Positions 1 to 64,000 of a DNA stretch of 64,000 nucleotides are shown here, in pieces; the stretch's first letter is position 1; each line of letters opens with the position of its first letter. This DNA comes from Acetobacter okinawensis JCM 25146 (GTDB taxonomy: Bacteria > Pseudomonadota > Alphaproteobacteria > Acetobacterales > Acetobacteraceae). The notes under the pieces are model-generated. The model did no database searches, was not told the origin of the DNA, and was given only the letters and a program-made list of their open reading frames with translations. Both the position numbers and the translations under genes were made by a program. The stretch spans positions 62,001 through 126,000 of the forward strand of contig NZ_BAJU01000001.1 of NCBI RefSeq assembly GCF_000613865.1, in the 5' to 3' direction.

Positions 1-2398
1 AAAAACCATCCCACCGCCACAGATCCCCTGCGATCGAGACAAGGCATTGTCCCTGCACCAGCGCCTGCTGGAGTGCGTGCGCATCTGCGCCTTCAGGCAG
101 TAGCCCGGTGGACAGTAACACCCGGTCCAGCTCCGGTGGGGCTGTTATGTGGGCTTTAAGTGGTTGTGCACCGCCGGGTAGGGGGGGCAGCGGTGTGGAG
201 GGGAGTAGTCTCCAGCCCTGTGTGGCGGCGGGGTCTGCGGGGGCATCCAGCCCTTCGGCCAGCGCGGCGGCCAATGCGCTCTCATACGCCTCGGGCACCG
301 TGATCTGGGCAGAAACCGGGTTTTCCGCCACATCACTGTCCTGTCCCAGTGCCTGATCCAGCCCTTCGGCCTGAGCCTGTAGGCGGGTCAACTCGGTCTG
401 GAGCGTGCTGTGCGCCTCGCGCGCGCTGTTCTGTCGGGCCTTGTGGTCGCTTAGCGTCTGCTCGGCCTGTTCCAGTGCGGTACCCGTCTGGGCCAGTGCA
501 TTTTCATGCGCAATGCGGGCCTGCTTGGCCTCCGCTACCACTGTATCGGCAACGGCTTCGGCCCGGACCTTGTCCAACTCGCGCGTCAGGGCCTCAGCTT
601 CAAGCTGGGCACGCTGTTGTGTTGTGCGGGCTGTACGCAGGGCCTCGGCCACGCTGCGCTGGTGTGCCTCGGCCTCCTGCGCGTTCCGGCTGGATTCAGT
701 AAACTCCGTACTGGCTGCGCGGCGTTCGGCCTCCGCTTTTTCCTGTGTGTGGCTGGCCTGTTCCAACGCAGCCGTGGCGCGCTCGCTCTCCGCCTCCAAG
801 GTTGCCAGCATATCCGGGCTGACGAGTGCGGCAAGTGCCTCCGCATGGCGTTTTTCGGCTACGTTCAGCTCGTCTTGCAAGGACTGCATGCGTTGGCGAG
901 CCTGCTGTAGGCTTTTTTGCTGTTCGTCCTGTGCGGCCTGTGCGGCTTGTGCATTGTTTTGGGCAATGGGTAGGTCAATTGCGCACTGCCCGTAAAGGCG
1001 CTCGGCCTCCTCCTGCGCAGCCTTTGCTGCCTGCTGGGCAAGGTTTGCCTGCTCGGCGGCGCGCTGCGCCGTGCTCAGTGCCTGTTCGGAGGGAAGTTGT
1101 CCTTCCAGTTCCGCCAGTTCGGCCTGAATGGCGCTGAGTGCCTGAGATACCCGCTCATGCCGGGTGCTGGCGCTGCTAAGCCCTTCTTCTGCCCGCTCTT
1201 TGCCCGCATGGGCTGCGTTTAATTCGGCTGTCAGCCCGGCTAGCGCCTGTTCGGTCTCCACCTGCCGGGCACTCAGGTCGCGTAACTGCTGCTCGGCATC
1301 GGCTGTGCGGCTGGGCAGGGAGTTCTGGGCGGCCAGAACTTCGGCCATGTCTGCCTTCAGGCGCTCCAGCGTGGCCAGCACGTCCTGTAAGCGGGTCTGG
1401 GCGGCCTGGGCATCGCTTTCGTGCTGCTGGAGCAGTTCGGCCGAGGCCTGAGCCTGTGCTGCTGCGCGTTCTTCCTCCCGCACGACTCCTTCGGCCAGAA
1501 CGCGGCACCGTTCGAGTGCTGTGCGGGCCAAATCGGCTTTTTCGCGCAGGGCGGGCAGGGCCTTGGTGGCTTCAAATTCAGCCAGTACGGCGGTTTCTGC
1601 GGTTTCTTCGTGTTCGCTCAGGCTTTTGCGCGCCTGTGCTGCCGTGGTGGCTGCACGCTCTACGGCCAGTCTGGCGCGTGCATGCAGGACCGCGAGCAAT
1701 TCGGTTTCCGCTTCTCTCAGCGCTGCGGAAATTTCGCGGTAGCGTGTGGCCTCGCGCGATTGTTCGGCAAGGCCGTTCAGCCGCTCGGTCAGTTGCACGC
1801 GGCGGTCTTCGGCGCGGGTGAGGTTGCCTTCGGTTGCGCGGAGTTTGATCTCGGCTTCATGCCTACGGGCGTGCAGGCCGGTAATGCCTGCGGCTTCTTC
1901 CAGAATGCTGCGTCGCTCTTCGGGTCTGGCACCCACCAGCATGGCCACCCGGCCCTGACTGACCATGGCGGAGGAGCGCGCACCCGATGCCAGATCGGCA
2001 AAAAGGGTCTGCACATCACGCGCACGCACGGGGCGGCCGTTAATGCGGTAGTCGCTCCCCGACCCGCGCTCGGCTCTGCGGGTAATCTGGAGTTCATCCA
2101 GATCAGCAAAGGCCGCCGGGCCAAAGCCCTTTGTGCCTTCCAGTGTTACGGTGACCTCGGCCAGCGAGCGGGCGGGCCGCCCGGCTGTGCCCGCAAAAAT
2201 AAGGTCATCCATTTCCCCCCCACGCAGGGAGCGGGCGGAGGATTCGCCCATAACCCAGCGCAGTGCTTCCACCACGTTGGATTTGCCGCAACCGTTGGGG
2301 CCTACAACGCCGGTCAGTCCGGGGAGCAGCTCCACGGTTATGGGGTCGGCAAAGCTTTTGAACCCCACAATGCGGAGGCGAACAAAACGAACCGTCAT
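1..2398 (-). CDS. smc: Chromosome segregation ATPase SMC (N-terminal part, cut by window edge)
   Basis: SMC is the ATPase core of the bacterial condensin that works with ScpA and ScpB to compact and segregate the nucleoid. The frame opens at an ATG at 2398 and stays open to the left edge, so about 799 N-terminal residues are visible. Residues 1-160 are the N-terminal ABC head, with Walker A GPNGCGKSN at about 33-41. From about 170 to 690 the chain is rich in Ala, Glu, Gln and Leu, as expected for the long coiled-coil arm. From about residue 695 (EAYESALAAALAEGL) it looks like the start of the hinge. The C-terminal arm and head lie outside the window. The gene follows the dsbA-like gene by 48 bases on the same strand, so cotranscription is likely. 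Confidence 0.95.
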   Translation of the reverse strand, partial: MTVRFVRLRIVGFKSFADPITVELLPGLTGVVGPNGCGKSNVVEALRWVMGESSARSLRGGEMDDLIFAGTAGRPARSLAEVTVTLEGTKGFGPAAFADLDELQITRRAERGSGSDYRINGRPVRARDVQTLFADLASGARSSAMVSQGRVAMLVGARPEERRSILEEAAGITGLHARRHEAEIKLRATEGNLTRAEDRRVQLTERLNGLAEQSREATRYREISAALREAETELLAVLHARARLAVERAATTAAQARKSLSEHEETAETAVLAEFEATKALPALREKADLARTALERCRVLAEGVVREEERAAAQAQASAELLQQHESDAQAAQTRLQDVLATLERLKADMAEVLAAQNSLPSRTADAEQQLRDLSARQVETEQALAGLTAELNAAHAGKERAEEGLSSASTRHERVSQALSAIQAELAELEGQLPSEQALSTAQRAAEQANLAQQAAKAAQEEAERLYGQCAIDLPIAQNNAQAAQAAQDEQQKSLQQARQRMQSLQDELNVAEKRHAEALAALVSPDMLATLEAESERATAALEQASHTQEKAEAERRAASTEFTESSRNAQEAEAHQRSVAEALRTARTTQQRAQLEAEALTRELDKVRAEAVADTVVAEAKQARIAHENALAQTGTALEQAEQTLSDHKARQNSAREAHSTLQTELTRLQAQAEGLDQALGQDSDVAENPVSAQITVPEAYESALAAALAEGLDAPADPAATQGWRLLPSTPLPPLPGGAQPLKAHITAPPELDRVLLSTGLLPEGADAHALQQALVQGQCLVSIAGDLWRWDGF

Positions 2399-2426
2399 AC
2401 AGATCTGTGTTTTTCTGGTCGGGAGG

Positions 2427-2451
2427 GCTGACTGTTAAAAAAACAGTCAGC
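2427..2451 (-). terminator. Hairpin overlapping the dsbA-like stop codon, between dsbA-like gene and smc
   Basis: Perfect 10-base inverted repeat GCTGACTGTT / AACAGTCAGC with a 5-base A-rich loop on the plus strand (T-rich on the minus strand). It overlaps the stop codon of the upstream gene (2447-2449) and lies just before smc. No clear T-run follows the stem on the minus strand, so it may be a weak attenuator or an mRNA-stabilising hairpin rather than a full terminator. Confidence 0.4.
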
Positions 2452-3067
2452 TGGCCTTGTTCAGATATTTGACAAAATCGTCATAGGAGAGGGCGCTGGA
2501 CACCTGCTCCTTGTTGTTGAAGCGGAAGGTGGGCGTGGACTCTATGTTGTATTTGTCCTGCGCTTCGCTCTGCTCGGTCATGATGAACTGGAGCAGCTTC
2601 TGGTCCGCTATGGCTTTTTCAAACGTTGCTGCGGGCATGCCAGCAAAGGCCGCGATTTTTTGGAGTTCGGCCTTGTGGTCCGCCTCGTTATTATAGGCCC
2701 AGCGGTCCAGACTGGACAGCACAGCCGAGCAGAACGGTTCGTACCGGTCTTCGGGCAGGGTGCGGGCTACCATGGCGGCAAGGGTTGCAAGCTGGTCGGT
2801 GGGGAAGTCATGGAAGACGTAACGGATCTTGCCCGTATCGATCAGGTTTTTCTTGACCTGAGGGAAGGTCTCTTCCGCAAAATGGGCGCAGTGGATGCAG
2901 GTCAGGGAGAACCATTCCTCCACCACAATCTTGGCATTCGGGTTGCCCAGAACGCGTGGCGTAAAGAGTGTATCCGGCGCATCGGCTGCAAAAGCTGCGT
3001 GCTGGAGTGCACCGGCGCTGAGTGCTGCACCCGTGGCGACAAGAAAAGAGCGACGTGTAAAGGACAT
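2447..3067 (-). CDS. DsbA-family thiol:disulfide protein with Tat-type signal
   Basis: Predicted periplasmic thioredoxin-fold oxidoreductase of 206 residues. The N-terminus carries a twin-arginine motif (TRRSFL, residues 4-9), a hydrophobic Ala-rich stretch and an AFA-A cleavage site near residue 27. The active site is CIHC at about 57-60, followed by a DsbA-type helical insertion and a TPT cis-proline segment near the C-terminus. The start is the ATG at 3067, with GGAAGG about 10 bases upstream; an in-frame TTG three codons earlier is less likely. The family either makes or isomerises disulfides; the sequence does not say which. It sits between corC and smc on the same strand. Confidence 0.85.
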   Translation of the reverse strand: MSFTRRSFLVATGAALSAGALQHAAFAADAPDTLFTPRVLGNPNAKIVVEEWFSLTCIHCAHFAEETFPQVKKNLIDTGKIRYVFHDFPTDQLATLAAMVARTLPEDRYEPFCSAVLSSLDRWAYNNEADHKAELQKIAAFAGMPAATFEKAIADQKLLQFIMTEQSEAQDKYNIESTPTFRFNNKEQVSSALSYDDFVKYLNKAS

Positions 3068-3164
3068 GAGAACCAAGCCTTCCCGATCAATGGACCATAA
3101 TTCTGGGACACAGGGATGGCGGCAGAAAGAACTGCCGTCAACCTGTTGTTGAATACGCAGCGCT

Positions 3165-4085
3165 TCAGGCCGATGGGTTGGGCGTGTTTTCTCCCTCGCT
3201 CACCAGCTTGCGGACCCGTACGCGGCGGATGTGTCGTGCATCGGCGTCCAGCACACGGAACAGATAGCCGTTCTCGTGCGTCAGCACTTCTCCGCGCGTG
3301 GGGACATGCCCTGCCATGCGGAAGACAAGGCCGCCAATCGTTTCGATTTCGGCCTCTTTTTCGCTTTCGGTCAGAATCGGGCCAATTTTTTGCTCGAACT
3401 CTTCCACCGGGCAGCGGGCATCCACATCAAACGAGCCATCGGGGCGCGGGGTAATCAGCACGGCCTCTGGTTCGTCATGCTCGTCGGAAATATCGCCGAC
3501 AATGGTTTCAATCAGGTCTTCAATGGTGACCAGACCGTCAATTCCGCCGTATTCATCTATCACCAGCGCCAGATGCATATGGCGCTGGCGCATCTGCAAC
3601 AACAGGTCCAGCACGGGAATCTGCGGAGCAATGAACAGGGGCTGGCGGAGTAGGGGCTCCAGATTGAACGCCTCGCTGGTGCCAACATAGGCGATCAGGT
3701 CTTTAACGTGGATCATGCCCACAATGTCATCAAGCTGGTCGCGGTACACTGGCATGCGCGAGTGGTTTTCGCGCCGCATCATGGCAAGGGCTTCGTCCAG
3801 ACTGATGGAAACCGGCATGGCCACAATGTCGGCCCTTGGCACCATAACATCATCGGCTGAAATGTTGCGCAGACGTAGGATATTGGCGATGAGTGCGCGT
3901 TCCTGACGATCCAGTTCGGGCTTTTCGCCGTCTGGTGCGGTGTCATCTCCGGCTTCGGCAGCCTGCTGTACAAGGGCGGCAATGGAGCTACGCAGCCCCC
4001 CCGTAGGTTTTTTGCGCTGAAAAAAAGAAAACAGGCCACGCCCGGAAGGGTCCGCCCGTTCGGCTGAGGTCTCGTGTTCACTCAT
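3165..4085 (-). CDS. corC: CBS-domain protein of the CorC/YbeX family
   Basis: Soluble 306-residue protein of the CorC (YbeX) family, linked in enterics to Mg/Co efflux and more recently to ribosome or RNA metabolism. Two CBS domains span about 75-200 (PRADIVAMP, RMPVYRDQLDDIVGMIHVKD, VIDEYGGIDGLVTIEDL). A CorC_HlyC domain follows at about 215-295. No membrane segment is present, unlike full-length HlyC/CNNM transporters. The start is the ATG at 4085, which overlaps the ybeY stop as ATGA; a GTG five codons upstream is less likely. It is the last gene of the conserved miaB-phoH-ybeY-corC cluster. Confidence 0.93.
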   Translation of the reverse strand: MSEHETSAERADPSGRGLFSFFQRKKPTGGLRSSIAALVQQAAEAGDDTAPDGEKPELDRQERALIANILRLRNISADDVMVPRADIVAMPVSISLDEALAMMRRENHSRMPVYRDQLDDIVGMIHVKDLIAYVGTSEAFNLEPLLRQPLFIAPQIPVLDLLLQMRQRHMHLALVIDEYGGIDGLVTIEDLIETIVGDISDEHDEPEAVLITPRPDGSFDVDARCPVEEFEQKIGPILTESEKEAEIETIGGLVFRMAGHVPTRGEVLTHENGYLFRVLDADARHIRRVRVRKLVSEGENTPNPSA

Positions 4086-4624
4086 GACCGGGGCTTCCAC
4101 GGGTTAGGCACATGCATGCGTGCCAGAAGACGGGATTCCAGCATTTCCATTTCCCGTGCCTCACCGGGGTGGTGGTGGTCATAGCCCGCCAGATGCAGGC
4201 TGCCATGCACGACCAGATGCGCCAGATGGTGGCGTACCGGGCGGCCAGCCTTGCGTGCCTCACGCACCACAGTCTCAAGTGCCAGAATAATATCGCCCCC
4301 ATCATAGCCCGGCGGGGGTTCAAAGGTCAGCACATTGGTGGGTTTGTGTTTGCCCCGGTGCCTGCCATTGAGCGTGCGCACCTCGCGGTCGGTCGCCAGA
4401 ACAACGCTGCCGGGTGTCAGCCCGTAGTCCGCACAGGCCGACAGAGCGCGGCGAATGGTCTGTTCGGGGGTAGGGACGTGGGAGCGCCAGCGTGCGTCCC
4501 GGATCAGTATTTCCGGGACGCCGTGTGTCAGCGCGTCATGAAAACCTTCCGGATACGGGTCTGTATCCACAGGGTCGGCCACCTCTTTGGTCAAGACGGG
4601 GCCAAGGCTACTTCGCGGTTCCAT
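4082..4624 (-). CDS. ybeY: Endoribonuclease YbeY
   Basis: YbeY is a zinc-dependent single-strand RNase needed for 16S rRNA 3'-end maturation and 70S ribosome quality control. The protein is 180 residues. It has the LNGRHRGKHKPTNVLTF segment and the metal motif HGSLHLAGYDH (H-x3-H-x5-H) at about 142-152. The frame is open well upstream, but the start is the ATG at 4624, because AGGAG sits just upstream and the family begins here. It overlaps the 3' end of phoH by 17 bases and its own stop overlaps the corC start, so the genes are translationally linked. Confidence 0.95.
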   Translation of the reverse strand: MEPRSSLGPVLTKEVADPVDTDPYPEGFHDALTHGVPEILIRDARWRSHVPTPEQTIRRALSACADYGLTPGSVVLATDREVRTLNGRHRGKHKPTNVLTFEPPPGYDGGDIILALETVVREARKAGRPVRHHLAHLVVHGSLHLAGYDHHHPGEAREMEMLESRLLARMHVPNPWKPRS

Positions 4625-5705
4625 TGTTCTCCTGACGACCCTTGTGGCGGGAATGCCCTTTTTTATCAGCCGTCGTCGTTTTGGCATCATAAGCTTCAAT
4701 AATGCGCGCGACCAGCTTGTGTCGCACAACATCTGCCGCCTCAAAACGGGAAATGGTAATTCCCTTAACGTTTTCAAGCGTATCCACTGCGTCCTGCAAG
4801 CCCGATGGTGTGTCATGCGGCAGGTCGATCTGGGTCAGGTCGCCTGTAACAACCATGCGTGAGCCCGGCCCCAGACGGGTCAGGAACATTTTCATCTGCG
4901 CGATGGTGGTGTTCTGGGCTTCGTCCAGAATAACAAATGCGTGAGAGAGCGTGCGCCCGCGCATAAAGGCAAGCGGGGCAACCTCGATCTCGCCTGCACT
5001 CATGCGGCGCATGACCTGATCGCCGGGGAGCATGTCATGCAGGGCGTCGTAGAGTGGGCGCAGGTAGGGGTCGATCTTGTCTTTCATGTCTCCGGGCAGA
5101 AAGCCGAGCCGTTCTCCCGCTTCCACGGCCGGGCGGGAGAGGATGATCCGGTCAATGGAGCCTGCCAGAAGGAGAGAGACGGCCTGTGCCACCGCAAGGT
5201 AGGTCTTGCCCGTACCTGCCGGGCCAATGCCAAACACCAGCTCCTTGCTTGCAAGGGCGCGCATGTAGGTGGCCTGTCCGGGGGAGCGTGGCTCTATATT
5301 GCCCTGACGGAGCCGGATAACGGGCAATGCCAGATCAGGGTTGGCAAAGGGGGTTGCCGGAGCAACAGACAGGGGGAGGGTGGGTCTGCTTTCATGTACT
5401 CTGGACATGCGTATGGCCGCCTCTACTGCGCTGATGTCTATGGTCTCACCTGCTGCAAGTTTCTGGTACAGCAGGCTGAGTGTCGTGCGGGCAAGAGATG
5501 TGGCATCGGGCAGACCACGGATGGAAATGCGGTTGCCGCGCCGTGCAACGTCTACCTCCAGTCCTTCTTCCAGGCAGCGCAGGTGCCTGTCATGGTCACC
5601 GACCAGCCGGGCAAGAAGCGTGTTGTTTTCAAATTGCAGGGTTACGGGCTGGACCAGCTCCGCAACCGCAGCGGAAGGAGGGGGGGACGTGCGCGTGGTG
5701 TTCAA
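4608..5705 (-). CDS. phoH: PhoH-like ATPase
   Basis: PhoH/YbeZ-type P-loop ATPase of 365 residues, a putative RNA helicase-like partner of YbeY. An N-terminal KH-like region (about 20-110) precedes the PhoH domain with Walker A GPAGTGKT near 165 and a Walker B-like VILDEAQN. The apparent start is a TTG at 5703-5705 that shares bases with the miaB stop (TTGA), with AGGAGA about 10 bases upstream. No in-frame ATG lies close by, so the rare start is the best choice. Confidence 0.94.
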
Positions 5706-7087
5706 GCGTATACATTCTCCTCTTCCAAAAGACCGCCCAGCGAGTTGGTCAGGCGTTCTGTAATATAGACTGGCACGGTCTGACCGATCAGGTGGTCAGG
5801 CCCGATCACATGGACCGGCTGGAGCCAGGGTGAGCGCCCCGTAATCTGTCCGGGCTTGCGCCCTTTGCCAGTAAACAGGACGGGCACGGTCTTGCCAACC
5901 ATGGATGCGTTGAACGCATCCTGCTGCTCGCGCAGGAGCTTTTGCAGGGCTTGCAGGCGGGCATCCTTGACGTCCTCTGGCACCTGCAGGGGAGCACCTG
6001 CCGCAGGAGTGCCCGGACGTGGGGAATATTTGAACGAGTAGGCCAGAGCAAAGCCCACATCGCGCACAAGCTGCATGGTGGCCTCAAAATCCTCTTCCGT
6101 TTCACCGGGATGACCGATGATAAAGTCGGAGGACAGGGCAAGGTCCGGCCTTGCCGCGCGCAGGCGGCGCACAAGGTCGCGGTATTCATCTGCCGTGTGG
6201 CCACGGTTCATGGCGCGCAGAATACGGTCCGAGCCGGATTGTACGGGCAGGTGGAGGAAGGGCATGAGTGCGGGCAGGTCGCGGTGGGCTGCGATCAGCG
6301 CGTCGTTCATGTCCCTTGGGTGGGAGGTGGTGTAGCGGATGCGCGTCAGGCCGGGAATGTCGGCCAGCGCATAGGCAAGGCGTGTCAGGTCCCATACCGT
6401 GCCGTCGGGGCCTTCGCCGTGATAGGCGTTTACATTCTGGCCCAGAAGGCTGATTTCGCGCACGCCGCTGTCAGCCATGCGGCGTGCCTCGGCCAGAACG
6501 GACTGCACGGTGCGGCTGCTTTCTGCCCCACGGGTGTAGGGCACCACGCAAAAGGAGCAGAACTTGTCGCACCCTTCCTGAATGGTCAGGAACGCGGTGT
6601 AGTTGCCCGGTGTCTGCGGGGCTTCGGCCTCGGGCAGAAAGTCGAACTTCTGCTCGGCGGGAAAATCGGTCTCAATCACGGCGCGGCCTGCGCGGGCCGC
6701 ACGGGCGACCATTTCTGGCAGGCGGTGGTAGGTCTGCGGGCCAAGCACAATATCCACATACGGGGCGCGGGCTAGGATTTCCTGCCCTTCGGCCTGTGCT
6801 ACGCAGCCTGCTACGGCAATAATGGTCTGCTGGCCTTCCGCCTTGCGGGCTTCCTTGATAAGCCGCAGCCGCCCAAGCTCGGAAAAAACCTTTTCCGCCG
6901 CTCGGTCACGGATGTGGCAGGTGTTAAGGATAATCATATCCGCCGTATCGGGCGTGTCCACCGGCTGGTAGCCAAGTGGGCGCAGCACATCCCCCATGCG
7001 TGCACTGTCATACACGTTCATCTGGCAGCCCCATGTAATCACATGCAGGGCGCGTGATGGTGCTGTGTGGTCGGGGGTTCGGGTCAT
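5702..7087 (-). CDS. miaB: tRNA-2-methylthio-N6-dimethylallyladenosine synthase MiaB
   Basis: Radical-SAM methylthiotransferase that converts i6A37 to ms2i6A37 in tRNAs reading UNN codons. It is 461 residues. An N-terminal UPF0004 domain carries the auxiliary cluster cysteines (WGCQMN, NTCHIRD, AGCVAQ). The radical-SAM motif CDKFCSFC sits near residue 160. A C-terminal TRAM domain contains [12 protein letters not shown]. The start is the ATG at 7087, with GGAG upstream; an in-frame start ten codons earlier has weaker support. It heads the miaB-phoH-ybeY-corC cluster and overlaps phoH by three bases. Confidence 0.96.
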
Positions 7088-7290
7088 GGCTGCCACTCCG
7101 CTCTGCCGCAGGCCCATTCCATACGGCGGAAAGAGGACATCAGGCGTGTGGCGGCGCAGGTCAAGCCTCTTTTCTCACGGCTTGCGGGTGAGCGGGGTGC
7201 AATTGTGCATAATAGGGGCCATGCCGTGCCTGACAGAGTGGTCTCCTGCCTTGAACAGTTGCCGAACCCGCATGAGTGCGTTTTCGCTGC

Positions 7291-8377
7291 TTATGTCCTC
7301 TTTTTGAATGAAGCAAAAAATGAGGTGGCTCTGTCAAGCAGCAGTTTTGTTTTCTTGATATGTGCTGGCAAAAAATTGGCGGGCAGGGTGGCGGGGTTGA
7401 ACCGGCCGGGCTGAACACGCGGCTCCCGGTTCTGGCGCAGGTCGGCGCAGCATCGGCAACGGCTTTCCATGCTGCCTGCGCCAGCGCCTTGCGGCTGGGG
7501 AACAGGTCAGGGTCCAGCGGTTCATGCAGCACTACGGTTACGTGTGAGCGTTTATGTTGCAGCAGCTGCCACACATGCGGCCCCAGATCCATGTCCCCGT
7601 ACCATGAGAAAACCGGGCGGCGGAAGCGGGAAACCGGCAAGCCCTCCAGCGTGTCATAAACAAGGGATACAGGCTGGATAAGCGGTGCCATGCCGGGCTT
7701 GTAGGTTACGGGCAGCAGGCTCTGGTCCATGCCGTCCTTGAGCTTGGGCAGTTTGGCTATGGCAAAAAAAGCCGACATAAAGGGCAGAACACGTGAGCCG
7801 TCGGACGATGTCCCTTCGGGGAAGAGAATCAGGTTGTCCCCTTCCACCATGCGCTGGATCATCAGATCACGTTCACGGCCGGTGGTGCTGCGCTGGCGGC
7901 TGACAAAAATGGTGCGGCCAATATGGGAGACCAGCCCCATGACCGGCCATTTTTCAATATCTCCCTTGGCCACAAAAACAGATGGCAGCAGCGTGCCCAG
8001 CACAGGCACATCCACCCATGACATGTGGTTGGAAATATAAATGACGGGCCGCTCACCCCGCTTGCGGGCCCGTAGCCCACCTACCGTGCCAGCCCGTTTG
8101 CCGTGGACCGTAATGCGCAGGCCAATAATGCGGCACAGCATACCCCAGATAACGCGGGTCCAGCGGATTTTGGCCGTGCCGGGCACAGGCAGCAGGCAGG
8201 CCTCAAACCCGACGGACAGGGGGACCCACACCAGCAAACCGGCCAGACGTATGGCCGAGCGGGCTTCCCCCACACGGCGGAACAGCACATCGACCACTGA
8301 GGGAGGGGAGAGATCGGGGCGGAGGCAGACGTGCCCGAGGGCAGGGGCTGCGTAGGTTGGTCAGGCTTGGTGCGCAT
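7291..8377 (-). CDS. plsC: Lysophospholipid acyltransferase (PlsC family), two apparent frame breaks
   Basis: 1-acyl-glycerol-3-phosphate acyltransferase-like membrane enzyme of phospholipid synthesis. The central part is clear: a hydrophobic N-terminal segment (GLLVWVPLSVGF), the catalytic NHMSWVD (NHx4D) and FPEGT. As written, the frame begins with a GTG at 8297 that lacks a ribosome site and ends in an odd Cys/His/Pro-rich tail at 7161. Adding one base near 8299 joins it to an upstream ATG at 8377. Adding one base near 7441 (within CCGACCTGCG) gives a natural tail ending at 7291. The restored protein is about 362 residues. Both changes fit the one-base-loss pattern seen across the window. 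Assignment of the family is firm; the ends are inferred. Confidence 0.8.
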
Positions 8378-8626
8378 GGTCCTGCTTCTGCCAGGGGCTG
8401 GCCGGGCAGGCCAAGGAGCGGGCAGTAATGTGGAAGAAACACATAAACATGCGCTCTCTTACCGCGAAGAGGGGTAGGGGGACAATCCATCGCGTGTGAA
8501 GGTTTTTTTGGCAGACAGACCCAAATTTTGTCATGGTAGGGGTATAGGCAGGGTAGATGTATCAAAATCGGGTCTGGGCAACGGGCCACGCAGTGTTTTA
8601 TTCAGCAACCGAACAGACTGGGAATA

Positions 8627-10563
8627 GTGGCCGTTTACAACCGTAATATTCTGGGCAGATTTACCGGGGCGGCGAATCGCCTTCTGGCTGGAGCCGCGCT
8701 GTGGGGCGCGCTGACATATGGTGTGCATGCGGCGGACCCGCAGCCTTATGTGACCAGCCTTGCTCCCACCGGGCAGAGCGACCTTGATACGGCGCTCAAG
8801 GCCTCCTCAGACCTGCTGAGCCTGCAATCCACCCGTGCCGTTGGCCCGTTTGCGCTGGCTGGGCGCGTAAGGAGCGAATACGACCGCCTGCAGGTGGCGC
8901 TGGAAAGCTGTGGTTATTATGCAGGCAAGGTGCATATTCTGCTCCGCAGTGCCAAACAGGGCGTGACCATGGATGGCATGTCCACGGCTCTGGCCTCGTG
9001 GATAGAGAGTGTTCCCGCGAACGAAAAAGTGGATATCAGCATCAAGGTGGACAAAGGCCCGCTTTTTCATCTAGGTCGGTCAAACTGGTGGAAAGTGCCA
9101 CGGGCGTTGCCCCCCATCTGAATGACGCGCAGACAAAGGCGTTTGGCCTGCATACCGGCCAGCCGGCAGTGGCGGCAGATGTGCTGGCGGCCGGTGGCCG
9201 CCTGCTGGATGCCCTGCGCGAGAGCGGGCACGCGCTGGCGCAGGTGGACAAACCCATGGCATACCTGCGCCCGGCTACCAGAACGCTGGATATTGTTTAC
9301 CCCGTAGTGCCCGGTCCCGTGCTTGATATTGGCAAGATCAGTCTGGATGGGCTCAAGCGGATGAACGCTTCGTTCGTACGCAGGCGGCTGACGGTGCATG
9401 AAGGTCAATTGTACCAGCCATCCAGTATTGAGGCCGCCCGGCTGGACCTGGCTTCGCTGGGTGTTTTCTCCAATGTTACGGTCAGGGATGCATCGGACAA
9501 GGCGGTCAATGGCACCATGCCGCTGGACTTTTCCTTTCAGGAAGGTAAGCGGCACGCCATTGGGGCGGAGCTTGGCTATTCCACGGATCTTGGCGCACGC
9601 GTGGGAGCCATGTGGACCCACTACAATCTGCTGGGCAATGCCGAACGCCTACGCCTGACGGCCCTGATTACCGGTCTGGGCGGCTCTGCCCAGCAGGGGC
9701 TGGGCTACGATGTGTATGCTGATTTTTTCAAACCAGACTTTCTGGAGTCCAAACAGAACCTTAATGCCCGGATTGAGGGGTTACGTCAGTTGTTCTGGTC
9801 TTACCGGCAGACAGCACTCCTGCTGCGCGGGGGGATTACCCGCCCGCTGGCCAAGAACTGGACCGGCAACTTTGGTCTGGCCGCCGAGCAGGAACGCATA
9901 GAGCAGTTTGATGAAAGCCGCAGCTACACCATTCTGTCTGCCCCGCTTTCGGGCATGTATGACAACACAGGCGTGGGTAACCCCATAGAACCAGCAACAC
10001 ATGGCGTGCGGGCCAGCATCAACATTACCCCCTCGCTCTCTCTGGGCAGCAAGGGAGCCGGTGAGTCCTTTTTTGCCATCATGAACGCAACAGCCTCCAC
10101 CTATGTGGACCTGCACAAGCTGGGCATAAGCCCGCCGGGGCGCAGTATTCTGGCTTTTCGCGGGACTATTGGCAGTATTCAGGGGGCGAGCACATGGGAC
10201 ATTCCCCCTGACCAGCGCATGTATGCCGGGGGGAGTGCGACCGTGCGTGGCTACCGCTGGCAGGGGGTAGGGCCGCAATACGGCAATACTAAATACGCCA
10301 TCGGTGGCACGTCGCTGGATGCAGGAACGGTGGAATACAGGCAACGCCTGTTCAAAAGTTTCGGCATGGCTGCCTTTGCCGATGCCGGGCAGGTTGGTAG
10401 CAGCAGCATGCCCTTTACCGGCACCCTGCGCGTGGGTGCGGGGGGCGGGGTACGGTATTATACACCCATTGGCCCGGTCCGGCTGGATATTGCGGTGCCA
10501 TTGAACCGTGCGCCACGTGGGGATACGTGGGACCTATACATAGGGCTGGGGGAAACATTCTGA
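8627..10563 (+). CDS. tamA: TamA-type outer-membrane assembly protein (Omp85 family), one frame break
   Basis: Omp85-family outer-membrane beta-barrel that partners TamB in assembling envelope proteins or moving lipids. A signal peptide (ALWGALTYGVHAADP) is followed by POTRA-like domains to about residue 300. A C-terminal barrel of about 320 residues holds GGSATVRGYRWQ and ends in Phe (IGLGETF). The frame breaks near 9073-9076: one base missing in CTAGGTCGG (for example GG for GGG) joins DKGPLFHLG to SVKLVESATG. The restored length is about 645 residues. The start is a GTG with a weak ribosome site. Its stop overlaps the tamB start. Confidence 0.88.
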
Positions 10564-13500
10564 TGCCAGACACAACGTCAGCACCACCCCGCCCGTTCTG
10601 GCGGCGCGCCCTACGTCTGGCTCTTGTGGCTGTGGGTGCACTGGTGGGGATGTGCGTGCTGGTGCTGGCCGTACTTCTGGTCGGGGCCAACACGGGTCCG
10701 GGGCGGCGTCTGCTGGTCCGGCAGACAGCACTCCAGACCGGAGGAATGGTGACACTCACCGGTCTGTCTGGCCGATTCCCTGATAACCTGCGGGTTGCAG
10801 ACCTTGCCATCCGCGACAGGCAGGGGGTCTGGCTGACACTGCATGAGGTGCGGCTGGACTGGTCCCCTTTGGCCATGCTGTGGCGTCAGGCGCGGATTTA
10901 CGCCTTTACTGCGTCGGAACTGGATATTCCGCGGCTGCCTGTGTCCGACACCACGACCAAGCCTGCGCAGCAGACTGCCTCCGCCCCCTCGGCCCTGCGG
11001 TTGGGGGTGGACCTGCGCAAGCTGGAAATCGGGCGTATTAATGTGGGCGCTCCCCTTGCCGGGCAGGCTGCCAGTTTCAGGGTCAGTGGCCACGGCAGGC
11101 TTGCCAATATTGATCCGCTGATCAACGGCCTGAGCCTGCCCCAACTCCCTTATTCGGATATCGCCCTTCAGGTCACACGGCTGGATGTTGCGGGGCAGGT
11201 CAGCCTTGCTACGGCAACGGGTGGGGGTAAGCTCTCTCTCCACCTGAGTGCGGATGAAGGGGCGGGTGGATTTGCCGCAACCCAACTGGGCATGCCGCAG
11301 TTGGCCCCTATTGCGCTCAAGTTGGATATGCAGGGACCTGTTAGCGCCTCCACTTTGGGGTTTGATGCATCAGCCGGTGTCATAAATGCGCACGCACATG
11401 GCACGCTGGACCTGCTGGGGCAGCAGATGGCTGCGCTGGAAGTCTCTGCTCAGGCGCCACAACTCAGCCTTACGCCGGATGTGGGCTGGCAGTCCGTGCA
11501 TCTTATGGCGAATCTGAATGGCAAAATGGCGGCACCCCACGGCAGTGCGCAACTGGATGTGGACCAGCTTGCAGCCTCTGGCGTGCAGGTTGGCGCTCTC
11601 AAGCTGCATTTTGCCGGAGAGGGCGGGGGGGCTGCTGCGCTAGCCGAGCAACTCCACCTGAGCCTGAGTGCTGCGGGCTTACGTCTACCGGGCAAAGCCC
11701 CCACGGTGCTGGCTGGCGCTCCACTGGAGCTGGATGCACTGGCCCGTCCCACCGAGCGTGGCCTGCCGGTAACATTTACGCTCCATCACCCGGTTCTTGC
11801 CCTTTCCGGTGCTGTGCAGGCGGCTTCTCCTCAAAAGGGAACACTTACGCTCAGTGTGCCTGATCTGTTGCCTCTGGGCGAGGCGGCAGGTGTTGCCCTG
11901 CGCGGCCATGCGGATATGAACGCTCGGTTTGAGCGCCCGCTTAACCCGTTGGATAAAACGCAGCTTTCCGCCACCGGTACGCTGGCCATTACAGGGGGGC
12001 AGGCGCAGGCTGCGGGGCTACTTGGAGCAGATGGCCATTTGGCGGTTGATGCGAGCCTGCAACCACTGCCTGCGCAGGGTGGCATGGCGGCAGGCCAGCA
12101 GCTTGACCTGTCTTCCCTGACCCTGACCGGGCAGGCGCTGGATGCCAAGGCCAGCGGCAGCCTGCAAACAGGCCGGAGTATGGATTTTAACGCCAGTATT
12201 GGTCTGCCCGCGCTGGAAAAACTTGCCCCAGCCCTGCGTGGTGATGCCAATATCGTGCTGGCTCTCAAAGGGCCGTTGCAGGATTTTGTGGCAACGCTGG
12301 CAGCCAAGACCAATCTGGGTACAGCTACAATGCCAAAGGGCGCTCTGGCGCTGGATGCATCGGTCACGCACCTACCCGCCACGCCGCAGGGCACACTGGC
12401 GCTGGAAGGCACACTGGACCGGGCACCAGCACAGCTGAATGTGGCCTTTGGTCAGGTGGCTGACGGTACGCGTCGTCTCGACCTGCAAAAACTGCTGTGG
12501 AACAGCACAAAAGGGCAGGGTGCACTGGCTCTGGCTCCCGGGGAGGTTGTCCCGCGGGGAAGCCTTGACCTGACAATTGGCAAGCTGGCTGAGTACGGCC
12601 CGCTGATCGGCCAACGTCTGAGCGGCGCGCTGGCCGCATCGGTCAAGACCAGTACGGTGGCGGACAAGCCTGTTGTTGCACTTGAGCTTAAAGGCAATGT
12701 GGCAACACCGCAGCTCCGGGTCGGGACCATTGCGCTGGCGGGCTCAATTACCGATCCTGCGGCCCACCCCACGCCGGACCTGAGCCTGCGCCTTGGTGGT
12801 CTTTCGGTCGCCGGGATTGGCGGGCAGGCGCTCCTGAGTGCCAAAGGGCCGGATACAGCTATGGTGCTGAACGCGCAGGTGGGGCCTGCAAGCTGGTCGG
12901 GCAGCCCCCTGCTGCTGAATACGCAGGCTGTCCTGAACCTGCCGGACAAACAGCTCAGACTCCAGAAGTTAACAGCCACAGCAAAGCAGGAAACACTGCG
13001 CTTGCAGGCACCTGTGCTATTTTCGTTCGGGGATACGCTGGGTATGGACCGGTTGCGCGCGGTGCTGAGCACACCGGGTAGTCAGCCTGCCACACTGGAC
13101 GTGGCAGGGCGGTTGAAGCCGAGCCTGTCGGTTACGGCTGATATTCGCAATGTGACCCCGGCACTGGCGCATCCGTTTATGCCGGACCTGCACGCCACGG
13201 GGGTGGTGTCGCTTGCTGCCAAACTCTCTGGCACGCTGGATAACCCTGAAGGCCGTGTGCAGATCAATGGTAACAACCTGCGTATGGCCGACAGTTCCGC
13301 TGTGGCGTCTGTTCCGCCATTGCAGGTGGCGGCCACAGCCAATCTGGCCCATACCCGCGCACAGCTACAGGTGGATGCTACGGCAGGGGAAAGGCTGGGG
13401 CTACAACTGCGCGGCAGTGCTCCCCTGTCCCGGACCGGAGCGCTGGACCTGCGCAGCAATGGCCACCTTGACCTGAGCATTGCCAATGGTGTGCTTGGCG

Positions 13501-14774
13501 CGCAGGCGCGGCAGGCACAGGGGCAGGTGCGGATGCTCGTGCAGGTCAAAGGTACGCCTGCGGCCCCAGCCGTTACCGGCGGAATAGATCTGATCAATGC
13601 TGATTTTCAGGACTTTGCTCAGGGTTTGCACATCAGCGCGATCAACGGCCGTGTGGTGGGCGCGCAGGACCGGATTGTTATCCAGAACCTGAGTGCCAAG
13701 GCCGGGGCGGGTACACTCGGTGTTACCGGGTTTGTGGGGGTGGCCATGCCGGGTATGCCCATTGACCTGCACGTGGTGGCCAAGGATGCACGCCCCGTGA
13801 CCAGCGACCTGCTGACCGCCGTGCTCAATGCCGACATTGCCGTGCGCGGGCAGGTGCAGACCCGTATGGACGTAACCGGTGGCATTGACTTGCGGCGGGT
13901 AGAAATCAACATCCCCAATTCGCTCCCGGCCTCTGTTGCGCGGCTCGATGTTATTCGACCGGGGGAGGAAAAACAGCGCGCGGAGGAGGCAAAGGCTGCC
14001 AGTGCGCATCAGTCTGTGATCGGGCTGGACCTCCGGCTGGTCTCCCCCGGCAAATTTTTTGTGCGTGGGCACGGGCTGGATGCGGAAATGGCAGGCCGCC
14101 TGAATGTCACAGGGACTACGCAGGCCCCTGTGATTACGGGAGGGTTTGACCTTAAGCGCGGGAACTTTGATCTGGCGGGCATCTCGCTCAACTTCACCAA
14201 GGGGCGGGTGGCCTTTAATGGCTCGGGCGTTGGGCACAAGCTTGATCCAACACTGGATTTTGAGGCCGACCGTGCGGTTGACGGGCAGACGGCCATGCTC
14301 AAGGTCGGGGGGTATGCCAGTGCCCCCAAGATCAGTTTTGATTCCATTCCCGCGCTGCCGCAGGATCAGGTTCTAGCCATGCTGCTGTTTGGTACCGATG
14401 CGCGCTCCCTGTCCTCCACCCAGATGGTGGAGGTTGGTGCGGCTCTGGCGACCCTGACCGGACTGACCTCCTTTGACCCAATGGGCACCTTACGCAAAAC
14501 CCTGCATCTGGACAGGCTGGCCGTAGGGGGCGGCTCGGGGGTCGGCAATGGGGGCACCAGTGTGGAAGCGGGCAAATATGTCATGAAAGGGGTTTATGTG
14601 GGGGCCAAGCAGGCCACCTCCGGCTCTGGCACGCAAGCACAGGTTCAGGTTGACCTGACCAGCCACCTCAAACTCAACACAACCGTGGGTACGGGTGGCT
14701 CTGTGACCGGCTTTACCACGCCGGAAAATGATCCGGGGAGCAGTGTCGGGCTTGTCTGGCAGTATCGCTACTAG
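10563..14774 (+). CDS. tamB: Translocation and assembly module protein TamB
   Basis: Very large inner-membrane-anchored periplasmic protein of 1403 residues. TamB proteins bridge the inner and outer membranes with a hydrophobic beta-taco groove and work with TamA. One N-terminal membrane helix (residues about 15-40, LALVAVGALVGMCVLVLAV) is followed by a long beta-rich, Gly/Leu-rich body. The conserved TamB (DUF490) C-terminal domain covers the last 350 residues or so and ends with Tyr after an aromatic motif (VWQYRY). The start ATG at 10563 shares a base with the tamA stop, so the pair is coupled; an in-frame start upstream is rejected for that reason. Confidence 0.94.
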   Translation: MPDTTSAPPRPFWRRALRLALVAVGALVGMCVLVLAVLLVGANTGPGRRLLVRQTALQTGGMVTLTGLSGRFPDNLRVADLAIRDRQGVWLTLHEVRLDWSPLAMLWRQARIYAFTASELDIPRLPVSDTTTKPAQQTASAPSALRLGVDLRKLEIGRINVGAPLAGQAASFRVSGHGRLANIDPLINGLSLPQLPYSDIALQVTRLDVAGQVSLATATGGGKLSLHLSADEGAGGFAATQLGMPQLAPIALKLDMQGPVSASTLGFDASAGVINAHAHGTLDLLGQQMAALEVSAQAPQLSLTPDVGWQSVHLMANLNGKMAAPHGSAQLDVDQLAASGVQVGALKLHFAGEGGGAAALAEQLHLSLSAAGLRLPGKAPTVLAGAPLELDALARPTERGLPVTFTLHHPVLALSGAVQAASPQKGTLTLSVPDLLPLGEAAGVALRGHADMNARFERPLNPLDKTQLSATGTLAITGGQAQAAGLLGADGHLAVDASLQPLPAQGGMAAGQQLDLSSLTLTGQALDAKASGSLQTGRSMDFNASIGLPALEKLAPALRGDANIVLALKGPLQDFVATLAAKTNLGTATMPKGALALDASVTHLPATPQGTLALEGTLDRAPAQLNVAFGQVADGTRRLDLQKLLWNSTKGQGALALAPGEVVPRGSLDLTIGKLAEYGPLIGQRLSGALAASVKTSTVADKPVVALELKGNVATPQLRVGTIALAGSITDPAAHPTPDLSLRLGGLSVAGIGGQALLSAKGPDTAMVLNAQVGPASWSGSPLLLNTQAVLNLPDKQLRLQKLTATAKQETLRLQAPVLFSFGDTLGMDRLRAVLSTPGSQPATLDVAGRLKPSLSVTADIRNVTPALAHPFMPDLHATGVVSLAAKLSGTLDNPEGRVQINGNNLRMADSSAVASVPPLQVAATANLAHTRAQLQVDATAGERLGLQLRGSAPLSRTGALDLRSNGHLDLSIANGVLGAQARQAQGQVRMLVQVKGTPAAPAVTGGIDLINADFQDFAQGLHISAINGRVVGAQDRIVIQNLSAKAGAGTLGVTGFVGVAMPGMPIDLHVVAKDARPVTSDLLTAVLNADIAVRGQVQTRMDVTGGIDLRRVEINIPNSLPASVARLDVIRPGEEKQRAEEAKAASAHQSVIGLDLRLVSPGKFFVRGHGLDAEMAGRLNVTGTTQAPVITGGFDLKRGNFDLAGISLNFTKGRVAFNGSGVGHKLDPTLDFEADRAVDGQTAMLKVGGYASAPKISFDSIPALPQDQVLAMLLFGTDARSLSSTQMVEVGAALATLTGLTSFDPMGTLRKTLHLDRLAVGGGSGVGNGGTSVEAGKYVMKGVYVGAKQATSGSGTQAQVQVDLTSHLKLNTTVGTGGSVTGFTTPENDPGSSVGLVWQYRY

Positions 14775-14795
14775 CTCTTTGCTGCCAGAGCGTGC

Positions 14796-15596
14796 TCAAC
14801 CCTGCGGGCCTATGTCCATGACCACAGGCACATGGTCGGAGGGGGAGGGCCAGTCCCGCACATCTTCCAGCACGGACATGTTGGCAAGGTCAGGTACCAG
14901 GTCGGGGGTGACCCATATATGGTCCAGCCTGCGGCCCCGGTTGGACTTGCGCCAGTCCCGGTTACGGTAAGACCACCACGTATAAAGCTTGTCCGCAGGC
15001 GGCACAAAATGGCGCATGGCGTCCACAAAGCCGGTCTGCTGCCAGCGGTTCAGGCGCTCGGTTTCTGGTGGTGTGTGGCTGACAATCTTGAGCAGTTGTT
15101 TGTGGTTCCACACATCATGCTCAAGAGGTGCGATGTTAAAGTCCCCGACCAGCACCGTTCGCGCGGGTTTCTGCCCGGCAAACCACGTGGTCACTTCTTC
15201 CACAAAGGCAAGTTTGTGGGCAAATTTGGGGTTGATTGCAGGGTCTGGCTCGTCCCCCCCGGCGGGGACGTAAAAATCATGCACGGCTATGTCACCCCCC
15301 GGAGCATGAATGGTGGCGGCCACATGGCGGCAATCTTCCTGACCATACCAGACTGGAGTATCTGCGGCGGGTGTAAGCGGCAGGCGGGATAGAATGGCCA
15401 CGCCGTTATAGCCCTTCATCCCCTTGTAGTGCAGGTGCTCAAAACCGAGCGCGCGCACGCCGTCTTGCGGAAAAAGTGCATCAGGCACCTTTGTTTCCTG
15501 CAGGCAGACAACGTCTGGCTGCACGGTGGCACACAGCTTTTCCAGCAGTGGCAGACGCAGGCGGAGGGAATTGATGTTCCATGTCACAAGTCGCAT
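14796..15596 (-). CDS. xthA: Exodeoxyribonuclease III
   Basis: Apurinic/apyrimidinic endonuclease and 3'-5' exonuclease of base-excision repair, 266 residues. It opens with the family signature MRLVTWNINSLR and contains CLQETKVPD (catalytic Glu), HDFYVPAGG, VGDFNIAP and the C-terminal SDHVPVV (catalytic Asp-His). The long open frame upstream is not part of it: the ATG at 15596 begins exactly at the conserved N-terminus. It is convergent with tamB and divergent from the dipeptidase gene. Confidence 0.95.
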   Translation of the reverse strand: MRLVTWNINSLRLRLPLLEKLCATVQPDVVCLQETKVPDALFPQDGVRALGFEHLHYKGMKGYNGVAILSRLPLTPAADTPVWYGQEDCRHVAATIHAPGGDIAVHDFYVPAGGDEPDPAINPKFAHKLAFVEEVTTWFAGQKPARTVLVGDFNIAPLEHDVWNHKQLLKIVSHTPPETERLNRWQQTGFVDAMRHFVPPADKLYTWWSYRNRDWRKSNRGRRLDHIWVTPDLVPDLANMSVLEDVRDWPSPSDHVPVVMDIGPQG

Positions 15597-15711
15597 GCGC
15601 AGGGCATGGCGTATTGCACCGGGCAGAGCAAGTAAAAAGAGGGCCCACTTCCCTGATGGAAACGGGGGAGGAGTCTTGCAATTTTCTGTGCCGCCCCATG
15701 ATATTAAAAGA

Positions 15712-16791
15712 ATGGATACCCAACGCACCCCGCCCGTCCCACCGCAGGCTGCCATAGACCTGCATCGTGCTCTCCTGACGCTGGATAGCCATATTGATAT
15801 TCCATGGCCCGACAGCCGATGCGTTTGAAGATACGCCCCTGCGCAAGGTGGATTTACCCAAAATGCAGCGCGGTGGCATGTCTGCTGGCTGCTTTGTGGC
15901 TTATACCGCACAGGGGGCGGTTACGGCGCAGGCGCATGCACAGGTCCAGCAGGAGTGTCTGGCCATGCTGGATGCCATTAACACCATGCAGGGGACGCAT
16001 AACGGGGTAACAGCGGTCGTGTGTTCGCGCGTTGCCGATATCCGTGCAGCCCATGCAAAGGGTGTGATTGCAGTTATTCCCGCAGTGAAAATGGCTATGG
16101 TATGGGGGATGACCCGGCCATGCTGGACGCGTTTGCACAACGCGGGGCGCGGTATGTCACACTGACGCATAACGGCCATAATGCGCTGGCCGATGCGGCC
16201 ATCCATCGCCCCAGTCTTGGGGATACGCCACAAAAGCACGGTGGTCTTTCCGCCCTTGGGCGGGAAGCGGTGCAAAGGATGAACCGGCTGGGCCTGCTGG
16301 TGGATGTGTCCCACGCATCCAAACAGACCATGTTGCAGGCGGTTGCAGCATCCGCCACGCCAATTGTCGCCAGCCATTCCTGCGTGCGCACATTGTGCGA
16401 CCATCCGCGTAATCTGGATGATGAGCAACTGGACGCGTTGGGGGCCAGCGGTGGGCTGATCCAGATTACCGCCATGCCCGCATTTCTCAAGCCAAAACCC
16501 GAGGAGGGCAGGCGTTCAGCCGGAGTGGCCGACCTTGTGGACCATATAGACTACGTTGTGCGCAGGCTGGGGCCTGCTTACGTGGGCATATCCTCTGACT
16601 TTGATGGTGGTGGCGCTCTGGAGGACTGGCAGGATGCCACGCAGGGGGCGAACATTACGGCCGAGCTGCTCCGACGGGGATATGACAGAAGCGAGATTGC
16701 GGCCTTCTGGGGAGAAAATTTTTTGCGGCTTCTGCAAAAGGCGGAGCAGGTTGCAGAACAAAGCGAGATTGCAGCCCATGCCGCGGACTGA
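15712..16791 (+). CDS. Membrane dipeptidase-like metallopeptidase (M19), two frame breaks
   Basis: Peptidase family M19 (renal-dipeptidase type) enzyme that hydrolyses dipeptides using a zinc pair. The metal motif is DSHID near residue 27, with THNGHNA, DVSHASK and IVASHS further on and GISSDFDGGG near the C-terminus. The frame is broken twice. Near 15808 one base is gained (for example CCC for CC), so DIPWP continues into TADAFEDTPL. Near 16088 one base is lost (GTGAAAA for GTGGAAAA), which restores the conserved VENGYGMGDD. The two changes cancel, giving 359 residues. Physiological substrate unknown. Confidence 0.85.
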
Positions 16792-17038
16792 AAATTTTGT
16801 CCACTATTCCTCTTGACACGCCCTATTTTCAACAAAGAGTTCGAAAAAGCAAAGATGGGTTAAGAGTGCTAAAGAGTAAAACCCTTTTAAATCAAGGGTC
16901 TGGATTGTTTGATTAAAAACTATGCAATCCGTTGGAAGGGCTGAAAATCTGCGGTTTGCACCCTTTCGGCCCCCCATCGTCCACAGAGTTATCCACAAAA
17001 ACGGTGGATGAAATTGATCGCCCCCCACAGAGCGCCAG
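16792..17038. other. AT-rich intergenic region before uvrC
   Basis: This 247-base gap is visibly richer in A+T than its surroundings between about 16800 and 16930. It holds a TTGACA hexamer near 16813 and a consensus DnaA box with a second near-match just before it. It probably carries the uvrC promoter. No small gene or RNA was recognised. Confidence 0.4.
16989..16997 (+). promoter_or_regulatory. Consensus DnaA box (TTATCCACA)
   Basis: Exact match to the bacterial DnaA-box consensus TTATCCACA. A related 7/9 match, TCGTCCACA, ends 4 bases before it. Together with the AT-rich stretch upstream this could be a DnaA-responsive promoter or an origin-like element. A single perfect 9-mer is not enough to call an origin. 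Confidence 0.35.
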
Positions 17039-18952
17039 ATGACTGCACAAAATTCGACACAGGATAACACGCCCGCACAGCCCGGCATGCCCTTGGATGC
17101 GCCGCTCAAGGGGGTGGAGGTCATACGCCTTGCCCTGCGCACAATGCCTTTTGCCCCCGGTGTTTACCGTATGCTCGGTAGTAAGGGGGAGGTGCTCTAC
17201 GTAGGCAAGGCGCTCTCGCTCAAAAAGCGGGTGACATCCTACACGCAGGTCGCCCGCCTGCCCGAGCGCTTGCGCCGCATGGTGTCGGAAACGGCTTCCA
17301 TGGAAATCGTGACCACCCACACAGAGGCCGAGGCCCTGCTGCTGGAGGCCAACTACATCAAGCGGATGAAGCCCCGCTTCAATATTCTACTGCGTGATGA
17401 CAAGAGCTACCCGTGGCTGATGCTGACCGATGGGCAGGCCTTCCCCCAGATTGCCAAGCATCGGGGCAAAGCAATCAAGGGGGCCAGCCTGTGGGGGCCT
17501 TTTGCCTCCGCATGGGCGGTTAACCAGACGCTTAACCTGATCCAGCGCGTGTTTTTGCTCCGCTCGTGCGCGGACTCCGTTTTTAACAGCCGTACGCGCC
17601 CGTGCCTTCTGTTCCAGATCAAACGCTGCTCCGCCCCCTGTGTGGAGCGCATAAGCCAGCAGGATTACGGGCAACTGGTTGAACAGGCGCGGGATTTTCT
17701 CTCAGGCAAGGATTCGGCCCTGCGGGAGACATTGGGGGCCGATATGAACCGGGCGTCTGAGGCGCTGGATTTTGAGCGCGCGGCTGTCCTGCGTGACCGT
17801 ATTCGCGCACTGGCGCAAATGCAGGAGTCCAGCGTGATCAACCCGGCCTCTTTGCCCGAGGCAGACGTGTTTGGCCTGTGGCAGGAGGCGGGGCAGACCT
17901 GCATTCAGGTCTTTTTTGTGCGTGGCGGGCGTAACAATGGCAGCCGTTCGTTCTTCCCCGCTCATGCGCAGGATGAAACGCCGGAGGATATTCTGGGTGC
18001 ATTTATTGCCCAGTTCTATGACGATAAACCCTGTCCTGCCCAGATTCTGGTGAACCACGCCCTGACCGAAAGCCCGTTGATGGCCGAAGCACTTACGCTC
18101 AGGCGGGGCAGAAAGGTGGAAATTCTCAACCCTCAGCGGGGGGAGAAAAAGCAGGTAGTGGACCACGCCGTAAGTAATGCGCGCGATGCGCTCAACCGCA
18201 GGCTGGCCGAAACGGCAGGGCAGGCCAAACTGCTCCAGGGTGTTGCAGATGTGTTGGGTCTGGACCTCCCACCCGAGCGGATAGAAGTTTACGATAACAG
18301 CCACATTCAGGGTGCTCACGCCTACGGGGTTATGATTGTGGGTGGGCCAGAGGGCTTTAACCGCAAGGCATACCGTAAATTCCGCATTAAAGGCCCCATT
18401 ACGCCGGGGGATGACTTTGCCATGATGCGTGAGGTGCTGGAGCGTCGCTTTGGCCGCGCCCTGCGCGAGGCAGAGGAGGGGGATACCTCCAACTGGCCTG
18501 ATGTGCTGCTTATTGATGGTGGGGCAGGCCAGTACTCCGCTGTGCGGGCGGTTCTGGATGATCTGGGTGTCACCGGCGTCAAGCTTGTGGGGATTGCCAA
18601 AGGGCCGGACCGGGACGCAGGGCGGGAATGGTTCCATACTGATCACAGGGAGCCTTTTCAGCTCGAACCGCGCGACCCGGTTCTGTATTACCTGCAAAGA
18701 CTGCGTGATGAGGCACACCGTTTTGCCATTACCACCCACCGTTCAGGCCGCTCCAAGGCACTGGTTACGTCTGAGCTGGATGATATTCCCGGTATTGGAC
18801 CAGCACGCAAAAAAATGCTGCTCAATACGTTTGGTTCAGCCCGTGCGGTCAAGCAGGCCGGGCTGGAGGCGCTGGAGGCTGCACCGGGCGTAAGCCGCGA
18901 GATTGCACGGGCGGTTTATGGGCATTTTCATCCCGGCTGGACGGCGGACTGA
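17039..18952 (+). CDS. uvrC: Excinuclease ABC subunit C
   Basis: Dual-incision nuclease of nucleotide-excision repair, 637 residues. The GIY-YIG nuclease domain lies at about 38-115 ([19 protein letters not shown]). A UVR motif is near 210-245. The RNase H-like C-nuclease domain contains [10 protein letters not shown] and [12 protein letters not shown]-terminal helix-hairpin-helix pair includes [13 protein letters not shown]. The frame is intact. The start ATG at 17039 follows the AT-rich gap with the DnaA box. Its partner repair genes mfd and lexA are also in this window. Confidence 0.97.
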
Positions 18953-19076
18953 GTGCCGCCATTTTTTGTGTGTTGCAGATGGATGGCAGCCCTGCAGCGG
19001 AATTGTGCGCCAGTGACGACTTTGCGATAGGTCAAACCATTTCAGTCTGGCGGGAAATGCGCTAGAATGCGTGGCA

Positions 19077-19645
19077 ATGTTGACAGACCTGCCCAACGTC
19101 CTGACCCTTTCGCGTATTGTGGCTATTCCCATTGTGGTTGGATTTGCCGCATGGGGAACGCCGCAAACAGACGCGCTTGCGTGCTTGTTGTTCATACTGG
19201 CAGGTATTACCGATTATTTTGATGGCAAGCTGGCCCGCTCACGCCATCAGTTATCCGACTTCGGGCGTATGTTTGACTCCATAGCCGACAAGCTTCTGGT
19301 CGGGGCCTGCCTTATGGTGCTGGCGGGCTTTTTACGCCTACCTTATCAGAGTCTGTGGCCCGCCATTATCATCCTGTGCCGGGAAATTCTGGTGTCGGGC
19401 ATGCGTGAGTATCTGGCCGAGCGGCGTGCAAGCCTGCCCGTAACCCGACTGGCAAAGTGGAAAACCGGGTTCCAGATGACCGCCATCGGCTTTTTGCTGG
19501 CAGGGGATGGTACAAGTGCTCTGCTGGGTATTGGCTGGTTGCCCGTTGCCTGATCGGGGCTGTGCTGCTCTGGATTGCGGGTGTGCTGACAATCATTACC
19601 GGGTGGGACTACCTGAGCAAGGGTTTGCAGCACGTCGATCTTTAG
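19077..19645 (+). CDS. pgsA: CDP-diacylglycerol--glycerol-3-phosphate 3-phosphatidyltransferase, one frame break
   Basis: Integral-membrane enzyme making phosphatidylglycerol phosphate, the first committed step to phosphatidylglycerol and cardiolipin. It opens with LPNVLTLSRI and carries the CDP-alcohol phosphotransferase signature DYFDGKLARSRHQLSDFGRM..D (D-G-x2-A-R-x8-G-x3-D). Four to five membrane helices are expected. As written it stops at 19553. One missing C near 19550 (GCC for GCCC) continues it as VALIGAVLLW to a stop at 19645, with the usual last membrane helix, about 189 residues. The ATG at 19077 was chosen over a GTG two codons earlier. Confidence 0.9.
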
Positions 19646-19784
19646 CCACACCAGCCTTGAGCCGCCCACCCTGCGCGACTGACCGGTTCCGCCGTGCTAT
19701 GGGCGTACCCATACTGGTGGTGGGGCATGGGGCCAGCGTCATGGCTAGGCTTGCAGCACCTGTGGCGTAATGCGGAGTCTGGGT

Positions 19785-20318
19785 ATGAGAAAAGCCGCTC
19801 TTCTTGGAGTGTGCGTGCTGATGAGCGGATGCGCGGGCTTTGAGAAAGTCCTGTCCGATACACACGCCTTCCCCGGAGAAAACCCCAACGCTCCAACTGG
19901 TGCGGACCTGAACATGCGGCGCGTACAGGGGCAAGCTGTCAGGGAGGTGCCCATATTGCCCCAAGGTGGCAACATATGGCCCGGCCCGCCCGACCCGCTG
20001 CCAACGCTGGAAGATGTGGCCAGAGGCCGCGCTGGCAAACCAGCAGATGCGCAACTCCCCGCCACAGGGCCGCAACTCCCCGATGGGCAGGAAATGAGTA
20101 TTGGCGAGCGTGCTAACATCCACAAAGGCGTTGTGGGCAACGGCCTGTATGGTGCGCCAGAACCGGGGCACACCAGTACCCTGCCCACAGGGGGAGGCAA
20201 GCTTGCTGCCGCACCCATTGAAATTCCCAATGGTGATGGCACCACAACGCTGGTCAATGCGGATGGTTCGCTCAGCACCATAGGCACCCCCAACCGTCGG
20301 CCTTTGCCATCGCATTAA
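19785..20318 (+). CDS. Small lipoprotein of unknown function
   Basis: I do not recognise the family. The 177-residue product starts with a classic lipoprotein signal (MRKAALLGVCVLMSGCAG): a charged N-terminus, a hydrophobic core and the lipobox MSGC, with lipidated Cys near residue 15. The mature part is Pro/Gly-rich with no predicted membrane helix and ends in a run of polar residues. It lies between pgsA and moaD on the same strand. The start is the ATG at 19785; an in-frame start five codons upstream would only lengthen the n-region. Confidence 0.75.
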   Translation: MRKAALLGVCVLMSGCAGFEKVLSDTHAFPGENPNAPTGADLNMRRVQGQAVREVPILPQGGNIWPGPPDPLPTLEDVARGRAGKPADAQLPATGPQLPDGQEMSIGERANIHKGVVGNGLYGAPEPGHTSTLPTGGGKLAAAPIEIPNGDGTTTLVNADGSLSTIGTPNRRPLPSH

Positions 20319-20397
20319 CATGCGACAGAACCATAAGGCGTATTCTATAAGGCAGGCTCCATAAGGGGCGCGTTAAGTCGGGGGTGATGGGGCGATT

Positions 20398-20661
20398 ATG
20401 GCAGAGCAGGTCACAGTCTTGTTTTTTGCAGCATTGCGCGAGCAGATCGGTCAGGAGAGCCTGAGCGTGAGCATTGCTCCGGGCGGTTTGTCCGTTAGGG
20501 CTCTGCGCGCGCAGATTGAAGGGGCAAACCCCGCCATAGCGCAGGCGCTGGCTGAACAGCCCCGGTTGCGTGTTGCGGTCAACCAGACGCTCAGCACCTT
20601 TGAACATATGCTCAAACCGGGGGACGAAGTGGCTTTTTTCCCTCCCATGACGGGGGGGTGA
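20398..20661 (+). CDS. moaD: Molybdopterin synthase small subunit MoaD
   Basis: Ubiquitin-like sulfur carrier of 87 residues that donates sulfur from its C-terminal thiocarboxylate to make the molybdopterin dithiolene. It has the beta-grasp pattern with VNQTLS and EVAFFPPMTGG at the end; the terminal Gly-Gly is intact. It lies 7 bases before moaE, its enzyme partner. The other molybdenum-cofactor genes moeA and moaA are elsewhere in the window. Confidence 0.95.
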   Translation: MAEQVTVLFFAALREQIGQESLSVSIAPGGLSVRALRAQIEGANPAIAQALAEQPRLRVAVNQTLSTFEHMLKPGDEVAFFPPMTGG

Positions 20662-20668
20662 GCGGGTT

Positions 20669-21130
20669 ATGCCAGTCCATGTCCGTGTACAGGCCGCCCC
20701 TTTTGACGTGGGGCAGCAGACTGAACGCCTGAGTGCCCTGTCTCCCCATACCGGCGGGGTGGGGGTGTTTGTGGGGCAGGTCCGTGGCGGGCAGGGGCTC
20801 CGGGCCATGACTTTGGAGCACTACCCGGGCATGACCGAGGCCAGCTTGCAGGCTCTGGCGCAGGAGGCCCTTGTTCGTTTTGAACTGACTGGCTGCACCG
20901 TTATTCACCGTATCGGGCGGCTGGAGATTGGTGCAGGCATTGTATTTGTCGGGGCTGCGGCAGCACATAGGGGGGCGGCCCTGACAGCAACCACCTTCCT
21001 TATCGACAGGCTTAAAACTGGCGCACCGTTCTGGAAGCGTGAGGAGTATGAAGATGGCCGCGCCATCTGGGTTGATGCGCGTGAAACGGACGAGGAAGCA
21101 GCACGTGCGTGGTTGACCCGTACCCCATAG
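20669..21130 (+). CDS. moaE: Molybdopterin synthase large subunit MoaE
   Basis: Catalytic subunit of molybdopterin synthase, which turns cyclic pyranopterin monophosphate into molybdopterin with MoaD. The product is 153 residues. Family landmarks are GVGVFVGQVR, LEHYPGM, HRIGRLEIG and the catalytic KTGAPFWKRE (Lys residues near 117 and 124). It follows moaD with a 7-base gap. Confidence 0.95.
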   Translation: MPVHVRVQAAPFDVGQQTERLSALSPHTGGVGVFVGQVRGGQGLRAMTLEHYPGMTEASLQALAQEALVRFELTGCTVIHRIGRLEIGAGIVFVGAAAAHRGAALTATTFLIDRLKTGAPFWKREEYEDGRAIWVDARETDEEAARAWLTRTP

Positions 21131-21156
21131 GTCTATTGCCCACACACGCGCCATAA

Positions 21157-21174
21157 AGGCGGGTGCCCCCGCCT
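21157..21174 (-). terminator. Weak hairpin at the bioA 3' end
   Basis: Short GC-rich inverted repeat AGGCGGG / CCCGCCT between the convergent moaE and bioA genes, touching the bioA stop. Only a short T-run (TTTA) follows on the minus strand, so the terminator call is tentative. Confidence 0.3.
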
Positions 21175-22498
21175 AAAACTCCGGCCTTATACAGCGCGCC
21201 GCATGGAGCGTGCAGGCAGACTCAGCCTGACTGGCCAGCACGGTGTGGATTGTGCGGCACAAAAAGTCCAGATCGTGCTCGCTTATGGTGAAGGCGGGGG
21301 TCAGATACACAATATTGCGGAAAGGCCGTATCCACGCTCCATGAGCTATCAGTTGCTGGCGTAGCGCATCTGGTTTGGCGATGCGGTCCAGTTCCACAAC
21401 GCCAATGGCACCCAATGTCCGCACATCACGCACACCCGGCAGGGACCGGCATGGCTCCAGCCACGCACTCATGCGCGCATGGATCGTGGCCACCTGCTCC
21501 AGCCTTGGTTCTGACTCAAACAGGTCGAGCGATGCATTGGCGCAGGCGCAGGCCAGCGGGTTGGCCATAAAGGTTGGTCCGTGCATGAGCGCATGTTCGG
21601 GGTTGTCGGACAAAAAAGCGTCAAAGACGTGTTTGCGCGCAATTGTGGCGGCAAGGGCCATGGTGCCCCCGGTCAGGGCTTTGGACAGGGTGATGATATC
21701 CGGCGTAATGCCAGCCTGCTCGCAAGCGAACATGGTCCCTGTGCGGCCAAAACCCGTAAAAATTTCATCCAGAATGAGCAAGGTATCATAGCGGTCGGCT
21801 GCGGCGCGGACCGTGCGCAGGACCTCGGGGGCATGGAAGAGCATTCCCCCCGCCCCCTGCACCAGTGGCTCCATGATAATGCCTGCCAGTTCATGGGCAT
21901 GGCTGGCAAGCAGGGCCAAAAATGCCTGTGTGCTCGCGGCATCCACTGGCAGCGGGGCAATGACATGCTCTGTCAGTGCTGGGCCGTACAGGTGGTGCAT
22001 GCCTTCTTCTGGGTCGCAAATGGCCATGGTGGCCAGCGTGTCCCCATGGTAACCACCATGGAAAGCCAGCATTTTGGTACGCTGGCGTTCCCCTTTGTTC
22101 AGTCGGTACTGGATGGCCATTTTCATGGCGACTTCCACCGCAACCGAACCCGAATCTGTAAAAAAGACGCGCTCCAGATCTCCGGGCAGCAGGGCACACA
22201 AACGGCTGGCAAGGCGTAGCGCGGGCTCGTGCACCATGCCGCCAAACATCACATGCGGCATCACCTCAAGCTGGTGCGCAACGGCCTGCCGGATATGGGG
22301 GTGGTTATAACCGTGGCAGGCTGTCCACCACGCGGCAACGCCATCAACAAGCGTGCGTCCGTCTGTCAGGGTCAGTTGGCTCCCCTGTGTGCTTTGTGCT
22401 GCCAGTGGAGGGGGCGCGCCCTGCATTTGGCTATATGGGAGCCAGATATGGGGCAGACCCTTTTGGTACCAGTCGGGCATGGAGGCCGGTGCGGACAT
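21173..22498 (-). CDS. bioA: Adenosylmethionine-8-amino-7-oxononanoate aminotransferase
   Basis: PLP-dependent class III aminotransferase that converts KAPA to DAPA, using S-adenosylmethionine as amino donor in most relatives. The start is the ATG at 22498 (MSAPASMPDWYQKG), giving 441 residues; AGGA lies about 11 bases upstream. Family features include HIWLPYSQM, AAWWTACHGYNHP, FFTDSGSVAVEVA, GGYHGDT, LLILDEIFTGFGRTG (PLP-binding Asp) and TLSKALTGG (Schiff-base Lys). It is divergent from bioF, with 58 bases between the two starts, so both probably share a control region. Confidence 0.96.
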   Translation of the reverse strand: MSAPASMPDWYQKGLPHIWLPYSQMQGAPPPLAAQSTQGSQLTLTDGRTLVDGVAAWWTACHGYNHPHIRQAVAHQLEVMPHVMFGGMVHEPALRLASRLCALLPGDLERVFFTDSGSVAVEVAMKMAIQYRLNKGERQRTKMLAFHGGYHGDTLATMAICDPEEGMHHLYGPALTEHVIAPLPVDAASTQAFLALLASHAHELAGIIMEPLVQGAGGMLFHAPEVLRTVRAAADRYDTLLILDEIFTGFGRTGTMFACEQAGITPDIITLSKALTGGTMALAATIARKHVFDAFLSDNPEHALMHGPTFMANPLACACANASLDLFESEPRLEQVATIHARMSAWLEPCRSLPGVRDVRTLGAIGVVELDRIAKPDALRQQLIAHGAWIRPFRNIVYLTPAFTISEHDLDFLCRTIHTVLASQAESACTLHAARCIRPEF

Positions 22499-22556
22499 GC
22501 GGTGGTGTTCCTGTAGATGATTGACCCGGAGAGCAGGCTCCGGCACCACAGATGTC

Positions 22557-23755
22557 ATGACGCGGTTTGATAATCTTTTCCAGCAAGGACTGGCTGGTTT
22601 TGCAGCACAGGGGCGCTTGCGCGCATGCAAACAGTGGCATGCGGCAGGGCCGGGGCTTTTGCAGCACCCCGATACGGGGGCAGTTCTGGTCGATTTTTCG
22701 TCCAATGACTATTTGGGGCTACGTACCCATCCCTTGCTGAATGCGCGGGGTATGGCATGGGCGCAGGCAGAGGGCAGTGGGAGTGGAGCCTCGCGGCTGG
22801 TCACAGGCACGCCGCCCCAGACCGTGGCGCTGGAGCAGCGGCTGGCGAGCTTGAAAGGGATGGAGGCCGCCCGCATTTTTTCATCCGGCTGGCAGGCCAA
22901 TGCCTCTGTTGTACCAGCTCTTGCCCGGCTTTCTGCTCAGGTTACAGGAGCGCCTGCCGTTATTGTTGCGGACAGGTTCATCCACGCCAGCCTCTACCAC
23001 GGGTGTGCTGCGGCAGGCGTGCGGCCAAAGCGCTTCCACCATAATGATCTGGCGCATCTGGATACGCTGTTGGGGCAGGAGAGTGGCAACGGCCTTAAAA
23101 TCGTGCTGACCGAGAGCGTGTTCAGCATGGATGGTGACCGGGCGGACATAGAGCAGCTGCGCGCCATAACCTTGCGACACAATGCGTTTTTGTGTGTGGA
23201 CGAGGCACACGCCACAGGCATTCTGGGTACGCAGGGCAAGGGGCTGGTCAACGGGCAGGCGGACCTTGTGGTTGCCACCTTCAGCAAAGCGCTGGGGGGA
23301 TGGGCGCGTTTGTGGCCGCGTCCGAGGCAGTGTGCCGCTGGCTGGATAATACGGCATCGGGCTTTATCTATTCTACCGCACCCTCACCCATGGTGCTGGG
23401 GGCGGTGGACGCAGCACTTGACCTGTTACCCGGTATGGCCGACCAGCGCGCGCATGTGGCAGGCCTTGCCAGTGCGTTCAGGCAGCGCATGGCGCGTGCC
23501 GGGCTGGGTGTGGGGCTGTCTGCCACCCAGATTGTGCCTGTGGTGGTCGGGGCCGAGCATACGGCATTGGCGTTGGCGCGGCTTGTGGAGCAGGCGGGCT
23601 TTCTGGCTGTTGCCATTCGTCCGCCAACGGTGCCTCCCGGTGGGTGCCGCCTGCGGGTGGTGTTCCACGCGCACCATACTGAGGCGCAGATGGAAGGGCT
23701 GGCAGCGGCCATTATTGAGGGCGTTGGGGCCTGTACAGCGGAGATGGAGGGATGA
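22557..23755 (+). CDS. bioF: 8-amino-7-oxononanoate synthase, one frame break
   Basis: PLP-dependent alpha-oxoamine synthase that joins pimeloyl-ACP and alanine to give KAPA. Seen: DFSSNDYLGL, GASRLVTGT, SVFSMDGD, CVDEAHATG and the PLP-lysine segment TFSKALGG. Immediately after SKALGG the frame breaks in a run of six G at about 23295-23300. One more G restores GGMGAFVAASEAVC, and the rest of the protein ends at 23755 (about 399 residues). The ATG at 22557 is preferred because it begins the conserved N-terminus. The stop overlaps the next gene as ATGA. Confidence 0.93.
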
Positions 23756-24447
23756 GGCCCGTCCAGCCCGTTTTTGTGCACGGCTGGGGGTTTGGTCCAG
23801 ACTTCTGGGCGCCGGTGCAGGCTGCGCTAGGGTGGGATGATGCGCTGACGCTGGATTTGGGGTTTGTGGGGCAGGCCCGTCCCGCGTCTTGCGCTCTTGC
23901 CGCACAGCAGATGCAGGCTGCGCAGGCGCAGGGTACAGCTATTTTGGGGGTCGGGCACTCGCTGGGCTTTTTATGGCTGGCGCAGCATATGGACCTTTCT
24001 TTTGCAAACCGGTTGGTAGGGATTAACGCTTTTGCGGCCTTTGCTGCGCGTGAGACGTTTGCCAGTGGTGTGCCTGTGCGTGTTTTGCAGCGCATGCTCA
24101 AAGGGCTTGCCAATGCGCCAGAAAAGGTTCTAGCCGATTTTCGTGGCCTCTGTGGTGCAGAAGAGACCACCCGGTGTGGGCCTAACGTCCCCAACCTGCG
24201 TATCGGGCTTGACCTGCTGCTCACGGGCGATGTCCGGAGCAGACTGGTCCATGCAGCGGAACCCTGCCGCGTGCTGGCAGCCCGGCAGGACCCCGTTGTT
24301 TCCACCGCCATGACGGAGGACAGTTTTACGCATGGTGCGGACGTCCACTGGATAACAGGGGGGCATCTTCTGCCACAAACCCATGTGCAGGCCTGTGCGG
24401 CATTCCTGCAATCGGCACGTAAGACAATGGAACAGGATGCGACATGA
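23752..24447 (+). CDS. BioH-like alpha/beta hydrolase, probable pimeloyl-ACP methyl ester esterase
   Basis: Alpha/beta-hydrolase of 231 residues. It begins with a BioH-type oxyanion segment FVHGWGFGPDFW, has a nucleophile elbow GHSLGF near residue 69, a probable acid in RQDPVVS and a catalytic His in TGGHLLPQTH. Its place between bioF and bioC, with 4-base overlaps on both sides, argues that it cleaves the methyl ester of pimeloyl-ACP, the job of BioH or BioG. The elbow differs from BioH of E. coli (GWSLGG), and overall similarity cannot be scored here, so it may be one of the BioH isofunctional groups. Confidence 0.75.
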   Translation: MRPVQPVFVHGWGFGPDFWAPVQAALGWDDALTLDLGFVGQARPASCALAAQQMQAAQAQGTAILGVGHSLGFLWLAQHMDLSFANRLVGINAFAAFAARETFASGVPVRVLQRMLKGLANAPEKVLADFRGLCGAEETTRCGPNVPNLRIGLDLLLTGDVRSRLVHAAEPCRVLAARQDPVVSTAMTEDSFTHGADVHWITGGHLLPQTHVQACAAFLQSARKTMEQDAT

Positions 24448-25862
24448 CTCAAAAGCCGCACAAAGAGCGCATACGCCACAGCTTTGACCGGGCGGCGGGG
24501 TACGATGGTGCAGCAACCGTACAGCGCCTTGCGGCCCGCCAACTTGTGACCCGGCTTGCCAAGAGCCTGAATGGTAAAGCCCCCAAGCGGATTCTGGAGA
24601 TCGGGTGCGGCACGGGTCTGCTGACCGAGCAACTGGCCCGGCGCTGGCCTGACGCGCAGATTGTTGCGACCGATTTTGCGCCGCATATGCTCGAGCGCGC
24701 CAAAAAGAACGGTACGCCCAACACAGTGTTTGCATGGATGGATGCGGCCAACCCCACGGTTGAAGGGCCGTTTGATGTGGTCTGCGGCAATCTGGTCATG
24801 CAGTGGCTGGAGCAGCCCGCAGCCGTGCTGGAGCGCCTTGGCGGGCTTTTGGCCCCCGGCGGCGTGCTGGCTGTTTCTGCCCTGCTGGATGGGACTTTTG
24901 CTGAGTGGAAAGCCGCCTGCGCGCAGGAGGGCGTGCAACCCGCAACCCCACGCTACCCAGAAGCGACAAGCATACAACAGTGGGTGCCGTGGCTCTTTTC
25001 CGGCGTGTGGGAGGCGGAACGCTGCGTACAGGTTTTTGACTCCGGTCTGGCATTTGTACGCCACCTCAAAGCCACAGGGGCTTCGGTCCCTCAGCCGGGT
25101 AGCCAGCCTATGGGGGCGGGGGCGCTCCAGCGTGTGGCCCGCCGTCTGGAGCAGGCTGGAGGTGCTGTTACGTGGGAACTGGTTTATGGCTGTTTTCGTA
25201 AACCTGCCGTGGCGGGTGTGTTTGTAACCGGCACGGATACGGGGGTAGGCAAAACACTGGTTTCGACCTGTCTGGTCCAGCGGTGGCAGGCGGCATACTG
25301 GAAGCCCCTGCAAAGCGGACTGGCGGATGAGACCGGGGATACCACAACTGTGACCGATCTGGTGCCACAGGCGGAGTGCTACCCACCTGCGGGGGCGTTT
25401 CAGGCGTCACTTTCGCCGCAGGCGGCCGCACTGGCGGAAGGGGTGGTCATTGACCCCGCACACCTTGTCCTGCCCCAAACAGAGGCAGGCCGGGTGCTGG
25501 TGGTGGAAGGGGCTGGCGGGCTGATGGTCCCGGCAACAGACAGATTGATGATGCTGGATTTGGCAGCACTCTGGGGCCTGCCCGTGGTGCTGGTGGCCCG
25601 CAGCGGGCTTGGCACGCTTAACCACACATTGCTGAGTTTGCAGGCTTTGCGTAGCCGGGGTGTGGCGGTTGCCGGGGTTGTGCTCAATGGCCCGCGTAAT
25701 CCGGCCAACAGCCAGACCATTGCGCAAAAAGGTGCGGTGCGGATTTTGGCTGAAGTGGAACACCTGCCCCAGATCACACCTGCTACGGTAGCGGAGCAGG
25801 CGGCTCTTTTTCCCTCATGGGCCAAGGTATGCGCTCAGGGAACTGAGTGCGAAACGCGATAA
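24444..25862 (+). CDS. bioC-bioD: Fused BioC methyltransferase - BioD dethiobiotin synthetase
   Basis: One 472-residue frame carries two enzymes. Residues 1-255 are malonyl-ACP O-methyltransferase BioC: RIRHSFDRAAGYD at the N-terminus, SAM motif LEIGCGTGLLTEQL near 50, and a BioC-type C-terminal half. Residues 258-472 are dethiobiotin synthetase BioD: P-loop VTGTDTGVGKT near 262-272, YWKPLQSG, VEGAGGLMVP and VLNGP. The link is only a few residues (YGCFRKPAVAGVFVTG), without a spacer. No stop codon lies between them; an in-frame GTG just before the BioD core could in principle start a separate BioD. Given the many one-base errors in this window, the fusion should be confirmed. Confidence 0.88.
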   Translation: MTQKPHKERIRHSFDRAAGYDGAATVQRLAARQLVTRLAKSLNGKAPKRILEIGCGTGLLTEQLARRWPDAQIVATDFAPHMLERAKKNGTPNTVFAWMDAANPTVEGPFDVVCGNLVMQWLEQPAAVLERLGGLLAPGGVLAVSALLDGTFAEWKAACAQEGVQPATPRYPEATSIQQWVPWLFSGVWEAERCVQVFDSGLAFVRHLKATGASVPQPGSQPMGAGALQRVARRLEQAGGAVTWELVYGCFRKPAVAGVFVTGTDTGVGKTLVSTCLVQRWQAAYWKPLQSGLADETGDTTTVTDLVPQAECYPPAGAFQASLSPQAAALAEGVVIDPAHLVLPQTEAGRVLVVEGAGGLMVPATDRLMMLDLAALWGLPVVLVARSGLGTLNHTLLSLQALRSRGVAVAGVVLNGPRNPANSQTIAQKGAVRILAEVEHLPQITPATVAEQAALFPSWAKVCAQGTECETR

Positions 25863-25907
25863 AAAACAGGGCAGGTTGTGTGCCTGCGAAAAAAGCAGGC
25901 GCACAAC
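25861..25907 (-). terminator. Hairpin between convergent bioCD and lexA
   Basis: Inverted repeat of 13 positions (GTTGTG-x-GCCTGC pairing with GCAGGC-x-CACAAC, one wobble) around a GAAAAAA loop. On the minus strand a run of T follows a few bases later, fitting a terminator for lexA. It may also stop bioCD transcription. Confidence 0.5.
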
Positions 25908-25919
25908 TGGACCATGCTT

Positions 25920-26573
25920 TTAGTAATGGCGGATCAAGCCTGCCAGATGTCCCTGAATTTGCAGGCGTTCGGCAGGGACAATCCGTGTTTCGTACCGAGT
26001 GTTTGCAGGCTCAAGTGCGATCATGCTGCCTTTGCGGCGCAGGCGTTTGAGCGTGACTTCCTGCCCGTCAATCAGAGCGACAACAATCTGCCCGTTTTCC
26101 GCCTGATCTGTTCTTTTTATAATCACCTGATCTCCGTCCAGAATTCCGGCTTCGATCATGGAATCGCCAGCAACTTCCAGCGCATAGTAATCTCCGCTTC
26201 CCAGCATGTCAGCCGGGATGGAGAGGGAGCTGGACGTATCTGCCATTGCTTCAATCGGCAGGCCGGCGGCTATACGACCGTATAGCGGAATTCTGGTCGT
26301 GTCCTGCTTTTGCCGTGCGAAGCTGCCACGAATGACGTTGGTGGGGAGTTCCTCTTCCATTTCGGGGAGCTGGATCACCTCCAGCGCACGGGCGCGGTGG
26401 TGGTGGCGGCGCAGAAAGCCCCGTTCCTCCAGCCCCGAGATCAGGCGGTGGATACCCGACTTGGAGCGCAGGCCCATGGCCTCACGCATTTCATCAAAAG
26501 AGGGGGAAAAGCCGGTCTGCTTGAGGTGCGAATCAATGAAAAGAAGAAGCTTGTGCTGTTTTCTGGTCAGCAT
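25920..26573 (-). CDS. lexA: SOS repressor LexA
   Basis: Repressor-protease that controls the SOS response and is inactivated by RecA-stimulated self-cleavage. The 217-residue protein has an N-terminal winged helix ([32 protein letters not shown]). The S24 domain keeps the cleavage site Ala103-Gly104 (IAAGLP), catalytic Ser138 (GDSMIEAG) and Lys176 (EVTLKRL). The ATG at 26573 fits the family start; the frame is open upstream but that part is not LexA. A perfect alphaproteobacterial SOS box lies 50 bases upstream, so the gene is very likely self-regulated. Confidence 0.97.
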
Positions 26574-26622
26574 GTCGCACCTCGGCCTGTCTGTTCGGAA
26601 TGGAAGATAAAACTCACGATTT

Positions 26623-26637
26623 GTTCTATGTAAGTTC
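26623..26637. promoter_or_regulatory. SOS box (GTTC-N7-GTTC) upstream of lexA
   Basis: GTTCTATGTAAGTTC is an exact match to the direct-repeat LexA operator of Alphaproteobacteria. It is centred about 57 bases before the lexA ATG, in the 85-base gap between moeA and lexA. I found no such box before uvrC, recG, mfd or xthA. Confidence 0.85.
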
Positions 26638-26658
26638 TTGTTTTTGTCAATATAAAAT

Positions 26659-27854
26659 TCAGGGCAGGTGGAGGATACGGCAAGGTGTACCCGCTTTTTG
26701 GGCACTGGCATGGGGGGCGCGCACGATTAACGCTTGGCTGTGGGCCAGACTGTTCAACTGTCCCGACCCCTGTAGCCCAAAAGGTGTCGCAAACAGGCGT
26801 CCTTCTTCGTCGGTATGGAGCGTGGCGCGGAGGAAGTCCTGCCGCTGGTCATTCTCCTCCACATCCGCCCCCAAAAGTGCGGGCTGTGTTTGCAGGGTGT
26901 CTGCTACCGGGCGGCCCATGAGTTTATGCAGGGCTGGAAGTACAAACACCATGCCGCAGACCAGTGCCGCAACCGGATTACCCGGTAGGCCGAGCACAGG
27001 CATGCCGTTGAGCGTGCCGGACATGAGTGGCTTGCCCGGACGCATGGCTATTTTCCAGAAATTCTGGATAAGCCCCGCCTTCTCCAATGTCGGGCGGACC
27101 AGATCGTAGGTGCCGACACTGGCCCCGCCAATAGTGACAAGCATGTCCAGGTCACGAATATGGGCAAATGCAGCGACAGAGATGCCGCGTTGTCGCGTGC
27201 AACAGGCAGGATGTGAGCCTCTGCGCCTTCCTGCCCCAGCAGGGCTGCGAGCATGAAGGAGGCGGAATTAAAAATGCCGTCCGGCGGTGCCGTATCCCCC
27301 GGGAGCAGAATTTCATCTCCTGTGGCTAAAATACCCACCCGTGGGCGACGGACGACAGGGAGCCAGACCAGCCCGCCTGCTGCTGCCAGCCCGATGTCCC
27401 TTGCGCCGAGTCTGCTGCCAGCTCGGAGTAGTACATCCCCTTGGGCAAAGTCCTGCCCCTGTGTGCGGATGTTCTGCCCCACGCTGGCGGTGCGGGTCAG
27501 GGTAACCTGCTCGCCCGCCCGCTCTGTGTTCTCCTGTATGACAATGCAGTCCGCCCCGCTTGGTACCTGACTGCCAGTAAAAAGGCGGATACATTCGCCC
27601 GCACCTACAGTGCGGCTGGAGGGCCTGCCCGCAGGGGCCTCGTCTATAACCCGCAATATTGCGCCCTGTTGGGCATCCGCCGCCCTTACGGCATAACCAT
27701 CCATGGCAGAAACATGAACCGGCGGGTTAGCCCTGCGGGCCTGCACGTCCTGTGCCAGAATGCGGCCGCATGCTGCGGTCAGGGCTACGGTTTCCTGCCC
27801 GCAGGAGGGCAGGTTTTCCAGAATTCTGGCCCGCGCGGTTGCCACATCCAGCAT
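26659..27854 (-). CDS. moeA: Molybdopterin molybdenumtransferase MoeA, one frame break
   Basis: MoeA inserts molybdenum into adenylylated molybdopterin. It begins [12 protein letters not shown] and has [11 protein letters not shown], the glycine-rich [35 protein letters not shown] and [12 protein letters not shown]. The frame breaks near 27168: one base missing in GTCGCTGCA restores [15 protein letters not shown], giving about 398 residues. The start is fixed at the ATG 27854 by the strong AAGGAGA placed 7 bases before it; longer in-frame starts upstream lack this. It is divergent from rpmG and precedes lexA on the same strand. Confidence 0.93.
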
Positions 27855-27861
27855 GAATTCG

Positions 27862-27868
27862 TCTCCTT
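27862..27868 (-). promoter_or_regulatory. Strong ribosome-binding site deciding the moeA start
   Basis: AAGGAGA on the minus strand, 7 bases before the ATG at 27854. It selects this start over an in-frame ATG eleven codons upstream. Confidence 0.8.
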
Positions 27869-27998
27869 TTGGCGTTCGTGGCGCCATATTGATGTAAGAA
27901 AGCTTGACCTTTTGCCTTTGTATGCGCATTTTGCCGGCACTTGAACACCGCCGGAGCCGTATGGACCGGCTCTGTAAATATGTTCTGCTGAGGAAGTC

Positions 27999-28166
27999 AT
28001 GGCCAAGACCAACGTCATCAAGATCCGTCTCGTCTCGACGGCTGACACGGGTTACTTCTATGTGACCAAGAAAAATGCCCGCGCTCACACGGGTAAAATG
28101 GAACTGAAGAAGTACGACCCGGTTGCACGCAAGCACGTCGTATTCCGTGAAGCCAAAATTAAGTAA
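27999..28166 (+). CDS. rpmG: 50S ribosomal protein L33
   Basis: Small ribosomal protein of 55 residues, [13 protein letters not shown] to VVFREAKIK. It is Lys/Arg-rich, lacks the zinc-binding Cys pairs of C+ L33 variants and has the family core [16 protein letters not shown] lies just upstream of the ATG at 27999. It is followed by a strong terminator and stands as its own transcription unit, divergent from moeA. Confidence 0.96.
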
Positions 28167-28191
28167 TCCTGGCGGTATCGGTAAAATAAAA

Positions 28192-28217
28192 AACGGCGCT
28201 CTCGGGCGCCGTTTTTT
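28192..28217 (+). terminator. Rho-independent terminator of rpmG
   Basis: Perfect 8-base stem AACGGCGC / GCGCCGTT, 6-base loop, then a run of seven T. It lies 25 bases after the rpmG stop. Confidence 0.9.
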
Positions 28218-28274
28218 TATGCCTAATGACCAGTATGGGAAGTGTGCCATGCGCAAAACGCATGGGGCAAAGCC

Positions 28275-28603
28275 TTAAAAAAGAGGGTCGCGCCGGTCGT
28301 AGGGAATAACCACGTCGTTGCGGTTGGCCATGTTCAGCATGCGCGGGCGCGTTCATCCAGAATGTCCGTATCCAGCGTATTCTCGCGCAGGCCGTTTACG
28401 CGGCGCTTCCATGCATTCTGCTCGGCCAGTGCATCGGTCCGGGCCTGTTTTGCCTGCTCAAGCAACCCAAGCTGCTGCTGGTAGGCCTGCATGCCATGGT
28501 CGCCCTGTGTGGCGTTCCAGCCAAAGTAACCGGCAATGCTCAAAAATGCCAACGGTGGCACCACAGCCCGCACCACGCGGCGAAAGAAACGGCCAATCTG
28601 CAC
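28275..28603 (-). CDS. ftsB: Septum formation protein FtsB (DivIC family), one frame break
   Basis: Small bitopic division protein of the FtsBLQ complex. One N-terminal membrane segment (VVPPLAFLSIAGYFGW, about 12-30) is followed by a coiled coil (QQQLGLLEQAKQARTDALAEQ) and the DivIC signature RVNGLRENTLDTDILDERAR. As written it stops right after RARAC. One missing base near 28337 restores ARAMLNMANRNDVVIPYD and a stop at 28275, about 109 residues, the expected length and ending for alphaproteobacterial FtsB. The start is a GTG at 28603 with AGGGAG upstream. It lies downstream of eno but behind eno's terminator. Confidence 0.88.
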
Positions 28604-28703
28604 TTTTGGTCAGCTCCCTGCCAGAGTCCGTGGTTACCAAGAGACATGAATACAGAGTAATGTCTAACCCATATTACCCCGTGTGGGAAAGTACGTTGCT
28701 TAC

Positions 28704-28736
28704 AAAAAAAGCCGGTCCCTGCATTTAGGGACCGGC
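28704..28736 (-). terminator. Rho-independent terminator of eno
   Basis: Perfect 10-base stem GCCGGTCCCT / AGGGACCGGC with a 6-base loop; on the minus strand a run of seven T follows directly. It lies 50 bases after the eno stop and before the ftsB start region. Confidence 0.92.
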
Positions 28737-28785
28737 CATGCTCAACACAGCAAAAAGGCGGGCAAAGCTGCCCTGAATGCGGTTT

Positions 28786-30172
<1,387 letters not shown>

Positions 30173-30247
30173 CTAGTGGCAGCGTCTTGGGCTTTTCTGT
30201 CAACACTGCGTGTAAGAAAATACAGAGAAAAGGGTGTCCGTTCCCCT

Positions 30248-30724
30248 ATGAAGAAGCTTCCATTTCTGGGTGTGGTGCTGATGCTGGCGGGGGTTCTGCC
30301 CTATGTTTTATGCACATGCGCCATTGTGTTCTACGATTCCCGCGTACCACTCCCCAACCTGCTTATGGCCGAGGTGCTTTACGGGGCAATCTGCCTTGCT
30401 TTTATTGGGGCGGTTCATTGGGGGCAGGCGCTGGAGCCCGAGCGCACCATTATTGTGGCATCTGCCGCCCGCACTGACCAGTTGCGCCTTATCCTTGGGG
30501 TTATCCCTGCGCTGGCGGGTTGGGTTGCGGCCTGCGTGGGGCAGATATGGCACCCTCTGGGCGGGATTGCGGTGCTGGCTGTTGCCTTCCCTCTGGTCGC
30601 ACTGGGTGAGCGGGCGGCGTGGCGGCGTGGATGGGTGCCCCCGGGTTATATGGGGGTGCGCTGGATTGTGACTGCGATTACAGAATGTTGTCTGCTTATG
30701 GTGTTGCTGGTTCGTTTTTTGTGA
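30248..30724 (+). CDS. DUF3429 family membrane protein
   Basis: Small integral membrane protein of 158 residues with four to five hydrophobic segments (LGVVLMLAGVLPYVLC, EVLYGAICLAFIGAVHWG, LILGVIPALAGWVAA, IAVLAVAFPLVALGE, WIVTAITECCLLMVLL). The GAVHWG segment and overall pattern match DUF3429, a family of unknown function also fused or linked to fatty-acid or CoA genes in some bacteria. The start is the ATG at 30248 (MKKLPFL); the open frame upstream is in the eno promoter region. Confidence 0.7.
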   Translation: MKKLPFLGVVLMLAGVLPYVLCTCAIVFYDSRVPLPNLLMAEVLYGAICLAFIGAVHWGQALEPERTIIVASAARTDQLRLILGVIPALAGWVAACVGQIWHPLGGIAVLAVAFPLVALGERAAWRRGWVPPGYMGVRWIVTAITECCLLMVLLVRFL

Positions 30725-30828
30725 ATGGCAGGCAAGGAGCCGGTGCGGTAAAGAGTGTACCGGATGTGTTATAACACGCAGGGGCGCGCAAGACGCGCAT
30801 ACCCGTGAGGAAGTGGAAAGCAGGACGC

Positions 30829-31810
30829 ATGAACGGCAAACCCCACATTCTGGTTAAAGGGGCAGGTGTGGCAGGGTTGACCGCCGCCGTAACGCTTGCA
30901 GAGCGTGGCGGGGTCGTGACCCTGTATGACTGCGCAGACAGGGTAGGGGCCGGGGCATCGTGGATGGCGGGCGGCATGCTGGCCCCTTGGTGCGAGGCGG
31001 AGTCCGCCCCGGCGGAAGTCACGGCTCAGTCGGTCGATTCGGTGGACTGGTGGGCAAGCCACGTGCCCGGCGTTGTGCGTGAGGGCAGCTTAGTGCTGGC
31101 CCCCGCGCGTGACGTGGGGGAACTGGCGCGTTTCGGGCGGCGTACCTCTCATTTCCAGAACGTGGGAGAGGCCGATATTGCACGGCTGGAGCCAGATCTT
31201 GCAGGGCGGTTTCAAAAAGGTCTGTTTTTTGCGGATGAAGGGCATGTAGACCCGCGCAAGGCACTGCCTGCTCTGGCAGAGTCTCTGGCGCGTTTGGGGG
31301 GCAGGTGGTTGTGGCCCCAGCGCAGGCCCCGGATGAGGCGGCATTTGACTGGGTGGTGGATTGCACAGGGCTGAACGTGCGTGACCAGCTTGACCACCTG
31401 CGCGGTGTGCGGGGCGAAATGCTCTTGCTGCGCTGCGAGGACGTTATTCTGCACCGGCCCGTGCGCATGCTGCATCCGCGCATTCCGGTTTACATTGTCC
31501 CGCGTGATAACCATGTGTTCATGGTCGGTGCCACCATGGTGGAAAGCGAGAATGCAGGCGGCATGACCGTGCGCTCCATGATGGAGCTTCTTAATTCCGC
31601 ATGGACCTGCACCCCGGTTTTGCCGAGGCCGAAATTCTGGAAATGGGGACAGGTCTGCGCCCCTCCTACCCGGATAATATGCCCCGAGTGGTGCAGCAGG
31701 GGCGGCATGTGTATGTTAATGGCATGTACCGTCACGGTTTTTTGCTCTCTCCCGCACGGGCAAGGGAGGCCGCAGACCTTGTTTTCGGGCCATCAAAGCC
31801 CAAGGAGTGA
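30829..31810 (+). CDS. thiO: Glycine oxidase ThiO, two frame breaks
   Basis: FAD-dependent glycine oxidase giving dehydroglycine for thiazole synthesis. An N-terminal dinucleotide fold (VKGAGVAGLTAAVTLAERG) is followed by GAGASWMAGGMLAPWCEAE, typical of ThiO. Two one-base losses break the frame. The first is in a run of six G at about 31295-31300, restoring RLGGQVVVAPAQAPDE. The second is near 31600 (GCATGG for GCCATGG), restoring SAMDLHPGFAEAEI. The full product, ending at 31810, is about 327 residues. The start is the ATG at 30829, five bases after AGGAC. It heads the thiO-thiS-thiG-thiE operon. Confidence 0.9.
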
Positions 31811-31816
31811 TGCCCG

Positions 31817-32014
31817 ATGAAAATAACCGTCAATGATGAGGCACAGGAGGTGTCCGCCACGACCCTTGCCGGGTTGATTGATGAGCTGGGGTATGCCGGT
31901 GCGCGCATTGCCACCGCGCTTGACGGGCATTTTGTACCCAAGACCGAACGGTTGCAGGCCACGCTGGCAGCTGGTGCACGGGTGGAAATTGTTGCCCCTA
32001 TGCAGGGGGGATAA
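31817..32014 (+). CDS. thiS: Thiamine biosynthesis sulfur carrier ThiS
   Basis: Ubiquitin-like sulfur carrier of 65 residues that delivers sulfur as a C-terminal thiocarboxylate to ThiG. It ends [10 protein letters not shown], with the essential Gly-Gly. It lies 6 bases after thiO and 5 bases before thiG. Confidence 0.94.
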
Positions 32015-32019
32015 GGGAT

Positions 32020-32832
32020 ATGGCGGCATTGTTTTACGGGCAGGAACTCTCCTCCGCTCTTATGCTGGGTACGGCGCAGTACCCATCCCCCGAAATTCTG
32101 CGTGATGCAGTTCTCGCCGCACAGCCGGGCGTGCTGACCGTCTCGCTCCGCCGCGAATCTGCGGGGGAGCGGGCAGGGCAGGCGTTCTGGTCACTTGTGC
32201 AGGAGCTTGGTGTGCCGGTTCTGCCAAACACGGCAGGCTGCCACACAGTCAGGGAGGCTGTAACAACAGCACACATGGCGCGTGAGGTCTTTGGGACGGA
32301 CTGGATCAAACTGGAAGTGATTGGCGAGCTGGATACGCTCCAGCCCGATGTGTTCGGGCTGGTCGAGGCTGCGCGGATTCTGACGGAGGAAGGGTTCAAG
32401 GTGTTCCCTTACACAACGGAGGATCTGGTAGTGGCAGAGCGCCTGCTTGCCGCCGGGTGTGAGGTGCTTATGCCTTGGGGTGCTCCCATAGGGTCAGGCA
32501 AGGGGCTGAACAACCTGTTTGGCTTGCGGGCCATGCGCGCGCATTTTCCGTCCGTGCCGTTGGTGGTGGATGCGGGTATTGGTGTGCCCTCCCACGCAGC
32601 ACAGGCGTTGGAATTGGGGTATGATGCGGTGCTGATCAATACCGCCGTGGCCAAGGCGGGCGACCCCGTTGCTATGGCACGGGCTTTTGGCCTGGCGGTG
32701 CAGGCCGGTACGCTCGCACGTCAGGCAGACCCGATGGAGGCGCGGGATATGGCAGCCCCTTCCACCCCCGTTGCGGGAAAGGCATTTTTGGATGAGCGCA
32801 TTACCGCAAAAATTCTATCCGGTTGTGGATAG
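32020..32832 (+). CDS. thiG: Thiazole synthase ThiG
   Basis: TIM-barrel enzyme that forms the thiazole phosphate from deoxyxylulose 5-phosphate, dehydroglycine and ThiS-thiocarboxylate. It is 270 residues. Landmarks are [28 protein letters not shown] (Schiff-base Lys), [15 protein letters not shown] and [13 protein letters not shown]. The 3' end overlaps the thiE start by 41 bases in another frame. Confidence 0.96.
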
Positions 32833-33394
32833 TGCTCTGTGGGTTGACCGGCTAGGCGCGGCAGGGGCCCGTTTTATCCAGCTCCGGGTCAAGGACCTGC
32901 CAGAAGCCGAGTTGCGTGCACAGGTGCGTCAGGCGCGCGATTATGCGGCGCGGCATGGGGTTTGCCTTGTGCTCAATGACTTCTGGCAACTCGCGCTGGA
33001 AGAGGGCGTGTCCTACATCCACCTTGGGCAGGAGGACCTGGATACAGCGGATATGTCTGCCATTCGCAAAGGCGGATTACGCGTTGGCATCAGTACCCAT
33101 TGTCATGAGGAGCTGGAGCGCGCCCTGAGCTTTAACCCCGATTACGTGGCGCTGGGACCAATATGGGAAACCCGGCTTAAAAAAATGGCCTTTGGTCCGC
33201 AAGGCGTGGAAAAACTGCGGGACTGGAAGCAGCGGATCGGGGATATGCCGCTGGTGGCTATTGGTGGCATCACACTCCAGCGCGCACCTTTGTGCCTGAA
33301 TGCCGGGGCAGATTGCGTATCCGCCGTATCCGCCTTTACCCAGCATGCAGACCCCGAGCAGGTCAGGGCATGGCAGGCGGCAACCGGGGGCTGA
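32792..33394 (+). CDS. thiE: Thiamine phosphate synthase ThiE
   Basis: Joins the thiazole and pyrimidine phosphates to give thiamine phosphate. The product is 200 residues. It starts at the ATG 32792 inside the end of thiG ([14 protein letters not shown]). Landmarks are [43 protein letters not shown] and PLVAIGGIT. Convergent with recG. No thiC or thiD is seen here, so the pyrimidine branch lies elsewhere. Confidence 0.94.
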
Positions 33395-33421
33395 TCTGCT
33401 ACGGCTCGCGGGCTTGCCCTG

Positions 33422-35617
33422 TTAGCCGCCACTAAAAATGCGGGCGGCATCGGCCTTGCCAAAAAAGGTTAAAAGCACGCGGGCAGAGGTGGGCAGGCGG
33501 TAGGTGCCCGCAGGGCTTGTCTGCATATCTGGCAGAATACGCTGTGCTTCGGCATGGGCGGTGTCCAGTAGCAGATCAACCAGAATTTCTGGCGCCATAC
33601 GGTATTCGGGCAGGCCGGACTGCCTGCGTCCCGTAGCCTCCCCGCCACCGCGCAGGCGGAAGTCCTCATCGGCAATCAGAAAACCATCTTCGGTCTCGCG
33701 CAGGCAGGCCAGCCGTCTGCGGGCTGTCTGGCCTAGTCCTGCGTCATGGAGCATCAGGCAGAACGATGCCTTGGAGCCACGGCCTACGCGCCCGCGCAAC
33801 TGGTGGAGCTGGGCCAGACCAAACCGTTCGGCATGCTCAATGACCATAATGGTGGCGCTGGGTACGTCCACGCCAACCTCGATCACGGTCGTGGCGACCA
33901 GAATACGGGTCCGGCCTTGGGCAAAGTCCTGCAAGGCCTGCTCACGCGCGTTTGTGTCCTGCCGTCCGTGGGCAAGGCCCACCAGATCACCAAACCGGTC
34001 TATGAGCACGGCCTGTCGGGCCTCGGCTGCGGCAATGTCGAGTGCCTCACTCTCAGAGACAAGGGGGCAGACCCAGAATATCTGCGCCCCGGACTCAAGG
34101 GCGCGGGCAATCCCGTCGAGAATATCGTCCATGGTGTTCAGGCTGTGCAAGGACGTGCGGATGGGCTTGCGGCCTGATGGTTTGCCCTCCAGCCGGCTGA
34201 CCTGCATATCCCCGAACTGGGTCAGCAGCAGGGTGCGCGGGATGGGGGTTGCCGTCATGACCAGCATGTCTGCCCGGTGGCCTTTTTCCACCAGTGCCAA
34301 CCTCTGGTCCACGCCAAAACGGTGTTGTTCATCCACTACCGCCAGTCCCAGATCGGCAAATTTTACGCTCTCCTGCACCAGCGCGTGGGTCCCAACTGCC
34401 AGCCGTGCCGTGCCATCCGCCATGTCCGCCAGTGCCTGCTTGCGGGCCTTGCCTTTGACCGAGCTGCACAAAAAGGCCACTGGCACGGGCGAGAGGCGGG
34501 TAAATGTTGCAGCATGCTGGCGGGCCAGAATTTCGGTCGGGGCCATAATGGCCGCCTGTGCACCAGCCTCTGCCGCACGGAGCATGGCCAGCAGGGCGAC
34601 AAGAGTTTTACCAGCCCCCACATCCCCTTGCAGGAGCCTGCTCATACGGTGGGGGGCGGCCATGTCTGCCTCAATCTGGCGCAGCACATGGGTCTGCCCG
34701 GGCGTAAGGGGGTGACCAAAGGCGGCCAGAGCCTGTTTTTGCAAGGAGCCGTTGCCTTGCAGGCTGCGCCCGGGGCGTTTGCGGCTGGCCTGTTGGGCTA
34801 TGCGCATGGCGAGCTGGTCGGCCAGAAGTTCATCACAGGCCAGCCGGGCCTGAGCGCGGGCGCGCGCAGCCTGCCAGTCCTGCCCGGTGTGGCTGTCGGG
34901 GATGCTATCTGGCCTGTGCATCCATGCGAGCGCGGTTGCAAAATCTGGCCAGTCTTTTTGTGCAATCAGGGCAGGGTCATGCCATTCGGGCAGGTCGGGG
35001 GGCAGCAGCGCCAGCGCTGCTGCCATGGCTTGGCGGACCTGCCCGGCAAACAGCCCCGCCGTTAAGGGCCATACCGGGTCCAGCGATGGAATACGCTCCA
35101 TCTGGCGGGCGGGGAGCAGGTAGTCGGGGGAGGTCATGCATAGCTTGTCCCCAAACCGTTCTATTTTGCCCGAAACGGCAATCTGTGCCCCGCACGTAGC
35201 CTGCTTGGCCTGCCATGGAGAAAAAAAGGCGATCTCCAGCAACCCGCTTTCATCCGAGAGGGTCGCGCGCCATGGCTGGCGGGTGCGTGGCGCGGGGGCG
35301 CGTACATCCAGCACCGTGCCGCAAACTGTTGCAATTGTGTCAGCCCTGAGTTGTGCAAGAGAGGGGCGCAGGCGCCGGTCCGTTACACTTTCTGGCAGGC
35401 AGAACAACAGGTCCATGACCCGTGACCCACCGGTAACTTTGGCCAAAAGGCGTGCGCGTGCCACATTAACGCAGCCCAGACTGTCCATCGGGGCGAGCAG
35501 GGCGGCAAGGGCAGGCGTATTTGCCCATTGCGGAACCGAAGCGGATGTGAAGGATGGGGGGCTGGACACGGACGGTAGACAGGCCTTTGTTTGCAGGCTG
35601 ACAGACAGGAACAGCAC
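33422..35617 (-). CDS. recG: ATP-dependent DNA helicase RecG
   Basis: Branch-migrating superfamily 2 helicase that remodels stalled forks and recombination intermediates. The frame encodes up to 731 residues. An N-terminal OB-fold wedge domain is followed by Walker A LLQGDVGAGKT, DEQHRFG (DExH), TATPIPRT, GRVGRG and the C-terminal RecG tail. The first possible start is a GTG at 35617, only 20 bases from the divergent sdhE start. A GTG at 35569 (about 715 residues) is more plausible, since it leaves room for a promoter. The recG-sdhE-mfd order is common in Alphaproteobacteria. Confidence 0.95.
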   Translation of the reverse strand: MLFLSVSLQTKACLPSVSSPPSFTSASVPQWANTPALAALLAPMDSLGCVNVARARLLAKVTGGSRVMDLLFCLPESVTDRRLRPSLAQLRADTIATVCGTVLDVRAPAPRTRQPWRATLSDESGLLEIAFFSPWQAKQATCGAQIAVSGKIERFGDKLCMTSPDYLLPARQMERIPSLDPVWPLTAGLFAGQVRQAMAAALALLPPDLPEWHDPALIAQKDWPDFATALAWMHRPDSIPDSHTGQDWQAARARAQARLACDELLADQLAMRIAQQASRKRPGRSLQGNGSLQKQALAAFGHPLTPGQTHVLRQIEADMAAPHRMSRLLQGDVGAGKTLVALLAMLRAAEAGAQAAIMAPTEILARQHAATFTRLSPVPVAFLCSSVKGKARKQALADMADGTARLAVGTHALVQESVKFADLGLAVVDEQHRFGVDQRLALVEKGHRADMLVMTATPIPRTLLLTQFGDMQVSRLEGKPSGRKPIRTSLHSLNTMDDILDGIARALESGAQIFWVCPLVSESEALDIAAAEARQAVLIDRFGDLVGLAHGRQDTNAREQALQDFAQGRTRILVATTVIEVGVDVPSATIMVIEHAERFGLAQLHQLRGRVGRGSKASFCLMLHDAGLGQTARRRLACLRETEDGFLIADEDFRLRGGGEATGRRQSGLPEYRMAPEILVDLLLDTAHAEAQRILPDMQTSPAGTYRLPTSARVLLTFFGKADAARIFSGG

Positions 35618-35637
35618 CGGTATAGGACAGCAACGCC

Positions 35638-35967
35638 ATGCAACACAATTTTACAACGCCTTCCGACACGCTTTCTTCCCATGCCTCTGATGGATCGGAA
35701 GATACCCTTGCTGCCCGCCGCCGCCGGCTCAAATTCCGCGCCAATCATCGCGGGACGTTTGAGACCGATATCCTGATCGGCGGTTTTGTGGAGGATACGG
35801 CGGACAACCTGAGCGCCACGGAACTGGCGGATATGGAATCCATACTCGAAATGCCCGACCCCGACCTGACGGACTGGCTGTTCGGCCGCCTGCCTCTGCC
35901 GGAGGAAAAAGCGACCCCCATGCTGCGGCGCATGGTTGAGGCATGCCGCGCAAAGTGCGGAAAATAA
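35638..35967 (+). CDS. sdhE: FAD assembly factor SdhE
   Basis: Small soluble protein (109 residues) needed for covalent FAD attachment to succinate dehydrogenase. The conserved core RRRLKFRANHRGTFETDILI contains the RGxxE motif (RGTFE). LTDWLFGR follows nearer the C-terminus. An N-terminal extension of about 25 polar residues precedes the core. It lies 49 bases before mfd on the same strand. Confidence 0.92.
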   Translation: MQHNFTTPSDTLSSHASDGSEDTLAARRRRLKFRANHRGTFETDILIGGFVEDTADNLSATELADMESILEMPDPDLTDWLFGRLPLPEEKATPMLRRMVEACRAKCGK

Positions 35968-36016
35968 ACCATTTTTGCATGCTAAAAAAACAGGCAAAAC
36001 AAGAGAAACAGGGCAG

Positions 36017-39000
36017 ATGACAGCAGACACAGGCGCCGTATCAGATCGTCGGATCGCCACCATTTGGGGTGTGCCGGAGGGGTATGACGCCCTTTTGCTT
36101 GCGCGGCGCGCGCGTGAGCACTCAGGGCCCCTGCTGCACATAGCCCGTAATGATGCGTCCATGGCCCGGCTGACGGACATGCTGGCGTTTGTTGCGGCCG
36201 ATGTGGAGGTGCTGCGTTTTCCCGCATGGGACTGCCTGCCATACGACCGGGTTTCTCCCAACCCCACCATTGTTGCCGAGCGGGTGGCAACCCTGACCCG
36301 CCTGCTTGAGGCCTCGGGCGGTAAACCGCGCCTTGTGCTAACCACGGTCAATGCCGCGCTCCAGCGCGTGGCCCCGCGCAAGACGTTTGAGGGGCAATCC
36401 CTGAGCATTCGCACAGGGGAGAGCCTTGACCAGTCCCTGCTGATCGACCTGCTGATTGCCAATGGTTACACCCGCACCGATACGGTGATGGAGGCAGGGG
36501 AGTTTGCCACCCGTGGGGGTATTTTTGACCTGTACCCCGCAGGTGCGCCCGAGCCCGTGCGCCTCGACCTGTTTGGGGACGAGGTGGAGAATATCCGTGC
36601 GTTTGACCCCGGTACACAGCGCTCGACCGATAAGCGCGATGCTGGTGCTTTGCCCCGTGTCCGAGTTTTCGCTCGATAGTGCGAGTATCTCCCTGTTCCG
36701 CACAGGCTGGCGCGATGCATTTGGCCCTGCTGCGGCCTCCGACCCGTTGTACGAACATATTTCCGATGGCCGCCGCTACCCCGGTATCGAGCACTGGCTG
36801 CCTCTGTTCCATGACCATTTGGAAACACTGTTTGATTACCTGCCCGGTGCCTCTCTCTCGCTCGACTATCAGGTCGAGGAGGTGCTGGCGGCACGACTGG
36901 ATATGATTGCGGACCATTATCAGGCCCGCAAAATGCCGGTCAGGGAGGGGGAAACACCATACCGCCCCCTGCCGCCGCACCTGCTGTACATGGACCTCAA
37001 GGGGTGGGAGGCGGCTGTTGCACGCCTGCCTGCCGTGGCCTTTAGCCCTTACGCACAGCCCGATGGCGCGGGTGGTGTGGATGTTGGTGGCAGACCGGGC
37101 AAAATGTTTTCCAAGATCGTGCCCGGAGCCCAGCGCGAGCAGGTGTTCTCCCTGCTAGGTGAGCAGGTGCGTGAGTGGGCGCAGGTCAAGCGCCGTACTT
37201 TTGTGGCCGCATGGAGCAAGGGCTCGCGCGAGCGTATTGGGGTTCTGCTACGCGAACACGGCGTGGCGACAGATACGTTCGAGACATGGGAGCAGGCGCG
37301 CAAGGCCAAGGCTGGCCCTGTGGGTTTGTTGACCCTTGGGCTGGAGCGCGGCTTTGTGGCGGAGGATCTGGCGCTTGTGTCCGAGCAGGACCTGCTGGGT
37401 GAGCGCATTGGTCGCCCGCCGCGCCGCCGCCGCCGTGCGGACGAACTGATTGCCGAGGCCAGCGAACTCTCAGCCGGGGACTGATCGTGCATCAGGATTA
37501 TGGTATTGGTCGGTATGACGGGTTGGAGACGGTCAGCGTTGGCGTGGCTCCGCATGACTGCCTTCGTCTGCTGTACGACGGTGGGGAAAAACTCTACCTG
37601 CCAGTAGAAAACATAGAACTGCTCAGCCGTTTTGGCTCGGATCAGGCCGGTGTGTCGCTCGATAGGCTCGGCGGTGTTGCCTGGCAGAACCGTAAATCCC
37701 AGATGAAGAGCCGCATCCGCAATATGGCGGGTGAACTCATTCGCACTGCAGCGGCGCGCGCACTCAAGGAAGCACCGGAGCTGCTGCCGCCCGAAGGCCT
37801 GTGGGATGAATTCTGTGCCCGCTTCCCCTTTGTGGAAACAGAGGATCAGTCCCGCGCCATAGTTGACGTGCTGGAGGATATGGCCTCCGGCAGACCCATG
37901 GACCGGCTGGTCTGTGGTGATGTGGGCTTTGGCAAAACCGAGGTGGCACTTCGGGCCGCGTTTGTTGCGGCCATGTCTGGTGGTCAGGTGGCGGTTGTTG
38001 TGCCCACCACACTGCTGGCCCGCCAGCATTACCGCACGTTTGCTGCCCGTTTTGAGGGTTTTCCCATAAAAGTGGCCCAGCTTTCGCGCATGGTTACCGG
38101 CAAAGATGCCACGGAGGTGCGTAAAGGTCTGGCCGATGGCAGCGTGAATGTGGTGATCGGCACCCATGCCCTGCTGGCCAAGACAGTCAGTTTTGCATCA
38201 CTCGAACTGCTGATTATTGATGAAGAACAGCATTTTGGTGTGTCGCATAAGGAAAAGCTGAAAGCCCTGCGCGAGGATGTGCATGTGCTGACCCTGTCCG
38301 CTACTCCCTTGCCCCGTACGCTCCAGCTTTCGCTCTCGGGTGTGCGGGAGATGAGCCTGATTGCAACCCCGCCAACGGACCGTTTGGCCGTGCGGACGTT
38401 TATCATGCCGTTTGACAGCGTGGTGATCCGCGAGGCTATCCAGCGTGAGCGCTTCCGGGGGGGGCAGATTTTCTGCGTGGCTCCGCGAATTGAAGATCTG
38501 GACCAGATGGCCGAGCGTCTGGCCTCGATTGTACCCGATGCCCGACTGGTGCAGGCACATGGGCGGCTGTCTCCCACGGAGCTTGAGCGGGTCATGACCG
38601 AGTTTTCCGATGGTCAGTATGACATCCTGCTCTCCACCAATATTGTGGAAAGCGGGCTGGACATGCCTGCGGTCAACACGATTATCATCCACCGGGCCGA
38701 CATGTTCGGTCTGGGGCAGCTCTACCAGCTGCGTGGCCGTGTGGGGCGTGGCAAACAGCGTGGTTACGCGTATCTCACCTGGCCACAGACACACGCACTT
38801 TCCCCTTCAGCCGAAAAACGGCTGGAGATCATGCAGACACTGGATACGCTGGGGGCGGGCTTTACGCTGGCATCGCACGACCTTGACCTGCGTGGTGCAG
38901 GCAACCTGCTGGGCGACCAGCAATCCGGCCATGTGCGTGAGGTAGGGATAGAACTGTACCAGCAGATGCTGGAAGATGCCGTGGCGGACCTGCGCTCCGA

Positions 39001-39489
39001 TACAGGGCGGAATGCGGAGGATGACCGGGGTTGGACTCCCAATATTGTTATGGGCCTGCCAGTCCTTATCCCCGACGCGTACGTGCCGGACCTGCCGGTG
39101 CGTCTGGGTCTTTACCGTAGAATCAGCGCACTGGCCTCGGATGCTGAGCTTGAAGCCATGGAGGCGGAACTGGTTGACCGCTTTGGCTCAGTGCCGGATG
39201 AGGTCAAAAACCTGCTGAATATCGTTGATCTTAAAAGACTTTGCCGTCAGGCCGGGGTGGAGCGGGTGGAGGCTGGCCCCAAAGGCATGGTGCTCCAGTT
39301 CCGCAACAACAGCTTTGCCAACCGGCGGGGCTGGTGCAGTGGATGGGGCGCTGGAAAGATGGCGTGGTCCGCCTGCGCCCGGACCACAAAATGGCCGTTG
39401 TGCGGGAGTTGACCAACGTGCAGCGCATAGATCTGGCCCGCAAGGTGCTCCGGGAACTTGCCAATATGTGCACGCGTGAAATGGCCTGA
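36017..39489 (+). CDS. mfd: Transcription-repair coupling factor Mfd, three frame breaks
   Basis: Translocase that removes stalled RNA polymerase and recruits UvrA. It starts MTADTGAVSDRR at 36017. An N-terminal UvrB-like part (WDCLPYDRVSPN, EFATRGGIFDLYP) leads to the RNA polymerase-binding domain (VHQDYGIGRYDGL), the helicase core (VCGDVGFGKTEVA, DEEQHFG, SATPLPRTL, GRVGRG) and a C-terminal TRCF domain. The frame breaks near 36644 (one base gained or two lost; dropping one G gives RDAVLCPVSEF), near 37481 (one base lost, giving AGDLIVHQDYG) and near 39322 (one base lost, giving FANPAGLVQWMG). The restored length is about 1157 residues, normal for Mfd. Confidence 0.94.
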
Positions 39490-39521
39490 GTAGCAGGCTG
39501 CACTACTCTGTTTTTAAAACA

Positions 39522-39558
39522 TAAAAACTCCTGCGCATGTTTGATCTGCATGCGCAGG
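39522..39558 (-). terminator. Terminator of the secreted-protein gene
   Basis: Perfect 10-base stem CCTGCGCATG / CATGCGCAGG with a 9-base loop (39530-39558). On the minus strand it is followed by AGTTTTTATG, a short T-run. It sits between the convergent mfd and the minus-strand gene at 39567. Confidence 0.75.
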
Positions 39559-39566
39559 GAGGGCGG

Positions 39567-40493
39567 TTATTTTATGGGGAGCGGAAAACCGTTCACGGTC
39601 AGTACGCCACCTGTCCATGTGGTGTCCCACGTATTCTGCTCGCCAGAGCGGTGGCTGACCAGCCTGCCCAGAACAAGGCCCGCAGCCAGCTTCATCTGGC
39701 GGGCAGTGCGTGCTTTTTCTATCAGCTCTTCCAGATTGGTGATTTCCAAATGTCCGGAGGCGGATGTGGCGGCTACATCCCCGGTCAGTGTTGCCTGACC
39801 ATGCCCCTGTAGTCGCACTGTGTCCTCAGAGGCTTCAAAATTGCTAATGGTGGCATGCACGGCAGGGGCTGCGGTACTGCGCCCGCCCACGGCGCTGATA
39901 AGTGCCGGAATTTCCGCCGTGGGGAGTGAGAAGGTCGCTTGAGCTGCAGAAGGCAGGAGCTGCTGGTTGGCCACGTTGTGGAAGGATAGGCCGCTCATGC
40001 TCAGGGAGGCCGAACTGGTGTGTGGGCCTGCCGCGCCCTGCATCTGGTAGCGCGCGGTCGCCACGTTAACATGGGCGGCACCGTGCTCGATGGTCGCGTT
40101 GTTCCATGTCAGGTCGTAAGCCGCACCGGACTGCAAACCCGCGACAACCTGCTTGCCCTGTTCCGTAAGCCATTGCGTGCAGGCAGCATTGTGCTGGCCG
40201 GTCATGGCGGACACCAGCAGCAGGGATGCGGCCTGCGCCAGGTCCTGTGTGGCCTGTGCGCTGGATGCCCGGCCAGCAAAAACCAGCTTTTTGACATGCA
40301 GGCTGGTGATCCCGTTGGGAGCATTCACACTCAGATCATGGTAGATCAGGCCTTTGGGCGTGTCTTCCTCAGAGCTTGCGTGAACAGTCGCGCAGCCCGA
40401 TGGCGGGGCGGCAAGGGCGGTTTCTGCCGGGGCGATGGCGCACAGACTCACGACCCCGAGAAGATGGAGGGAAAAAGGAGAGTTCTGCTTCAT
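39567..40493 (-). CDS. Secreted/periplasmic protein of unknown function
   Basis: I do not recognise this family with confidence. The product is 308 residues with a clear Sec signal peptide (MKQNSPFSLHLLGVVSLCAI, cleavage near LAAPP at about 29). The mature part is rich in Ala, Ser, Thr and Gly and in short beta-strand-like stretches, and contains three Cys. The C-terminal segment TGGVLTVNGFPLPIK resembles the ending of DUF2125 proteins, a periplasmic family of unknown role; this is a weak guess. It is divergent from the transporter gene and has its own terminator. Confidence 0.7.
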   Translation of the reverse strand: MKQNSPFSLHLLGVVSLCAIAPAETALAAPPSGCATVHASSEEDTPKGLIYHDLSVNAPNGITSLHVKKLVFAGRASSAQATQDLAQAASLLLVSAMTGQHNAACTQWLTEQGKQVVAGLQSGAAYDLTWNNATIEHGAAHVNVATARYQMQGAAGPHTSSASLSMSGLSFHNVANQQLLPSAAQATFSLPTAEIPALISAVGGRSTAAPAVHATISNFEASEDTVRLQGHGQATLTGDVAATSASGHLEITNLEELIEKARTARQMKLAAGLVLGRLVSHRSGEQNTWDTTWTGGVLTVNGFPLPIK

Positions 40494-40560
40494 TTCGCAA
40501 GGAAGGTGCCGTAAGTAAAAATTGCAGGCAACACAAGATTATCATGGAAGAGCCACAACC

Positions 40561-41553
40561 GTGCGGTTTTTGAAGATTGACCCCTTTTTGCTGGGGCTGC
40601 TGACCTCTGTTCTGCTGGCAACTGTTGTGCCGTGCCATGGGGCGGCGGTACCGGTTTTTCACTGGTTGTCGGTCGGGCTGATTGCCCTGATGTTTTTTTT
40701 GCAAGGTGCGCGTCTGTCGCGCAAGGCGGTGCTGGACGGGGTGGTGGCATGGAAGCTGCACCTGCTTATTCTGGCATGCACGTTTGTTTTGTTCCCGCTA
40801 CTGGGGCTTGCAGCGCACGCCCTGTTCCCCGGCCTGTTGCAGCCTGACATCTGGATGGGGGTGCTCTTCTTGTGCTGCCTGCCTTCCACGGTGCAGTCCT
40901 CCATCGCCTTTACCTCCATTGGTGGGGGCAATGTGCCTGCGGCGGTGTGTGCGGCTACCGCCTCCAACGTATTTGGTATTTTTATTACGCCGGTGCTGGT
41001 GGGGCTGGTGCTGAGCCAGCATGGCCAGACAACGGGCAACCTGCTGGATATTGTGTACCAGCTTCTGCTCCCCTTCATTCTGGGGCAGGTGTTGCAGCCG
41101 TGGCTTGGGGCATGGGCACACCGGAACAAGAAAATCCTTTCTTTTTCCGACCGTGGTTCGGTTCTGGTGGTTGTGTACGCAGCGTTCAGCGATGCGGTTA
41201 TGCAGGGGTTGTGGCATCGCCTGCCTCTGGCAGAGCTGGGGCTGATCGCGGTGGTTGACAGCGCATTGCTATTTGCTGTGCTGGGGCTGACCATTTTTGG
41301 TGGCCGCCTGATTGGCCTGCCGCTCAAGGATGAAATTGCCGTTGTGTTCTGTGGCTCCAAAAAAACGCTGGCCTCTGGGGTACCTATGGCCAATGTCCTG
41401 TTCCCGCCTGCCTCTGTGGGGGTTATTGTTCTGCCGCTCATGCTGTATCACCAGATCCAGCTTTTTGTCTGTGCTGTGCTGGCCCGCAGGTTTGCGCGGC
41501 TGAGCGCAGCACAGGGAGACGTCCCTGCAATGCCAGCGCGTAAGGTTGGTTAA
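40561..41553 (+). CDS. SBF-like (bile acid:sodium symporter type) membrane transporter
   Basis: Integral membrane protein of 330 residues with about ten hydrophobic helices, of the SBF-like family. Typical segments are LSVGLIALMFFLQGARLS, FLCCLPSTVQSSIAFTSIGGGN and FCGSKKTLASGVPMANVLFP, the last two being the crossover motifs of this fold. Substrate unknown; related proteins include bile-acid, sulfate-conjugate and arsenite carriers. The start is taken as the GTG at 40561, with GGAAGAG upstream; an in-frame TTG 13 codons earlier is less likely. Confidence 0.85.
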   Translation: MRFLKIDPFLLGLLTSVLLATVVPCHGAAVPVFHWLSVGLIALMFFLQGARLSRKAVLDGVVAWKLHLLILACTFVLFPLLGLAAHALFPGLLQPDIWMGVLFLCCLPSTVQSSIAFTSIGGGNVPAAVCAATASNVFGIFITPVLVGLVLSQHGQTTGNLLDIVYQLLLPFILGQVLQPWLGAWAHRNKKILSFSDRGSVLVVVYAAFSDAVMQGLWHRLPLAELGLIAVVDSALLFAVLGLTIFGGRLIGLPLKDEIAVVFCGSKKTLASGVPMANVLFPPASVGVIVLPLMLYHQIQLFVCAVLARRFARLSAAQGDVPAMPARKVG

Positions 41554-41594
41554 AGGGGTATCTGTTTTGACTGTATGTAAGAGGGAGTGTGGTT

Positions 41595-43069
41595 GTGGCG
41601 GGTCTGGATCCTGAAGACTGGGAAGAACTGAAAACTCAGGGACACCAGATGCTTGATGAGATGTTGGAGAACATCCGCCACGTATCTCAGGGGCCAGTCT
41701 GGCAACCCATGCCTGCTTCGGTGCGGGATGTTTTTAAAACAGCCCCTCTGCCCGATGCAGGGCAGGAACTGGGCGATCTGTACCAGCAGTTCACGACCAT
41801 GGTGCAACCCTATGCGGTGGGGAACCGGCACCCACGTTTTATGGGGTGGGTGCATGGGGGTGGCACGGCTCAGGGTATGCTGGCTGACATGCTGGCCGCA
41901 GGCTGAACGCCAATCTGGGTGGGCGTGACCATGCACCGGTGGAAGTCGAGCGTATGGTTGTCCGCTGGGCAGCAGAAATGTTTGGCTTCCCCCCCGATGC
42001 AACCGGGGTGCTGGTAACCGGCTCATCCATGGCCAATTTTATTGCCATACTGACCGCGACCCGTAATGTGGTGGATGGGCAGGATATGCGGCTCCACGGC
42101 ATTGGGGGGCGCAGGCTGGTCGGATATGCGGGCGAGAGTGCACATGGCTGCGTGGCACGTGCGTTTGATATGGCCGGGCTGGGTGAGCACGCCCTGCGCC
42201 GCGTCCCGCTGAATGCGGCGTACCAGATGGATACCCTGGCCCTTGAACGCCTGATCGCACAGGACAGGACAGATGGCTTTGAGCCTTTTCTGGTCGTAGG
42301 CACGGCAGGCACCGTGGATACCGGCAGCATTGACCCGCTAAACGCGCTGGCTGACCTGGCTGAGCGTGAGGGGCTGTGGTTCCATGTTGATGGTGCGTTT
42401 GGTGCGCTGGCAAGGTTGGCGCCTGATCTGGCTCCGCTGCTTGCGGGCCTTGAGCGGGCCAACAGTCTGGCCTTTGATTTCCATAAATGGGCGCAGGTCC
42501 CCTACGATGCGGGCTGTGTGCTGGTGCGCGAGCCGGGCAGGCAGGCCGCAGCGTTTGCGCAATCGCTGGCCTACCTCTCGCGCGAGGACAGGGGCCTTGC
42601 CGCTGGGGCTCCTTGGTTTTGTGACCTTGGGCCAGACCTCTCCCGCGGGTTCCGTGCTCTCAAGGTCTGGTTTGCACTGGCCGGATTCGGAACGGAAAAG
42701 CTGGGGCAGGTTGTTACCCACAGTTGTGCGCTGGCACGTGGGCTGGCCGGGCAGGTGCAGACCAGCGCGCACCTGCAACTGCTTGCCCCCGTTACGCTGA
42801 ATGTCGTGTGCTTCCGGGTGGTTACGTCCGAAGTGGAGGATCTGGACTGGCTGAATGGCGAACTGGTGAAGGATCTACAGGTCAGCGGCATTGTTGCTCC
42901 ATCTACCACCCGGATCGGTGGTGTGCTGGCAATCCGCGTTGCTTTGGTCAACCATCGCACGACCGAGGCTGATGTGACCATTCTGCTCGATGCCCTGCAC
43001 TCCTTCATGGAAGTGCGTCTGGCGCAGGTGAGGATGTTGAAGCTGGTGGAAGAACAGGCGCAGGCTTAA
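41595..43069 (+). CDS. Group II PLP-dependent amino acid decarboxylase, one frame break
   Basis: Aromatic-L-amino-acid-decarboxylase type enzyme of about 491 residues. Seen: [60 protein letters not shown] (PLP-pairing Asp) and the Schiff-base segment [13 protein letters not shown] (Lys after His). The frame breaks near 41902: one base missing in GCAGGCTGAAC restores [17 protein letters not shown]. The N-terminal start is a GTG at 41595 or 41589, behind GAGGGAG. The substrate cannot be read from the sequence; there are no linked pathway genes. Confidence 0.87.
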
Positions 43070-44975
43070 GCGCGCCTGCGCGTACGTTTTTCATCAAACA
43101 GGGCGGAAAGGGACTGGAGCATGGTCCCGCCCAGTTCCTCTGCATCGGTAATGGTCACTGCGCGCTGGTAATAGCGGGTCACGTCATGACCAATGCCAAT
43201 GGCTGTCAGTTCCACCGGGCTGCGGTTTTCAATCATATGGATGACCTCGCGCAGGTGGTCTTCCAGATATGAGGCGGGATTGACCGACAGCGTACTGTCA
43301 TCCACCGGAGCGCCATCCGAGATAACCATCAGAATCTTGCGGGCCTCGGGGCGGCTCTTAACCCTGCGCCATGCCCAGAGCAGGGCCTCGCCATCTATGT
43401 TTTCTTTCAGCAGGCCCTCGCGCAGCATCAGGCCCAGATTGGTGCGTGCGCGCCGCCATGGCGTGTCTGCACCCTTGTAAACAATATGGCGCAGGTCATT
43501 CAGGCGGCCGGGGTTTTCGGGTTTGTTGTTCTGCACCCAGAGTTCGCGGCTTTGGCCACCTTTCCATGCGCGGGTGGTAAAGCCCAGAATTTCCACCTTG
43601 ACGCCACAGCGCTCCAGCGTGCGGGCCAGAATATCGCCGCAGGATGCAGCAACGGAAATGGGGCGCCCGCGCATGGAGCCGGAATTGTCGATCAGCAGGG
43701 TGACAACCGTGTCGCGGAACTCCGTGTCTTTCTCCTGCTTGTAGGAGAGGGAGAGGCGGGGGTTGACCACAATGCGTGACAGCCTGCCAGCATCTAGCAT
43801 GCCCTCTTCAAGGTCAAACGACCACGAGCGGGTCTGCTGTGCCATCAGGCGGCGCTGGAGCCGGTTGGCAAGGCGAGAGACAACCCCGTGCAGTGTTGCA
43901 AGCTGAAGGTCCAGCTGGTGCCGTAGGCGCGAAAGTTCGTCAGGGTCACACAGGTTTTCGGCCAGAATTTCTTCATCAAAACTGGTGGTGTAGGCGTGGT
44001 AGCCCTTTGCTGTCTGCCCTGCTTCGATATCCTTGCGGTTGCCCGGTCCTGCGGCGTCCCCCGTTCCTTCGGCCGAACCCGATTCCTGCTCTACTTCTGG
44101 AGTGTTGTCAGCCGCATCTGCGCTCCCTGCCATAAGCTGGGGCTCGGAGACTGCGTCCGACAGGTCGGGGGCGGCACCAGATGTGTCATCTTGCTGCTCG
44201 GGTGGGGGCTGGTCGCTTTCGTCATCATTGGAATCAGGGGCTGTGCCGGATGTGTCCTCCTCGTCCTCCTGATCGGAGAGGGAGTCGTCATCGGTCAGGG
44301 CGCAGGCCGCCAGCAGTTTGCGTGCTGCGCGGGAATAGGCTTTCTGGCTGTCCTGGTCGGCGGCCAGTGTGTCCAATGCGTCCAGCGCGTCCTGCGGTAA
44401 TGTGCGCTTCCACTGCTCCAAAATGGTGCGTGCGGAGTCGGGCAGAGGGATGCCGGTCAGCTTTTCACGCGCAAGCAGTTCAAGCCCGACAATGGGAGAA
44501 AGCTGGGCCGCATCGGTCATGTGTTCCAGACCGGCGGCATGGATTTCCTGCTCAAGCCTCTGGCGCAGGTTGGCGGCAACGCCCTTCATGTGGCGTGCCC
44601 CTACGGCCTCCACGCGGGCCTGCTCCAGTGCGTCATACACCTCGCGCGCAATGGTGTCTGCCGGACGGCGGGCTGCATGCAGGTCAAAGTCATGGTGCTT
44701 CAGGCGCAGGGCCTGTGCATCGGCAGCCCCGCGCAGGCGCTGGGCTTCTTCCTCGTTCAAATTCAGGGAGGGGGAGGAGAGGCGGATTTTCTCTCCCAGA
44801 CTGATCGGGGCCATGGGCATGTTGCCGCTATGGAACGAGACATCCGCCTCTTTGCGGCCACCAAGGGCGCGCAGGGTTGCCTCCGTTGCCTGTTTGAAGG
44901 CATCGGCCGTTTTTCCGCCTCCTCGCGTGAGAGGCGGATGGGGCTGTTGCCCCTGTCTTTTGCCGGATCAGCCAT
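43066..44975 (-). CDS. cobT: Aerobic cobaltochelatase subunit CobT, one frame break
   Basis: With CobS it forms the AAA+ chaperone that drives CobN to insert cobalt into hydrogenobyrinic acid a,c-diamide. It starts [11 protein letters not shown] at 44975. A helical N-terminal region leads to an acidic Asp/Glu/Ser/Pro linker at about 215-315. The C-terminal VWA domain carries the MIDAS motif DNSGS ([11 protein letters not shown]). The frame breaks near 44914: one base missing in AAACGGCC restores [19 protein letters not shown]. The restored length is 636 residues. An internal ATG at 44820 is not the true start. It follows cobS on the same strand. Confidence 0.92.
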
Positions 44976-45005
44976 AACGCCCCCAGTCTGTTCTTACTGT
45001 TTTTT

Positions 45006-46013
45006 TCAGGCAGCGTGTTTGGGCAGGGGGCTGCTGTTGAAGCAGCGCTGATAATACTCGGCCACCATGCCGCGCTCTGCCTCGTCACATTTATTGAGGA
45101 ATGTAACGCGGAAGGCGAAGGCGATGTCTTTGAAAATACGGTCATTTTCGGCCCACGCAATAACAGAGCGCGGGGACATGACAGTGGACAGGTCACCGGC
45201 CATAAACCCGGCCCGTGTCAGCCCGGCCAGTGCAACCATGTTGTCAATCTTTTCGCGTCCGGCCTTGTCATCCTCAGCAATGCCCAGACGGGAGCAGACA
45301 ATGCCCACCTCCTGTTTGTGGGGCAGGTAGTTGAGCGAGGTTACAATGTTCCACCGGTCCATCTGCCCCTGATTGATCTGCTGGGTGCCATGGTACAGGC
45401 CGGTCGTGTCCCCCAGACCGACCGTGTTGGCGGTGGAAAACAGACGGAACCACGGGTTGGGGGTAATGACGCGGTTCTGGTCCAGCAGGGTCAGCTTGCC
45501 TTCCACTTCCAGAATACGCTGGATGACGAACATAACATCCGGGCGCCCTGCATCATATTCATCAAACACCAGCGCGCAGGGGCGTTGCAGGCACCATGGC
45601 AGCAACCCTTCCTGAAACTCGGTAACCTGCTGGCCGTCCTTGACCACAATGGCGTCCTTGCCCACCAGATCAATGCGCGAGACATGGCTGTCCAGATTGA
45701 TGCGGATGCACGGCCAGTTCAGGCGTGCGGCAACCTGCTCCACATGGGAGGATTTGCCCGTGCCATGGAAGCCCTGCACCATAACGCGGCGGTTAAAGGC
45801 AAAGCCTGCCAGAATGGCCAGTGTTGTATCATGGTCAAACAGATAGGCCGTATCAACCGGGGGCACATGCTCGGTACGGAGGGAGAAGGCAGGCACCATC
45901 AGATCGGATTCGATCCCGAACACGTCGCGGACGCTGACTTGCACATCCGGTACGGAAACCGCCGAAATGGGCGGAAGATCAAGAGCTGCTGTCTGGGGGC
46001 TGGAATCCGTCAT
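45006..46013 (-). CDS. cobS: Aerobic cobaltochelatase subunit CobS
   Basis: AAA+ ATPase subunit of the CobNST cobalt chelatase, 335 residues. It has Walker [10 protein letters not shown], Walker [11 protein letters not shown] and the sensor segment [12 protein letters not shown]. It lies 30 bases before cobT. cobN is not in the window. The neighbouring J-domain gene upstream is a usual companion in Alphaproteobacteria. Confidence 0.96.
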
Positions 46014-46080
46014 GATTATCCGTCTGATCGTAAGGGGTTCAAAACAAAACCGGCAGGGCGTACCGGAGCAGGATACATGA

Positions 46081-46689
46081 TCAGCCTGCTTTTTCGAGTT
46101 CTTCTGTCTGTAGGTGTGTCTTCACAATAGTGAAGGCAACATTGATCTTTTTCAGCCGTTCCTCGGATGCCAGATCGCCCTGATTGGTGTCCGGGTGGTG
46201 TTTGCGGGCTAGTGCGCGGTAATGCGCCTTGGCGTCCACCATTGTTACGGGCCAGTCCAGCCCAAGAATGGCCAGCGGCTCGCGCAGATGTGCGGGTATG
46301 CGTGGTTCAGCCTGTGCGCGGGCTCGCTCTGCACGGGCGCGGCGATTCTGACCCAGAATGTCCAACGGGTCCAGAATGTCTTCCTCGTTTGGCATAGTGC
46401 GCTTGCCCGGACCGGGGCCCTGCCCGAACGTCCATGTCGGCCGGTCCCAGCTGATGTCTGCGCGCAGGTGGGCCTCGATCTGGCCGGGGGACATGCCTTT
46501 GTAGTAGTCCCAGCGCGCATTATATTCACGGACATGCTCAAGGCAGAACCAATAATACTGGTTCAGGCTATCGCGCGAACGAGGCGCACGGTATCCTGCC
46601 GGCTTTGTGCAGTCCGGCATGTCGCAGCAGCGCTGCGGCGCGTTGGGATCGGGATCAAACGCGCGGGGACGGGTGTTCCTTCGCTTCAT
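46081..46689 (-). CDS. J-domain (DnaJ-like) protein
   Basis: Protein of 202 residues with a C-terminal J domain (about 135-195: [28 protein letters not shown] with the HPD tripeptide). The J domain is at the end rather than the start, as in other alphaproteobacterial proteins found next to cobS. The N-terminal part contains four Cys ([18 protein letters not shown]) that could bind zinc, and the aromatic segment [20 protein letters not shown]. It should stimulate an Hsp70 partner; the client is unknown. It is divergent from bolA. Confidence 0.9.
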
Positions 46690-46743
46690 CATTCATCGTT
46701 ATTTGCGTTGCAAATGCTTTGGTCGCAAGAGGTGAGTTGCCAT

Positions 46744-47082
46744 ATGAGCAGTCTTTCGCAGTCCGCATCAGCCCCGGTATCGGCCGCTCCACGCGCGCAG
46801 CGGGTGCGCAAAGTGCTGGAAACAGCGCTTTTTCCCACCCGACTGGACATTCAGGACGAGAGCGCACGCCATGCCCACCATGTGGAGCAGACACGTGGCC
46901 CCAGCGCCGGAGCAACGGAGACCCACTTCCGTCTTTATATTGTATCGCCCGTTTTTGAGGGCATGAATCGCGTTGCGCGTTCGCGCAAGGTGCATGACCT
47001 GCTGGCGGCCGAACTGGCGGATGGCCTGCATGCTCTGGCACTGACCCTGCGAACCCCGGCGGAAGAAGAGGCTGTTGTATGA
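46744..47082 (+). CDS. bolA: BolA-family protein
   Basis: BolA-type protein of 112 residues. These act with monothiol glutaredoxins in iron-sulfur cluster handling and iron signalling. The core has TETHFRLYIVSPVFEG and NRVARSRKVHDLLA, containing the BolA FxGxxxVxRHR-like segment with some changes (FEGMNRVARSRKV). AGAGGTGAG lies just before the ATG at 46744; the much longer open frame upstream is antisense to the J-domain gene and is rejected. It overlaps the next gene as ATGA. Confidence 0.92.
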   Translation: MSSLSQSASAPVSAAPRAQRVRKVLETALFPTRLDIQDESARHAHHVEQTRGPSAGATETHFRLYIVSPVFEGMNRVARSRKVHDLLAAELADGLHALALTLRTPAEEEAVV

Positions 47083-47645
47083 GTGCGGGTCTGCTCCGGC
47101 GGCGTAACCTGCTTGCTCTGGCACCTTTGCTACTGGCGGCCTGCGCCACCACGGCGGGGGTGGAGAGCCCCCCCAATGCTGCGGCAGTCAGCCGGGTAGA
47201 GGCTTATTTTAGAACCGTTAACCTGCACGATGCGCCGTTTACGCAGGTCTGGCCCAATGGCTCTGTAGGGAGCGGGCTGATTACCTACCGCCCCGGCGCG
47301 CTGGATATGCGCTTTACCACCCCGCATGAGATGGAACTCAGGGCATCTGAACGCTCTGCCGTGTTCACGGATGCGCAGAATGGGTCCGAGACCCATATAG
47401 GTCTGGCACACAGCGCGCTGGGCCTGCTGCTGGGTAACCCTGTGCGCCTGTCCGGTCCTGTTATGGTTACGGATGTGCAGCAGCCCCCCGGTATGCTCCA
47501 GCTCTCGCTCACCAGAGCGGAAAACCCCTCCCAGGAGCTGGTGACCCTGCGTTTTAAGGACGCGGGAGGGCGTTTAACACTTTATGATGTGCGCATTCTG
47601 GATGCGCAGCGCAAACTTACGCAAATTCGACTGGACCCGGCGTAA
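47079..47645 (+). CDS. LolA-like outer-membrane lipoprotein carrier with a lipobox
   Basis: Protein of 188 residues. The N-terminus ([19 protein letters not shown]) has an arginine-rich start and a lipobox LLAAC, with lipidated Cys near residue 22. The mature part follows the LolA pattern: [12 protein letters not shown], a pair of beta strands with FTQVWPNG and LDMRFTTP, and [10 protein letters not shown] at the C-terminus. LolA proteins shuttle lipoproteins across the periplasm but are normally soluble; a lipidated copy could sit in a membrane and act as receptor, like LolB. It is coupled to bolA and its end overlaps lipB by 29 bases. Confidence 0.8.
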
Positions 47646-48325
47646 GCTCTACGGGACTTAGGGCGGAGGGCGTGCTGCCAAACACGGTGCGCCACGCTGC
47701 CTCCAGCGCATGGTCCAGATCAGCCATGCTGGCGTTGATGCCCAGCTTTGCAAAGCTGGTCACGCCGTATTCCCGAATCCCGCAAGGGACGATTCCGTCA
47801 AAGTCCGGGAGGCAGGGGCCAGATTGATCGCCACCCCGTGCCAGCTCACCCAGCGTGAGACACGCACGCCAATGGCGGCAATTTTTTCCTCCCCCCCGTT
47901 TGCGGGTTGATGACCCAGACACCCACCCTGCCTTCGCGGACCTCCCCACGCAGACCAAAACTGGCGAGTGCGGTAATAATCCATGCCTCAAGGGCCTGCA
48001 CATATGCGCGCAGGTCGCGCGCTGGCGCAGAGCCGTGCTGGCGTTGCAGGTCAAGCATGACATAGGCCGTACGCTGGCCCGGACCATGATAGGTCCATTG
48101 TCCGCCCCGCCCCGCATGGTAGGTGGGGTAGCCTGACGGGTTGAACAGGTCCTCCGCTCTGGCTGATGTACCGGACGTATAAAGGGGGGGGTGCTCAAGC
48201 AGCCATACGCGCTCCGCCGCCTCACCTGCGCGTATGGATTTGGCAATCTGCTCCATTCTGCTCAGTGCGGCAGGGTAGGGCACCAGTTTTTTGCTTATTT
48301 CCCATAAAATTTGTTCTTTGGTCAT
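47617..48325 (-). CDS. lipB: Octanoyltransferase LipB, two frame breaks
   Basis: Transfers octanoate from ACP to lipoyl domains, the first step of lipoate attachment. Seen: [31 protein letters not shown] and [14 protein letters not shown] with the catalytic Cys. Two one-base losses break the frame. One is in a run of seven C (G on the coding strand) at 47891-47897, restoring [13 protein letters not shown]. The other is near 47816-47819, restoring [16 protein letters not shown]. The full protein, 48325 to 47617, is about 236 residues. It converges with the LolA-like gene. Confidence 0.92.
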
Positions 48326-48365
48326 TGCCGCCTGCTCATGGTTCGGTTATAGGGCTTCCTAACAC

Positions 48366-48390
48366 ACGGTATCGCCTTTTTTGATACCGT
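48366..48390. repeat. Inverted repeat before the tRNA gene
   Basis: Eight-base arms ACGGTATC / GATACCGT around a T-rich 9-base loop, between the lipB start and tRNA-Leu. It may be a terminator from outside or part of the tRNA promoter region. Confidence 0.45.
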
Positions 48391-48399
48391 TTGTCACGT

Positions 48400-48485
48400 G
48401 CGGTCGTGGCGGAATGGTAGACGCGCAAGCTTGAGGTGCTTGTGGGGGAAACCTCGTGGAAGTTCGAGTCTTCTCGACCGCACCA
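48400..48485 (+). tRNA. tRNA-Leu (anticodon GAG)
   Basis: 86-base tRNA. The acceptor stem GCGGTCG pairs with CGACCGC. A D-arm, an anticodon stem CAAGC/GCTTG with loop TTGAGGT (anticodon GAG), a long class II variable arm and the T-loop TTCGAGT are all present. The discriminator is A and CCA is encoded. It reads CUC and CUU leucine codons. Confidence 0.95.
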
Positions 48486-48515
48486 TTTTTTTTCATGACA
48501 AAATATACTGTTATG

Positions 48516-48550
48516 AACGGCAAAAGGCTGGTGCCTTGAGCCGTTTTTTT
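48516..48550 (+). terminator. Terminator downstream of tRNA-Leu
   Basis: Nested inverted repeat: outer stem AACGGC / GCCGTT, inner AAGGC / GCCTT, followed by eight T. It follows the tRNA by 30 bases. Confidence 0.85.
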
Positions 48551-48816
48551 TGTTCATAGCTGATTTTCTGTAATTTGGGCGTGCTTTGTCATATTCGCGC
48601 CGTTCTTTTGCTGTCTGTTACAGTGTAGAAGCATGGTTGTTGTTATGTAAAAAAAGACCATGCCCGTCGGCTGTGGATGTAAGGCAGACTGCCAGATAAC
48701 ACTGGTTGTCGCCCCAGTCTTTTTCCGGCGCTGGTGCATGGGGCTTATGACCTTGTGTTTGGGGTAAACCAGCTCGGATGGTCGTAGGTTTAACTTGATT
48801 TAAAGGTGTTTCATTC
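48551..48816. other. Intergenic region before galU
   Basis: With the terminator, this is part of a 331-base gap between tRNA-Leu and galU. I see no gene or recognised RNA. It is somewhat AT-rich at the left end, and TTGATTTAAAGG just before galU supplies a ribosome site. A galU promoter is expected here. Confidence 0.5.
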
Positions 48817-49701
48817 GTGTCCAATCCCAAGCCTTTACGTAAAGCAGTCCTGCCAGTTGCGGGGCTGGGAACGCGCTTTTTGCCAGCGACCAAGGCCATG
48901 CCAAAAGAAATGCTGCCGGTCGTGGACAAACCCCTTATTCAATACGCCATTGATGAAGCACGTGCCGCAGGTATTGAGGAATTCTGCCTGATTACCGGCC
49001 GTGGCAAAGACTCCCTGATCGATTATTTTGATATTGCCTATGAGCTGGAAAGCACGCTCAAGGAGCGCAATAAAGTGGACTGTCTGGAGGCGCTGGAGCC
49101 GAGCAGCATTCAGGCTGGCTCGCTTATGGCTGTACGCCAGCAGGAACCCCTTGGGCTTGGCCATGCCATCTGGTGTGCGCGTGCATTTATCGGGAATGAC
49201 CCGTTCGCCATCCTGCTGCCAGATGACATGGTGATGTCGCAGAAAGGCTGCCTGAAGCAGCTGGCTGAGGCGTATTACGAAACCGGGGGCAACGTGGTTG
49301 CCGTGTCCGAAGTGCCGCGTGAGCATACCAACCGTTACGGTATTCTCGATACCGGCAAGGATGATGGCCGCCTTGTGGAAGTCAAGGGGCTGGTCGAAAA
49401 GCCCAAACCAGAGGAAGCTCCCTCCAATCTGTCCATCATCGGTCGTTATATCCTTACGCCCGACGTGATGCCGCACCTTGCCAAGCTGGAAAAAGGCGCT
49501 GGGGGCGAAGTGCAGCTGACGGATGCCATGGCCAAAACCATCGGCAATGTGCCTTTCCATGGCCTGCGTTATGAAGGCACGCGCTACGATTGCGGCAACA
49601 AGCTGGGCTTCCTTGAGGCACAGATCGCCTTTGCGCTGGAACGGCCGGAACTGGCTGATGGTGTGCGTGCATTCCTCAAAAAATATGAGGGGCTGAACTG
49701 A
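48817..49701 (+). CDS. galU: UTP--glucose-1-phosphate uridylyltransferase
   Basis: Makes UDP-glucose for cell-envelope polysaccharides (and cellulose or acetan-type polymers in acetic acid bacteria). The protein is 294 residues and begins with the nucleotide-binding signature LPVAGLGTRFLPATKAMPKE. Further landmarks are GLGHAIWCAR and LLPDDMV. The start is a GTG at 48817 with AAAGGTG upstream. Its stop overlaps the start of the mutase gene, so the two form one unit. Confidence 0.95.
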   Translation: MSNPKPLRKAVLPVAGLGTRFLPATKAMPKEMLPVVDKPLIQYAIDEARAAGIEEFCLITGRGKDSLIDYFDIAYELESTLKERNKVDCLEALEPSSIQAGSLMAVRQQEPLGLGHAIWCARAFIGNDPFAILLPDDMVMSQKGCLKQLAEAYYETGGNVVAVSEVPREHTNRYGILDTGKDDGRLVEVKGLVEKPKPEEAPSNLSIIGRYILTPDVMPHLAKLEKGAGGEVQLTDAMAKTIGNVPFHGLRYEGTRYDCGNKLGFLEAQIAFALERPELADGVRAFLKKYEGLN

Positions 49702-51110
49702 TGTCTTTTACGCATGATTTTGATGCCACAAGCCTGCGTGAGTACGATATTCGCGGTATTGTTGGGACAACCCTGAGTGCGGAAGACGCGTTTGCCATTG
49801 GCCGCACATTTGGTAGCCTTGTCCGCCGTAATGGCGGCAAAACGCTGGTTGTGGGCTACGATGGACGTCTGTCTTCCCCCATGCTGGAAGAAGCCCTTGT
49901 AAAGGGTGCGCTTGAGTGCGGGCTGCGCGTCACCCGTGTCGGCCGTGGGCCAACGCCCATGCTGTATTACGCCTCTGCAACGCTCAATGCAGATGGGGCC
50001 ATTATGGTAACGGGGAGCCACAACCCGCCCAATTACAATGGCTTTAAAATGATGCTGGCCGGCAAGCCGTTCTTTGGCGCGCAGATCCGCGAACTGGGTG
50101 ACCTTGCTGCCAGAGGCGATGTGGTCGCGGCGGAAGAAGGGACCGTCCGCACGATTGATCTGCGCGATGATTACGTCAAACGTCTTGTCAAAGATTACGA
50201 CGGCGGGACGCGCAAGCTCAAGATCGTCTGGGACAACGGCAATAGTTCCGCAGGCGAAGTGCTTGAAAAAATGGTGGCGCTGCTGCCGGGTGAGCACATT
50301 GTGCTTAATGCGGCCATTGATGGCACATTCCCCGCTCATCACCCTGACCCCACGGTCGCCAAAAACCTTGAGCAGCTGATTGCCGCCGTCAAGGATAACC
50401 ATGCCGACCTTGGTATCGCCTTTGATGGTGATGCAGACCGGATCGGGCTGGTTGATAACAAGGGCGAAATTCTCTGGGGTGACCAGATTCTCGTTCTGCT
50501 CGCGCGTGATGTGCTTAAAAGCCATTCCGCCGCCACTATTATTGCGGACGTAAAAGCCAGTCAGGTGCTGTTTGACGAGGTGGCGCGCGCAGGTGGCAAG
50601 CCGTTGATGTGGCGGACAGGGCATTCTCTCATCAAATCCAAGATGGCGGAAACCGGCTCCCCGCTGGCGGGGGAAATGTCGGGCCACATCTTCTTTGCCG
50701 ATAAATGGTACGGCTTTGATGATGCACTTTACGCCGGTGTGCGCGTGCTGGGCATTGTCGCCCGCTCGGACGAGACGCTCTCTGCTTTCCGTGAGGCGTT
50801 GCCGGCAACCCTGTCTACTCCCGAAGTGCGCTTTGATTGCGATGACCACCGTAAGTTCAAGGTGATCGAGGAGGTGGCCGAACGCCTGCGCAAATCCGGG
50901 GCCGATGTGTCCGAAATTGACGGTGTGCGCGTGAACACGACTGATGGCTGGTGGCTGCTGCGCGCCTCCAACACTCAGGCCGTGCTGGTTGCGCGTGCCG
51001 AAGGGCGTGATGATGCCGGGCTTGAGCGGCTTAAAGGTGCTCTGGTGGAGCAGCTTGAGTTGTCTGGCCTGTCCCGTCCGGATTTTTCGGGCAATAACGC
51101 CGGACATTAA
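49701..51110 (+). CDS. Phosphoglucomutase/phosphomannomutase
   Basis: Alpha-D-phosphohexomutase of 469 residues. It has the phosphoserine loop MVTGSHNPPN, the metal loop AFDGDADRIG, the sugar-specificity loop GEMSGHIFF and a C-terminal phosphate-binding segment RASNTQAVLVARAEG. The GEMSGH loop fits AlgC/ManB-type enzymes that accept both glucose and mannose phosphates. Linkage to galU suggests that it supplies glucose 1-phosphate for UDP-glucose. Confidence 0.92.
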   Translation: MSFTHDFDATSLREYDIRGIVGTTLSAEDAFAIGRTFGSLVRRNGGKTLVVGYDGRLSSPMLEEALVKGALECGLRVTRVGRGPTPMLYYASATLNADGAIMVTGSHNPPNYNGFKMMLAGKPFFGAQIRELGDLAARGDVVAAEEGTVRTIDLRDDYVKRLVKDYDGGTRKLKIVWDNGNSSAGEVLEKMVALLPGEHIVLNAAIDGTFPAHHPDPTVAKNLEQLIAAVKDNHADLGIAFDGDADRIGLVDNKGEILWGDQILVLLARDVLKSHSAATIIADVKASQVLFDEVARAGGKPLMWRTGHSLIKSKMAETGSPLAGEMSGHIFFADKWYGFDDALYAGVRVLGIVARSDETLSAFREALPATLSTPEVRFDCDDHRKFKVIEEVAERLRKSGADVSEIDGVRVNTTDGWWLLRASNTQAVLVARAEGRDDAGLERLKGALVEQLELSGLSRPDFSGNNAGH

Positions 51111-51140
51111 AATCTGGTTTTTCAGCTTGTCTGTTGCATG

Positions 51141-51170
51141 CGGCCCGCCTAAAGCGGGCCGTATGTTTTT
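51141..51170 (+). terminator. Terminator of the galU-mutase unit
   Basis: Perfect 8-base GC-rich stem CGGCCCGC / GCGGGCCG with a 5-base loop, followed by TATGTTTTT. It lies 30 bases after the mutase stop. Confidence 0.88.
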
Positions 51171-51250
51171 GCAGGGTAGGCGTTACGTCTTCTGTGCCGG
51201 GGCGTTTTTACATTTTGATGCCACACGGGTTTCTGATATAAAGTGTACCT

Positions 51251-52266
51251 ATGCTGTCCTCTTTAACGGACCCCGCCGGAAGGCGGATTTCCTACCTCCG
51301 CCTTTCTGTGACTGACAGGTGCGACATGCGTGCGTGTACTGCATGTCCGAACACATGTCGTTTTTACCACGCGCGGATGTGCTGGACTTTGAGGAGCTTT
51401 TGCGCCTGAGCCGGGTTTTTGTGCGCCATGGTGTGCGCAGGTTGCGTATTACCGGGGGCGAGCCACTGGTCCGGCGCGATATCGGTTTTTTTTTCAAGGA
51501 GTTGGGGGCGTGGCTTCGCCTGCCAGAGCAGTCTGGCAGACTGGATGAGCTCACGCTGACAACTAACGGCAGCCGTCTGGCCCATTATGCGCCCATTCTG
51601 GCGCAGGCGGGGGTCCGGCGCGTTAACGTCAGTCTGGACTCGCTGGATGAGGCACGCTTTACCCGTTTGACCCGGCGGGGCAAGCTCGCCACCACGCTGG
51701 AAGGCATACGTGCCGCTCGCGCGGAGGGCTTGGCCGTCCGCATAAACACCGTGGCCATGGCGGGGGTCAATGATGATGAATTTGATGCTCTGCTGGCATG
51801 GTGTGGTGAAATTGGCGCGGACCTGTGCCTGATTGAGACCATGCCTATGGGTGATACGGGGGAGGACCGTGCGGCGCAGTATCTTTCGCTTGATGCGGTG
51901 CGCAGGACATTGGCCCAGCGTTGGACGCTGGAGCCGTTGACCTACCAGACCAGTGGTCCTGCACGCTATGTACGTGTGGCGCAAACGGGCAGACGTCTGG
52001 GCTTTATTACGCCCATGAGTCACAATTTCTGCTCCACCTGCAACCGCGTGCGCCTTTCCTGCACCGGGCAGCTCTATACCTGTCTGGGGCAGGAGGATGG
52101 GGTTGATCTGCGCCACCTTATGCGGGGGGGCGCAACAGACGCCGCGTTGGAGGTGGCCATACAGCAGGCCATAGCCCGCAAACCAACCGGGCATGATTTT
52201 TTGCTGGATGCGCAGGCAGGCATTATCTCCGGCCCGCAAAGACATATGAGTGTAACCGGAGGCTGA
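51251..52266 (+). CDS. moaA: GTP 3',8-cyclase MoaA, one frame break
   Basis: Radical-SAM enzyme for the first step of molybdenum cofactor synthesis. It starts MLSSLTDPAGRRISYLRLSV at 51251. The radical-SAM motif is split by a lost base near 51329 (CGTGCG for CGTTGCG), and restoring it gives CDMRCVYCMSEHMSF (CxxxCxxC). Then come RITGGEPLVRRD, NVSLDSLDEARF and the C-terminal cluster motif FCSTCNRVRLSCTG. The end, SVTGG, keeps the conserved GG. Total about 338 residues. Without the correction the gene would wrongly appear to start at 51319. Confidence 0.94.
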
Positions 52267-52299
52267 CCCGGTTCTTTGGTGCGCAAAAGCCCGGCAGCT

Positions 52300-53214
52300 T
52301 TACTCGGTCACATCCGGCTGGTGCAGTGCGTCATGCAAGGAGTGCTGGAACTGCCCCGGTTGCAAGGGTACGGGCTGGGTTGGTGCCGGTGCCCAGCCAG
52401 ATAAAACAGCTATGTGCAGGGGCATGGCAAAACTCTCCTGTCCCGGTTTTTCCAGTTCTGCTGCTGCGGCGGGGATTAGCATGCGTGGGAGTGTGGTGCG
52501 TGTACGCTGGTGCAGTGCGTTGGTCTCCCCTGCGGCGCGCAGGTCGGTCAGGAGTGCTCCAAGGGAGCGGTAGCGCAGGTCCAGTCGCTCGGTATCAACC
52601 ACAGGTAGGGCAAAACCGGCACGCTGCATGAGTTGCGCACAGCTCTGCTGGGTTGGAAATGGTGATACGCGGGGGGAGACCCCATCACACACTGCCAGTT
52701 CAGCTGCCTCCAGCGCCGTGCGCAGGGGGCGCAGCGTAGGCAGAATGGGCATGCTGGCCAGAAACAGCCCATCTGGCTGGAGCGCATGCCTGATCTGGCT
52801 GAACACGCCGGGCAGGTCATTGACCCAGTGCAGGGACAGGTTGGCAATGACCAGATCAAAGCTGTGCGGCGCAAAGGGCAGCCACTCCTCATCAGCGCAG
52901 ACGCGCAGCCCGGTTGAGTGGGCAAGCTGCCCGGCGGACAGGTCGGTACTGACGGTACGGATACCCCGTGCGGCAAGGTGCTGGCTGGTTATGCCCCGCC
53001 CACCAATGTCCAGCGCCAGAGAAAAATTTCGGACCATGTCATCCAGGCGGTCGAGCAGAAGGTCCGTGGCAATGCTCAGGACCGGCATCACCTCATCTTG
53101 CAGGCGCGCTGCGCGCTCTCGGTGGTGTCTGACGGCTTTGCGGTCAAAAATAACAGGTGTATCCATAAAGGCAGATGTGCGCGTATCCATGCTTTTTGCC
53201 AAGCGTTTGGCCAT
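52300..53214 (-). CDS. SAM-dependent methyltransferase (BioC/NDUFAF5-like)
   Basis: Methyltransferase of 304 residues with a class I fold: LDIGGRGITSQHLAARG (motif I), DLVIANLSLHWVNDLPGVF (motif IV region) and LFLASMPILPTLRPLR. The N-terminus (MDTPVIFDRKAVRHHRERAA) and the HWVNDL segment resemble the alphaproteobacterial relatives of mitochondrial NDUFAF5. Its place next to comF and grxC is typical of that group. The substrate is unknown. Divergent from comF. Confidence 0.85.
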   Translation of the reverse strand: MAKRLAKSMDTRTSAFMDTPVIFDRKAVRHHRERAARLQDEVMPVLSIATDLLLDRLDDMVRNFSLALDIGGRGITSQHLAARGIRTVSTDLSAGQLAHSTGLRVCADEEWLPFAPHSFDLVIANLSLHWVNDLPGVFSQIRHALQPDGLFLASMPILPTLRPLRTALEAAELAVCDGVSPRVSPFPTQQSCAQLMQRAGFALPVVDTERLDLRYRSLGALLTDLRAAGETNALHQRTRTTLPRMLIPAAAAELEKPGQESFAMPLHIAVLSGWAPAPTQPVPLQPGQFQHSLHDALHQPDVTE

Positions 53215-53247
53215 GACAAACCTGTGTTTGCACTAGCCGTGCGGGCT

Positions 53248-54012
53248 ATGGCACGGGTGGGTTCGCTCGGGCGGCTGGCTCTTGGTGTGCTGTATCCGCC
53301 CGCATGCCTGCATTGTGGGGCAGATGTTGCGCGGCATGGGTTGTTGTGTGCGGCCTGTTTCGGGCGCTTGCAGGCGGTGGTCGCACCATTTTGCAAGGTC
53401 TGTGCAGTACCACAGGTAAGTTCTGCCATGCTTGGCCCGGCGGGCCTGTGCTCCGCCTGTGAGCGACACCACCCGGCGTGGGGGCAGGCGCGTGCGGCCT
53501 TTGTTTATGAAAGCGTGGCAAGGGAACTGATTTTAAAGCTTAAATATGCTGACCAGATAGATAGCGCTGCTTTTCTGGCTCCGCAGATGGTGCGGATCGG
53601 GCAGGATGTTCTGGTCTCCAACGCTCTGGTTGTGCCTGTGCCAGTCCATCGTTGGCGGTTGTTCAGGCGGCGTTACAATCAGGCCGCCGTACTGGCGCAT
53701 GGCGTGGCAAAGCTGAGTGGTCTGCCCTGCCAGCCGGATGTGCTGGTGCGTGTCAGGCGGACGGTGCCTCTGGCGTCCTTTTCCCGTCAGGCGCGGTGGG
53801 ATGAGGTGGCGCAGGCCATAACGCTGCGGCCATCACGGCAGGGGCTGGTGCACGGGCGTGATGTTGTGCTGGTGGATGATGTGCTGACAACAGGGGCAAC
53901 GGCTGCGGCCTGCACACGTGTTTTGCTGAACGCTGGGGCGCGCAGCGTCAGCCTTTTGGTTGCGGGGGTGGTGCCCGCCCGTGCGGAGAGCGATCTGGAC
54001 CGCGTTGATTAG
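53248..54012 (+). CDS. comF: ComF-family phosphoribosyltransferase-like protein
   Basis: ComF-type protein of 254 residues with an N-terminal zinc-ribbon region (CLHCG, CAACFG, CKVC, CSAC) and a C-terminal PRTase fold with the PRPP loop VVLVDDVLTTGAT. The family is needed for DNA uptake in competent bacteria but is widespread, and its enzymatic role is unclear. The ATG at 53248 is chosen; an in-frame GTG eight codons earlier is possible. Confidence 0.9.
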   Translation: MARVGSLGRLALGVLYPPACLHCGADVARHGLLCAACFGRLQAVVAPFCKVCAVPQVSSAMLGPAGLCSACERHHPAWGQARAAFVYESVARELILKLKYADQIDSAAFLAPQMVRIGQDVLVSNALVVPVPVHRWRLFRRRYNQAAVLAHGVAKLSGLPCQPDVLVRVRRTVPLASFSRQARWDEVAQAITLRPSRQGLVHGRDVVLVDDVLTTGATAAACTRVLLNAGARSVSLLVAGVVPARAESDLDRVD

Positions 54013-54090
54013 ACACACCATATAAAGTTCATGCCATGTTCTGCGGAAAGCAGATTGAATCCATGATTTATAACCAGTAAGGAAAAACGC

Positions 54091-54351
54091 ATGCCAGAAA
54101 TCAAAATTTATACCCAGCCCGGTTGCCCCTTTTGCAGGCGCGCTGTCGCCCTGCTTGAGAGCAAGAATATTCCCTTTACCGAAGTGAACGCCCCGCGTGG
54201 CACAGCCGAACGGGAAGAGGCCATTGCACTGTCTGGCGGACAGACAACAGTACCGCAGACATTTGTGGATGGCAGGTCACTGGGTGGGTGTGATGATCTG
54301 ATGCGTCTGGAACGCACAGGCCAGTTGAACGGCATACTTGGGCTGAGCTGA
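54091..54351 (+). CDS. grxC: Glutaredoxin 3
   Basis: Dithiol glutaredoxin of 86 residues. The active site is CPFC at residues 12-15, TTVPQTF supplies the cis-proline for glutathione binding, and GGCDDL is the C-terminal signature. It lies between comF and the DUF1178 gene. Confidence 0.96.
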   Translation: MPEIKIYTQPGCPFCRRAVALLESKNIPFTEVNAPRGTAEREEAIALSGGQTTVPQTFVDGRSLGGCDDLMRLERTGQLNGILGLS

Positions 54352-54393
54352 GCTTTGTTGCATCTGCTCAGGCTAAGGCAGGGTTAAGCCACG

Positions 54394-54876
54394 ATGATCT
54401 GCTATCGTTTACGTTGCGCCAATCATCATGAATTTGAAGGCTGGTACAAAGATAGCGCCACATTTGCCATGCTGGGGCAAAAAGGTCTTTTAAGCTGCCC
54501 CGAGTGCGGCACGGCGGATGTGGAGCAGGCCCCCATGGCTCCGGCCATTGTCAGGCGTGGTCGTGGCCGCAGCGTGCCGGAAGAGCAGCCCGCGGTTGAC
54601 GAGGCACGGACAGAAGCACCACCTGCACCAGTCCAGCCCACGCAACCGGTCCTACCCGATGCCGTACTGAGTGCCCTGCGTGACGTTAGGCGCACGATTG
54701 AAGATAAGTGCGAAAATATGGGCAAAAACTTTGCCGATGAAGCCTTGCGGATTCATCATGGAGAAGCCCCTGAGCGCGGGATTTATGGCGAGATGTCAGA
54801 AACCCAGCGCGAGATGCTCGAAGATGAAGGGGTTGAGTTCCACAATATTCCATGGGTCCGAGACACGGACAGTTGA
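54394..54876 (+). CDS. DUF1178 family protein
   Basis: Protein of 160 residues of unknown function. The N-terminus MICYRLRCANHHEFEGWYKD followed by LLSCPECG looks like a rubredoxin-type zinc knuckle (one Cys-x4-Cys-like start and a CxxC). A Pro-rich linker at about 65-90 leads to a helical C-terminal part with GEMSETQREMLEDEGVEF. The family is usually found next to grxC in Alphaproteobacteria. Confidence 0.85.
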   Translation: MICYRLRCANHHEFEGWYKDSATFAMLGQKGLLSCPECGTADVEQAPMAPAIVRRGRGRSVPEEQPAVDEARTEAPPAPVQPTQPVLPDAVLSALRDVRRTIEDKCENMGKNFADEALRIHHGEAPERGIYGEMSETQREMLEDEGVEFHNIPWVRDTDS

Positions 54877-54989
54877 ATGTCTGGCCTGACCCTTTACAAA
54901 TAGGGGTGGTGCGTGTGGGCAAGGTTCCCCACATCCTTGCTGGCAGGGTTGCTGGTCACTATGCCAGTCTGGTTGAGGGAGAGGCAGAC

Positions 54990-55502
54990 ATGAGAAAAAA
55001 CACCAGATCGGGCTGGGTGCGTAAGGCAGGGGTAGGTATTGTCGCCCTGTTGTCTGTCATTTTGTCCGGTAAGCCTTCTGTGTCTTTTTCTGCCGAACCC
55101 GTCGGAACCGAGGCAGCGTTAACAGGGTACTGGCTTAGTCAGGACCATGATGGCGTGTTTAAAATTGATCGGTGTGGACAAAACCTGTGCGGCCACCTGA
55201 TCGGCCTGCGTTACGATGGAACAGACGTGCCGCATGGTCATGATGGAAAATCCGAATGCGATTTGTTGATGCTCACGGATTTTCAACCCATGGAGGGTAG
55301 TAACAAGGGGCGCTGGGCAGGGCATATTCTGGACCCGGATACAGGGCACCTGTACGATTCCCAGATATGGACAACCCAGCCTGACGTGCTCAAGCTGCGC
55401 GGTTACATCGGCCTGCCCATTTTTGGCGAAACCCAGACATGGACCCGCTATAAGGGGCCTGCGATGGGGCCTGTGTGCAAAATCCCCGATTCAGTCAAAT
55501 AA
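54990..55502 (+). CDS. DUF2147 family secreted protein
   Basis: Protein of 170 residues with a Sec signal (GVGIVALLSVILSGKPSVSFSAEP). The mature domain has the DUF2147 pattern: LTGYWLSQDHDGVFKI, CGQNLCGHLIG, GHILDPDTGHLYDSQIW and LKLRGYIGLPIFGETQTWTR. Two Cys flank the small loop CGQNLC. Function unknown. The start ATG at 54990 is chosen because the signal peptide begins there. Confidence 0.88.
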   Translation: MRKNTRSGWVRKAGVGIVALLSVILSGKPSVSFSAEPVGTEAALTGYWLSQDHDGVFKIDRCGQNLCGHLIGLRYDGTDVPHGHDGKSECDLLMLTDFQPMEGSNKGRWAGHILDPDTGHLYDSQIWTTQPDVLKLRGYIGLPIFGETQTWTRYKGPAMGPVCKIPDSVK

Positions 55503-55512
55503 TGCGGCGCGC

Positions 55513-55541
55513 ACGCTAGAGCACGGGGTGTGCTCCAGCGT
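55513..55541. terminator. Inverted repeat between convergent DUF2147 and ubiG genes
   Basis: Twelve-base arms ACGCTAGAGCAC / GTGCTCCAGCGT with one mismatch and a GGGGT loop. The flanks do not give a clear T-run on either strand, so termination is inferred mainly from position. Confidence 0.4.
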
Positions 55542-55558
55542 ACAAAAAAGCTTTACAA

Positions 55559-56299
55559 TCAGTATCTTGTAAACGCTGCGATGTAGTTAACCCCGAGGTC
55601 GCGGGTTTCCTTCCAGCCCATGGGGCCGGGAGCCATGCCTGTCATGGCAATCATGCGCAGGCCTGCAGCACGGGCATACTGCCCCAATTCGGACGGCAGG
55701 ATGAACTTGCGCCATTCATGTGTGCCTATGGGCAGCAGGCGCAGGATATATTCTGCGCCAATTTTACCAACGGCCAGCGAGCGCAATGTGCGGTTCATGG
55801 TGGAGACAATAACCGTACCATTGGGCCGCACAAGCTGGGCAAGCATGTCCATAAAGGCTGCAGGGTCGGTAACGTGTTCTATAATTTCCAAAGCTACAAC
55901 CGCGTCAAACTGGCTGCCTTCGGCCACCAGGTCTTCCGCGCTGCCATTGCGGTAGTGCAGGGGGCCTGCATGTTCGGGCAGAGGGTGCGTGCTCAGGTGT
56001 TCCTTGGCTGCGGCAATGCCATTGGCCGAGGCATCCAGCCCCAGTACATCATACCCAGCCTTGGCGAGAGCCTCGCTCGCCAGCCCGGCACCACAGCCGA
56101 TATCCAGAATTTTTGCCCGACGTGATGTGCTGCCGCGCAAGGGCAGGTGGCGGCAGGCCCAATCGATGCGGAGCGCATTCATGGCGTGCAGTGGGCGCAT
56201 GGGGCCCGAAGGATTCCACCACTGCTCCGCAAGGGCGCTAAACCGGGCGATTTCTTCATCAGAGACCGAAGAGGCCGCGTGGGGGCTGGTGGCGTTCAT
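55559..56299 (-). CDS. ubiG: Ubiquinone biosynthesis O-methyltransferase UbiG
   Basis: Performs both O-methylations of ubiquinone synthesis. The product is 246 residues. The N-terminus contains FSALAEQWWNPSGPMRPLHAMN, motif I is LDIGCGAGLASEALAKAG, and then VVALEIIEHV and KETRDLGVNYI near the end. The start is the ATG at 56299. The frame stays open for 420 more codons upstream, but that part is antisense to lysC. It is divergent from lysC with 168 bases between starts. Confidence 0.95.
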   Translation of the reverse strand: MNATSPHAASSVSDEEIARFSALAEQWWNPSGPMRPLHAMNALRIDWACRHLPLRGSTSRRAKILDIGCGAGLASEALAKAGYDVLGLDASANGIAAAKEHLSTHPLPEHAGPLHYRNGSAEDLVAEGSQFDAVVALEIIEHVTDPAAFMDMLAQLVRPNGTVIVSTMNRTLRSLAVGKIGAEYILRLLPIGTHEWRKFILPSELGQYARAAGLRMIAMTGMAPGPMGWKETRDLGVNYIAAFTRY

Positions 56300-56467
56300 G
56301 CAACAAATTCCTTTCCTGCGGCTCTCCCCGCTGGACGAAAGGGGGCCGGCAAGGTTATGTGACGCGCCTTGTAAAGCTGTGCAACCGTTCCAGCATGTCT
56401 TTTTGTCAAAGCCGTGGCACTGGGGCGTGTGGCATGATCTGCGGCTTGTCTGGTGGAGAATAAAGCT

Positions 56468-57721
56468 ATGTCCGGTTCCGCACCCCGGATTGTCATGAAA
56501 TTCGGCGGAACGTCTGTCGGCGACCTTGATCGTATTCGGGCCGTGGCCGAGCGCGTCAAAAAACAGAAAGACGCAGGATGTGATGTTCTGGTTGTTGTGT
56601 CCGCCATGGCGGGGGAAACAAACAGGCTCGTCGGTTTCTGCCAGTCTCTTTCCGCGCTGCATGATCCCAAGGAATACGATTCCATTGTGGCTACGGGTGA
56701 GCAGGTAACCAGCGGTCTGCTGGCCATTGCCCTGCAGAACCTTGGTGTGCCGTCCCGCTCGTTTGCCGGGTGGCAGGTGCCAATCCGGACCGATTCGGCA
56801 CATGGCAAGGCCAGTCTGGATTCGATTGACGGCGAAAAACTGCTCGGCTGCATGGCAGAGGGCATGGTGCCGGTTGTCGCGGGGTTTCAGGGCGTTGCGC
56901 CAGATGGGCGGGTGTCCACCCTTGGCCGTGGTGGCTCGGACACGTCTGCCGTGGCTCTTGCTGCGGCCATCAAGGCAGACCGGTGCGATATCTACACGGA
57001 TGTGGACGGTATTTATACGACCGACCCGCGCATTGTGCCCAAGGCGCGCAAGCTTGATAAAATTACCTATGAGGAAATGCTGGAACTGGCCTCGGTCGGC
57101 GCCAAGGTGCTGCAAACCCGCAGTGTCGGGCTTGCCATGCGCGAAGGGGTGCGGGTGCAGGTGCTTTCCAGCTTTGCGGATGGTCCGGCTGTTATGGAAG
57201 GGCATCTTCCCGGGTCTTTGGTGGTGGATGAGGACGAAATCGTGGAAAAAAAACTGGTTACCGGCATTGCCTACTCCCGTGATGAAGCCAAGCTGTCGGT
57301 TCGGCGCATTCCGGACCGGCCCGGTATTGCCGCCGCAATTTTTGGCCCCATGAGCGAAGCCCACGTGAACGTGGACATGATCGTGCAGAGCACAGGGGCG
57401 GACGGCACGACCAACATGACTTTTACAACCAGCAAGAGCGACCTGCCGCAGGCGATCAACGTGCTCGAAAGTGTGCGGGACTCCGTGCAGTATGAAGAGC
57501 TGGCGACCGACCCGGATATTGTGAAGGTCAGTGTTGTTGGCACGGGCATGCGCTCGCATGCCGGGGTGGCCAGCACCATGTTCCGCACGCTTTCCGAGCG
57601 TTCAATCAATATTCAGGCGATCTCCACGAGCGAGATCAAGATTTCCGTTCTGGTGGCAGCGGAATACGCGGAACTTGCCGTGCGTGCCCTGCACACCGCA
57701 TACGGGTTGGATAATGTCTGA
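56468..57721 (+). CDS. lysC: Aspartate kinase
   Basis: First enzyme of the aspartate pathway to lysine, threonine and methionine, 417 residues. KFGGTSVGD begins the kinase domain, with TLGRGGSDTSAVALAA and DVDGIYTTDPR following. Two ACT domains at about 270-417 give feedback control. The start ATG at 56468 is at the conserved N-terminus. The end overlaps the next gene by 8 bases. Confidence 0.96.
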   Translation: MSGSAPRIVMKFGGTSVGDLDRIRAVAERVKKQKDAGCDVLVVVSAMAGETNRLVGFCQSLSALHDPKEYDSIVATGEQVTSGLLAIALQNLGVPSRSFAGWQVPIRTDSAHGKASLDSIDGEKLLGCMAEGMVPVVAGFQGVAPDGRVSTLGRGGSDTSAVALAAAIKADRCDIYTDVDGIYTTDPRIVPKARKLDKITYEEMLELASVGAKVLQTRSVGLAMREGVRVQVLSSFADGPAVMEGHLPGSLVVDEDEIVEKKLVTGIAYSRDEAKLSVRRIPDRPGIAAAIFGPMSEAHVNVDMIVQSTGADGTTNMTFTTSKSDLPQAINVLESVRDSVQYEELATDPDIVKVSVVGTGMRSHAGVASTMFRTLSERSINIQAISTSEIKISVLVAAEYAELAVRALHTAYGLDNV

Positions 57722-58802
57722 GCAAAGCAACGTGGTCTGCACGACTGAAGAACCTACCCCCGCAGAACTGAACCGGGCGCGCAAGCGGCTGGACGGGTTG
57801 TGGCGGCGTGGCACCGAGTTTTTGGGCACGCAGTACGCCATTCTTGGCGGGGCCATGTCCTGGGTCAGCGAGCGTAATCTGGTTTCTGCCATTTCCAATG
57901 CCGGTGGGTTCGGGGTCATTGCCTGCGGGGCTATGGAACCAGCCCGTCTGGCGGAAGAAATTCAGGCAACCCGCGCCCTGACAGACAGCCCCTTTGGCGT
58001 GAACCTGATTACCATGCACCCCCAGCTCAATGAGTTGGTGCAGGTCTGCCTGGACGCCGGTGTGGGTCATATCGTGCTGGCTGGAGGCATTCCGCCGGGG
58101 GCTGCGATCAAGGCGATCAAGGACGGCGGGGCAAAGGTCATTGCGTTTTCTCCTGCTCTGGTGCTGGCCAAGCGTCTGGTCAAAATGGGTGTGGACGCGC
58201 TGGTGATCGAAGGGGCAGAAGCCGGGGGCCATGTCGGCCCGGTCTCCCTGACTGTTCTGGCGCAGGAAATTCTGCCGCATATTCAGAGCGTTCCGGTCTT
58301 TGTGGCCGGTGGTCTGGGACGGGGGGATGCTCTGCTATCCTATCTGGAACTGGGAGCATCTGGTGGGCAGTTGGGTACGCGCTTTGCCGCGGCCGAGGAA
58401 AGCATTGCTCACGAAAAGTTTAAAAAAGCGTTTGTCCGCGCCGCCGCACGGGATGCCGTAACGTCGGTCCAGCTGGATGACCGCTTCCCGGTCATTCCTG
58501 TTCGCGCACTTGGTAACGAAGGTGGGCGGCAGTTTGTCAGCCATCAGGCCGATGTGATTCGTCGTTTTCAGTCCGGGGAACTCACGCGTGACGCCGCCCA
58601 GTTGGAAATCGAACATTTCTGGGCCGGTGCATTGCGCCGCGCAGTTATTGACGGCGACGTGGAACAGGGCTCTGTTATGGCAGGCCAGTCTGTTGGTATG
58701 GTAACGTCTGTTCAGCCTGTGGCGCAGATCATCGAGGATCTGGTTGAGCAGGCTGTGGTGGCACTGGTGCGTCAACAACGTCGTATGGATGCGGATGGCT
58801 GA
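57714..58802 (+). CDS. Nitronate monooxygenase-type flavin oxidoreductase
   Basis: FMN-dependent TIM-barrel protein of 362 residues in the nitronate monooxygenase (2-nitropropane dioxygenase, YrpB) family. Landmarks: LGGAMSWVSERNLVSAISNAGGFG, IEGAEAGGHVG and VAGGLGRGDALL. The physiological role is unknown; nitronate or enoyl reduction are both possible. The start ATG at 57714 lies inside the lysC end and its own stop overlaps rodZ, so it is part of a lysC-rodZ unit. The gene order is common in acetic acid bacteria as far as I recall. Confidence 0.87.
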   Translation: MSEQSNVVCTTEEPTPAELNRARKRLDGLWRRGTEFLGTQYAILGGAMSWVSERNLVSAISNAGGFGVIACGAMEPARLAEEIQATRALTDSPFGVNLITMHPQLNELVQVCLDAGVGHIVLAGGIPPGAAIKAIKDGGAKVIAFSPALVLAKRLVKMGVDALVIEGAEAGGHVGPVSLTVLAQEILPHIQSVPVFVAGGLGRGDALLSYLELGASGGQLGTRFAAAEESIAHEKFKKAFVRAAARDAVTSVQLDDRFPVIPVRALGNEGGRQFVSHQADVIRRFQSGELTRDAAQLEIEHFWAGALRRAVIDGDVEQGSVMAGQSVGMVTSVQPVAQIIEDLVEQAVVALVRQQRRMDADG

Positions 58803-60091
58803 ATACGCCCAAGGTTCCGAGCAGGATCAAGGCTCGCCTCTGCCCCCCCTCCCTGATGTGGAGCTTGGGGGTAGGCGAGGCTTTGCGTAAGCGCCGGGAG
58901 CAGCTCGGCTGGTCCATCGGGGATGTGGCCGCCTGGTTGCGGATTCGTGGCGTTTATCTGGAGGCGCTGGAGAACGGCAACGCCAGCGTTCTGCCAGCGG
59001 AAGTGTATGCTCTGGGTTTCCTGCGGACCTATGGGCAGGCCCTGGGTTTTGAGCCCGAGCATCTGTTAAAGCTTTATCGGCAGGAAGGCCGGCTGGGTGT
59101 GCGTAAGCCCGAGCTGGATTTCCCCGACCCACCACCAGACCGCCGCCTGCCACCAGCCGTCAGCATTTCGTTGGGTTTGGCTGTTATTCTGGCAAGCTAT
59201 ATTGGTTGGTACTGTTTTGTCGGGCATGTTCCCCCTGCACCAGAGCGCGTGCCGCCTGTAGCAAGCCTTATGCCGGGTGAGAGTGCAAAAAATGCACCAT
59301 CACCTCAGGTGGCCTCCATTCTGCCGGACCATAATGTCGCGCAGGTTCCACCGGTGCCTGTGGTGGCGCAGGTGGTCCCGCTGCAAAATGCGCCATCTGT
59401 GCAAAATGAAGCTCAGAGCACACCCGCACCTTCGCCAACTACACCCGTGGAGGGGGCGGTGGTTCCTCAATCAGTCAATCCTGTTGCGTCGGTGCCAGTA
59501 CAGCCTGCGGCAGAACCCGCAGAGCATAACGCGCCCGACGTAGCCAATGGCACACAGGATGCTCCTCTTACGCTCAAGGCACTTGCAGCAAGTTGGGTGC
59601 AGGTCAGGAACGTGGGTGGCAAGGTGGTGTACGACCACATCTTGCAGCCGGGCGATGCGTGGACGGTGCCCGCCGATAATGGGCCTTACACTCTGACTGT
59701 GGGGAACGCAGGCGGCATAGCCCTTGCACAAGGCAGCATCACAACCCCACCTTTGGGGAAGAATGGCGCTGTTCTGCGGCATATTGCCCTAACGCCGGAT
59801 GCTGTGCGGCAGGTGCAGACTGGCGGTAGTCTCAATTCTGTTGCTACCCCTGCGGTACCCGTTGTGGCGTCGCCGGCAGTGGGAGGGGCAGCGTTGCCTG
59901 TCCAAAGCGTAACGGCGGATAAACCGAAGGCTGATGTGTCCGCCGTACCTGTTGTTGGGGCGGGAGAGGGCAGTGCTGGCGCGCCTTTAGCCAGTGCGGC
60001 CAAACCACCTCTGCACAGTGCGGCACCTCCTGCGGAACCCAGCGCGGATGACCTGAATGCCCGCCAGCTTAATGGGCTTGGCGCGCACTGA
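58795..60091 (+). CDS. rodZ: RodZ-like HTH / DUF4115 membrane protein, one frame break
   Basis: Cell-shape protein linking MreB to the membrane. Starting MAEYAQGSEQ at 58795, it reads into an XRE-type HTH (GEALRKRREQLGWSIGDVAAWLRI), one membrane helix (SISLGLAVILASYIGWYCF), a long Pro/Val/Ala/Gln-rich periplasmic linker (about 135-250), the DUF4115 domain (LTLKALAASWVQVRN, LQPGDAWTVP) and a Pro/Ala-rich tail. The frame breaks in a run of five G at 58867-58871; removing one G gives PDVELGVGEALRKRRE. This is a gain rather than a loss. The restored length is about 431 residues. Confidence 0.87.
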
Positions 60092-60229
60092 ATGGCTCTT
60101 TCCATGCTTTATGTGTAGCCAACCGGCCTTGATTTTGGCAGGAAAGCACCAAACCTAGAGCGGGAGACGCCGCAGCGCCGAAGCGCGGCAGATCCTCCCC
60201 CAACTGTCGTCTCGACAAAAGGATGCAAG

Positions 60230-61389
60230 ATGAGCGGCTACCGGCCTTACCAGCATATCGAACGTCGGAAATCTCGGCAGATCCACGTCGGCAAGGTAGC
60301 CGTCGGTGGGGATGCCCCGATTTCGTCCAGACCATGACCAACACACTGACCAGCGACGCACAGGCGACTATTGAGCAGATTCGCCGCGCCGAACTGGCTG
60401 GGGTGGATATCGTGCGTGTTTCCTGCCCCGATGAGGAGAGCACGGCAGCACTGGCTGAAATTGTAAGGGAAGTGAATGTGCCCATCGTGGCCGATATTCA
60501 TTTCCACTATAAACGCGCGATTGAGGCCGCCAAGGCCGGGGCTGCGTGCCTGCGTATTAACCCCGGCAATATCGGCAGCGCCGAGCGTGTGCGTGAGGTG
60601 GTGCAGGCAGCTAAGGATTATGGCTGCTCCATCCGTATTGGCGTGAACGCGGGTTCGCTGGAAAAGCATCTGCTGGAAAAATACGGCGAGCCTAACCCGG
60701 AAGCTCTGGTGGAAAGCGCTCTCGAACACGCTAAAATTCTGGAAGATCACGATTTCCGGGAATTCAAGATCAGCGTCAAGGCGTCTGACGTGTTCATGGC
60801 GGTTGCCGCGTATCAGCAACTGGCTGATGCGTGCGATTACCCGCTGCATATTGGCATTACCGAAGCAGGCAGCAAGCGTGCCGGTACGGTCAAATCCTCC
60901 ATCGGGCTTGGCAATCTGCTCTGGGCTGGGGTGGGTGACACCATGCGTGTCTCCCTTTCCGCAGCCCCCGAGGAGGAAGTGCTGGTCGGCTGGGATATTC
61001 TTAAATCCCTTGGTCTGCGCCACCGTGGGGTCAAGATCATTTCCTGCCCGTCCTGCGCACGTCAGGGCTTTAATGTGGTGGAAACGGTCCAGACACTCGA
61101 AGACCGTCTGGCCCATATCAAAACCCCGCTTACCCTTTCCATCATCGGGTGCGTGGTCAATGGCCCGGGCGAAGCGCTTATGACCGACCTTGGGGTGACC
61201 GGGGGTGGTTCTGGCCGCCACATGGTTTACTCCGCTGGCAAGCAGGACCATACCATTGCTGCTGGTGACATGATCAACCATGTTGTCGAACTGGTTGAAG
61301 AGCGTGTGGCAGCTATTGAAGCCGCAGAAGCGCTTGCCAAGCAGGAAGGGGTTACCCCCGAACTGCCGGATATGGCATCCGCTAAATAA
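60230..61389 (+). CDS. ispG: 4-hydroxy-3-methylbut-2-en-1-yl diphosphate synthase IspG, one frame break
   Basis: Iron-sulfur enzyme of the MEP isoprenoid pathway. It starts [20 protein letters not shown] at 60230, behind AAGGA. One base is missing near 60329 (ATTTCGTCC), and restoring it gives [17 protein letters not shown]. Then come [35 protein letters not shown] and the cluster cysteines [10 protein letters not shown] and GCVVNGPGE. About 386 residues in total. Without the fix the gene seems to start with an unrelated N-terminus at 60223. Confidence 0.94.
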
Positions 61390-61403
61390 ATACGCGCAAC
61401 CAT

Positions 61404-61437
61404 CCACCTGCGACCGGGTATCTCAGGTCGTGGGTGG
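61404..61437 (+). terminator. Imperfect hairpin after ispG
   Basis: Arms CCACCTGCGACC / GGTCGTGGGTGG with two imperfect pairs, followed by GGTTTGTTCG. It lies 14 bases after the ispG stop; a terminator or attenuator before hisS is possible. Confidence 0.35.
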
Positions 61438-61519
61438 GGTTTGTTCGCCCATCATAAATTACACATGGATCAGGCCGCACAGCCCGCAGGGCGTGTGCGT
61501 CAATCAGGAAAAACAGGCC

Positions 61520-62770
61520 GTGAGCAGCATTCAGCCCGTAAGAGGAACGCACGATCTTATTGGAGAAGAGCAACGCCGCCATGCGCGCGTGGTCAGCACC
61601 GCGCGCCATATTGCCGGTCTTTACGGGTTTGATGAATGGTCCACCCCCATTTTTGAAGAAACCCGTGTTTTCTCCCGCTCTTTGGGCGATACTTCGGATG
61701 TTGTCTCTAAAGAGATGTATTCCTTCAACGACCGTGACGGGGAAAGCCTGACACTGCGGCCAGAAGGTACGGCAGCTATTTGCCGGGCACTTGTCACAAA
61801 TGCGCTCACACAGTCACTGCCGCAGAAGGTGTTCTATACCGGCCCCATGTTCCGCCACGAGCGGCCACAAAAGGGGCGTTACCGCCAGTTCCACCAGATT
61901 GGCGCGGAACTGCTGGGAGCGGCTGAGCCTTTGGCTGATGCGGAAGCCATAGCCCTTGGTTATGCCGTTCTGGAAGCGCTGGGGGTTGCCCAATACGTAA
62001 CGCTTGAGTTGAACACCCTGGGCGATGCCGCCAGTCGGGATGCCTGGCGGCAGGCTCTGGTTGCGTATTTTTCTGCGCATGAGGGCAGGTTGTCCGAAGA
62101 TAGCCGTATCAGGCTCGCAAAAAATCCGCTGCGTATTCTTGATAGCAAGGATGCAGGTGATCGCGAGCTTGTCGCCAATGCGCCCATGATGGAAGAATTC
62201 CTGACCATTGAGGCACGTACGTTCTGGGATGAGTTGCGCCTCAAGCTTGATCTGTTTGGCATTGCGTACACGGTTAATCCAGCCATTGTGCGCGGGCTTG
62301 ATTACTACAACCACACCACATTTGAATTTGTGACCAACCGTCTGGGGTCGCAGGGGACAGTTCTGGCGGGTGGACGGTATGATGGTCTGGTCAAGCAGAT
62401 GGGTGGGCCGGAAGTGCCAGCCATTGGCTGGGCCGCCGGGGTTGAGCGTCTGGGCATGTTGCTGGAGAGCGCGCCAGAGGCTCCACGCTCGGTGGTGCTG
62501 ATCCCCGTTGGCTCGCCTGACGAAAAAGCCGTGTGCCAGATTTTGCAGGCCCTACGCCAGCAGGGGGTGCGGACGGAAATAGGCTACAAAGGGTCGCTGC
62601 GTAAGCGGATGGAGCGGGCAGGCAAGCAGAATGCAAGCCATGTCCTGTTCTTGGGCGAAGACGAACTGGCCCGTGGTGTGTTCCGTGTCAAAAGCATGGA
62701 AACCGGGCAGGAAGATGAAGTGGCGACAGATGCCCTGCTGTCTGATGCGCGGAGTGTTTTTGCGCGATGA
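61520..62770 (+). CDS. hisS: Histidyl-tRNA synthetase
   Basis: Class II aminoacyl-tRNA synthetase of 416 residues. It opens with [16 protein letters not shown] and has [32 protein letters not shown] (motif 2), [13 protein letters not shown] and the motif 3 region [17 protein letters not shown] [15 protein letters not shown]-terminal anticodon-binding domain contains the [15 protein letters not shown] segment. The start is the GTG at 61520 with AGGAAAA upstream. Earlier in-frame starts would add an unrelated stretch. It overlaps prfA as ATGA. Confidence 0.96.
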
Positions 62771-63825
62771 ACCTTGATGAGCGGCTGGACCGTATTGCCA
62801 GTCGGGCGCTTGAGTTGGAAGCGCATCTGGCGAGCGGGTTAAGTGGGGATGCCTTTACGCAGGCATCCCGCGAGTATGCTGAAATTGAACCGGTTGTTGC
62901 CCGTATTAACGACCTGCGCGCAACCGAGTTAAGCATTGTGCAGGCAGAATCCCTTCTGTCCGACCCTGAAATGCAGGAGCTTGCGGGCGAAGAGCTTGCG
63001 GAACTGCGTGAAAAACTGCCCCAATTGCAGCGTGAGGTCCGTCTGGCGCTTCTTCCCAAGGACGTGGCGGACGAGCGCAGCGCAATTCTGGAAGTGCGCC
63101 CCGCTGCCGGGGGGGACGAGGCAGCCCTGTTTGCCGCAGAACTGTTTGACCTGTACCGCCGTTATGCGGACCTTAAAGGCTGGCGCTTTACCGTTATGGA
63201 TTATGACGAGAGCGAACTTGGCGGCCTGCGTGGTGGTATTGCCGAAATTAACGGCAAAAGTGTTTTTGCCCGCCTTAAATACGAATCTGGTGTGCACCGT
63301 GTGCAGCGCGTGCCTGCGACCGAGGCACAGGGGCGTATCCATACATCCACCGTTACTGTGGCCGTGCTGCCAGAGGCGGAAGAGGTGGATGTCACGATTA
63401 ACGAAGCCGAACTGCGTATAGATGTTTTTCGGGCTTCGGGCGCTGGTGGGCAGCATGTGAACAAAACCGAAAGTGCTGTGCGCATTACCCATCTGCCGAC
63501 CAATATTGTCGTGTCCATGCAGGAAGAAAAAAGCCAGCATAAAAACCGTGCCAAGGCGATGAAGATCCTGCGGGCCCGTCTGTACGAACGTGAGCGCGAG
63601 CAGGCCCATGCGCATCGCGCTGCAGACAGGCGCTCACAGGTAGGAACGGGGGATAGGTCAGAGCGGATCCGGACCTATAATTTCCCGCAGGGGCGGGTGA
63701 CGGACCACCGGATCAACCTGACGCTGTACAAGATCGATCGGGTCATGCTGGGTGAGCTGGACGAGTTTGTGGATGCGCTGACGCAGGAAGAGCAGGCCGC
63801 CCTTATGGCGGATGCGGGCTTTTAA
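62767..63825 (+). CDS. prfA: Peptide chain release factor 1
   Basis: Stop-codon reader for UAA and UAG, 352 residues. It has the PxT recognition motif ([14 protein letters not shown]) and the catalytic GGQ loop ([16 protein letters not shown]). The C-terminus is normal and intact. Coupled to hisS by a 4-base overlap. No prmC follows; the next gene is on the other strand. Confidence 0.97.
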
Positions 63826-63830
63826 CCTGT

Positions 63831-64000
63831 TTAGCTGATCGGGGTGGAGCAGACCTCCCCCCGACCGGGGATGCGCTCGGCAGCTTCGGGGGCTTGTGGG
63901 TCAACCAGATAAAAATCGGTAAAGCCACCAGAGCCTAAAGCGTAAAAGTGGCGGCCATCGGGGTTGTGTAGAAGACCACTACTGCTGACCTCATGCGTTT
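63831..64000 (-). CDS. C-terminal end of an unidentified protein (cut by window edge)
   Basis: The frame enters from the right edge and stops with TAA at 63831-63833, giving about 55 residues with LLHNPDGRHFYALGSGGFTD and ending ERIPGRGEVCSTPIS. The Phe/Tyr/Gly-rich stretch suggests a folded beta domain, but I do not recognise the family. It converges on prfA with 5 bases between stops. Confidence 0.6.
   Translation of the reverse strand, partial: THEVSSSGLLHNPDGRHFYALGSGGFTDFYLVDPQAPEAAERIPGRGEVCSTPIS

Follow-up and report, generated by a model that had tools for sequence, protein, structure and literature searches.

Do the frame breaks that interrupt so many genes of the Acetobacter okinawensis JCM 25146 draft belong to the organism, or to the sequence deposited for it? 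The stretch of DNA that raises this question, 64,000 nucleotides long and referred to here as the window, covers positions 62,001-126,000 of C127, a contig of 293,529 bases in a genome of 3,163,163 bases, 127 contigs and 92.1% completeness. From the evidence set out below we hold it as close to certain that the breaks are consensus errors of the draft assembly and that the cell itself carries intact genes; the reads would be expected to restore the missing bases. The phenomenon is a defect of the draft's consensus and not a feature of the organism, and as such is without biological novelty but of some practical value.

Frame breaks in the window

The genome of A. okinawensis DsW_060 matches the window in a single end-to-end alignment at 95.8% DNA identity. 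We called DsW_060 genes by conservation and codon-position bias and placed them on the window by frame-aware protein-to-DNA alignment; the set comprised 56 genes after three antisense ORFs had been taken out, three genes put in and one more added in trimmed form, and two of the 56 overrun the window ends. With these queries 24 frame changes were obtained in 16 genes of the window. One of the changes, at about 15,690 in the Peptidase_M19 gene, was judged to lie upstream of the true start, since it falls before residue 45, A. lambici and A. peroxydans are out of frame there too, and the Pfam M19 domain starts only at residue 61; the corresponding loss, at 15,693, was treated as non-coding, leaving 23 coding breaks. 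Base-level alignment added one further break, at the end of thiG (32,789), giving a final tally of 24 coding breaks in 17 of the 56 genes. The first-pass annotation, made from the letters of the window alone, had proposed about 23 frame breaks in 16 genes, and it proved right to the gene: 23 coding breaks fall in precisely those 16, and only thiG had escaped it.

Measured against DsW_060, every one of the 24 breaks is a loss, 21 of one base and three of two bases (two-sided P about 1e-7 against a 50:50 expectation). The two-base losses, at 15,814, 36,640 and 58,862, have the same effect on the frame as a gain of one base, and the earlier division into 20 losses and three gains stands for the losses but not for the gains, the three sites being two-base losses relative to DsW_060. 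Two further sites of frame-changing coding indels are without consequence: position 41,552, where an insertion coincides with a stop codon and the ORF keeps its 343 aa, and the rodZ-type gene, where the members of an indel pair cancel each other. Counted per 4 kb, the 27 frame-changing coding indels (a figure that includes the stop-codon insertion and a self-cancelling pair) are Poisson-like, with a variance/mean ratio of 1.00. A bad patch of low coverage was considered as the cause and dropped, given that the indels show no clustering in the window by this measure.

Genes carrying the breaks

Names were assigned from NCBIfam and Pfam, and the labels plsC, tamA, bioF, moeA, thiO, cobT, rodZ and decarboxylase denote the best model or domain, below the NCBIfam cut-offs. 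Read along the window, the first broken gene encodes a plsC-like acyltransferase (7291..8377, minus strand; Pfam Acyltransferase PF01553, with all NCBIfam models below cut-off) and has breaks at about 7,451 and 8,295. It is followed on the plus strand by the gene of a tamA/BamA-type outer-membrane protein (8555..10563; TamA and BamA NCBIfam models below cut-off), broken once at about 9,075, and by the Peptidase_M19 gene (15581..16791, plus strand; named from Pfam), in which coding breaks at about 15,814 (two bases) and 16,086 accompany the loss before the likely start. Also on the plus strand, pgsA (19071..19645), which scores above the cut-off of TIGR00560, is broken at about 19,548, and a bioF-type gene (22521..23755; TIGR00858 best, below cut-off) is broken at about 23,293, in a G7 run.

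Three genes on the minus strand come next. A moeA-type gene (26659..28178; MoeA model best, below cut-off) has one break at about 27,173, an ftsB/DivIC-type gene (28275..28603; Pfam DivIC) has one at about 28,340, and eno, encoding enolase (28786..30064; NCBIfam), has two, at about 28,983 and 29,455. This eno is the sole copy found in the genome; a second, intact copy was looked for there and not found.

The plus strand then carries a thiO-type gene (30805..31810; TIGR02352, 1 bit below cut-off) with breaks at about 31,292 and 31,605; thiG (32020..32795), in which the break at about 32,789 sits at the extreme end and lengthens the ORF by 12 aa, to 270 aa versus 258 aa in DsW_060; mfd (35936..39489), with three breaks, at about 36,640 (two bases), 37,480 and 39,321; and a gene for a PLP-dependent decarboxylase (41589..43069; Pfam), broken at about 41,900. 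On the minus strand lie a cobT-type gene (43066..44975; CobT model just below cut-off), whose one break, at about 44,904, is not in a run, and lipB (47617..48325), with breaks at about 47,810 and 47,894. The last three broken genes, all on the plus strand, are moaA (51251..52266; break at about 51,329), a rodZ-type gene (58732..60091; about 58,862, two bases) and ispG (60230..61389; about 60,323).

Relative to DsW_060 the rodZ-type gene has also lost 15 and 3 bases in frame and carries the +1/-1 pair that cancels itself out, and with 85% protein identity it is less conserved than any other broken gene; these further differences look like natural variation. Elsewhere in the window, at 55559-57559 on the minus strand, a 666-aa ORF fuses a ubiG-like gene (labelled by eye) with a long antisense ORF over the plus-strand ORF 56453-57721, and is a shadow ORF of the kind that a naive gene caller would list.

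Extent over the genome and comparison with relatives

For comparison with other stretches and other genomes we counted core breaks, defined as those located past residue 60 and over 15 residues short of the protein end. With the same 56 DsW_060 queries the window has 18 core breaks in 48.9 kb, versus none in 51.4 kb of A. lambici, and the more diverged proteins of A. garciniae, A. cerevisiae and A. peroxydans gave 4, 2 and 3. Five other stretches of the draft (140 kb, on C127, C114 and C120) were compared through a cruder gene set, for which DsW_060 ORFs had to reach 80 aa and show codon-position bias; in their 99.1 kb of core coding sequence we counted 32 core breaks, all of them losses. For the six stretches together, again with DsW_060 queries, 50 of 50 core breaks are losses (148 kb of core coding sequence). 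Four +1 frame changes were seen overall in the five stretches; all four fall at or before residue 60 and hence outside the core count.

The compared total amounts to about 204 kb of 3.16 Mb, and extrapolating its rate would put the genome-wide number on the order of 900 breaks. Coding breaks affect 17 of 56 genes in the window, and 37 of 114 genes are affected in the five other stretches, where all frame changes are taken and the gene set is the cruder one; ORF calling would split or lose nearly one in three of the sampled genes. The earlier estimate, a quarter of the genes, was if anything low.

The scan is not free of background. With A. lambici queries the window gave 21 core changes (one of them a +1), DsW_060 itself gave 3, and three other species gave 7-9; this background probably stems from ORFs that were miscalled or have diverged. 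A search for mfd in 200 genomes of the family returned one uninterrupted match for at least 150 of the 199 others, and JCM 25146 is absent among the matches listed; in the tally it has four matches, and two of the 49 remaining family genomes have no match at all.

Positions 1-20000 of C125, another contig of JCM 25146, gave patchy matches to DsW_060, with 75% identity over about 8 kb. This stretch is possibly strain-specific and was left out of the comparison.

Base and run-length signature of the losses

Twenty-two of the 24 coding losses are of G or C. Sorted by run length in DsW_060, eight fall in pairs, 11 in triplets, two in longer runs (the G7 at 23,293 and the C5 at 29,455) and three at unrepeated bases. 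Runs are thus involved as the first-pass annotation had noticed, but the G/C runs of 4-8 to which it assigned several breaks are not the typical site: only two of the 24 lie in runs of four or more, and 19 lie in runs of two or three.

The same preference emerges from the six aligned stretches (204 kb), in which 29 of 4,839 G/C triplets carry a loss versus one of 2,384 A/T triplets. G/C runs of four are hit more rarely (3 of 1,333) than G/C triplets, and six triplets had lost two bases. Expressed per 1000 runs of length one to seven or more, losses in G/C runs number 0.14, 0.94, 5.99, 2.25, 5.84, 0 (99 runs) and 66.7 (3 of 45), and those in A/T runs 0.35, 0.50, 0.42, 1.11, 0, 14.9 and 96.2, with long A/T runs gaining bases as well. 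Loss is frequent at lengths of seven and above in both classes, but such runs are few.

The 65 G/C losses in the six stretches are balanced between the two bases (G 32, C 33). Around the G/C runs of two or three that suffered a loss, A precedes the G run 20 times where 11.9 were expected, and the second base after the G run is G 5 times (13.5 expected) and T 17 times (9.5 expected); beyond these mild base biases no motif was found at these loss sites. A profile this odd, with its short-run peak at G/C triplets, its two-base triplet losses and its A before the G run, could serve as a fingerprint of the platform.

Asaia drafts with nearby accessions

Assembly accessions close to that of A. okinawensis (GCF_000613865; PMC9729256) are given in PMC4596401 for Asaia astilbis (GCF_000613845) and Asaia prunellae (GCF_000613885), and PMC8156966 lists the Asaia prunellae JCM 25354 draft as BAJV. 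Using Asaia siamensis queries, we found 19 core breaks in Asaia prunellae JCM 25354, with 15 of 59 genes affected, and one in Asaia krungthepensis; using Asaia krungthepensis queries, Asaia prunellae again gave 19, with 14 of 57 genes affected, and Asaia siamensis gave one. Of 25 frame-change sites inspected in Asaia prunellae, 13 showed a gap on which both references agreed, and all 13 are losses, 12 of them of G or C, ten from runs of two or three and one of an unrepeated T. At the other 12 sites either the two references conflict or no gap is present, and some of the gaps are insertions.

The similar Asaia defect would be accounted for by a common sequencing or assembly batch, and the accession numbers, as printed in papers and not taken from deposit metadata, suggest that the JCM 25146 and Asaia prunellae drafts may share one; we infer that they share platform and pipeline also. 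Table 1 of PMC8156966 gives 3,482, 3,583 and 3,774 CDS for three JCM Asaia drafts, versus 2,896 for Asaia bogorensis NBRC 16594, a genome of similar size, and counts this high are what split genes would give.

Selection and alternative explanations

It might be supposed that nearly all of the 24 breaks are errors and that a few are genuine indels, the losses at 44,904 (T) and 47,894 (A), whose unrepeated bases set them apart from the main class, being the obvious examples. Yet cobT and lipB, the genes concerned, have a protein identity to DsW_060 that is printed as 1.00, and an unrepeated T also occurs among the agreed Asaia losses. We consider such a mixture unlikely.

A second alternative is genuine decay, or a mutator strain in which a replication or repair defect had produced real mutations. 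The losses are indeed present in the deposited sequence, and for the Asaia astilbis JCM 15831 draft, described as possibly 'highly erroneous', a high mutation rate was offered as the alternative (PMC4596401). Against this, selection is not relaxed in the broken genes: codon position 3 accounts for 775 of 965 substitutions (80.3%) in the 17 broken genes versus 1,249 of 1,573 (79.4%) in the 39 intact ones (P = 0.61), and for 81.5% of the substitutions downstream of the first break. Further, the only eno found in the genome lies in three pieces, and mutS, which alone was looked at in this connection, is one uninterrupted frame of 894 aa. Slippage mutators prefer long runs and also produce gains, whereas the coding breaks here are only losses, mostly in runs of two or three, and a similar pattern is seen in a second genus, Asaia. 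Taken with these observations, decay or a mutator strain appears very improbable.

The position of the losses relative to genes bears on the same point. Of the G/C-run losses in the window 21 of 23 are coding, where 21.7 would be expected from the coding share, whereas six of seven A/T-run indels lie outside genes and one is coding (P = 0.0003). The G/C-run losses are therefore blind to gene boundaries, occurring in coding sequence in the proportion expected without selection, whereas the A/T-run indels avoid genes. The selection data, the broken sole eno, the coding share, the other stretches and the Asaia draft all support the view, already put forward in the first reading of the window, of systematic assembly or read error and not gene decay. 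Under consensus error, one base, and at times two, would have been dropped during sequencing at scattered sites, mainly in G/C runs of two or three, with G and C affected equally and gene boundaries disregarded.

That the breaks are real and rescued by programmed frameshifting or transcriptional slippage we find barely credible: slippage is conceivable at the breaks in the G7 and C5 runs, but 19 of the 24 are in runs of two or three and three are in no run, no frame change was found at the break sites in the four other species scanned, mfd would need three events and eno, thiO, lipB and the plsC-like and M19 genes two each, and no common motif emerges from the sites, apart from mild biases such as the A before the G run. 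That two genera of acetic acid bacteria undergo a real mutational process which only removes bases, at G/C pairs and triplets, and that their cells live on rescued frames, merits hardly any belief.

Known systems, platform and consequences

Type-strain assemblies flagged for 'many frameshifted proteins' are described in PMC10228379 (GCA_010671665.1), and JCM 25146 resembles them in that small indels arising from faulty sequencing or assembly break many genes; it differs from what is described there in that only losses occur among its core breaks against DsW_060. Among JCM drafts of acetic acid bacteria, that of Asaia prunellae (GCF_000613885) has a similar loss-dominated signature, but four of its 19 core changes are opposite in sign (+1 or +2). 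Listeria, in which Ion Torrent errors have been profiled, is AT-rich. The Ion Torrent homopolymer indels reported for Listeria in PMC12046094 are like those of JCM 25146 in that deletions exceed insertions and otherwise normal genes are broken; the single-base indels in that profile lie in runs that average 5.5 in length (with three as the shortest run counted) and affect adenine most, whereas the JCM 25146 losses are mostly in G/C runs of two or three. Since the two run profiles differ, we leave the platform unnamed. No paper on the frame breaks of the JCM 25146 draft, or naming its platform, was found in the limited literature searched.

PMC9729256 and PMC13209655 both include the A. okinawensis type-strain draft in their genome tables, and the draft is thus in use in comparative studies. 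Any pathway gaps, pseudogene totals or inflated gene numbers derived from it would be false: in the living cell the genes are almost certainly not broken, but an automatic gene list made from the draft will split or miss many of them. Sister drafts of this kind could also be recognised by the loss signature.

In Asaia prunellae mfd itself is whole; the second-best mfd-like helicase frame in that draft is 437 aa, versus 715-726 aa in five other Asaia genomes. Two more Asaia genomes, G228 and G231 in our collection, have the mfd-related helicase gene split, and in G231 mfd is split too; both are candidates for the same draft defect.
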